33,069 nucleotides of DNA. Origin: a virus. Made by a program: the position numbers and the translations under genes. This document shows positions 1 through 33,069 of the stretch, one piece after another. Position 1 is the first letter of the stretch; each line of letters begins with the position of its first letter. The notes beneath the pieces are model-generated. The model saw only the letters and a program-made list of their open reading frames with translations, searched no databases and was not told the DNA's origin. Where the stretch lies: positions 12,805-45,873 of IMG/VR virus record IMGVR_UViG_3300000116_000029; one strand, written 5' to 3'.

Positions 1-216
1 TGGTGGCACAAAGATCCTAAAGTAGAACAGATATGGGACTTTGTAGATAAAAAAGCATTAGATGCCCGTAACGGATTAGGGAAAGTTTTTAACACAGGTA
101 TATTTGATCGTATACAAGAAAGTTGGGCAAAGCCTAGTTGCGGTGATGGTAAACTTAAAGTGTGTGCAATGAAATGCGGCGCCGAGTTCGATCCCTTTGC
201 AGAACAGTTTAAATAA
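1..216 (+). CDS. C-terminal fragment of an unassigned protein with a Cys-rich tail (possible radical SAM/SPASM end)
   Basis: The frame is open from base 1 and stops at TAA 214-216, giving 71 residues of a protein that begins before the window. The tail carries one Cys followed by a CAMKC pair of cysteines. The SPASM-type radical SAM proteins further right (9540 and 10695) also end in closely spaced Cys after a Lys/Pro-rich stretch, so this may be the last Fe-S-binding part of another radical SAM enzyme. That is inference: the radical SAM core is not in the window and the match is weak. The next gene begins 7 bases after the stop. Confidence 0.45.
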   Translation, partial: WWHKDPKVEQIWDFVDKKALDARNGLGKVFNTGIFDRIQESWAKPSCGDGKLKVCAMKCGAEFDPFAEQFK

Positions 217-226
217 GTACAGTATG
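212..226 (+). promoter_or_regulatory. Late-promoter-like box abutting the first N-twitch radical SAM start
   Basis: AATAAGTAC lies immediately before AGTATG, where the ATG is the start of the 224 gene. A near copy, GATAAGTACTAGTATG, sits at the start of the desaturase gene on the minus strand (24826-24841). Both resemble the ATAAATACTA box upstream of the tail-fibre gene. T4-type late promoters have a single -10-like TATAAATA element with the transcript starting a few bases on, so the RNA would begin at or beside the ATG. Inferred from motif similarity only. Confidence 0.35.
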
Positions 227-1636
227 AGCGATAAAACATTACCATCAGAAACATTTTGTTTATTACCCTGGGTGCATTTAAGTACCCGCCCAGACGGTAG
301 TATGCGAGTATGTTGTACAGCAAATGCAAGTTCAGTTGGTCCTACAAACGATAAAGAACACGGTGGCCAAGTTGGTATTCTTAAAACAGATGACGGCAAA
401 CCTAACAACTTAAATGTTAGTGACTTTGAAACAGCATGGAACAGTAAGTACATGAAAAATGTACGTAAACAGATGCTTGCAGGCGAAAAGCCTCCTAGCT
501 GTTTAAAATGCTACAAAGAAGAAGCCGCCGGACACCGAAGTAAACGTATGTGGGAAACACACTATTGGAGTAAGCGAGTTGATTTAGATAAAATACTTGC
601 TGATACACAACCAGATGGAGAAGTTCCGCCCAACTTAGCATACATTGATTTACGTTTCGGCACCAAGTGTCAACTTGCCTGTGTTATGTGTAGCCCACAT
701 GATTCAAGTGGGTGGATTAAAGATTATAAAAAGATATTTCCTGAAGTAAAAAATGAATCTCTCAAAGAGATCATGCAGTGGCAAGACAAAGGTAGTACAA
801 ACGGCAGTAGTTATAACTGGCATAAACAAAACCCTACGTTTTGGAAACAGTTTTATGAGCAAATGCCTAGTATGCAACAGATATATTTTGCTGGCGGCGA
901 GAGTCTTATTATTGAAGAACACTACGAAATACTTGAACATGCAATTAAAATGGGTTACGCTAAAGATTTAGAATTACGTTATAATTCAAACGGAGTTGAA
1001 TGGCGTGAGGATTTATTTGACTTATGGAAAGAATTTAAACTAGTACGTTTCCACTACAGTATAGATAGCATTAAAGAAATGAATGACTATATTCGTTATC
1101 CTAGTACTTGGACACGTCAGGAAGAAGTATTCCATTTGTTAGATACACAAACTAGTAACAACGTTGAAGTAACTATTGCGTGTGCAGTACAAGCACTAAA
1201 TGTATACTACTTACCAGATTTTATTCAATGGAAGCTAGAGCAGAAGTTTAAGAAAGTTAACATGTGGCCATTTGGCGCTGGCGGTATTAGTCAGCACTTT
1301 GTATATTGGCCTGCACATTTAAATGTCAAGAGCTTACCTGCAGACTTCAAAGCCAAGTGTAGAGCAAAATACGAAGCATGGTATCCTTGGTGGGAAGCAA
1401 ACTGGGAGTTAGGATTACCAAGTTGGCACAAAGGTAAAGTCACTAAAGAAGATTTTATGCAAGCCGAATATGGTATTAAAAGATTAAACGGTATCCTTAG
1501 TTTTATGGAAAGCGAAGACTGGAGCCAGCGATTACCTGAGATGAAAGAGTTTTTAGGATTGTGTGATAAACAGCGCGGCAATACTTTTGAAGAAACGTTT
1601 CCAGAAATGATAGAAATTTTTAAGGATATAGCGTGA
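224..1636 (+). CDS. N-twitch domain radical SAM protein (copy 1)
   Basis: A 470-residue protein with two Fe-S modules. The N-terminal twitch-like region has C12, the pair C30-C31 and C93/C96, with the W-x2-H and GExxPxC context typical of N-terminal-twitch radical SAM proteins. The radical SAM core has CxxxCxxC at C149/C153/C156, followed by SP, and an AGGES motif at 223-227 equivalent to GGEP. Family knowledge: SAM is cleaved reductively to a 5'-deoxyadenosyl radical; the twitch domain holds an auxiliary cluster. The substrate is unknown. An in-frame start exists at 197, but ATG 224 is chosen because it matches the N-termini of the paralogues (MSDK/MSDT-type) and sits right after the upstream stop. 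No Shine-Dalgarno precedes it. It heads a run of five translationally packed genes. Confidence 0.88.
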   Translation: MSDKTLPSETFCLLPWVHLSTRPDGSMRVCCTANASSVGPTNDKEHGGQVGILKTDDGKPNNLNVSDFETAWNSKYMKNVRKQMLAGEKPPSCLKCYKEEAAGHRSKRMWETHYWSKRVDLDKILADTQPDGEVPPNLAYIDLRFGTKCQLACVMCSPHDSSGWIKDYKKIFPEVKNESLKEIMQWQDKGSTNGSSYNWHKQNPTFWKQFYEQMPSMQQIYFAGGESLIIEEHYEILEHAIKMGYAKDLELRYNSNGVEWREDLFDLWKEFKLVRFHYSIDSIKEMNDYIRYPSTWTRQEEVFHLLDTQTSNNVEVTIACAVQALNVYYLPDFIQWKLEQKFKKVNMWPFGAGGISQHFVYWPAHLNVKSLPADFKAKCRAKYEAWYPWWEANWELGLPSWHKGKVTKEDFMQAEYGIKRLNGILSFMESEDWSQRLPEMKEFLGLCDKQRGNTFEETFPEMIEIFKDIA

Positions 1637-2952
1637 ATGTAAAAGAAGAAAACTTTTGCATTGTCCCTTTTGTACAATTAAACACTAGAGGCAAAGGCGA
1701 TGCTAGAGTATGTTGTAGCATTGAAGGTATTGATTTTGGCATTCCAAAAGAAATGACTCTAGACGAGATAACTCCTGACACTTATTCTAGTGACACTAAT
1801 GTATATAATTTAAGTAAAGATAAGATTGAAGACTTATGGAATGGTCCTTTTATGAAAGACTTCCGTATGAAAATGCTTAACGGAGAAAAACTTAGTAACT
1901 GTGAATTCTGTTACAGAATGGAAAATAGCGGATTTGGAAGTAAACGCACTGGTAAGAATAAACGATTTTTAGAACGTGTAAAGCCACACTTACAAAAGTA
2001 TTATGAGTCAAACGGACATGTTGATGTTATGCCGCAATGGTGGGAAGTAAGACTCAGTACCAAATGTAATTTAAGTTGTATTATGTGTTCGCCTAATCTT
2101 AGTAGCATGATGTACAAAGAGTACAACAAATGGGGCAACAAGATAACAGGACAAATGCAAGGTAGTTTAGATATTGCAAAACGTTCGGGTGAAGAATATC
2201 TAAGTCAAAGTAAATTTTTTAAAGAACAAATAATGACTAACCTTGAACATGTATTATATATGGAGTTTAGGGGCGGAGAAGTATTTGCAGATAGACATAG
2301 CATTGACTTTATTTGGAGTATTGCTAAAACAGATTATGCAAAAAATATTAGTCTTGATATAAGCACTAATGCAACATTAATAACAGATGAAATAGTAGAT
2401 CTATTAAATCATTTTAAAGGTGGATTACTAAGGTTTAGTATTGATGCTGGCCAAGAAAAAGACGAATTAATACGTTATCATACTAATTGGGATAGTGTAA
2501 TAACTAGTATTGAAAATTCAAACAACTTACATAAAGAATGGGAAATGGTAACACAGACTTGTCTACAAGCTCTTAATTGTGTAGGGCTAGTTCCTATGCT
2601 AGAATATTTTGATGAAATGTGCAATCGTACTAATAACGAACGTTTTCATTTAGGATTTACAAGTGTACGTGGTAAAGAATGGATGCGGCATGAACTTGTA
2701 CCACTTAGTTATAGGCAACAAGAAATTTCTAATCTCGAAGAGTTTATTAAAAGTAGTTGGTTATGTAATACTAGTAAGTACAAAAATAGAGAAACTAAAA
2801 CTATACAAGGACTTATAAAAGCATTATCTGCAGAAACTAAAATAGACAGTGTACTTAATAACAAAGCAAGAGAATATTATCTTAAACTAAACGAATTGCG
2901 TAACGTAGACTACTGGAAAACATTCCCACACTTGGAGTACCTAAATGAGTAA
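1633..2952 (+). CDS. N-twitch domain radical SAM protein (copy 2)
   Basis: A 439-residue paralogue of the 224 product. Twitch cysteines are C9, C27-C28 and C90/C93; the radical SAM motif is C145/C149/C152 followed by SP; FRGGE replaces the usual GGEP. The start is GTG at 1633, overlapping the previous stop by 4 bases (GTGA). AAGGA at 1622-1626 gives a well-placed ribosome binding site, and no in-frame ATG lies nearby, so GTG is convincing. It is expected to be cytosolic and oxygen-sensitive. Sequence divergence from copy 1 is large outside the cysteine motifs, suggesting a different substrate or a different position on a shared substrate (inference). Confidence 0.87.
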   Translation: MNVKEENFCIVPFVQLNTRGKGDARVCCSIEGIDFGIPKEMTLDEITPDTYSSDTNVYNLSKDKIEDLWNGPFMKDFRMKMLNGEKLSNCEFCYRMENSGFGSKRTGKNKRFLERVKPHLQKYYESNGHVDVMPQWWEVRLSTKCNLSCIMCSPNLSSMMYKEYNKWGNKITGQMQGSLDIAKRSGEEYLSQSKFFKEQIMTNLEHVLYMEFRGGEVFADRHSIDFIWSIAKTDYAKNISLDISTNATLITDEIVDLLNHFKGGLLRFSIDAGQEKDELIRYHTNWDSVITSIENSNNLHKEWEMVTQTCLQALNCVGLVPMLEYFDEMCNRTNNERFHLGFTSVRGKEWMRHELVPLSYRQQEISNLEEFIKSSWLCNTSKYKNRETKTIQGLIKALSAETKIDSVLNNKAREYYLKLNELRNVDYWKTFPHLEYLNE

Positions 2953-4333
2953 ATTAGAAACATTATGTCCTGTACCATGGATGAGCCAAAGTCTTAGAGC
3001 AAATGGAGATATTCGTGTTTGCTGTCAAGCACAGCACGGACCAACTGGCGGCTTACTACGTGACGAGGACGGAAAAGAGTATAATGCTCGTACAGCTGAT
3101 CTTAAGAAAGTACGTAACAGTGAATTGTCAAAAGAAATACGTAAGTATATGATGGAAGGCAAATGGCATCCTGAATGTGTTCGTTGTCAAACAGAAATGG
3201 AATCGGGCATGAATGCTCGTATTGATTACGAAAATAAAATTTGGATTGAGCGTGGAGAATTTACTTGGGAAGATTTATTATCTAAAACAGCGGCCGACGG
3301 CACAATAGAAGAAGATGAAATAAATTGTAGTTTTTATGATGTACGATTTGGTAACTTATGTAATTTAAAATGTCGTATGTGCGGCCCTACTGACAGTAGT
3401 ATGTGGTATGAAGATCAAGTTAAACTATGGGGTGATAGTTATAAAGACAGCCATGGTAAAGTCAAACTTATAAAAAATGCAAAAGGAAAATATGAACCTG
3501 AAACAAATTTATACGATTGGCACGAAAGTGATCACTATTGGATTCAAATGGACAACAACATTGATCAGATACGCAAGCTATATATCGTAGGCGGCGAGCC
3601 GTTAATGATTGATAGACATTATGAATTCCTGCAAAAGTGTGTTGATCAAGATTGTGCAAAAAATATTATTGTAGAATATAATACTAATATGACAAATATA
3701 CCACAGCGTGCCTGGGACGTTTGGAAACATTTTAAACAAGTAAACATTGGTGCTAGTATTGACGGAGTAGGTGACTTACAGTATTACATGCGTCCGCCAA
3801 GTAGGTTTAATAAAATACACGAAAATTTATTAAAAGTAAGCAAAGCCGAAGGTAACTTTAAAGTATGGATTGCGGCAACTATTAACGTATTTAATGTATT
3901 GCACTTTCCTGAGTTTATGGAATGGATACTTCTTAATAAAATACCTAAAGTAAATGACGACGAGTGGCGCCCCATAATTACACCACACCCCTTACATGGT
4001 CCAAAGTTTTATAATATTAGAATGTTACCAAGTTGGGCAAAAGATCATATCAAACAAAAGTACGAAGACTACAAACCAAGACTATTAAAAATAATTGATG
4101 AAAGTGATTTTACAGAAGCACGTAAAGAGGCTAGTAGAAGAGATGCGGTAAATTTATTAGATCAATATATTAAGTACATGTATGCTAAAGACTTTAGTGA
4201 ACACTTGCCTCAGTTTTGGCATGCTACACGTAAACTAGACAAAATACGCAATCACAGTATAGAAAAGTATATACCTGAGCTGTATGAACTCTTAAAGGAT
4301 ACTGAAGTTGTTTCTGAATCTAAGCGAGATTAA
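2945..4333 (+). CDS. N-twitch domain radical SAM protein (copy 3)
   Basis: A 462-residue protein. The N-terminal auxiliary-cluster cysteines are C8, C26-C27 and C78/C81; the radical SAM motif is C139/C143/C146 in NLKCRMCGP; VGGEP follows in the core. It shares with copies 1, 4 and 5 the C-terminal region containing a conserved HGPKF/HGPKYF-type segment and an 'IRNHS/IRNNS' helix near the end, seen here as KIRNHS. ATG 2945 overlaps the previous stop by 8 bases, with GGAG upstream as ribosome binding site. Third of the tandem set. Which step it catalyses cannot be read from sequence. Confidence 0.87.
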   Translation: MSKLETLCPVPWMSQSLRANGDIRVCCQAQHGPTGGLLRDEDGKEYNARTADLKKVRNSELSKEIRKYMMEGKWHPECVRCQTEMESGMNARIDYENKIWIERGEFTWEDLLSKTAADGTIEEDEINCSFYDVRFGNLCNLKCRMCGPTDSSMWYEDQVKLWGDSYKDSHGKVKLIKNAKGKYEPETNLYDWHESDHYWIQMDNNIDQIRKLYIVGGEPLMIDRHYEFLQKCVDQDCAKNIIVEYNTNMTNIPQRAWDVWKHFKQVNIGASIDGVGDLQYYMRPPSRFNKIHENLLKVSKAEGNFKVWIAATINVFNVLHFPEFMEWILLNKIPKVNDDEWRPIITPHPLHGPKFYNIRMLPSWAKDHIKQKYEDYKPRLLKIIDESDFTEARKEASRRDAVNLLDQYIKYMYAKDFSEHLPQFWHATRKLDKIRNHSIEKYIPELYELLKDTEVVSESKRD

Positions 4334-5366
4334 AACCATACAAATGGACCATACTAGCAGGTGTCAACTTGCATGTCCTCAGTGTGCAAGATTCCACGGC
4401 AGTCAAACAGAATTAAATCCTTATATGCCAATATCAGATACAACAGTAGACGATTATAAAATTATACTAGGACCGTTTGAGCCTGACACAATTAAATTAT
4501 TCCATTGCGGAAACTTTGGCGACAGCCTTAGTAGTCCTACATTAGATGATAGCATAGATTATAGTTTAAGTAAGGGCGTTAAAGAATTTAAAATGGCTGT
4601 CAACGGTAGTGCAAGATCAACAGAATGGTGGAGAGATCTAGCACAAAAAAGTAGTCGTATTACTGTTAATTTTAGTATAGATGGATTAGCGGATACAAAT
4701 CATCTGTACAGAATAAACAGTAATTTTAAAAAAATAATGGAAAACGCAAAAGCATTTATAGATGCTGGCGGCAATGCTCGTTGGTATTTTATTGAATTTG
4801 AACATAACTATCATCAAATCGATGAAGCAAGACGTATAGCAACTGACATGGGATTTAAACAGTTTAATGCAAAATATACTGGAAGATTTGCAGAACAACA
4901 ACAAAAAGAAATTGCAACTAAAAAAGGTACTATTATAGAAGATAAACAAGATAACCATAATCAAAAAGACATGCAGGAGATAAAACAAACTTATAATAGC
5001 TTTGAAGATTATATTGAACAAACTCCTATTGTATGCAAATATAAACAAGAACAAAGTGTGTTTATTGATATGGAGATGAAACTTTGGCCGTGTACTTGGA
5101 TGGGGGCACCTGCATATTTTGGTCCTAATAATCCGCAAAGAAAAAGTTTTGATAATTTGTATAAACTATACGGAGACGATTTTAACGACATGCGTAAGCA
5201 CGGTTGGAATGTTTTAGAACATGAATTTTTTGCTACGTATCTAGATAGATCGTGGAACAACCAGAGCACTAAATATAAAAGAATATACACATGTGGAAGA
5301 ACCTGTGGAAATAAATTTGAATTTAGTAGCGGATACGGCAAAAATACGAGGAGAGTAAATCTATGA
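4308..5366 (+). CDS. Radical SAM protein with SPASM-like C-terminal cysteines
   Basis: A 352-residue protein. The radical SAM motif is C19/C23/C26 (RCQLACPQC), followed by a CGNFGD motif (67-72) where most family members have GGEP. The C-terminal half has C243, C262 (LWPC), C329 and C333 (CGRTC), consistent with a SPASM/twitch auxiliary cluster. Start: TTG 4308 is preferred because AAAGGA lies 8 bases upstream, and because an ATG at 4344 would delete the first beta strand (IKTIQM) ahead of the cysteine motif. It overlaps the previous gene by 26 bases and the next by 4. SPASM radical SAMs often act on peptides or on small sugar-like substrates; the substrate here is unknown. Confidence 0.82.
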   Translation: MFLNLSEIKTIQMDHTSRCQLACPQCARFHGSQTELNPYMPISDTTVDDYKIILGPFEPDTIKLFHCGNFGDSLSSPTLDDSIDYSLSKGVKEFKMAVNGSARSTEWWRDLAQKSSRITVNFSIDGLADTNHLYRINSNFKKIMENAKAFIDAGGNARWYFIEFEHNYHQIDEARRIATDMGFKQFNAKYTGRFAEQQQKEIATKKGTIIEDKQDNHNQKDMQEIKQTYNSFEDYIEQTPIVCKYKQEQSVFIDMEMKLWPCTWMGAPAYFGPNNPQRKSFDNLYKLYGDDFNDMRKHGWNVLEHEFFATYLDRSWNNQSTKYKRIYTCGRTCGNKFEFSSGYGKNTRRVNL

Positions 5367-6565
5367 GTGATACATTTTGTCCATTATTATATGCTGGGAT
5401 AGCAACAGACCCTAGTGGAGGATACAGGCCATGTTGTAGATTTGATTGGTCTGAAAGTTTTCATGGGCCATTAGAAGATTATAGAAACAGTGATATGTTT
5501 AAGAAAATGGAACAGCAGTTCTTGAATGGCGAATGGCCTAAGGGTTGTTCTGATTGCGTTAAAGATGAAGCAGCCCACGGAAACAGCAAAAGAATTAGAG
5601 AAATTGCAAACTACAAAAGAAAATATAAACAAGATGTAGATATAGAACACTTAAAAACTAATAAGTACGATATAATAGATTTAAGACTGAGTAACAAATG
5701 TAACTTAGGATGCCTTACTTGCAATCCAAGAAGTAGTAGTTTAATTTATGATGAAGTAAAACAAAATGAAGGAAAACATTTATTACACATGAATAATATA
5801 TATGATTTTATACAAGGTAGAGATCTTACTAATCCTTATTCTGATTCAGAAATAGATAAATTATTTGATTGTGTCAGCAAAAGTGCTAGAATATATTTTA
5901 CAGGAGGCGAACCCAGTATAGTAAAAGGTTGTCTTAAATTTTTACAAAGATTAATAGATGAAGGATATAATGAAACAGTTACGCTAGAATTTAACAGTAA
6001 CTTTCAAACTAGTAATCCAAAGTTTATAGATCTACTAAGTCATTTTCCTAAAGGCTTAATGATGCCAAGTATAGACGGAATAGGAATACGTGCAGAATAT
6101 ATACGATATCCAAGTAATTGGGAAAGAATTGACAGCAATATAAAATTATTTAGAGAAAAGTGTCCTACCTGGCAAATACATTTTGCACCTACAATTAGTA
6201 TATTAAATGTATTTTATTTAGATGAGCTTTTAGAATACTGCCTTGAAAATAATTACCAATGTAAATTTAGTAATATTTTACATGGGCCAAAATATTTCAA
6301 TATTACAAATCTGCCAAAGAAGTGGAAAGATAAAGCAGCAGAAAAAATTGCAGAAACGCAAAACCTTTGGGTAGATCATAATCAATTAAACTATAAACAA
6401 AATGAAAAGTCTTATGGTAATGTTACAAAATATATGTATAGTCAAGATACCTCTGACAGATTAAAGTCACTTAAAACTAATTTAGAAAAGATTGATAAAA
6501 TACGTAATAATAGTTATAAAGAAAGTTTACCTATACTAGAGGAAATATTTAAAGAATGCTTGTAA
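5363..6565 (+). CDS. N-twitch domain radical SAM protein (copy 4)
   Basis: A 400-residue protein with twitch cysteines C6, C24-C25 and C62/C65, radical SAM motif C113/C117/C120 (NKCNLGCLTC), and TGGEPS in the core. The C-terminus repeats the HGPKYFNI segment and the KIRNNS helix seen in copy 3. GAGGAG 10 bases before ATG 5363 is a good ribosome binding site. It overlaps the gene before by 4 bases and the SDR gene after by 10. It is about 60 residues shorter than copies 1 and 3, mainly between the twitch and core modules. Confidence 0.87.
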   Translation: MSDTFCPLLYAGIATDPSGGYRPCCRFDWSESFHGPLEDYRNSDMFKKMEQQFLNGEWPKGCSDCVKDEAAHGNSKRIREIANYKRKYKQDVDIEHLKTNKYDIIDLRLSNKCNLGCLTCNPRSSSLIYDEVKQNEGKHLLHMNNIYDFIQGRDLTNPYSDSEIDKLFDCVSKSARIYFTGGEPSIVKGCLKFLQRLIDEGYNETVTLEFNSNFQTSNPKFIDLLSHFPKGLMMPSIDGIGIRAEYIRYPSNWERIDSNIKLFREKCPTWQIHFAPTISILNVFYLDELLEYCLENNYQCKFSNILHGPKYFNITNLPKKWKDKAAEKIAETQNLWVDHNQLNYKQNEKSYGNVTKYMYSQDTSDRLKSLKTNLEKIDKIRNNSYKESLPILEEIFKECL

Positions 6566-7107
6566 TAGGAAATAAAAATTATGGACTTGCAAACAGTATT
6601 GCAAAATTATATCCTAACGCAACATTTTTAAGTCGGAGCTCTGGTTACAACTTAGGTAAACGTGAAGTCAGAGAACTTGTAGCTAAAGAAAGTGTTAATC
6701 ATGAAGTGGTATTGTTAGTAAGTGCTTTAGGTGATTTTAGTCAAGTAATGCTTGCAGAAGCAATCGCCAAAGAATGGTGGAGTTCTAATCATAAAGGATA
6801 TCTAATTGCTTTAGGTAGTAGTGCAGATACTCCTGTAAAAGGGTCTAAATGGATTTATCCTGTGGAAAAGAAAGCTCTTAGATCTTATATGCGGCAATTA
6901 AGCCAAGCCGCAAGTAGCGACACTCCTCCTAATTGGAAAATAACTTATGTTTCTCCTGGTAATATGCATACTCCAAGGCAAGACGAGAAGATGCCGGATA
7001 CTAAAAAATTAGAAACTGATTATGTTGCAGGCGTAATAAAGTGGCTTATAGATCAGCCACCAATTGTAAATATAAGTGAATTATGCCTTGACAGGATACA
7101 AAAATGA
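6556..7107 (+). CDS. Short-chain dehydrogenase/reductase-like protein (SDR 1)
   Basis: A 183-residue Rossmann protein. VIGNKNYGLA at 3-12 stands in for the TGxxxGIG nucleotide-binding loop, serines at 88-89 fit the catalytic Ser, Y101-x3-K105 (YPVEK) fits the SDR YxxxK pair, and SPGNMHTP at 133-140 matches the post-catalytic PG segment. Known family role: NAD(P)-dependent oxidation or reduction of alcohols and carbonyls. It is shorter than the usual 230-250 residues and has an imperfect glycine loop, so cofactor binding should be tested. It overlaps both neighbours (10 and 4 bases). A second SDR (23362, minus strand) lies at the opposite end of the cassette. Confidence 0.75.
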   Translation: MLVIGNKNYGLANSIAKLYPNATFLSRSSGYNLGKREVRELVAKESVNHEVVLLVSALGDFSQVMLAEAIAKEWWSSNHKGYLIALGSSADTPVKGSKWIYPVEKKALRSYMRQLSQAASSDTPPNWKITYVSPGNMHTPRQDEKMPDTKKLETDYVAGVIKWLIDQPPIVNISELCLDRIQK

Positions 7108-7724
7108 ATTATTTGCAATTAAGAAATCCACCAAAACAATTTGTAAAATTGTGTGAACAAACTTTTAAAAAATACAAAGGAACAGATTGGAAAATTGAGA
7201 TGAATAAATATCATTTTTCTTCAGATATAGAATACGATGATTTAATCAAATTTCAAAATATTATTCCGGAAAAAATACATACTGTAAGTATTAACCTTAT
7301 TACAAAAGCTATAAAGTCTAGAGGAACTCATATAGACAGAAAAAGAAAAGCTGCTTTACAATTTCCAATTGTTTGCGATCCTAACGTACATCAAGTATAT
7401 GTGCTACAAGATGAAAAAAATTTAAATAAGTTAACACCTACAAACACTGGTGGATTTAGAAAACAAAATAAGCCACATGTAGATTGGGCGAACCAGAAAT
7501 ATCCGGATATGCCTATGTTCCATGAATACGACGAACAATATTTTGAAGTTCATAATGTAGAAAAATACATTCCGTATATTACTGACACAAGTTTGCCACA
7601 TGGTGGATTGCACTATGAAGGAGTTGAACCCCAGTCTATTAACGAAAGATGGTTTATAAGTATTTCCTTACCAGATAGAATAAATGTGTATGATCGTAAA
7701 AAAGTTTTTGCACAATGGTTATAG
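7104..7724 (+). CDS. 2OG/Fe(II) oxygenase-like DSBH protein (DSBH 1)
   Basis: A 206-residue protein with the pattern of a double-stranded beta-helix oxygenase: H76-I-D78 (GTHID), a distal His at H166 or H170 (LPHGGLH) and R182 followed by a hydrophobic strand (RWFISISL), where the Arg would bind 2-oxoglutarate. Known family role: Fe(II)- and 2OG-dependent hydroxylation or related oxidation. ATG 7104 overlaps the SDR stop by 4 bases, with AGGA upstream. Its last 6 bases overlap the 3' end of the convergent 7719 gene. Substrate unknown. Family placement rests on the H-x-D...H...R pattern and context. Confidence 0.65.
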   Translation: MNYLQLRNPPKQFVKLCEQTFKKYKGTDWKIEMNKYHFSSDIEYDDLIKFQNIIPEKIHTVSINLITKAIKSRGTHIDRKRKAALQFPIVCDPNVHQVYVLQDEKNLNKLTPTNTGGFRKQNKPHVDWANQKYPDMPMFHEYDEQYFEVHNVEKYIPYITDTSLPHGGLHYEGVEPQSINERWFISISLPDRINVYDRKKVFAQWL

Positions 7725-8849
7725 ATTATAGTAAGGGTATGTGTTTTTAAAGTTTTGATTACGTGAACGATCTAAAAACTCGGTATGTTTTTTAAACTCG
7801 GGCAACAAATGAGAATTATCTTTGCTAAACATATAATTAATAAGATATTGGCATTGTAATCTTGTATCCTCTAATTTATAGTTGTATGTTTTAAACTTCT
7901 CTTTTATTTTGTTTTTAGCAGAAATTGGCAAAACAGTAATACTTTGGTGAGCAGGAAAAGTTAAGTGAGTAGCATTTACAGAATATAATCCTGCATCTAG
8001 TAACCATTCAATAGTTTCCGGCACATGCATTATATTCATTATAGTAATTGTTGGACGTCCAATTACGCTTATAGGCACACCCTTTTCATAAAATTTTACA
8101 AACTCTTTTATGTTAGATAGAGCTTGTTGATGATTTGTATGATGTCTTTGGTATTCATTTTCTTCTTTTTTTATACTATCTAAACTTACGCAAAGTTCTA
8201 TTCTATGAAAATGCTTCCAAAGTTCTTGGTGTTTTTGTTTAGGTAGAATGGTATTATTTGTACTATAATTTAGTGTAATATTTTTTGCACAATCTCTATC
8301 AACTGCTTCTTGTAATAGTTCCCAATGTTCTTTTATCATTAAAGGTTCGCCACCAGTAAATTTTATGTAATTTAAACTATCAAGTAAATCGTATGCTGCA
8401 TCAATATTTGATCTTGTTTTTTTATGTGGAATTTCTGCTTTACCGTAATATTCTTTTTCTTCGTCATATATACGATGACTAAATCTACTGCTACACATAC
8501 GACATGCAAGATTGCAGTCGTTACTAATAGAAAGTTCTAAGTATGTAATTTTAGGATTATCTAAATTATATTCCTTAGTACGATGGTGGGCATTTACTCT
8601 CTGTCTAAGACTACGCTTACCACTGTCTTGTTCTTCGTAACAACGCTTACAACCTTCGATACGCTCACCGGATAAGGATTTATTTCTTAAGTCTTGCATA
8701 AAATTACTGTTAAACATATCAGTAATTGGCATGTTATTTAGATCATGTTCCTTTTTTGCACCATTAAATCTACAACACGGTTTAACTTCACCAGTTGTGC
8801 TTATTTGCTGATGGTTCCAAAAGCTGGAACAAAATGTTTGATTATCCAT
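7719..8849 (-). CDS. N-twitch domain radical SAM protein (copy 5, inverted)
   Basis: A 376-residue protein with twitch cysteines C7, C25-C26 and C67/C70, radical SAM motif C112/C116/C119 (DCNLACRMC) and TGGEPL in the core; the end has the RSRNQN helix matching IRNHS/IRNNS of copies 3 and 4. It is the only gene of the plus-strand section on the minus strand, convergent with the 7104 gene (6-base overlap) and divergent from the next DSBH gene. Its ATG at 8849 lies only 6 bases from a TATAAATA box on the same strand (8855-8862), so a leaderless transcript is possible. A small inversion of one gene from the tandem array would explain the arrangement (inference). Confidence 0.86.
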   Translation of the reverse strand: MDNQTFCSSFWNHQQISTTGEVKPCCRFNGAKKEHDLNNMPITDMFNSNFMQDLRNKSLSGERIEGCKRCYEEQDSGKRSLRQRVNAHHRTKEYNLDNPKITYLELSISNDCNLACRMCSSRFSHRIYDEEKEYYGKAEIPHKKTRSNIDAAYDLLDSLNYIKFTGGEPLMIKEHWELLQEAVDRDCAKNITLNYSTNNTILPKQKHQELWKHFHRIELCVSLDSIKKEENEYQRHHTNHQQALSNIKEFVKFYEKGVPISVIGRPTITIMNIMHVPETIEWLLDAGLYSVNATHLTFPAHQSITVLPISAKNKIKEKFKTYNYKLEDTRLQCQYLINYMFSKDNSHLLPEFKKHTEFLDRSRNQNFKNTYPYYNL

Positions 8850-8862
8850 AAATATATTTATA
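8848..8862. promoter_or_regulatory. Bidirectional late-promoter-like palindrome between divergent genes
   Basis: Bases 8848-8861 read ATAAATATATTTAT, a perfect 14-bp palindrome. Because it contains ATAAATA on both strands (TATAAATA on the minus strand at 8855-8862), it could serve as a T4-late-type -10 element for both the minus-strand radical SAM gene and the plus-strand DSBH gene. It overlaps the minus-strand start codon (8847-8849). It is the only spacer between these divergent genes. Confidence 0.5.
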
Positions 8863-8889
8863 TGCGTGGTTTACCGGGATTTACACAAT

Positions 8890-9537
8890 ATGGATTTTTT
8901 TGATAAATGGTATGATGAAGATTTTACCTACAATAAACATATAAAAAGATTAAGAAAGTTAGCAAGGATGGATAAACCATATTTGCCTTTTTTGTATCAA
9001 AGTAAAATACCATTTTTTCATATGAATCTTGATTATGATATGGACTCTGTAAAAAACGATATACTAGAACTATATCATACAGCTACTGAAGATCAAATAC
9101 AAACAAAAACATGTATTAGTGGAGAAAAAGGCTGGTATGCGATTAAGTTAAACAAGACATTACCGACAAATTTAGAAAAGTTTATAACAAAGTTTACTAA
9201 AAAAAATGAGAACCAAACATTTATAAGTGTTGTAAAAGCAAACGGAGGATTTATCGGCGCACATACAGATCATAAATTTTCTGGGCAAATGCCATTACAC
9301 AAACAGAGATTTGGTGTACAATTTCCTAAAGAATGTAAGTTAGTTACTGAAGCCGGGAGTACTAACTTGCAAGATTGTTGTACATTTTTTAATACACACA
9401 AAAAGCATGGTGTGTACAATAAGTCATCACTTGATAAAGTAGACTTTACATTTTGGTTTGATTACCACAGAAATAAGAGTATTCTTGAAGACAGTGCAAG
9501 ACAGTCTATTAAACAGATATTAGAAAACATAGGATAA
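8890..9537 (+). CDS. DSBH/2OG oxygenase-like protein (DSBH 2), uncertain N-terminus
   Basis: A 215-residue protein from ATG 8890. The metal-site candidates are H125-T-D127 (GAHTD) and H173 (KKHGV). The downstream strand is VDFTFWF with no Arg at the position that usually binds 2-oxoglutarate, so cosubstrate use is doubtful. The start is unsettled. GTG 8866 is in frame. A separate ATG at 8862 opens a 13-codon reading frame that stops at 8903, and loss of one T from the 7-T run at 8894-8900 would join it to this frame, giving a longer N-terminus. The gene stops 2 bases before the next start. Confidence 0.62.
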   Translation: MDFFDKWYDEDFTYNKHIKRLRKLARMDKPYLPFLYQSKIPFFHMNLDYDMDSVKNDILELYHTATEDQIQTKTCISGEKGWYAIKLNKTLPTNLEKFITKFTKKNENQTFISVVKANGGFIGAHTDHKFSGQMPLHKQRFGVQFPKECKLVTEAGSTNLQDCCTFFNTHKKHGVYNKSSLDKVDFTFWFDYHRNKSILEDSARQSIKQILENIG

Positions 9538-9539
9538 AA

Positions 9540-10664
9540 ATGGAACCAGTAGCAAGTTATTATAAATGGAATCCCACTGGAGCGTTTTCAGTTGATTGGT
9601 ACATAGGTAAGCGTTGTAATTTTGCATGTAGTTACTGTGTAGACTATCTACATGACTATACCAGCCCTCATGTTCCGTTAGAAAATATGAAACAGCTAGT
9701 AGATGTAATATACGAAAAAGAAGGTTCAAATGTACTATGGAGTTTAACAGGAGGCGAACCAACACTTAATCCAAAATTTTTAGATCTATGTGCTTATATT
9801 CGTGAAAAGGGCCGTAAGTATATTAGTGTTACTACTAATGGATCACGCACATTAAAATACCATAAAGACTTGTTTGATCTAGTAGACGGAATTACACAAA
9901 GTTTTCACTTTGAATTTATGGAGCATCGTATTGATGAATATATTGAAAAATTTATTGAACTTGAAAAATATAGACAAGAATTAAATGCAAAGCGCGAGAA
10001 GGGCGAACCTAAAAAAACACTTATACTTAGATTTATGGTCGAAACAGGTCAATTAGAAAATGTAGAACGTATGGATCGAGCCTACAGAGAAGCAGGTATA
10101 ACCAATATAGAACATAGATATATTCGTCCTCCGGGCAAAGACAAAGGTAAAGGTATGCAACCAGAAGAAAAATACAACTTTAAAGATAAAAAAGATCCTA
10201 ATCAAATTACTGACAAAGCAAAAGTAGAAAAAATAGAAACTAAAGAAGCAAGCTATTACGGTCATAACGAACAGGGTGCTATTAAAGAAATATATCGTAG
10301 TACAGCAGACCCTGACAAACGTAAATTAAAGTTTTGGTTTCAAGATAGTCAAGGCGAATACCACGAAGAAGACTATCACTACAACGAACTAAATTATGAC
10401 AAGAAAAATAACTACGAAGGATGGCTGTGTTGGGCAGGTCTTAAACATCTTAAAGTAACACCTCCCGGAGACATATACATCGGTAGTTGTCATGTCGGTG
10501 GCAAGCGTGGAAACATATACGATAAAGATAGTATTGATTTGCCTACCGAACCCATTCGTTGTAGTAAATGGCGATGTACAGATAATACTGATTTAAAAGT
10601 ACCTAAGATCAAAGATTGGCATCACTATCATTTAGTTAAAGATATGATAGAATGGAAGTCTTGA
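9540..10664 (+). CDS. Radical SAM protein with SPASM-like C-terminus (SPASM pair, copy 1)
   Basis: A 374-residue protein. The radical SAM motif is C26/C30/C33 (RCNFACSYC), with LTGGEPT at 69-75. The C-terminal auxiliary cysteines are C297, C317, C341 and C346, in a GWLCWAG...GSCHVGG...CSKWRC arrangement. Its N-terminus, GWxC segment and C-terminal Cys pair align with the next gene, so the two are paralogues. A basic linker (about 200-235) is rich in Lys/Glu. ATG 9540 has AGGA 5-6 bases upstream. The 3' end contains the -35 element of a sigma70-like promoter for the next gene. Confidence 0.85.
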   Translation: MEPVASYYKWNPTGAFSVDWYIGKRCNFACSYCVDYLHDYTSPHVPLENMKQLVDVIYEKEGSNVLWSLTGGEPTLNPKFLDLCAYIREKGRKYISVTTNGSRTLKYHKDLFDLVDGITQSFHFEFMEHRIDEYIEKFIELEKYRQELNAKREKGEPKKTLILRFMVETGQLENVERMDRAYREAGITNIEHRYIRPPGKDKGKGMQPEEKYNFKDKKDPNQITDKAKVEKIETKEASYYGHNEQGAIKEIYRSTADPDKRKLKFWFQDSQGEYHEEDYHYNELNYDKKNNYEGWLCWAGLKHLKVTPPGDIYIGSCHVGGKRGNIYDKDSIDLPTEPIRCSKWRCTDNTDLKVPKIKDWHHYHLVKDMIEWKS

Positions 10665-10689
10665 CATTATTGACAAAAGGTGTTATAAT
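10661..10689 (+). promoter_or_regulatory. Consensus sigma70 promoter (TTGACA, 17 bp, TATAAT) inside the cassette
   Basis: TTGACA at 10661-10666 and TATAAT at 10684-10689 match the bacterial housekeeping consensus exactly with the ideal 17-bp spacer. The -35 box overlaps the last codons of the 9540 gene. The expected transcription start (about 10696) coincides with the ATG at 10695, so the message would be leaderless or translation would start further in. Such a perfect site in AT-rich coding DNA is unlikely by chance and suggests early expression from the host RNA polymerase. Confidence 0.8.
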
Positions 10690-10694
10690 TAAAC

Positions 10695-11816
10695 ATGAAT
10701 GAAGACTTGAAATGGAGTAACTATGACTTTACAAAGATCCCGTTTGACGACATTACTAGCGTGGGACAAAGGACACTCATATATAGAGACATGTTTACTG
10801 TCAGTTGGTTGCTTGGAAGATTCTGTAACTACAAGTGTAGTTACTGTTGGCCCTACGCAAGAAGCGACCGCAAAGATCATAGACCTACAGAGTTATGTCT
10901 CAAAACAATCGACGAAATAAAGAGGCAAGCTAGGGAAAATAATTTTAATAGTTTTCACTTTAGTCTTAGCGGGGGAGAGCCTACATTCCACCCAGGATAT
11001 TTAGATATACTAAAACATCTAGCCGATGATGTAGATAACACTAACTACACTAGCGTACATATGACATCAAACTGTAGTCGTAATATGGCTTGGTTTGAAA
11101 AGTATGTTGAAGCAGTAAAGCCATTTCATAGAGCAAGTATTACAGCAAGTCTGCACACAGAACATGTAAACAGTAAAGAGAAGATGCAAGACTTTGCAGA
11201 CAAGTTGATCTTCTGTCAGGAGCATGATGTACAAGTTACAATTAATCAAGTTATGGTACCAGAATGGTTTGAACGTGATTGGGAGAATGCTTTGTTCTTT
11301 CACGAACAAGGAATCAACGTTACCCTTAAACCGCAATCCGATCCTACTGCGAGCCGGGTGGTTGAAGGCTACAAAGAACAAGATCTCAAACGTTTATGGA
11401 ACGGCATGCCACAACGAGCATACACAGAAAGCAAAAGAGTATGGGCAGAGCGGCCGAAGTCAAACTTCCAAATACCTCAAGGAGTAGAAGGTAAACTAGA
11501 TACAAGTATACCTTGGCATATGCAAGTAGAGCTAGAAGACTCTAAAGGTAAAAAGTGGTATATGGACCAAGCAGAACGCTTTAATGCCTTTAATTTCAAT
11601 AATTTCGAAGGATGGGCATGCAATGCCGGTTACAGCGGAATAATAATACGGGAGCCTGACGGTTCGATAAAAAGAAGCTATTCGTGTCATGATGCACCCC
11701 TTGGTAACATCGAAACAGGCTTTACGTTGTTTAAGACGCCTAAGCCTTGTATTACTAAGAGTTGTGTAAGTAGTGCTGATTCAAAAATACCAAAGAGGAA
11801 AATTAATGGACTTTAA
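10695..11816 (+). CDS. Radical SAM protein with SPASM-like C-terminus (SPASM pair, copy 2)
   Basis: A 373-residue paralogue of the 9540 product. The radical SAM motif is C44/C48/C51 (FCNYKCSYC), with SGGEPT at 92-97. C-terminal cluster cysteines are C309, C331, C352 and C357 (GWACNAG, SYSCHD, PCITKSC). It has about 16 extra N-terminal residues relative to copy 1. ATG 10695 lies at the predicted transcription start of a perfect sigma70 promoter. If leaderless translation does not occur, an internal ATG at residue 33 would still keep the core. Overlaps the nitroreductase gene by 11 bases. Confidence 0.84.
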   Translation: MNEDLKWSNYDFTKIPFDDITSVGQRTLIYRDMFTVSWLLGRFCNYKCSYCWPYARSDRKDHRPTELCLKTIDEIKRQARENNFNSFHFSLSGGEPTFHPGYLDILKHLADDVDNTNYTSVHMTSNCSRNMAWFEKYVEAVKPFHRASITASLHTEHVNSKEKMQDFADKLIFCQEHDVQVTINQVMVPEWFERDWENALFFHEQGINVTLKPQSDPTASRVVEGYKEQDLKRLWNGMPQRAYTESKRVWAERPKSNFQIPQGVEGKLDTSIPWHMQVELEDSKGKKWYMDQAERFNAFNFNNFEGWACNAGYSGIIIREPDGSIKRSYSCHDAPLGNIETGFTLFKTPKPCITKSCVSSADSKIPKRKINGL

Positions 11817-12450
11817 AGAAGTTATACAGTCAAGGACAAATACTTATACTTGGGATTACACTAAGAAAGTTGACATACAAATAATAAAAGATGTTCTGTA
11901 TGATAATTATATGCAAGCACCAACTAAAAATTTAAAATATCCCTTTACTATTATATGTATAAAAAATGATGACCCTGATCGTAGAAAAGAAATTATGACA
12001 ATTTGTCATCGTAATGACGAGTCAACAGCTGAAACTGATCGAGGAAATCCGCAAGTTCTAGCACCTTATCTAATTGGATTTTGTCAAAGAGATGTAAAAG
12101 AAGCCGAAGTACAATATCAATTTTACAATAGAACACCTTCTTCTGTAGAAAGATATGATCATTTAGAATTTGGAGTTCAAGCAGCATATATAATGTTAGG
12201 ATTACAAAATAGAGGATTAAGTACTGGCATTACACAAAATTGTAGTCATAATCCTGAGAGATGTGCTGAATTGTTTGGCGCAGATCAACCAATACGCCTT
12301 ATATTAGGAGTAGGGTATGCCAGTAACGAACTTGAATATTTAGATCCAAGAACAGGTTCTATGAAACGAGTGCCTTACGATAGAAAAAATATAGACAAGG
12401 TTTATAATAGACCTAAGTTTGAAACTGTATATAAATTTGAGGAGAGATAG
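11806..12450 (+). CDS. Nitroreductase-family flavoprotein
   Basis: A 214-residue protein resembling the FMN-dependent nitroreductase fold. An N-terminal VIQSRTNTYTW segment fits the phosphate-binding Arg region, a central EFGVQAAYIMLGLQNRGL helix fits the dimer/FMN helix, and GVGYA follows the last core strand. Family members reduce nitro groups, quinones, flavins or dehydrogenate ring systems with NAD(P)H; the role here is unknown. A flavin reductase supplying electrons to the iron enzymes, or a tailoring dehydrogenase, are both possible (inference). ATG 11806 is chosen over an earlier start at 11773 because AGAGGA sits directly upstream. The stop TAG abuts the next ATG. Confidence 0.72.
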   Translation: MDFKEVIQSRTNTYTWDYTKKVDIQIIKDVLYDNYMQAPTKNLKYPFTIICIKNDDPDRRKEIMTICHRNDESTAETDRGNPQVLAPYLIGFCQRDVKEAEVQYQFYNRTPSSVERYDHLEFGVQAAYIMLGLQNRGLSTGITQNCSHNPERCAELFGADQPIRLILGVGYASNELEYLDPRTGSMKRVPYDRKNIDKVYNRPKFETVYKFEER

Positions 12451-13209
12451 ATGGATTTAAAAAAATATGATAAAGACGGTAATCTTTTAAATCTTACAAA
12501 AGCATACGATAGAAACGACAAAGCCACTGGTAGTAATTACTATGATTGGTATAAAAACGATGTAACTCGATATGATCCAACAGCAGAAGACATTAAATGT
12601 GAATTACAATTACAGTTGTTAGGGGACTTTGAAGCATTGGCTTTACGTCCTAGTGTACAGAAGTTTAAACAAGAAGTAAAAACTGCTGAATTTGTTCCTT
12701 ACTTACGTAGGGAAGGTGTAAGTAATGATAGAGAAGGTATATTATTAGTAGGATTAGAAGGTGATAAACCTACAGATAGTTTAAGTAGACCTGAAGCAAT
12801 GAAAAGATCTGGACGCATATTAAAAGAAACAGATTTTAACACACCTACATCGGCATATGCACATTTTGAAAGTTTACATCCAATTCTAGACTATTGGACC
12901 GGATTAGGGCGCACAATGATTGTAAAAACAAATAAAGGTGGTTGGTTTCCTCCTCATAGAGATACTCCGATGCTTACTCGTGATTCGTTTAGGATAATTT
13001 GTTTTTTAGGAAACTCCGACACAAATAGTTACGAGTGGTGGTTAGGAGATTATCGTAGAACAATTATACCAAATACAACTTATTACGTTGACACAACAAA
13101 AGTGCATAGAACACACAGCTGGAAAGATGATAGTTATCATTTAATTCTTAATGTTCCTAAGACTTGGGAAAATGTTATTAAACTTACAAGTATATTAGAG
13201 AATCCGTAG
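12451..13209 (+). CDS. Aspartyl/asparaginyl beta-hydroxylase-like DSBH protein (DSBH 3)
   Basis: A 252-residue protein. FPPHRDTP gives H169-x-D171, R181 lies in the next strand (SFRIICF), and distal His candidates are H219 and H222 (VHRTH). The Arg between the HxD motif and the distal His is the arrangement of aspartyl/asparaginyl beta-hydroxylase-like enzymes. The 22749 product is a clear paralogue (shared DFNxPT segment, FPPHxD, WxLGD, and IxNV at the end). ATG 12451 directly follows the nitroreductase stop; AGGAG 7 bases upstream is a strong ribosome binding site. Substrate unknown. Confidence 0.72.
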   Translation: MDLKKYDKDGNLLNLTKAYDRNDKATGSNYYDWYKNDVTRYDPTAEDIKCELQLQLLGDFEALALRPSVQKFKQEVKTAEFVPYLRREGVSNDREGILLVGLEGDKPTDSLSRPEAMKRSGRILKETDFNTPTSAYAHFESLHPILDYWTGLGRTMIVKTNKGGWFPPHRDTPMLTRDSFRIICFLGNSDTNSYEWWLGDYRRTIIPNTTYYVDTTKVHRTHSWKDDSYHLILNVPKTWENVIKLTSILENP

Positions 13210-13908
13210 ATGTTAGATACGCATGAAATAAATCGTTTTGAAAAAAACAATTCTGACCCTAAGCAGATTTTAGACTTTATAACTAAAGATGAGAATAATT
13301 CTTTGATAGAATATTTCAACACGCAGGAAAAAATACATAAAAATACAGGACCTATTGTTGCAAACATTGATACTAATAATGATGTGTTTGATAATATTTT
13401 TACAAGGTTAAAGGCAGTATTAGGTGAAGTAACAGTTATGTCAGCTATAGTATTTGAAACACCCTGGGCACATGTTATACACAATGATGTAGATAACAAT
13501 TATAAGACACCGTACAAAGCAATAACAATTCCTTTAAAACTTTGGGGAGATATTAAGGATGAAGATATAAAGTTAATGATGTTTGATCAGTATTATTATC
13601 ATGCCGGTAAAAAATTTATGAATGGCGGAACACAAACAAAAAACTTTTATAAACACGGGCCTCTATTAGAATATACTGATGTAAGTTATACAAATGATAA
13701 AGGTATAGCAAAAGAAGTAAAAGAAAAATATTTAACACATCTACAACCTAATTGGTTAGAAGGACTTTCGATACATAGTTATTTTCCATGGAAAATAAAC
13801 AGTGCAATTATTTTTGATGTAGCTAGACTACATAGCAGTAGTGACTTTAATGCATTAGGTGTAGAAAGAAAAATGGCAATGAGTATATTTACAGCGAGAG
13901 AACAATGA
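13210..13908 (+). CDS. DSBH/2OG oxygenase-like protein (DSBH 4)
   Basis: A 232-residue protein. H91-N-D93 (IHNDV) precedes PYKAITIPL, a typical second strand, and RLHSSSDF with H208 gives the distal ligand. A basic residue follows at 220-221 (ERKMAMSIF). This His-Asp...His-Ser-Ser layout fits a Fe(II) oxygenase DSBH core, with a long insertion between the halves (about 115-190). ATG 13210 follows the previous stop without a gap, and the stop overlaps the next ATG by 4 bases. Assignment is by motif pattern and neighbours, not by a recognised named enzyme. Confidence 0.62.
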   Translation: MLDTHEINRFEKNNSDPKQILDFITKDENNSLIEYFNTQEKIHKNTGPIVANIDTNNDVFDNIFTRLKAVLGEVTVMSAIVFETPWAHVIHNDVDNNYKTPYKAITIPLKLWGDIKDEDIKLMMFDQYYYHAGKKFMNGGTQTKNFYKHGPLLEYTDVSYTNDKGIAKEVKEKYLTHLQPNWLEGLSIHSYFPWKINSAIIFDVARLHSSSDFNALGVERKMAMSIFTAREQ

Positions 13909-14729
13909 AATTATTATGTGATGGATGGTGCGCCGATTACGATATCAAACTAAAAGGCATGCCCAAAGATGAACTACAAGAAGTTTTTAAAGACATATAC
14001 AAATATCTTGTTCTAAATTTTCACGATCAAGATTTAGACGAAGTAGAACTATTGCGTATTAGTGAAGTAGTAGGTAGTGTGCAGAAGCAAGATCCTAAAG
14101 ATGCCCAAAGAGATCACGGCGGTAGCGGTGATGTGTGGGCAGGTGAAGGTATACTTAGAGTAGGTGGAGATGATATAACAGGCAAGCCAAGCCTCTTTAG
14201 TCACAAGCATGATTTAGATTGGCACGCTAACCAACCTAGCAATCCTAATAGAAAAAAACTAATATGGTTGTATGCACTTACAGGTACAGTAGGCAGTCGT
14301 ACAAGTTGGTTAAACAACGCATGGGCATACGATGATTTGCCAGGAGATGTAAAAGTACAAGTAGAAGATCTAAATGTTATCTGTGGGTATAAAGCAGGTC
14401 GCTATAGCGATACCCCATTATTTAAAGATCATTTAGATACAGAAAATCCTGTAAAACTTATACAGAATTTTGGAGAACACAAAGGAATCTTTTTTCCTTT
14501 TTATCAAATATTTGAAGTAGTTGGTTATAGTGAAAAAGAAAGCCAAGAGCTTATTGAATTTTTACAAAATCATATCTTAAATGAAAAGTATATGTATCAT
14601 CATGAATGGAAAAATGGTGATTTAAACATAGCAGAACAAGTAGTAACTATACACAAGCGTTGGCATTTTGAACAAATGGGTAAGCGTATACTTTGGAGAG
14701 TAGCAAGTGGACATGAAAATTTGCAATGA
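13905..14729 (+). CDS. TauD/TfdA-like dioxygenase with an Asn in place of the ligand Asp (DSBH 5)
   Basis: A 274-residue protein with a TauD-type layout: LDWHANQPS at 104-112 (family: W-H-x-D), LIWLYAL strand, a GSRTSWLNNA segment (family: GGxTxF), a C-terminal TIHKRWHFE with H250, and RILWRV with R261/R265 for the 2OG carboxylate. The first motif is H107-A-N109: the usual metal-binding Asp/Glu is Asn. TauD relatives decarboxylate 2OG to oxidise small substrates. The substitution could weaken metal binding, leave a site for another ligand, or mark a non-catalytic homologue. ATG 13905 overlaps the previous stop by 4 bases. Confidence 0.75.
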   Translation: MKLLCDGWCADYDIKLKGMPKDELQEVFKDIYKYLVLNFHDQDLDEVELLRISEVVGSVQKQDPKDAQRDHGGSGDVWAGEGILRVGGDDITGKPSLFSHKHDLDWHANQPSNPNRKKLIWLYALTGTVGSRTSWLNNAWAYDDLPGDVKVQVEDLNVICGYKAGRYSDTPLFKDHLDTENPVKLIQNFGEHKGIFFPFYQIFEVVGYSEKESQELIEFLQNHILNEKYMYHHEWKNGDLNIAEQVVTIHKRWHFEQMGKRILWRVASGHENLQ

Positions 14730-15468
14730 TATAATAGCTCTTAGTACTGCGGTACGAACAAACGTACTTGCAGATGTAAACCACGCTGTATCGGGCTTAA
14801 AATGCGATTTAGACGGTATATATCCGTACTCTACAAGCATAGTTGATTGGCTTAAACCGGTTGTAGATCTATCTAATTTCCATGTATATCCTATGAATGG
14901 TATTACACAAGGGCTAGATTGGTGGTACGATAAAGAGCGTAGAGCTGTAACAATGGAACGTGGTGACTATCAATGGATACATCCAAAAGAAGGTGTAAAG
15001 CGTATTCATTATGTAAGTGTACCTAGTGCTATAGATGGTAATTTTATAGACATACCTAGCGACACACCTACAGCAGTTGATCTTGCTTATGTAGGAAGTA
15101 CACAAATACAAAAAATTAATTTACCTAAAAATGTAGAATATGTGTTTTATAGTTTAAGTAAACCTTTTGGTGTACGTAATGTTCGCACAGGTTGGATATT
15201 TACACGTGAGGTAGATGAACGGTTAAATGCAATTACTAATAGTGCTAAGTACTATAACTATTATGCGAATAGTGTTGCAGAAACAATTATTAATAAATTT
15301 GACATAGATTATGTTTGGCGTACTCTAAGTAGCAAACAAAAAGACGTTTGTGAAGAATATGGATTTACACCAAGCGACAGTGTTTGGCTCGCAACTACAG
15401 ACAATCCTGCATACGACAAATTTAAAAGAGGAGATGTAAATAGGCTATGCCTCGCACCGTGTTACTAG
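14713..15468 (+). CDS. Short fold-type I PLP aminotransferase-like protein
   Basis: A 251-residue protein. PMNGITQGLDWW (60-71) fits the substrate/phosphate helix start, DLAY (123-126) has the Asp that pairs with the PLP ring nitrogen, and SLSKPFG with K150 followed by R158-T-G-W is the class I/II Schiff-base lysine motif. Family members transfer amino groups or run related PLP chemistry. At 251 residues it is well short of the usual 350-400, so both terminal small-domain parts are reduced. ATG 14713 is chosen over GTG 14707, two codons earlier. It overlaps its neighbours by 17 and 22 bases. It may supply an amine for the neighbouring radical SAM/DSBH chemistry (inference). Confidence 0.74.
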   Translation: MKICNDIIALSTAVRTNVLADVNHAVSGLKCDLDGIYPYSTSIVDWLKPVVDLSNFHVYPMNGITQGLDWWYDKERRAVTMERGDYQWIHPKEGVKRIHYVSVPSAIDGNFIDIPSDTPTAVDLAYVGSTQIQKINLPKNVEYVFYSLSKPFGVRNVRTGWIFTREVDERLNAITNSAKYYNYYANSVAETIINKFDIDYVWRTLSSKQKDVCEEYGFTPSDSVWLATTDNPAYDKFKRGDVNRLCLAPCY

Positions 15469-16979
15469 GAACCATTTCAAGTGTGTATCACGATTGGGTG
15501 CCCTACCCTGTAGGATGCCTGATCTCTCACTGTATGAAAAATCCTATTATAGCAAAAGATACTACATTCCTAGAACCTTTGTATAAAAACAAATGGGATA
15601 ATAATGACACACATGCAAAACTTAAACAAGCAGACATTCTTGGACTTACTTGTTATGTATGGAATCAAAATGCAAATGACGAAATTGCACAGTTATTTAA
15701 AAAGTATAATCCTAAAGGTATAGTTGTATACGGCGGACCAAATGTTCCCGAACAAAATTTAGAAGATTTCAAACGTAACTTTGTAGATCATTACATGACA
15801 GGACCAGGAGAGCTACAATGGGAAAAGTTTTTAGATCCTAACAGCGATAGCGAATATGCTATTCCAACTCCTTACACAGATGGAATTTTTGATGACTTGT
15901 TAACTCGCGAAGATGATATTGCTGTAGCATTTGAAACCAACAGAGGGTGCCCTTACCATTGTGCGTTTTGTGATTGGGGAGGAGTTAGTCGTAGTAAAAT
16001 AACAAAGTTAAAAGATACCGCAGTAAAAGAAACTATTGAACATGTATTAAACTTTGATAATGTGAAGCGTTTAGAAATACTAGACGCTAACTATGGTATA
16101 TTTCCTAGAGATGTAGACTTTGTACAACATATTGTTGATAACAAAAAACGTGATGATATGATGCTTACTTTTGCAGGATTTGCAAAAAATGGATCACCTT
16201 ACTTACCTGAGATTATGAATCTTACAATGGACAATTTTAACGATAAGATGCGTAATGTAAAAATTAGTTTACAAACGTTATCCCCAGATGTATTAGATAC
16301 TATACAGCGTAAAAACATTAGTACAGATAAATTGTTACGTATTATGGATCAGCTAAGAGATATCAAAGTAAACAGTGAATTAATCATAGGACTGCCAGGC
16401 GAAACAGCAAACAGTTGGGCAGATACATTATTCAAACACCCGGAACTAGGTATTGATTTTGCAAGGAGTTATCCTTTGTATGTGTTACCCAATACACCTA
16501 TGGCAACAAATGAATATAAAGAAGAACACGGAATAAAAACCAAAAAGGTTATACTACCAAATAAAGAACAGTTTGAAATGATATACGAGTGTAACAGTTA
16601 CGACAAAGAAGAAATTGGTAACATTTATCTTACTTGGTGGTATTTTAATACTTTTTATAATTTTGGTATCGACAAAACAATTACTAAACAAACAATGAAA
16701 GAGTTTTTTGCAAATCTTAATAATATGCCGTTGGTAAGTTGTTGTGTAGAAGAAGTAAAATTAGCATTAGGTAGGATATTTAAACCTGGACCAGAGCTAT
16801 TATTAGAAGGATACGACCTAAATTATTTGCACAAGAATCTAGGTCGAGGAAAAGAACTAATTTATTTTAAGGATAATATTGAACAAGTAAGAGATGAATT
16901 AAATATGCCTAAGTTAACTATTGAAAATGCTCATACTGAATTAATGAGTCCTTTTGCACACATAAAGGAAAGTAAATGA
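15447..16979 (+). CDS. B12-binding-type radical SAM protein
   Basis: A 510-residue protein. The N-terminus (about 1-130) reads as a cobalamin-binding Rossmann domain: VPYPVGCLISH near 18-28, ADILGLTCYVW, and VVYGGPNVPE at 93-102. The radical SAM motif is C168/C172/C175 in CPYHCAFCDWGG, with IGLPGE in the barrel. Cobalamin-dependent radical SAM enzymes typically methylate unactivated carbons or phosphorus, or rearrange rings. The DxHxxG His that ligates cobalt in some B12 proteins is not evident, as is common in this class. It is the largest gene of the cassette and the only B12-type one. The next gene's ATG overlaps its stop by 4 bases. Confidence 0.86.
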   Translation: MPRTVLLGTISSVYHDWVPYPVGCLISHCMKNPIIAKDTTFLEPLYKNKWDNNDTHAKLKQADILGLTCYVWNQNANDEIAQLFKKYNPKGIVVYGGPNVPEQNLEDFKRNFVDHYMTGPGELQWEKFLDPNSDSEYAIPTPYTDGIFDDLLTREDDIAVAFETNRGCPYHCAFCDWGGVSRSKITKLKDTAVKETIEHVLNFDNVKRLEILDANYGIFPRDVDFVQHIVDNKKRDDMMLTFAGFAKNGSPYLPEIMNLTMDNFNDKMRNVKISLQTLSPDVLDTIQRKNISTDKLLRIMDQLRDIKVNSELIIGLPGETANSWADTLFKHPELGIDFARSYPLYVLPNTPMATNEYKEEHGIKTKKVILPNKEQFEMIYECNSYDKEEIGNIYLTWWYFNTFYNFGIDKTITKQTMKEFFANLNNMPLVSCCVEEVKLALGRIFKPGPELLLEGYDLNYLHKNLGRGKELIYFKDNIEQVRDELNMPKLTIENAHTELMSPFAHIKESK

Positions 16980-17641
16980 AAGACGTAATTTTTACACCAT
17001 TAGCAATACCCCCTATTCCTAATAAACAAAAAATACTAGATAGATTCAATGCACCTGATTTTTATATCTGGTGGGACGAAGAAACACTGTTAGGCGAAAA
17101 AGAAAATAACAATCCGTTAGGTAATCCGCAACAGTGGACAGATAAAGCAAAAGAAAATTATCCCGAGCTTATAGAGTGGATTGAAACTTATATTCCTTGT
17201 GATGATTTTTACTATATTCGTATTGCAAGAGCTAAACATTCAATACCTCCACACATAGACGGTAATGCTATTGAACCAACACACAAACACCATCTTGCTA
17301 TTATGCCTGAAACATTGGAATATAATATGGCGCATGAACCTATTGGTTATCGTTTTGTTGTTGCAGGTAGTAAGGATAAAATGTATATGTGTAAAGACTA
17401 CGATTATACAAAGGACATGTCTTGGCAAGAAAAGCATAGGTGTATTGTGCCTGAAGAAACAGATGCGTTCTTAATACGCAACCAAGACCAAGCACACGGT
17501 GTTGAAGAAGATACTGAAGATAGACTAATAGGATTTATACTTGGTAAAGTTAATGCCAAGAAGCATTGGGACCTAATAGAAAAAAGTGTAAGTAAGTATA
17601 ACGATAAAGTAATAAGGAAACAAGATGTATTCAATGCATGA
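16976..17641 (+). CDS. 2OG/Fe(II) oxygenase-like DSBH protein (DSBH 6)
   Basis: A 221-residue protein with the full metal and cosubstrate pattern: H93-I-D95 (IPPHID), H174 (DQAHGV) and R183 (EDRLIGFIL). THKHHLAIM after the first motif is a plausible second core strand. Family role: Fe(II)/2OG-dependent oxidation. ATG 16976 overlaps the B12 radical SAM stop by 4 bases, with AAGGA 7 bases upstream, so the two are likely translationally coupled and may act in sequence. Overlaps the methyltransferase-like gene by 17 bases. Confidence 0.7.
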   Translation: MKDVIFTPLAIPPIPNKQKILDRFNAPDFYIWWDEETLLGEKENNNPLGNPQQWTDKAKENYPELIEWIETYIPCDDFYYIRIARAKHSIPPHIDGNAIEPTHKHHLAIMPETLEYNMAHEPIGYRFVVAGSKDKMYMCKDYDYTKDMSWQEKHRCIVPEETDAFLIRNQDQAHGVEEDTEDRLIGFILGKVNAKKHWDLIEKSVSKYNDKVIRKQDVFNA

Positions 17642-18239
17642 TGGCGCAAATATAAGTGTACACCAGCAAGTAGCCGAACGTCTACAACCTAAGACTTGCG
17701 TAGAAATAGGTACATACTATGGTGGCATTACATACAAATTAAGTAAAATACTACCAGATAGTCATTTCTTTGCTGTACAAAGTTATCACGATCATAAACT
17801 TAATCACATGCCTAACACAGATAGAGGCGAATACAGTATTGGGAAAGCAAAAGAAGATAAAAGTGAAGGCCTTGATAAAGATTTAAAAGACCAAGACTGG
17901 AAGCGTAGTGTTAAAAGACACTTTCCAAAAGAGTACCACGACTATTTTGATTTTAATCTACTAGCAAAAACATTTGAAGATTGTGACAATGTAAGTATTA
18001 TATTAGACACCAGTCCTTTTAAGTATGATTGGAAAATTGGATTTGACTTAGCAATATTTGATGTATCACCGTTGCTAGAAGAAAACATTAAACAATTTAA
18101 TTATTGGTGTAAGTATGGTAATCATCATGCTAACATATTAATGGGCGCATATAATCATCAACAAGAATTTTATGATTATGTAGACAAAAGATACAAAGCT
18201 GAAAAAGTAAGAGATGATTATGTTCTCGTGTGCATATGA
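17625..18239 (+). CDS. Class I SAM-dependent methyltransferase-like protein
   Basis: A 204-residue protein. VEIGTYYGG at 26-34 is a methyltransferase motif I variant (VEIGxxxGG), followed by an SHFFAVQ strand where the ribose-binding acidic residue would be expected. DLAIFDVSP resembles the motif IV region (D-x-x-F-I-D-x). It is similar in outline to small phage methyltransferases that act on sugars or other small molecules. The acidic residue ending strand 2 is replaced (VQSYHDH), so SAM binding is likely but not certain. AAGGA lies 8 bases before ATG 17625. It overlaps both neighbours. Confidence 0.6.
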   Translation: MYSMHDGANISVHQQVAERLQPKTCVEIGTYYGGITYKLSKILPDSHFFAVQSYHDHKLNHMPNTDRGEYSIGKAKEDKSEGLDKDLKDQDWKRSVKRHFPKEYHDYFDFNLLAKTFEDCDNVSIILDTSPFKYDWKIGFDLAIFDVSPLLEENIKQFNYWCKYGNHHANILMGAYNHQQEFYDYVDKRYKAEKVRDDYVLVCI

Positions 18240-18885
18240 AATTAATTTAGATATTTCACAAGTTCGTGAAGAATTAAAGCATTTAAACAATCCTACGTTT
18301 AAATGTGCAGGTTATGATGACATGTGTTTCTATGTTTCTGATGAAACAATTAAAAAACAAGGCTGTGATGCTGTAATAAAGTTTAAAAAAGATCTTAGTG
18401 ACCCGTTTGTTGAAGGTGTTAGATTTTTGAATATGTATCCTAAGTCATATTATCTTCCTCATTGTGATAGTAATGAACAAGGCTTTCATGAAGACATACC
18501 TATGGATGTTCTACATCCAGGTAATGTAAACATATTACTTAGTGAACCAGTAGAAGATACAACTATATGGTACATTGACCCCGACCTAAGAAAACTATGG
18601 CCTTGGGGGTTTTCTCCTAAAGGCGTGTTATATCCCGAAGATATAAATTCTAACATTACAAAAGAGTCTATGGGACATGACTATAGTAATCTTGTAGAAG
18701 TTGATAGATTTAAATTAAAGGATAAAGCTACATTATTTAATAGTGGAGTTAATCATCATATAGTAAGCGAAGATAAAGAAAATCCAAGAGCAAGTGCATG
18801 TTTTGTATTTTGGCCTTATAATACATGGCAAGGTATTGTAGAAGCACTAAAGATAAAAGGATTATTAAATGACCGCGTGGAATAA
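18220..18885 (+). CDS. DSBH/2OG oxygenase-like protein (DSBH 7; paralogue trio member 1)
   Basis: A 221-residue protein with H81-C-D83 (LPHCD), distal H179/H180 (GVNHHIV) and R190 (NPRASACFVFW). Its N-terminus (CAYEINLDIS), the VEVDRFKL segment, the distal-His strand and the final GLLNDR align with the 20547 product, and more loosely with 19990, so the three are local duplicates. ATG 18220 is preferred over 18214 because it lines up with the paralogue start MKCCYELNIE. It overlaps the methyltransferase-like gene by 20 bases and the sulfotransferase by 17. Substrate unknown. Confidence 0.68.
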   Translation: MFSCAYEINLDISQVREELKHLNNPTFKCAGYDDMCFYVSDETIKKQGCDAVIKFKKDLSDPFVEGVRFLNMYPKSYYLPHCDSNEQGFHEDIPMDVLHPGNVNILLSEPVEDTTIWYIDPDLRKLWPWGFSPKGVLYPEDINSNITKESMGHDYSNLVEVDRFKLKDKATLFNSGVNHHIVSEDKENPRASACFVFWPYNTWQGIVEALKIKGLLNDRVE

Positions 18886-19396
18886 AGAAAAACTTTTTAT
18901 TCACATTCCTAAAACTGCTGGCCGAAGTGTTACAGTTTCGATGGGAAAGGTAAGTATAAAACCACATGCTCCTATATGTGATCCAGCATTACCTAAACTA
19001 CCAAGTTTTACTGTAATTAGAAATCCTTATGAACGTGCAGTTAGTTGGTGGAAGTATTCTAGACAGTATGGCATTGATGTAGGATTTTTAGAATATCTTT
19101 ATATGTATTTTGATAAACCTTGGCCTAATTGGCAAGAACAGTTTCAAGAATATACTACTACTACTTCAGACTTTCATTTAGGAGAATTTAAGCCTAGCAT
19201 TCCTATGATAGATTATATATCTATAGACGGAAAAGTATGTGTTGATAATATTATTAGATTAGAAGATAACACTATTCAAGAACGAAAAAACGTTAGCAAA
19301 TTCCAAGTAAATACTAGAGAGATACTTACACCGGAGGCTAAGAATGTAATTGAACACTATTATGGTGTTGACTTAGAAAGATTTAATTATGCATAA
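18869..19396 (+). CDS. Sulfotransferase-family protein
   Basis: A 175-residue protein. IHIPKTAGRS at 11-20 is the 5'-phosphosulfate-binding loop with its Lys, and VIRNPYERAVSWW at 49-61 is the 3'-phosphate-binding motif with R51 and S59. This is the carbohydrate-type sulfotransferase (sulfotransfer_2-like) pattern, which moves sulfate from PAPS to a hydroxyl or amine, often on glycans. It is compact compared with the family (usually over 220 residues) but contains both cofactor motifs. AAAGGA precedes ATG 18869 by 7 bases. No PAPS-making genes are in view, so the host's PAPS would be used (inference). Confidence 0.82.
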   Translation: MTAWNKEKLFIHIPKTAGRSVTVSMGKVSIKPHAPICDPALPKLPSFTVIRNPYERAVSWWKYSRQYGIDVGFLEYLYMYFDKPWPNWQEQFQEYTTTTSDFHLGEFKPSIPMIDYISIDGKVCVDNIIRLEDNTIQERKNVSKFQVNTREILTPEAKNVIEHYYGVDLERFNYA

Positions 19397-20003
19397 AAAA
19401 ACTTTACCCAGTATACACAATTTTAAACTAGATATCGACTTAAAAAAGCTACAACAAGCAACAGATACACTTGCAGAAAAGTTTGTAGATGTACGTACAG
19501 CTAATCCAATGCTGTGTATGAACCATGAAGATTTAGTTAAAGATGTATACGATAACTTTGAACAGATAAACCTAACTACACCTAGTGAGATTTTACCGCA
19601 CACAGCCAGCATTAAAGAGCGTCTTAGACGCCGAGAAGAACACTTATACAATGTGCCTACCAAAGACTATCTAAGCAGTTACTTTGAACAAGTAGTTACA
19701 CAACTAAAATCACCTGCAAGTAGAATTAGAATAACAAAACTAGCACCTGGAAAAAATATTCCTTTTCATGTTGATTATGATGTAAGTTATGCTGTAAGAT
19801 GTATTGTTCCTATCTACGGTGATAAGCAGGTTATTAACTTATTCAAACGTGAAGGAAGACTAGAAGCGTATAATTTAGAAAATGGCAATGCTTATTTCCT
19901 AAACATAGGATATCCACATGCTGTAGTTAATATGAGTAGCAAACCAAGGATTGCATTGATGTTTAGTTTAGATGGAACGGATGACTTGGATGGATTGGTA
20001 TAA
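19389..20003 (+). CDS. 2OG/Fe(II) oxygenase-like DSBH protein (DSBH 8)
   Basis: A 204-residue protein with a textbook layout: IPFHVDYD gives H127-V-D129, RCIVPIYG is the second strand, GNAYFLNIGYPHAV gives H177, and KPRIALMFSL gives R187. Family role: Fe(II)/2OG-dependent oxidation. The N-terminal 100 residues are helical and charged and have no recognised domain. ATG 19389 overlaps the sulfotransferase stop by 8 bases. It sits between two members of the DSBH paralogue trio but is not close to them in sequence. Confidence 0.73.
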   Translation: MHKKTLPSIHNFKLDIDLKKLQQATDTLAEKFVDVRTANPMLCMNHEDLVKDVYDNFEQINLTTPSEILPHTASIKERLRRREEHLYNVPTKDYLSSYFEQVVTQLKSPASRIRITKLAPGKNIPFHVDYDVSYAVRCIVPIYGDKQVINLFKREGRLEAYNLENGNAYFLNIGYPHAVVNMSSKPRIALMFSLDGTDDLDGLV

Positions 20004-20550
20004 ATTAGATATTCCGGTGACTACCCAGTACATAGACTTAGCAAAAAAACATTATGAATTAGAAGGTAGGTATGGACAGAATGAAGATTTATTAAGTCCA
20101 TTTAGAAATCTTCCCATTGATATAGTTACATATAAGTTTAGAGTTATGAATGATATAGAGGAAATTCACCCGCATAAAGATCGCAATAATGGGCAATATA
20201 ACTTTGATGGAGAAGTTGTTGGTGCAATTCAAGTACCAATTGAAAATCCTACCTATGCAGAAACTACTTGGTGGAACGCAGATAAAGATATAGATGACGG
20301 CTGGCATTTTTACAAAGGTAATGCTAAATCATTATTTGATAAAGATCCAAATTTTATACCTGAAGGATTTACTAAAAAAAGCACAATGGTAATGGATAAC
20401 AAGTGTGCTTTGATACGTATAGATGGATGGCATTCAGTACGAAGATTAAATGAAGGAAGAAGACTTATTTTATCGTTGATTATTGATCCAAAGTATACCT
20501 GGAAAGAAATTACAAATAGGCTTATGCCGTTAGTAGAGGAGAGAATATGA
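19990..20550 (+). CDS. DSBH/2OG oxygenase-like protein (DSBH 9; paralogue trio member 2)
   Basis: A 186-residue protein. PHKD gives H62-K-D64 (H60 is adjacent), GWHSVRR gives H148, and GRRLILSLI gives R158. The start WYKLDIPVTTQYI and the tail TWKEITNRLMP align with the 18220 and 20547 products. Three in-frame ATGs (19972, 19981, 19990) are available; 19990 best matches the paralogue N-termini. Any of them overlaps the previous stop. A GAGGAG near the 3' end serves the next gene. Confidence 0.67.
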   Translation: MDWYKLDIPVTTQYIDLAKKHYELEGRYGQNEDLLSPFRNLPIDIVTYKFRVMNDIEEIHPHKDRNNGQYNFDGEVVGAIQVPIENPTYAETTWWNADKDIDDGWHFYKGNAKSLFDKDPNFIPEGFTKKSTMVMDNKCALIRIDGWHSVRRLNEGRRLILSLIIDPKYTWKEITNRLMPLVEERI

Positions 20551-21128
20551 AGTGTTGTTATGAATTAAATATCGAAATAAGTGATGCATATAAGGAACGA
20601 GTAAAAGAAATTTATGACTTGTGCAAAGATGATGCAAAGAAAGATGTTGCACCAGATTGTATGCGTGAAGAGTTTCCAGAATTATGGGCACCTATTGAGC
20701 CAGTAGCTGATTGGTTTTCGCCTGTGGTAAGAATGCTATATGAACCTCCGGGACAAAAAGTTGTAAAGCATATTGATCTAAATGCACATGCACAATACGG
20801 TGATGCTGGCAGATATATTATTTGCCCTGGAGCATTAAATATTCCTTGTTTTAATCCTATAGGCGATATTACAAAGTGGTGGCGCCAAAAAAATCCTGAA
20901 TTTATTCATCCATACGATTTTTGGAAGGGAAAAGATCATGACATGGTAGAAATAGATTCATTTGAAATAACAACCAAACCTGTTATGTTACGTACAGGAG
21001 TGTTTCATAGTGCTGAAAATAACGGTAATGAAAATAGATTAATGGTTAGTTTTTTTACGCATTGGACGGTTGATTGGGATACTATTATTGACGTGATGTC
21101 TTCCAACGGGCTCTTACTTCCTCGTTAG
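20547..21128 (+). CDS. 2OG/Fe(II) oxygenase-like DSBH protein (DSBH 10; paralogue trio member 3)
   Basis: A 193-residue protein with H75-I-D77 (VKHIDL), H154 (GVFHSAE) and R164 (ENRLMVSFF), the complete set expected for Fe(II) and 2OG. The ends match the 18220 product closely: YELNIEIS at the start, VEIDSFEI before the distal strand, and SSNGLLLPR at the C-terminus. AGAGGAGA 6 bases before ATG 20547 is a strong ribosome binding site; the start overlaps the previous stop by 4 bases. Last gene of the plus-strand block. Its final 44 bases overlap the 3' end of the convergent 21085 gene. Confidence 0.72.
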   Translation: MKCCYELNIEISDAYKERVKEIYDLCKDDAKKDVAPDCMREEFPELWAPIEPVADWFSPVVRMLYEPPGQKVVKHIDLNAHAQYGDAGRYIICPGALNIPCFNPIGDITKWWRQKNPEFIHPYDFWKGKDHDMVEIDSFEITTKPVMLRTGVFHSAENNGNENRLMVSFFTHWTVDWDTIIDVMSSNGLLLPR

Positions 21129-21615
21129 CAAAAGGCCAACCACTTATATTAATTCTACTTCCTGTACAAGGTTCCACCCAATGATCAAATCCTGTACGCA
21201 TTATTACAAGTCTGTTTCTTTTAGGAAGTATAGTCATGTCTTCTGTACATAAAGAACCGTCTATTTCGTCTGTCATATAAAGCATCCATACCCAGTCACC
21301 ATATACTTTTGGATCTTCTTTGTGCTTGCCTATACGGCTACTAGGAGTAAACTTTTTAGCAAACAGTTGCATAGGTTCTAAATCTTTTGTAGGTAAACTA
21401 GTGCCTATGTATTCGCCTATCTCACTTAACAGTTGTAGTCTATGCGGAGAAGTTCTAATGTTGTTTTTAATCATTTGCCACTCGTAGTCGGTATATTCGC
21501 CTACGTGAGATCCTGTTTCACTGTCTAGTTGTAACAGTTCGCCCTTGCAAAGTTCATCTAGTTGCTGTAGATAATCTTCGTCAAAAATATTGTCAGCTAC
21601 TATAACCGTGTTCAT
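21085..21615 (-). CDS. Prolyl-hydroxylase-like DSBH protein with an HxE-type metal motif (DSBH 11)
   Basis: A 176-residue protein built like a small prolyl-4-hydroxylase-type oxygenase. GKHKEDP gives H98-K-E100, WVWMLYMTD is the next strand, NRLVIMRTGFDHWV gives H145, and SRINISGWPF gives R154. The first motif is H-x-E (D101 is one residue too far), a permitted but less common variant of H-x-D. AAGGA stands 8 bases before ATG 21615. It overlaps the 21593 gene by 23 bases. Its 3' end is antisense to the end of the 20547 gene over 44 bases, with no clear terminator. Confidence 0.7.
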   Translation of the reverse strand: MNTVIVADNIFDEDYLQQLDELCKGELLQLDSETGSHVGEYTDYEWQMIKNNIRTSPHRLQLLSEIGEYIGTSLPTKDLEPMQLFAKKFTPSSRIGKHKEDPKVYGDWVWMLYMTDEIDGSLCTEDMTILPKRNRLVIMRTGFDHWVEPCTGSRINISGWPFANEEVRARWKTSRQ

Positions 21616-22309
21616 GTTCCCAATCCTTCCAAGTTAAGTTATTATCTTCTAACCACTGATTATTATGACCAGCACCGGTACTTTTTTCGCCATTTAAGCT
21701 ACATATCATATGTAATCTTTTTTTACAATAAGGCACCATGTGGGCATTGTTTGTGTTCAAGATAAACGCTTGTCCAGGCTTACAATTTACATCACCGCTT
21801 TTGCAAACAATACTTGGAGCTTCACCATCATTCATAATGACATGATGATACCTATATCCTGTGTCTCCATCAGTATGCCATTCCATTATACAATCATGTT
21901 CCATATAACTAAACCACATATTATTTCTTTTGCCAGGCAAATTAATATCATCGTAGTATTGTGTTTTCATTTCATGCGGAACAAATGCGTATATATTTTT
22001 ATGTGTATAATCGCCTACTCTAGCATTTTCTTTTCCTAGATGAAACTTGTATAACTTTCCGTTTGGGTAGTTCCATTCTTGTGCGTAATCTTCCCAGTTA
22101 TGCTCATTAGGCATATCAAACCCTCGTAAACTATTATAAAAATCACGCTTATTAAGCAGGAGCGAGTTACGCTTTATGTAAACATTGAGATATGTTTGAT
22201 CACCAAAAACACAATCTCCTAAAAATTCATCTGTCATTTCATGCCATAGTTTTTCTATTTGTTTTAAGTTGTGAAAAGGGTTAATTAATCTATAATCTTC
22301 TGTAAACAT
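21593..22309 (-). CDS. 2OG/Fe(II) oxygenase-like DSBH protein (DSBH 12)
   Basis: A 238-residue protein with H145-T-D147 (MEWHTDGD), H190 (NNAHMV) and R198 (KKRLHMIC). The spacing is that of a standard Fe(II)/2OG core in the C-terminal half. The N-terminal 130 residues are a separate, His/Asn/Tyr-rich region of unknown role. AGGAGG 8 bases before ATG 22309 is a perfect Shine-Dalgarno, unlike most plus-strand cassette genes. Overlaps neighbours by 23 and 25 bases. Substrate unknown. Confidence 0.73.
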   Translation of the reverse strand: MFTEDYRLINPFHNLKQIEKLWHEMTDEFLGDCVFGDQTYLNVYIKRNSLLLNKRDFYNSLRGFDMPNEHNWEDYAQEWNYPNGKLYKFHLGKENARVGDYTHKNIYAFVPHEMKTQYYDDINLPGKRNNMWFSYMEHDCIMEWHTDGDTGYRYHHVIMNDGEAPSIVCKSGDVNCKPGQAFILNTNNAHMVPYCKKRLHMICSLNGEKSTGAGHNNQWLEDNNLTWKDWEHEHGYSS

Positions 22310-22752
22310 TCGTAAACCTCCTCTATTGGTTCTGCAAAGCAGATTTGAAAATTGTATCTTGGGTATTCGTTATTATTTACATAGTGTGCTAATTGTGTGT
22401 TAAAAAGATAAGGCGTTCCATATTTAATCATAGGTCCGTCTTCAAAGTAACAAGGAGCATATTCTTCATGCCAAAATAAAGGCACAATTAAAACTGTATT
22501 TCTTTTCCATTTAGGATTATCTGTATGAGAAACTATTTTAGAAAAAGGTTCTTGATGAACAAAGAAAGTATAACTGTCAACATTAAATCTGTTAAAATAA
22601 TCTAAATTAATATCCCAACATAAATTTCCGTCTTTCTTTCCGCTTATTGTATCATACGCAATAAAATTTGCTTCAGGAGATTTACAAAGACCTTCTAAAA
22701 AAGATACATCTTCTTTGCTTATAAGATCTACTGGAAAGAAATATGGCATCAT
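22285..22752 (-). CDS. Minimal 2OG/Fe(II) oxygenase-like DSBH protein (DSBH 13)
   Basis: A 155-residue protein, the shortest of the DSBH set. H76-T-D78 (VSHTDN), H123 (LAHYV) and R132 (YPRYNFQICF) give the full ligand pattern. It is essentially a bare core with about 60 residues before the first motif. The ATG at 22752 overlaps the stop of the preceding 22749 gene by 4 bases, so coupling is likely. A second ATG follows directly (MMPYF). Substrate unknown. Confidence 0.7.
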   Translation of the reverse strand: MMPYFFPVDLISKEDVSFLEGLCKSPEANFIAYDTISGKKDGNLCWDINLDYFNRFNVDSYTFFVHQEPFSKIVSHTDNPKWKRNTVLIVPLFWHEEYAPCYFEDGPMIKYGTPYLFNTQLAHYVNNNEYPRYNFQICFAEPIEEVYECLQKIID

Positions 22753-23393
22753 GATATTAGAGCTCTTACTTTATCTACACTTTGTTCTGTTGTAACAACA
22801 TTTATAATAAGCCAAATACTATCATCATTAGACGCATTAAACAGCATATGTTTCTTTAATGTATTTACATAGTATAATCGTCCATACTGCCATTTAAGTG
22901 CTGTATAGTTAATGTCATCACCTAGCATCCAGCAACATCCCGGAGGATTTGTATTTGTTAATGCCATTGCTAGTCTAAAAGTTTCTGGTGTTTGTTTCTT
23001 ACCGCCATCAATGTGCGGAGGAAAGTAACCGCCAGGTGGTAAACTAATTATTTGTGTTCTTGCTAAAAAAGGTCTCCAAGGATCAAGTAAGTTCTGTAGT
23101 TCTTTACTGTTTTTGTATAGATCGGTTGGTTTATTAAAATCGCTTTCTTCGATACTTTTACCAGTAGTACGAGAATGTTCTGTTAGACTACTTACACTAT
23201 TATTAGTCATTTCTCCAGTCAATGACGTAACTGTTAAACTATTTCTTGGGATATCAGGTTTATTAGGATTATACTTTTCCCAATAGTCTTTGTATTGCTC
23301 TATGTCTTTTAAAACTTCTTTAGGAGCCACAAAAGAGTTAAGAGCTATAAAGTCACCGTAGTTATTTAGAATTGAATAAAGATTCCAACTCAT
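22749..23393 (-). CDS. Aspartyl/asparaginyl beta-hydroxylase-like DSBH protein (DSBH 14)
   Basis: A 214-residue paralogue of the 12451 product on the opposite strand 10 kb away. FPPHIDGG gives H127-I-D129, TFRLAMAL gives R140, and KKHMLFN gives H182. Shared signatures with 12451 include DFNKPT, the CCWMLGD/EWWLGD turn and the IIxNV end. It is about 40 residues shorter at the N-terminus. AAGGAGGT 6 bases before ATG 23393 is a perfect ribosome binding site. The start overlaps the SDR gene by 32 bases. As with 12451, the Arg between the motifs suggests beta-hydroxylase-like rather than prolyl-hydroxylase-like cosubstrate binding. Confidence 0.73.
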   Translation of the reverse strand: MSWNLYSILNNYGDFIALNSFVAPKEVLKDIEQYKDYWEKYNPNKPDIPRNSLTVTSLTGEMTNNSVSSLTEHSRTTGKSIEESDFNKPTDLYKNSKELQNLLDPWRPFLARTQIISLPPGGYFPPHIDGGKKQTPETFRLAMALTNTNPPGCCWMLGDDINYTALKWQYGRLYYVNTLKKHMLFNASNDDSIWLIINVVTTEQSVDKVRALIS

Positions 23394-23838
23394 TGAGTAC
23401 CTCCTTTACAGCATCTTCTGTTGTTATTGTTTCTAATAGGTGTGGATTATTTTCGAGTATCCAATGACCTTTAGTAAATCCCCATGTTAAATATTTTTGT
23501 TTGTTAGTTTCGCTAAACATTTTGAGAGAAAGTTTATTATTCTTCATAGAATAGTAAGGTGCAGTAACTTTTGCTTCAGTAATCTTACTTCCTATATTAA
23601 TACATCTAATACCTTTGCTATGTGCTAACAACGCAATGTTTACTTGTGTTGTACTAAATTCAGTGTTATTAATCAATACATCATATTTGTTTTTAAATAT
23701 AGCATCAATATCTTCTGGAAAATGGTATCCGTTAGTCATACTAAAGCCTATTACATTGTGACCTAGTTGAGTACATGCTTTGGCGATATGTTTTCCAAAG
23801 CCACTTGTATGACCGGTTATGCCAATCGTAAGACCCAT
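23362..23838 (-). CDS. Short-chain dehydrogenase/reductase-like protein (SDR 2)
   Basis: A 158-residue Rossmann protein with a good TGHTSGFG loop at 8-15, an NNTE segment (57-60) in the place of NNAG, S84 (NIGS) and Y95-x3-K99 (YYSMK). These are the nucleotide-binding and catalytic elements of SDRs, in a protein about 80 residues shorter than usual, so the substrate-binding C-terminal part is minimal. AGGAGG precedes ATG 23838 closely. It differs from SDR 1 (6556) in its intact glycine loop. It overlaps the GNAT-like gene by 22 bases. Possible role: ketone/alcohol step on a desaturase- or oxygenase-derived product (inference). Confidence 0.76.
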   Translation of the reverse strand: MGLTIGITGHTSGFGKHIAKACTQLGHNVIGFSMTNGYHFPEDIDAIFKNKYDVLINNTEFSTTQVNIALLAHSKGIRCINIGSKITEAKVTAPYYSMKNNKLSLKMFSETNKQKYLTWGFTKGHWILENNPHLLETITTEDAVKEVLNELESLFNSK

Positions 23839-24272
23839 TGTAGCCCTCCTAATGGTATTTCCTCTTGTGTAATATTCCAGTTATAAAAACTATGTTTCTG
23901 GAACCATTCTAATAGTTTTGGATTTTCTTCTCTGCTTAACCATATATCTTTGTATCCCATGTCTAGTGCCATCTTAGTACTAAATCCTAATGTACTATTA
24001 CCTCGTTGTAAATCATCTTGCATTGTACCCCAATCGTAATTGCGATCTCTGGTATGACGACTCATAATCCGTATGCCGCCATTGTATTCTGGCCTTTCTA
24101 TACCGGCACTATAATAGACTAAGTGAGGATCCCATCCCATACGAGCAAATTTAGTATGCTGGAATAAAGGCCACTTGCTGTAGTTATCAGCATGTTTGTG
24201 TCCTTGTGTTTTTGCAAACAATTCTTTTATGTCCTCTAGGTGGGGATCAATTTTTTCTAAACGCCATTTCAT
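23817..24272 (-). CDS. Unassigned protein, possibly GNAT-like acyltransferase
   Basis: A 151-residue soluble protein. A central GGIRIMSRHTRD strand and the later GFSTKMALDMGYKDIWLSRE followed by KLLEWFQKHSF recall the strand-helix-strand and final helix of GNAT N-acetyltransferases (a 'neighbour ages differently from its peer' surface motif is absent, and the acetyl-CoA loop Q/RxxGxG/A is not clear). I therefore treat the GNAT suggestion as weak. ATG 24272 (MKWRLE) is chosen over 24296 because the shorter form begins at a natural domain start and overlaps the desaturase by 26 rather than 50 bases. Confidence 0.45.
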   Translation of the reverse strand: MKWRLEKIDPHLEDIKELFAKTQGHKHADNYSKWPLFQHTKFARMGWDPHLVYYSAGIERPEYNGGIRIMSRHTRDRNYDWGTMQDDLQRGNSTLGFSTKMALDMGYKDIWLSREENPKLLEWFQKHSFYNWNITQEEIPLGGLQWVLRLA

Positions 24273-24828
24273 GATGATCTTTATGATTTCCTTCAAACGG
24301 TGCGATTAAGTTTACCCATATATTATTAATCGGACCTTTGCTATCATGCCCCCAAAGGTTTAATGCACCAAAGCCAAAGTAGGCTAGTGCATATATTATT
24401 GCTAATACTATAAGTGCTTTATATCCAAAAATTAAAGCAAGTAATATTGCATTTGAAATATAAATTACATTTCTATGTTTGTGAAAAAACACTATCCTAG
24501 GATTTGTAACCATGTCTTTTAAAAATTTTCTTGGTATAGCATCTACTCTCCAAAGACTAAACAATATAGAATACCAAGGTTGATATCTTGCACTGTGAGG
24601 ATCTTTAGGAGTATCAGTATACGCATGATGCATACGATGAACACCAACCCAACCTAGTGGACTTCTGTTTCCACAAAGCAATCCGCAATACAGCATAACA
24701 ACTTCTTGCCAAGGCTTTGCCTTAAATTCATTATGCGAAAAGTATCGATGGTATCCGTAAGTAATGCCAATTGTAACAACTAACATATACGAAATATAAG
24801 ACAATAGGATAAGATATAGTATTTGCAT
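24247..24828 (-). CDS. Short membrane fatty acid desaturase (acyl-lipid/acyl-CoA delta-9 type)
   Basis: A 193-residue integral membrane protein with all three di-iron histidine boxes: H27RYFSH32, H64RMHH68 and H182KDHH186, plus NLWGH with H161, an extra ligand in this family. Hydrophobic stretches at 3-22, 40-52 and 122-155 are the membrane segments. Known role: O2-dependent introduction of a double bond into a fatty acyl chain. It is much shorter than bacterial relatives (about 250-330), lacking one N-terminal hairpin and most of the C-terminal tail after box 3. ATG 24828 lies just after a GATAAGTACTAGT box and has no Shine-Dalgarno. Confidence 0.88.
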   Translation of the reverse strand: MQILYLILLSYISYMLVVTIGITYGYHRYFSHNEFKAKPWQEVVMLYCGLLCGNRSPLGWVGVHRMHHAYTDTPKDPHSARYQPWYSILFSLWRVDAIPRKFLKDMVTNPRIVFFHKHRNVIYISNAILLALIFGYKALIVLAIIYALAYFGFGALNLWGHDSKGPINNIWVNLIAPFEGNHKDHHEMAFRKN

Positions 24829-24841
24829 ACTAGTACTTATC
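24826..24841 (-). promoter_or_regulatory. Late-promoter-like box abutting the desaturase start
   Basis: On the minus strand GATAAGTACTAGTATG ends in the desaturase ATG. It is a near copy of the box before the first radical SAM gene at 212-226, and it resembles the ATAAATACTA box of the tail-fibre gene. The two similar boxes lie at the two outer ends of the cassette. A transcript starting a few bases after the box would be leaderless. Motif-based inference. Confidence 0.4.
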
Positions 24842-24861
24842 TCTGTTATTATGAGGGGGTA

Positions 24862-25989
24862 TTATATAAGGTTTGCCCAGGCGCCGGATTCGTAGCCTTG
24901 GAATTTATTATCTGTTGTATTGTAAATAACCATTCCGTTTGCCGCTGTAAGGGCATCACGTTGTACTGTGGTAAGCGAACCAAATTGTACAAAACCTGTA
25001 CCTTTAATATTTCCTAATACTTCTAGTGCTTCAACCGGTGCTGTAAAATCTGAGTTTGCTGGCTCAATTTTTACTTTTAATCCGCCGTGTACTGTGTGAG
25101 TACTATACTGTGTAATACCAGTTGCACCATTATCATCATGACTAAAATATGTATTGGTAGGACGAGTCTGCATAACAAATTTTTGTTGCGTTCGATCCAT
25201 TACTCTATTAGTAGCAAGTACTACGGTATTGTCTGCAGGAGCTTCATTGTAAACAAACTCCAATCTTGCAGAATTATTAATATCTCCAACACCGGTTATT
25301 GTTACTTCAGTTGTATTAATAATACCAGTTACTTCGCCAACAATCTTACTAGAAATACCATCTACAAGTACAGTTGAATCATCACCAAACACACTACCTG
25401 TTACTTCACCGTCGAATGTACCTGCGTGAGCACCTGTTGCATTACCTGTTACGTTACCTGTAAATGTTCCACTTACTTGTGCAGCTGCTATTTGTCCTGT
25501 TGCTGCATTAAAGACTACAGTACTGTCGTCTGCAATAATATCTGCTTGTACTCTTTCAGCTGTGATCTGACTGTCAACTGTTAATTGAGAAAGAAATGCT
25601 TCTTTCCAGTATGCTGTAGTGGAACCTAAATCATGTGTTGCATCGGCATTAGGAACTAAATCGCCGGACATTACTCCGCCTATATTAATTACATCACTTC
25701 CAACACCGTCACCTAAGTTAATATTCCCTGATGCTTGTATAGTACCAGTAATATTAATGTTACCTGTACCAGTAATATCATGGTTGTTTAAGTCTAATGT
25801 ACCGCCTAGCTGTGGAGTAGTATCAGCTAAAAGTGAGTCGATAGTACCAGCAATAGATGTTATTCCACCTGCTGTAGTTCCGTCACCAACGTATAGTTGT
25901 TTAGTGTCTGTTGTGAATATTAATTCACCTGCTGCAGGTGTGATACCTAATCTTTCTGCATTGGTACCTCTTCTAACTTGTAATGCCAT
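24862..25989 (-). CDS. Tail-fibre-like virion protein with tropism-determinant-like N-terminus
   Basis: A 375-residue protein. The start MALQVRRGTNAER...GELIFTTDTKQLYVGDG is the short N-terminal module shared by many marine T4-like fibre proteins and by major tropism determinant-type proteins. The middle (about 150-215) has repeated VTG/NATG beta-turns typical of fibrous trimers. The C-terminal 55 residues (GSLTTVQRDALTAANG...GAWANL) form a common fibre tip module. No chaperone domain is visible. Predicted location: virion tail or baseplate, contacting the host surface. AGGAG sits before ATG 25989, and an ATAAATAC late-type box lies 30 bases upstream. It borders the iron-enzyme cassette. Confidence 0.82.
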   Translation of the reverse strand: MALQVRRGTNAERLGITPAAGELIFTTDTKQLYVGDGTTAGGITSIAGTIDSLLADTTPQLGGTLDLNNHDITGTGNINITGTIQASGNINLGDGVGSDVINIGGVMSGDLVPNADATHDLGSTTAYWKEAFLSQLTVDSQITAERVQADIIADDSTVVFNAATGQIAAAQVSGTFTGNVTGNATGAHAGTFDGEVTGSVFGDDSTVLVDGISSKIVGEVTGIINTTEVTITGVGDINNSARLEFVYNEAPADNTVVLATNRVMDRTQQKFVMQTRPTNTYFSHDDNGATGITQYSTHTVHGGLKVKIEPANSDFTAPVEALEVLGNIKGTGFVQFGSLTTVQRDALTAANGMVIYNTTDNKFQGYESGAWANLI

Positions 25990-26018
25990 CTATTAACTCC
26001 TGAATAGTATTTGTTATA

Positions 26019-26028
26019 GTATTTATGC
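26019..26028 (-). promoter_or_regulatory. T4-late-type promoter of the tail-fibre gene
   Basis: Read on the minus strand, GCATAAATAC followed by TATAAC lies 30 bases upstream of the fibre ATG, with AGGAG between them. T4-type late promoters consist of a TATAAATA-like -10 element alone; the distance leaves room for a normal leader. A structural gene is the expected target. Confidence 0.6.
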
Positions 26029-26031
26029 CGA

Positions 26032-26343
26032 TCACTTTCTTTTCTTCATAAAGATTGCAGTACGCTTCTTAATATCTCTTTTGACTTTTTGAGTATCTAG
26101 CCTAAAATCTATATTTTTAATACTAGTTTCGTATTCAGAGAACAGGTCTTCTAAAGCTGTTTCTATATTTAAACTAGGCTTAGTTAATGACTTTTTTACG
26201 TCGATATCCCATATTTTACCGTCGTTAAAGTATATCTTAACACTATGTAAATACTCAATAGGTACTACATCAATAGTAATATCTTTAAATATTTCAGGCC
26301 AAGCACTAACTATATCTGAGGGTAGCTTACCTTTTTTAGCCAT
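26032..26343 (-). CDS. Conserved-looking small phage protein, function unknown
   Basis: A 103-residue, Lys-rich, acidic-and-basic protein (KSLTKPSLNIE, LDTQKVKRDIKKR near the end). An upstream frame extends to 26454, but that part lies over the neighbouring gene. ATG 26343 (MAKKGKLPSD) overlaps the stop of the 26336 gene by 8 bases and is the sensible start. The strongly basic last 15 residues could bind nucleic acid or another virion part (inference). It lies directly upstream of the tail-fibre gene, so a late or structural role is plausible, but I do not recognise the family. Confidence 0.65.
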   Translation of the reverse strand: MAKKGKLPSDIVSAWPEIFKDITIDVVPIEYLHSVKIYFNDGKIWDIDVKKSLTKPSLNIETALEDLFSEYETSIKNIDFRLDTQKVKRDIKKRTAIFMKKRK

Positions 26344-26944
26344 CCGCCGTTGTCTTTGACTTACGCTTTGTAGGAACAAGTTCTTCTGCTTGCTCTCTAA
26401 GAGTCTTTGCTTCTTTAAACAAAGAATCTGCCTGCGAACGATATTGTGCCGCAAGTACTTCGTCGGTTAAGACATCGGTTGTTGCAGGTGCTGTATATGA
26501 TGCTGCTGGATCAGCTACAGGTGCATCTTTTACTTCTGCAATAGTTGCTCCTTTTGGATCTTTCATAGCAAGGTCGTTTACTGTAACACCTTTTTGCTCT
26601 GCAATAGTTTTATTAAGTTCATCTAATGGTAATGACGTATTATTATTTGGTGTCATTTCAATTAAGTTAGTTGCAACTTTAGCAAGTTTTCCTGTTTTAT
26701 GAAATCCAGCTAACATATTTCTACCATCTGATAAAGATGATCTAGCCATAGCATCTGCAAATTCATCTGAGTTTTGCCCAGCATTTGATTCTATTAAATT
26801 AATTAGTGAATCGTGGTCAGCTGCATCAAGTGATTCTGTAAATACAACTAAACAGTTATCAGGGTCACCTGGTAATACTCTATATGCTACTGCACATTTT
26901 TTCTTAGTTTTTGTTACTCTTCCGATATGTTTCAATGCGGCCAT
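26336..26944 (-). CDS. Phage protein of unknown function with Ala-rich tail
   Basis: A 202-residue protein. The N-terminal 100 residues are globular (GRVTKTKKKCAVAYRVLPGD, SLDAADHDSLINLIES, SDGRNMLAGFH), and the C-terminal half is Ala/Pro-rich followed by a charged helix (LFKEAKTLREQAEEL) and a basic end. The arrangement, domain plus linker plus coiled helix, is seen in many virion-associated proteins, but no specific family is recognised. A good ribosome binding site (GGAG 8 bases upstream) supports ATG 26944. It begins 1 base after the preceding gene and overlaps the next by 8. Confidence 0.7.
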   Translation of the reverse strand: MAALKHIGRVTKTKKKCAVAYRVLPGDPDNCLVVFTESLDAADHDSLINLIESNAGQNSDEFADAMARSSLSDGRNMLAGFHKTGKLAKVATNLIEMTPNNNTSLPLDELNKTIAEQKGVTVNDLAMKDPKGATIAEVKDAPVADPAASYTAPATTDVLTDEVLAAQYRSQADSLFKEAKTLREQAEELVPTKRKSKTTADG

Positions 26945-26945
26945 A

Positions 26946-27206
26946 TTAATCTCCTTTTGTTCCGTCTGGCGCAGGTGCAGGTTGTTGTGCAGCTACCGCT
27001 GATAGGAACGTTTCTAGCTTGTTGTATGTTGACCCAACGGTCATCATTTCATTTGGTTTGAACGCACCACGTTGGCTTGCTACATCAATGATTTGCTTTA
27101 GTGCATTTAAATCAGTAATAGTAAGTTCTGTAGTACCTTCTGGTGCTGGCGCTTGAGCTTCTTGTGTAGGTGCTTGTGCGTCAGCGTTCTTTTTATCTTC
27201 GCTCAT
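26946..27206 (-). CDS. Small acidic Ala/Pro-rich phage protein, function unknown
   Basis: An 86-residue protein. The first 28 and last 13 residues are low-complexity Ala/Pro/Gln/Glu. The middle (LTITDLNALKQIIDVASQRGAF...SVGSTYNKLETFLSAVA-type) looks like two helices. AGGAGA precedes ATG 27206, and a late-type box sits 25 bases further up. It is conserved-looking and compact, probably a small virion or assembly factor (inference). Family not recognised. Confidence 0.7.
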   Translation of the reverse strand: MSEDKKNADAQAPTQEAQAPAPEGTTELTITDLNALKQIIDVASQRGAFKPNEMMTVGSTYNKLETFLSAVAAQQPAPAPDGTKGD

Positions 27207-27230
27207 TTATTGTCTCCTGTGTTTAAAATA

Positions 27231-27248
27231 AACTACGTATATATTTAC
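27231..27248 (-). promoter_or_regulatory. Late-promoter-like repeat, copy A
   Basis: On the minus strand TAAATATATACGTAGTT (27231-27247) lies 25 bases upstream of the 27206 start, with AGGAGA in between. The same 17-mer with one change occurs at 30817-30833 ahead of another small gene. The TAAATATA part fits the T4 late -10 element, and the shared CGTAGTT would be around the transcription start. Two gene starts sharing it supports a real promoter class. Confidence 0.6.
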
Positions 27249-27538
27249 TTGTATTTCAAAAGTGGGCATGCCAAAGTGAAATAGGAAAGTTCTTTAGTAT
27301 CTTCAAATCCTATTTTACATACAGTCTCTGTACCACCAGTTTTAGCAATTACAATAGTTGTGCCTATATAATACCGACCTTTTAGATTGTCAGTTATCCA
27401 TTTTTGTATACTTCTTTCTAAGTTATAACGAAGTGGTATTTTAATGTAATCGCAATGAGGACTAGGCACCTTTAAGCGCCTAATACCAAATAAATTTAAT
27501 GGATTTGGTTCTTTAACTTTATGCAACATCTTGTTCAT
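27245..27538 (-). CDS. Small phage protein, function unknown
   Basis: A 97-residue protein with no recognisable domain. It has a basic N-terminus, a central WITDNLKGRYYIGTTIVIAKTGG that suggests a beta-rich fold, and a LSYFTLACPLL end. Two starts are possible (27538, or Met4 at 27529); both overlap the end of the VWA/metallopeptidase gene. Its stop lies inside the copy A late-promoter-like repeat region. The gene probably travels with the MoxR-VWA pair, being co-directional and overlapping. Confidence 0.68.
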   Translation of the reverse strand: MNKMLHKVKEPNPLNLFGIRRLKVPSPHCDYIKIPLRYNLERSIQKWITDNLKGRYYIGTTIVIAKTGGTETVCKIGFEDTKELSYFTLACPLLKYK

Positions 27539-28841
27539 AGTGTGCTGTTACACCAAAAGGTGCTTGTAATTCCTTATCTCTATGCCCGTGTATAATGAAT
27601 ACTGTTTCGCAATATTCAGGATCTCCCCAACTTCTCCAAGGATATCCATCTGTAAACATGATAAACTTTTTAGGCTGAATATCATTTTCTTTCATATAAT
27701 CCCAGTTACAGTCAAATTCTGTTCCGCCACCGCCAATAATATTATAGTCTAATAAGTCCTCACCACCGTCTGCACTAAAGTCTTGTTCGTTATAAACAGC
27801 AGTATCAAAACACCATAGTTTAATGCTATAAGATTTAAATTCTTCCATAATACCTTTAACTTCACTTAAGAAGTCTTTAGCTTGTGAATCACCAATAGAT
27901 CCACTCATATCTAAACCTACACAAATATCAATTTCATCATCATAATTCATGCCTGGAAGAATAGCACCAGTGTGCCAACCTTTACGTGAAGGACGACTAA
28001 ATGTAAAATCGTGTTTAATAGTAGACTGTATTTGTTGTCTAATAATTTCACGCCAGTTCATTTTAGGTTCTGTAAGTTCTTTAATCATACGTTGAACTTC
28101 AGCTGGAGTATTGCCTGCACCAGCCGCTTGTGCTGCACTAAGCATACTTTCTTTGACCTCGTCTTTGATCTTTTTCATTTCATCTTTAGAAAATTTTGGC
28201 TTAGACTTACTTACTTTATTACCTTTTGAATCTTCTTCTTCGCCTGAATCACCGTTACCGTCTGCATCATCACCCATACCGTCAAGGTGTTCGTCTAACA
28301 TTTCGCCTAGTTGCTTTAAGTACTCTTCGCCGTTTTGTTTTGCTGTTTCGTAAATGTCATCATATACTTCTTCAGATGTCCATTTGTCATATTTAAAATC
28401 TTGGAAGCAATCAATAAAGCTAGGCTTTACACCAATACGATCACGTACTAGTAGATTATTAACAATATAATCAGCGGCAATATTATATAGTCGAGGCTCA
28501 CGTCCTTCTCTACGTCCTAAGTGATCAAATACACAATGTAGAATTTCGTGTGCAATAACAAATTCAATTTCTTTGTTATTCATTGCATTAAAGAATTGTG
28601 TATTAAAGTATAAGTTTCTACCATCAACAGCGGCCGTAGGTAACCAATCATCTGCTGCTAAAATACGTAAACGAGTTGCCATATTACCAAAGAAAGGATG
28701 TCTAAGCAATAAACCTACTCGAGCAACAATGATACGTTCTAATACTTCTTCACGCATTTCAATTAGTTGTTCTGGAGTAATATCTGGATCAGGTGTCCAG
28801 TGCTTTGTTCCTTCTACATTATGTAATACGTCAGTTTTCAT
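27519..28841 (-). CDS. VWA-like protein with N-terminal metallopeptidase domain (MoxR partner)
   Basis: A 440-residue protein. The N-terminal domain has H98-E-I-L-H102 (HEILH), a zinc-peptidase motif, followed by AADYIVN. An acidic linker (about 181-206, Asp/Glu/Gly) joins a C-terminal VWA-like domain with the MIDAS motif D311-M-S313-G-S315 and a later TDG. This combination is known as a partner of MoxR-type AAA+ ATPases, which remodel or activate other proteins. The ATPase gene lies just upstream (28943). It has its own sigma70-like promoter at 28870-28898. The family role is presumably chaperone-like remodelling during infection; the client is unknown. Confidence 0.85.
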   Translation of the reverse strand: MKTDVLHNVEGTKHWTPDPDITPEQLIEMREEVLERIIVARVGLLLRHPFFGNMATRLRILAADDWLPTAAVDGRNLYFNTQFFNAMNNKEIEFVIAHEILHCVFDHLGRREGREPRLYNIAADYIVNNLLVRDRIGVKPSFIDCFQDFKYDKWTSEEVYDDIYETAKQNGEEYLKQLGEMLDEHLDGMGDDADGNGDSGEEEDSKGNKVSKSKPKFSKDEMKKIKDEVKESMLSAAQAAGAGNTPAEVQRMIKELTEPKMNWREIIRQQIQSTIKHDFTFSRPSRKGWHTGAILPGMNYDDEIDICVGLDMSGSIGDSQAKDFLSEVKGIMEEFKSYSIKLWCFDTAVYNEQDFSADGGEDLLDYNIIGGGGTEFDCNWDYMKENDIQPKKFIMFTDGYPWRSWGDPEYCETVFIIHGHRDKELQAPFGVTAHYEQDVA

Positions 28842-28869
28842 TGTGCCTATTCCCTATTGTTATACTATA

Positions 28870-28898
28870 AGTATACACATATTTACGTTATTTGTCAA
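28870..28898 (-). promoter_or_regulatory. Sigma70-like early promoter of the VWA gene
   Basis: On the minus strand TTGACA (28893-28898), a 17-bp spacer and TATACT (28870-28875) precede the VWA gene start at 28841. Only one base differs from consensus in the -10 box. A terminator-like hairpin lies immediately upstream, so the unit looks like the promoter-plus-stem-loop cassettes described in T4-type phages. Confidence 0.75.
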
Positions 28899-28901
28899 GT
28901 G

Positions 28902-28930
28902 AAAAATGGGCGTTTTGGAGAGATCGCCCA
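28902..28930 (-). terminator. Intrinsic terminator after the MoxR ATPase gene
   Basis: On the minus strand TGGGCG, a 12-base loop and CGCCCA form a 6-bp GC-rich stem followed by TTTTT. It lies 12 bases after the MoxR gene stop and right before the VWA promoter. It fits a rho-independent terminator, with a somewhat short stem. Confidence 0.65.
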
Positions 28931-28942
28931 ACTCTTTTATGG

Positions 28943-30034
28943 TTACACCTGTTGTGCAGCTGTAATGTACTTGCCAAAACGCTCATGGAATTCATCAAAA
29001 CATGCTACTTCATCTGGATCGATTGGTAGTGAATATTGTGTAAGAGCAAGTTTTATGCCCATAACAACTAATTCTGTTTCGAAGTTATCCATTGCAAAAC
29101 GTAGGAAGTTATTAACTTTATCGTCAAACTTCTTATCGTTCTTATCGGACGCTTCTTTAAGTTCATAGCAGAGTGAGACAGTTAAGGAATACATGGCACT
29201 GATTTCTTTTGTCTTCATCTCTTTAACTTTGCCATCCAAAATATCTGTTGGATTAGGCATTGTTGACGCTACTTTACGGTGTGCCATAAACTTTACAGCA
29301 AGGCCTTCGCCTACTGAACCACTAACTAAGTCTGTTGTGGTATTTTCATCATCGTCATCTTCGAGTAGTTCACTTACAAAAGACCAACTACGTGGTGTTG
29401 CAAAAGAACGACTAGGTGACTTTGGATCAAAATCATATAAGTCTTTCTTACTAAAAGTAAGATAACCTACAACATCGTTGTGTATCTTGTTTTCAACAGC
29501 CCATGCAAACCAATCATCAAAGTTTACAGCAAGCTCAACGTGTACAAATCTATTTGCTAACGGAGCAGGCATTCTGTATGTAACACCTTTGTCAGCTTCT
29601 CTGTTACCTGCCGCAACAATAAGTACATTGTCTGGCAGTTTATATTGTCCAACACGTCTGTTAAGAATAAGTTGGTAAGCAGCTGCTTGTACAGCCGGTG
29701 CCGCAGAATTCATTTCGTCTAAGAACAAAACGATATTATCAAATTGTGCAGCAAACTCTTCTGTTGGAAGTTCTTGCGGCGGTGCCCATGCCATTGTATT
29801 GTCATTCGCACTATAATACGGAATACCTTTAATATCAGTTGGTTCCCATAATGATAGTCGAACATCAATTAGATGTGAATTTTTTAGTTGTTTAGTGATC
29901 TGTCCTACAATATCAGATTTACCAATACCTGGAGGACCCCACATAAACAACGGACGTTTCTTCTTGAAAGCACGTAGAATGCTTTTCTTTGCGCCATTTG
30001 GCGATACTGTGCGTAGTGCTGTAATATTATCCAT
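28943..30034 (-). CDS. MoxR-type AAA+ ATPase
   Basis: A 363-residue protein with Walker A GPPGIGKS (33-40), Walker B IVLFLDEMN with D106/E107, sensor-1 VAAGN (N143) and ANRF with the candidate arginine finger R161. This is the MoxR group (CbbQ/NorQ-like) that works with VWA-domain partners; the partner is encoded next. Starts at 30100 and 30067 are in frame, but 30100 lies upstream of the predicted transcript start and the promoter -10 box overlaps it. ATG 30034 has AGAGGA 7 bases upstream, so I use it. Predicted cytosolic hexamer. Confidence 0.84.
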   Translation of the reverse strand: MDNITALRTVSPNGAKKSILRAFKKKRPLFMWGPPGIGKSDIVGQITKQLKNSHLIDVRLSLWEPTDIKGIPYYSANDNTMAWAPPQELPTEEFAAQFDNIVLFLDEMNSAAPAVQAAAYQLILNRRVGQYKLPDNVLIVAAGNREADKGVTYRMPAPLANRFVHVELAVNFDDWFAWAVENKIHNDVVGYLTFSKKDLYDFDPKSPSRSFATPRSWSFVSELLEDDDDENTTTDLVSGSVGEGLAVKFMAHRKVASTMPNPTDILDGKVKEMKTKEISAMYSLTVSLCYELKEASDKNDKKFDDKVNNFLRFAMDNFETELVVMGIKLALTQYSLPIDPDEVACFDEFHERFGKYITAAQQV

Positions 30035-30090
30035 TGTGTATTCCTCTTGTTTAGTGTTCAGTGCCATATCTAATTTCTTAGTATGTATAT

Positions 30091-30119
30091 ATAATAACAC
30101 CGTTTTGACTAAAGGTCAA
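30091..30119 (-). promoter_or_regulatory. Sigma70-like promoter of the MoxR gene
   Basis: On the minus strand TTGACC (30114-30119), 17 bp, TATTAT (30091-30096). Each box has one mismatch. The -35 is part of a small inverted repeat, TTGAC-CTTTA-GTCAA. It overlaps the last codons of the 30116 gene. Confidence 0.6.
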
Positions 30120-30514
30120 CCACTTTTGGATTCTTTTTTCTGTCTTGTTAGGGCTTTTTGTAGTCCATATTTACGTACATCTCCGCTAAAAAGACTCAAT
30201 TCCATGGCCTTTTTTTCGTTAGTAACTATTATACATTTTGAAGCCAAATAGTATGGGCAATCTATAAAATTATCCATCCATATTATTGTATTAGTAGTAA
30301 GTTCAAATTCTGGTGGATAAGGTATTTCATATGTTTTTAAATCTAACTCAGTTGTGATAAATTCAAATCCAGTATCAGTAAGTCTTAGTCCGCCTGTTTC
30401 TTTGTCTCGAGTGTTCTTCCACCATAGAGGCAAGTATTCTTTTAAAGACAATTCGTTTACTGATTTACCTGCTTGTTTTAAGAATACTTTAGTGTATGTT
30501 TCTTTCCAGTTCAT
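30116..30514 (-). CDS. Phage protein of unknown function
   Basis: A 132-residue protein with no catalytic motif I can name. It has a basic start and end, a central KETGGLRLTDTGFEF segment that could be a winged-helix or small beta fold, and a PYYLASKCIIVTNEKKAMELSLF stretch. ATG 30514 overlaps the stop of the 30511 gene by 4 bases, so the two are coupled. It ends inside the MoxR promoter region. Confidence 0.68.
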   Translation of the reverse strand: MNWKETYTKVFLKQAGKSVNELSLKEYLPLWWKNTRDKETGGLRLTDTGFEFITTELDLKTYEIPYPPEFELTTNTIIWMDNFIDCPYYLASKCIIVTNEKKAMELSLFSGDVRKYGLQKALTRQKKESKSG

Positions 30515-30798
30515 TCTTCTACAGTTTCACCTGCAGTCAATTTTACAACAGTAAACTGATCAGTATTGAAAAGTGAATTCATTTTACTAGCAAGATTGTG
30601 TGCATGTCCAGGATTTGAAAAACTAGTTTTTTTATATTTTGGTCCGGGATAGCTTGTAAGAACATTTGAACTTTTTAGATTAAAAGGAGCATTATTGTAA
30701 AATACAGCCCAGATAGCATCGGCCTGTAACACTTGCTCAGCTTTATATGTTTTTTTATCGATGTGTTCTGCTAACACCGTTGGTTTTGGTCTACTCAT
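30511..30798 (-). CDS. Small phage protein of unknown function
   Basis: A 95-residue protein with a Lys/Tyr-rich middle (SYPGPKYKKTSFSNPGHA) followed by a helix HNLASKMNSLFNT. AAAGGA 8 bases before ATG 30798 and the late-type repeat copy B 19 bases further up support the start. Overlaps the next gene by 4 bases. No family recognised. Confidence 0.68.
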   Translation of the reverse strand: MSRPKPTVLAEHIDKKTYKAEQVLQADAIWAVFYNNAPFNLKSSNVLTSYPGPKYKKTSFSNPGHAHNLASKMNSLFNTDQFTVVKLTAGETVEE

Positions 30799-30816
30799 AT
30801 GCGTATCCTTTTAATT

Positions 30817-30835
30817 AACTACGCATATATTTATC
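30817..30835 (-). promoter_or_regulatory. Late-promoter-like repeat, copy B
   Basis: On the minus strand TAAATATATGCGTAGTT (30817-30833) matches copy A at 27231-27247 in 16 of 17 bases and, with the preceding bases, gives GATAAATA. It lies 19 bases upstream of the 30798 start. It overlaps the stop codon of the small ATA-start frame at 30831. Confidence 0.6.
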
Positions 30836-30998
30836 TCTTTTTAACCAACTTTTTAGACCAAAAGTAGTGTATAATTTTATATATAGGATAAGGTACAGGT
30901 ATGTTATAACAGTGTTTGCCTCGTACAACTAAAACGTCCCAAGTCCATTGTCCTTGAATATGTGTAAAGCCTACAATACCAAAACTATACTTACCTAT
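30831..30998 (-). CDS. Small protein-like frame with a non-standard ATA start
   Basis: A 55-codon frame on the minus strand from ATA 30998 to TAA 30831. The translation has the look of a real protein: GFTHIQGQWTWDVL, NIPVPYPIYKIIHYFW and a basic end SKKLVKKR. No ATG, GTG or TTG is in frame before the upstream stop at 31029-31031; the only other candidate is CTG at 31002-31004. The ATA overlaps the stop of the 30998 gene as TAATA, the same geometry as the TAATG overlaps common in phages, so an ATG to ATA change (biological or sequencing) or rare ATA initiation is the simplest explanation. Without it this 150-base gap would be empty in an otherwise packed region. Confidence 0.5.
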   Translation of the reverse strand: MGKYSFGIVGFTHIQGQWTWDVLVVRGKHCYNIPVPYPIYKIIHYFWSKKLVKKR

Positions 30999-31243
30999 TA
31001 CCAGCCTGTGCCGCCGTCCATTGTAACATTAATGACTTCGTCGTTGCCAGAGTTTTTACGTGCAAGTATTTGTTCAAGATCACCATTTAATCTAGACATT
31101 ACTTCGCCTAATGTAAATGCTAATCTTTTAGCCTGTTGCATGTTAAGTTTAACTTCTTTAGCTTGACTAGCATCTGCACTTTTTACTTGAGATATAAATT
31201 GTTGTATCGGAGCAGTGTTTAGTGGTTCATTTTGAGTTGACAC
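30998..31243 (-). CDS. Small phage protein of unknown function
   Basis: An 81-residue protein that is mostly helical (LNTAPIQQFISQVKSADASQ, MQQAKRLAFTLGEVMSRL, LEQILARK), ending in DGGTGW. It is likely a small oligomeric or coiled-coil accessory. ATG 31243 overlaps the 31227 gene by 17 bases. No family recognised. Confidence 0.68.
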   Translation of the reverse strand: MSTQNEPLNTAPIQQFISQVKSADASQAKEVKLNMQQAKRLAFTLGEVMSRLNGDLEQILARKNSGNDEVINVTMDGGTGW

Positions 31244-31691
31244 GTGATAACTCCGTTCTCATTTCTAATTCAGTTTTAAACGGTCCTCTATAATCATAGC
31301 GTTCAATTGTAATTAGTTTAGGACAAAAACTTTTAACCCAACCTTTTTCAAATTTAATTGTATAGTATCCTGCACAATATAAACTTTTAGATTTTTTACT
31401 TTTTGTAAATAATGGTAGTTTGCGTTTTACATCATACATATCGTTGTAAGGTAAACAACTAGTTGGATATGTGTTTACAATTTTCTCTGGTTGTACTTCT
31501 TTAATTGCTAGGTCTTGCCAGCTAACTTTACTTTCTAGAGACTTTTGAATTTCTAATGTATCGTTAAAAAATCTGCTTCCTTTAGAATCACTAAGCATAT
31601 ATTGTTCGTCGTTAAAACTAATAGTTCCTACGTTTTCACTATTATTAGATAAGATCCAAAACTTGTTTTTAACTATTTCTTTTGCTTTCAT
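31227..31691 (-). CDS. Phage protein of unknown function, coupled to RNase H
   Basis: A 154-residue protein. An upstream frame reaches 31760, but that part lies inside the RNase H gene. ATG 31691 overlaps the RNase H stop by 4 bases and is the likely start. It has a beta-rich look (FWILSNNSENVGTISFND, YMLSDSKGSRFFND) and a cluster of basic and aromatic residues toward the C-terminus (KKSKSLYCAGYYTIKFEKGW). The overlap suggests co-expression with RNase H, possibly a replication or repair accessory (inference). Confidence 0.7.
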   Translation of the reverse strand: MKAKEIVKNKFWILSNNSENVGTISFNDEQYMLSDSKGSRFFNDTLEIQKSLESKVSWQDLAIKEVQPEKIVNTYPTSCLPYNDMYDVKRKLPLFTKSKKSKSLYCAGYYTIKFEKGWVKSFCPKLITIERYDYRGPFKTELEMRTELSRVNSK

Positions 31692-32674
31692 ATCGGGTAC
31701 CTCGCTTGTAGTGGCTCTGCAAATGATTGTGCTTGGTCTGCAATACGTTGCATATCCCACTTAGCACAAAACTTCATAAGACGCATACCTACTTGTTGTA
31801 CTTCTTTTGGCGTCATATGATCTTCAATTACGTTGTTAATAATACTTCTAATATTACCGGGTTGTGCTGTCAAGTCACACAGTGTAACATTTCTTGTGTA
31901 GTCATCTAGTACACGATGTTCGTCACCGTTGTGATCAGTCCAACGTTGTAACATCATATTGTTCCAGTTGTAGCCTTTGTTGTCTTTGTCTGCAAATGCT
32001 TCAATAAGACCAACTTTGTTCTTTGTGCCTTTCTTACGTACACCAGGGTAAGCACTAAACACATTGTCACTAGTGTCGCCACGCATACACTTTTCAAACA
32101 GCATAAATTCTGGATTAGGAGCAGGCTTGTCTTCTTTAGTTTTCTTGTCAATAACAGATAAGCCTTTGTCGTCAAAGTAGCCTTCGTGTGTAATAGTAAC
32201 GTTTTGTATGCCGTTGTACTGTTTACAGTTAGGTGCAATAAGTTGTGCAAAGTCACCGTCAGTACTAATAATAACATGATTGTCGTTGGGGTGTGCTTGT
32301 ACCCAACCTGCAATAAGGTCATCTGCTTCTAGTTGCGGATGTTGCATAACTGTACAATTAGTTTTAGTAGATACAAAGTCCTTAAATTCATCAAAGCACT
32401 CCCAAAACACTTTATCTTCTTCTGCTTGCGAAGGTGTTAGTGCATCACGAGTCTCTTGTCTATTGCGCTTATATGGCTCATAAAAGTCCTTGCGCCAGCT
32501 ACGACCTTCTAAACAAAACACAACATGATCTGCATTAAAGTCACGCCATGCTTTCTTAACGCCGCTAAGTGTAATATGAAAGGCCATACCGACCTTAGTG
32601 TCAATGTCGCCACGTACTACATGCCTAGCACGAAAGAATGTGTTAGCTGTATCTACTAGAATATAAGTTGCCAT
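31688..32674 (-). CDS. rnh: T4-type RNase H / 5'-3' exonuclease (FEN-1 family)
   Basis: A 328-residue protein of the PIN/FEN nuclease fold. ILVDTAN with D8, YKRNR, EADD with E116/D118/D119, STDGDF with D139/D141, and RGDTSDN with D200/D203 supply the acidic metal-binding residues. A GxRKKGTKNK loop fits the helix-hairpin-helix DNA-binding part. In T4, this enzyme removes RNA primers and short flaps from Okazaki fragments. Length matches T4 RNase H (about 305 residues) plus short insertions. ATG 32674 follows a perfect sigma70 promoter. It is the clearest T4-lineage marker in the window. Confidence 0.9.
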   Translation of the reverse strand: MATYILVDTANTFFRARHVVRGDIDTKVGMAFHITLSGVKKAWRDFNADHVVFCLEGRSWRKDFYEPYKRNRQETRDALTPSQAEEDKVFWECFDEFKDFVSTKTNCTVMQHPQLEADDLIAGWVQAHPNDNHVIISTDGDFAQLIAPNCKQYNGIQNVTITHEGYFDDKGLSVIDKKTKEDKPAPNPEFMLFEKCMRGDTSDNVFSAYPGVRKKGTKNKVGLIEAFADKDNKGYNWNNMMLQRWTDHNGDEHRVLDDYTRNVTLCDLTAQPGNIRSIINNVIEDHMTPKEVQQVGMRLMKFCAKWDMQRIADQAQSFAEPLQARYPI

Positions 32675-32703
32675 TAGTTTGCCTTTATGTAATTTATAGT
32701 ATT

Positions 32704-32732
32704 ATTATAGCACCAGATCTGGCTTGTGTCAA
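32704..32732 (-). promoter_or_regulatory. Consensus sigma70 promoter of the RNase H gene with a palindromic spacer
   Basis: On the minus strand TTGACA (32727-32732), 17 bp, TATAAT (32704-32709), both exact consensus. The spacer contains the perfect 10-bp palindrome CCAGATCTGG (32713-32722), well placed for a regulator. The RNase H ATG lies 30 bases downstream of the -10 box. Confidence 0.85.
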
Positions 32733-32735
32733 CCA

Positions 32736-33069
32736 TTACGATACTTCTGATTTATCTTTGTCAATTGGTACTACATTAATATAGCCCATTTCTCTTGCTG
32801 TTTCAACACCCTGTTCGCCTAATATCTGTACAGCAATAGTTTTAAACCAACCATCAACAATTTCTTCATTAGACTCTCCAGTATAACCTGCATCAAGTAG
32901 TTCTTCAATAAACTGATTATTCCAATCGAGCTCAAAGAAACCGTTCTTAATATTGTCTGGATTAATTTGTGTATCTAATACAGCAACCCACGCTTCGCCT
33001 TTGGTAGTTGCTTCTTCTTTTTCTTTTGCAAGAATAGCTCTACGTTTATCTTGGTTAGTTGTTACTACT
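32736..33069 (-). CDS. C-terminal part of an unassigned phage protein
   Basis: The frame is open to the window edge and stops at TAA 32736-32738; 110 residues are visible. It has a highly charged Lys/Arg/Glu stretch early on (NQDKRRAILAKEKEE), a middle with NGFFELDWNNQFIEELLDAGY, and an acidic end. The N-terminus lies beyond the window. I do not recognise it. It sits just upstream of the RNase H promoter on the same strand. Confidence 0.7.
   Translation of the reverse strand, partial: VVTTNQDKRRAILAKEKEEATTKGEAWVAVLDTQINPDNIKNGFFELDWNNQFIEELLDAGYTGESNEEIVDGWFKTIAVQILGEQGVETAREMGYINVVPIDKDKSEVS

Follow-up and report, generated by a model that had tools for sequence, protein, structure and literature searches.

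The window analysed here is a stretch of 33,069 nucleotides from an uncultured virus, corresponding to positions 12805-45873 of an IMG/VR record of 53,837 bases. Both record ends outside the window were added, and genes were called across the whole record and numbered own1-own69; own16 starts at window position 224. All records used are metagenomic and partial, and all gene calls were made in the present analysis. Between positions 224 and 24296, the range singled out in a preliminary description and ending with own45, 30 genes were called: 9 encoding radical SAM (rSAM) proteins, 14 candidates for double-stranded beta-helix (DSBH) proteins and 7 others. The earlier figure of 23 rSAM or DSBH genes among about 31 thus held for the 23 candidates, the total being 30. 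The genes of the window relevant to this work are as follows (window coordinates; E-values or bit scores for profile matches).

224-1636, + strand: own16, N-twitch rSAM (PF04055 3.7e-9; NF033640 421 bits)
1633-2952, + strand: own17, N-twitch rSAM (NF033640 277 bits; dN/dS 0.07)
2945-4333, + strand: own18, N-twitch rSAM (NF033640 366 bits)
4308-5366, + strand: own19, rSAM with a Cys-rich C-terminal part (PF04055 2.4e-4, below cut-off; phrog_21308 2e-17; TIGR04317 4e-9)
5363-6565, + strand: own20, N-twitch rSAM (NF033640 313 bits)
6556-7107, + strand: own21, small SDR-like protein (PF13561 2.3e-3, below cut-off; relatives 38-81%)
7104-7724, + strand: own22, DSBH/2OG-oxygenase-like (HxD...H; profile link to own37, 19389-20003, 3e-5)
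7719-8849, - strand: own23, N-twitch rSAM (PF04055 2e-10; NF033640 313 bits)
8866-9537, + strand: own24, DSBH-like, the weakest DSBH call (HxD...H motif alone; 4 relatives)
9540-10664, + strand: own25, rSAM (PF04055 1.8e-13; nearest relatives 92-95% identical)
10695-11816, + strand: own26, rSAM (PF04055 1e-13; adjoins both rSAM modules)
11773-12450, + strand: own27, nitroreductase-like (PF00881 0.022, below cut-off; PF00881 in 6 island gene clusters)
12451-13209, + strand: own28, AspH-like DSBH, paralogue of own43 (alignment A10, invariant H127xD129...H182; PDB beta-hydroxylase 0.014)
13210-13908, + strand: own29, DSBH (alignment A9, H91xD93...H208 invariant in 11 sequences)
13905-14729, + strand: own30, TauD/TfdA-type 2OG-Fe(II) oxygenase (PF02668 5e-26)
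14707-15468, + strand: own31, short PLP aminotransferase-like protein with SxSK (PF00155 0.044, weak; 62-90% conserved, module B)
15447-16979, + strand: own32, KedN5-like B12-binding rSAM (PF04055 4e-11; PF02310 6e-4; NF033712 158 bits, below the cut-off of 700)
16976-17641, + strand: own33, DSBH (alignment A5, H93xD95...H174...R183 invariant; 71-97% identical)
17625-18239, + strand: own34, class I methyltransferase-like (weak Pfam match; dN/dS 0.04)
18214-18885, + strand: own35, DSBH (H83xD85...H181...R192; model pLDDT 82.6, pTM 0.84)
18869-19396, + strand: own36, sulfotransferase (PF03567 2.3e-5, over cut-off)
19389-20003, + strand: own37, Asp/Asn beta-hydroxylase-type DSBH (PF05118, Asp_Arg_Hydrox, 2.6e-6, over cut-off; triad and R187)
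19972-20550, + strand: own38, DSBH of the own35 family (alignment A6; copy in record G025 97% identical)
20547-21128, + strand: own39, DSBH of the own35 family (alignment A6; copy in G025 98% identical; dN/dS 0.02)
21085-21615, - strand: own40, 2OG-Fe(II) oxygenase (PF13640, 2OG-FeII_Oxy_3, 5e-4, below cut-off; HxE...H...R154)
21593-22309, - strand: own41, DSBH (H145xD147...H190...R198; model pLDDT 80, pTM 0.83)
22285-22752, - strand: own42, DSBH (alignment A8, H76xD78...H123...R132)
22749-23393, - strand: own43, AspH-like DSBH (alignment A10; PF05118 0.026, weak)
23362-23838, - strand: own44, SDR-like (PF00106 0.008)
23817-24296, - strand: own45, conserved protein (no Pfam match; relatives up to 92% identical)
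24247-24828, - strand: own46, fatty-acid desaturase, right end of the island (PF00487 1.4e-10)
24862-25989, - strand: own47, tail-fibre-like, right border (repeat-rich fibre-like sequence; border conserved in relatives)

These genes belong to a larger island. Left of the window, overlapping genes on the same strand run on up to tail genes own1-own3, and include own4, two GT8-like genes, own7, two genes of a DxD family, a methyltransferase-like gene, a gene for a 74-aa product (own13) and four further rSAM genes. From this continuous run the island was delimited between record position 3265, 9.5 kb beyond the window, and window position 24828, giving a size of slightly over 34 kb with 13 rSAM genes; the window holds its right two-thirds. 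Nearly all genes overlap, as previously described, with 36 of 42 junctions overlapping across the whole island and no internal gap exceeding 30 bases. Tail-fibre genes flank the island on one side and a replication module on the other, the right border consisting of own47 followed by exonuclease and polymerase genes. A late box of T4 type, TATAAATA, was located 35 nt upstream of own3, the tail gene that leads into the island, and three other records carry it at similar distances upstream of own2 or own3 orthologues; in the window the box is under-represented (1 found, 7.4 expected). Together with the overlapping genes downstream, the box before own3 suggests late read-through, and the island is probably late-transcribed. 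A search against Rfam gave nothing useful.

The nine rSAM genes of the preliminary description were all borne out: each product matches PF04055, eight above the cut-off, and five are members of the N-twitch family N_Twi_rSAM (NF033640) with 277-421 bits for a curated cut-off of 170. One left-flank gene reaches 320 bits, and the other window rSAMs tested fall below the cut-off; own19 is similar to SPASM maturases. An alignment of seven rSAMs (A1) shows invariant residues C21, C40, C102 and C105, an N-terminal four-Cys auxiliary cluster site, and an invariant CxxxCxxC motif (C158, C162, C165). Catalytic Cys motifs were intact in 333 of 339 rSAM genes collected, which fell into 66 clusters at 45% identity, the largest having one copy per record. 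Duplication within the phage was considered as a source of these genes and is unsupported, since most clusters are single-copy per record and identity between any two rSAMs of the window's own record does not exceed 37%. Gene own16 is present once in each de-duplicated record (58-87% identity) and own18 orthologues are 70-95% identical in relatives. A search of genome_contigs for cellular relatives of own18 returned weak patterns and no useful match.

Among the 14 DSBH candidates, single-protein Pfam matches were obtained for own30, own37, own40 (below cut-off) and, weakly, own43. Because these were few, family alignments were built from relatives. In eight of them, representing 11 of the 14 genes, the HxD/E...H triad is invariant, and six of the eight carry an Arg 8-11 residues past the distal His, absent in the own29 and own28/own43 families; an Arg shortly after the last His is the usual 2OG anchor. 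The TauD family match adds own30 as a twelfth gene and the profile tie to own37 adds own22 as a thirteenth, leaving own24 with its motif alone. PDB sequence searches with the DSBH families other than A10 gave nothing useful, nor did a scan of viral sequences with own41, and hhalign comparisons among the families gave low probabilities, although HxD positions aligned. Two families lacking usable sequence matches, those of own35 and own41, were modelled with AlphaFold2. The own35 model resembles prolyl hydroxylases, AspH and OkaE, and the own41 model ALKBH5, AspH and P4H, all of them solved 2OG-Fe(II) oxygenases, so that both are predicted to adopt the double-stranded beta-helix fold. Failure of such calls in structure prediction had been named in advance as a finding that would count against the preliminary description; the two models speak for it. 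Combining family matches, invariant triads, homology to a supported family and predicted folds, at least 13 of the 14 calls stand. As to the accessory genes listed earlier, the sulfotransferase and the desaturase pass Pfam, the nitroreductase, PLP, SDR and methyltransferase assignments are weak, and a GNAT call was dropped as it has no Pfam match.

To place the island among relatives, viral contigs were searched with own18, which yielded 23 loci. In these and the window's own record, 4-23 rSAM genes per record were found, and an rSAM-rich module is common to 23 records. A core formed by the GT8 pair, a conserved DxD protein and a number of rSAMs was found again in most of the related phage records, and wherever both ends are visible the tail genes and the convergent module (own47-own69) that bracket the island are the same, so that the position beside tail-fibre genes holds in those relatives. 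As proposed from this position, the target may be the virion, the host surface or a lipid. In one relative of 179.6 kb (G023), the called rSAM genes lie within about 3.5-40 kb, apart from a single weak outlier at 51-52 kb. Nine further records were found through the own35/39/38 family; in these, own28-own46 are largely colinear (45-98% identity) next to a different rSAM set, and an own33 scan found two more; overall, the DSBH-rich block is colinear in about ten other records, with identities up to 98%. Since the rSAM-rich and DSBH-rich modules each occur elsewhere, the window joins two modules. The join appears natural, as own26 directly adjoins own28 in records G027 and G030; with the left half repeated at 97-100% identity in G001, an assembly chimera is unlikely. 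A random mosaic never seen again, the other outcome that had been set against the preliminary description, is ruled out by this colinear recurrence.

The statement that the segment has no glycosyltransferase did not survive extension of the sequence, since the run of genes on the same strand continues past the left edge of the window and includes, a short way beyond it, the two GT8 genes. Their profile (own5/own6) matches solved GT8 enzymes, with glycogenin at 2e-5, and D106xD108 is invariant in the family. The GT8 pair and the DxD family stand at the island start in most related records; the DxD family had no Pfam or PDB match. No sugar-nucleotide synthesis genes were recognised in the window's own record, and such genes were found in relatives: in the same slot, these encode a DegT sugar aminotransferase of PseC/LegC/ArnB type (3e-60, in G031, where the DSBH block is present too), an NDP-sugar dehydrogenase (7e-46) and a sugar-1-phosphate nucleotidylyltransferase (7e-14), as well as carbamoyltransferases of NodU type. 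A daptide-type aminotransferase match was also seen in one relative. Plasmid homologues of own23 lie among glycosyltransferases, ABC or alginate exporters, FkbM methyltransferases and epimerases; these are few, only three loci.

The GT8 genes shift the reading of the island towards glycan work, and the GT8/DxD core, the sugar enzymes in the relatives' slot and the own23 plasmid homologues point in that direction. The reading we favour, whose chances of being right or wrong we judge about equal, is that of a phage-encoded island for glycan building and tailoring beside host-recognition genes, with inferred substrate, reaction order and destination. The GT8 transferases and DxD proteins would make or lengthen a sugar chain; the N-twitch and other rSAMs, each a distinct single-copy gene, would perform radical C-H chemistry on the glycan or on nucleotide-sugar precursors; the B12-rSAM may add C-methyl groups and the 2OG-Fe(II) oxygenases may hydroxylate or desaturate, with finishing by PLP, methyl- and sulfotransferase enzymes. 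The product would most likely alter a recognition surface, either on the host, where a changed O-antigen or lipoglycan would keep out rival phages, or on the virion, through a glycan there. Many non-glycan substrates of rSAM and 2OG enzymes are known, however, chemistry on lipids or small molecules would suit the B12-rSAM and the desaturase equally well, and KVP40-type phages have related rSAMs without the GT8 pair.

Production by the phage of a small molecule or a RiPP-like peptide, secreted or intracellular, would agree with the scores of Twitch/SPASM rSAMs against RiPP maturases, with the KedN5-like B12-rSAM and with the daptide-type match. Yet no precursor peptide gene or transporter was seen in the island, whose overlaps and short gaps leave no space for a short precursor gene besides own13. 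This sole short gene is 67-88% identical along its full length in 12 of 13 aligned relatives, unlike a precursor, and the PDB matches obtained with it were confined to antibody chains and de novo repeat proteins. Such a product is considered improbable.

Genes with close relatives showed dN/dS values of 0.02-0.28 and are under purifying selection. This, with the conserved order and modules, favours the earlier view of a dedicated system over scattered accessory genes. Median protein distances were 0.17-0.33 for own15, own16, own18 and own26 and 0.17-0.29 for own51 and own52, compared with 0.48-0.64 for tail genes own2 and own3. Distances of own5, own6, own8, own11, own15 and own26 track those of the replication-side gene own51 (rho 0.81-0.94); for the first five, rho was 0.81-0.90 against own51 and 0.29-0.72 against own2/own3. 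Evolution coupled to the tail fibres was therefore not seen in this comparison, which mildly disfavours a fibre-specific role. It weighs on the proposal that rSAM and 2OG enzymes produced late act on residues of the adjacent tail-fibre proteins by hydroxylation, crosslinking, methylation and glycosylation, so that these proteins become harder or change in specificity. That proposal draws on the location between tail-fibre genes with a likely shared late transcript, on the resemblance of the DSBH models to the protein hydroxylases AspH, PHD2 and P4H, and on the closeness of the GT8s to glycogenin, which glycosylates a protein tyrosine. Small-molecule 2OG enzymes occur among the same structural matches, however, and relatives carry free sugar-nucleotide enzymes, so that virion-protein modification seems rather unlikely.

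The own18 profile matches at least 129 viral contigs, and forty more records have 7-23 rSAM genes each. Among these more distant rSAM-rich environmental records, 35 were searched; the GT8 family was present in 25 of them, often as a tandem pair, and the DxD family in 31. Cultured relatives are distant, namely Vibrio Straboviridae including KVP40, and are devoid of GT8 or DxD genes. The portal and DNA polymerase of the relatives are nearest those of Sinorhizobium phage Phosso, Agrobacterium phage Atu_ph07 and Cronobacter GAP32 types (44-52%), which places the lineage in the T4 superfamily. Record G023 encodes 20 tRNAs, a permuted tmRNA and an A-type Fe-S carrier (1.3e-15). A tmRNA tag search for the host gave no result; tag type and nearest phages suggest an alphaproteobacterial host.

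DNA-acting 2OG and rSAM enzymes are known in phages, and QueC-like proteins occur in some relatives' islands and also beside KVP40 rSAMs, as might be expected if the island served DNA hypermodification against restriction, of the sort seen in phages that combine TET oxygenases with rSAM and PLP enzymes. Tet_JBP matches were nevertheless found in none of eight records, with the control likewise silent, G023 has a single ThyA-family gene of a kind found in KVP40 too, and we know of no base-modification pathway using as many as 14 divergent oxygenases; this explanation is the least probable of those considered. Scarcely more credible is an auxiliary Fe-S or iron metabolism, in which the iron-protein set would be linked to host iron use, as suggested for a T4-like marine virus with 12 rSAM genes (PMC5332604). 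The Fe-S carrier of G023 matches the description given there, but such a role accounts for cofactor supply and not for a product, and does not predict linkage of GT8 and DSBH genes; the catalytic Cys motifs, moreover, are retained in nearly all rSAM genes.

That related viruses keep the island as modules, inherited and exchanged, suggests that phages construct or reshape a complex coat of surface sugars. In the favoured reading the core is vertically inherited, with rSAM alleles and the DSBH block swapped as modules to generate variants. More tentatively, and on balance doubtfully, the island may be a modular assembly line carried by viruses, with 13-23 single-copy rSAMs and as many as 14 2OG oxygenases working on a glycan that the phage itself makes to yield radical-tailored surface sugars unknown from cells, the modules being exchanged between phages as alternative chemotypes. 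Change of the host O-antigen by phages with few genes is known; here a whole lineage devotes 25-50 kb to conserved tailoring enzymes, and the conservation of its rSAM genes is close to that of replication genes and exceeds that of the adjoining tail genes. This corrects the view of these genes as scattered iron-related accessories. If the glycan reading is true, they represent a large and so far unexploited collection of radical and 2OG enzymes for sugars, and a testable case of viruses building complex surface chemistry.

Several known systems resemble the island in part. One is the T4-like marine virus TARA_ERS488813_N000010, whose 12 radical SAM genes were interpreted as Fe-S metabolism (Nishimura 2017; PMC5332604). 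Like G023, it is T4-like, of about 180 kb, with many rSAMs and an A-type Fe-S carrier; an island, a GT8 core and a DSBH block are unmentioned in the available sections of its description. The host recognition cluster of pelagimyophages (PMC7029224) forms an island that is large and hypervariable and includes tail fibres, GT8 glycosyltransferases and added rSAM cassettes; a change of the host surface was proposed for it. That cluster sits between VrlC and gp14, whereas the right border here is fibre gene own47 and the replication module; the DSBH block is absent from the available sections of its description, and the portal and polymerase of our relatives are instead nearest Phosso, Atu_ph07 and GAP32. 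Schizotequatroviruses are T4-like and have strong N-twitch rSAM matches (three in KVP40, five in K566), and in KVP40 a PF00534 protein (glycosyltransferase family) adjoins one of them, but they have neither the GT8 pair nor the DxD family. Plasmid surface-polysaccharide clusters of Methylomagnum and Manganitrophus contain an rSAM of the same twitch-domain family among glycosyltransferases and exporters; they differ in having exporters, a single rSAM each in the stretches seen and no annotated DSBH series. In the open-access literature, no paper was found on a GT8-rSAM unit, a colinear DSBH block, selection on the rSAMs or modular exchange. A T4-like marine virus with 12 rSAMs (PMC5332604) and rSAM cassettes with GT8 genes in pelagimyophage islands (PMC7029224) were already known; the present analysis adds the conservation of GT8 and rSAM genes as a core unit, the colinearity of the DSBH block, purifying selection on single-copy rSAM groups and modular exchange.

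The label of PHROG 274, DNA endonuclease V, looks wrong, because the member of this family in the window, the 2OG-Fe(II) oxygenase candidate gene own40 (21085-21615, minus strand), retains a 2OG-oxygenase triad, and cyanophage proteins carrying the same label match a 2OG-oxygenase model.

Two genes in the part of the island that lies left of the window, the island being the run of about 34 kb of radical SAM, DSBH/2OG-oxygenase and GT8 genes, are as follows (L001, a stretch of sequence):

L001:10820-11044, own13, encoding a 74-aa protein
L001:5238-5807, own7, between the GT8 pair (own5/own6) and the gene for a conserved DxD-family protein

The first is strongly conserved within the radical SAM module, and a search for a known family found none. 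The second is the least shared among the genes of the island's left end, and its family search returned no match.

The 179.6-kb related viral record G023 (L032:15932-18202 and L034:14692-15076) has 20 genes for tRNAs, along with a tmRNA of the permuted type. The tag of this tmRNA, ANDNYAPETALAA, had no exact match in the genome collection searched. This phage also encodes an A-type Fe-S carrier (G023:C1:105650-105952; PF01521, 1.3e-15) and has 23 radical SAM genes.

Upstream of the tail-fibre genes, relatives carry a giant gene, roughly 5,000 codons long (G025:C1 24579-39542); in record G016 it has 4,545 codons. ThyX, the flavin-dependent thymidylate synthase, was observed at the edge of the island of record G014 (L066:2540-3421), and some relatives' islands contain QueC-like proteins (island gene clusters, alignment A15). 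A QueC-like protein (L121:7438-8124) likewise adjoins the radical SAM proteins of Vibrio phage KVP40, a cultured distant T4-like relative.
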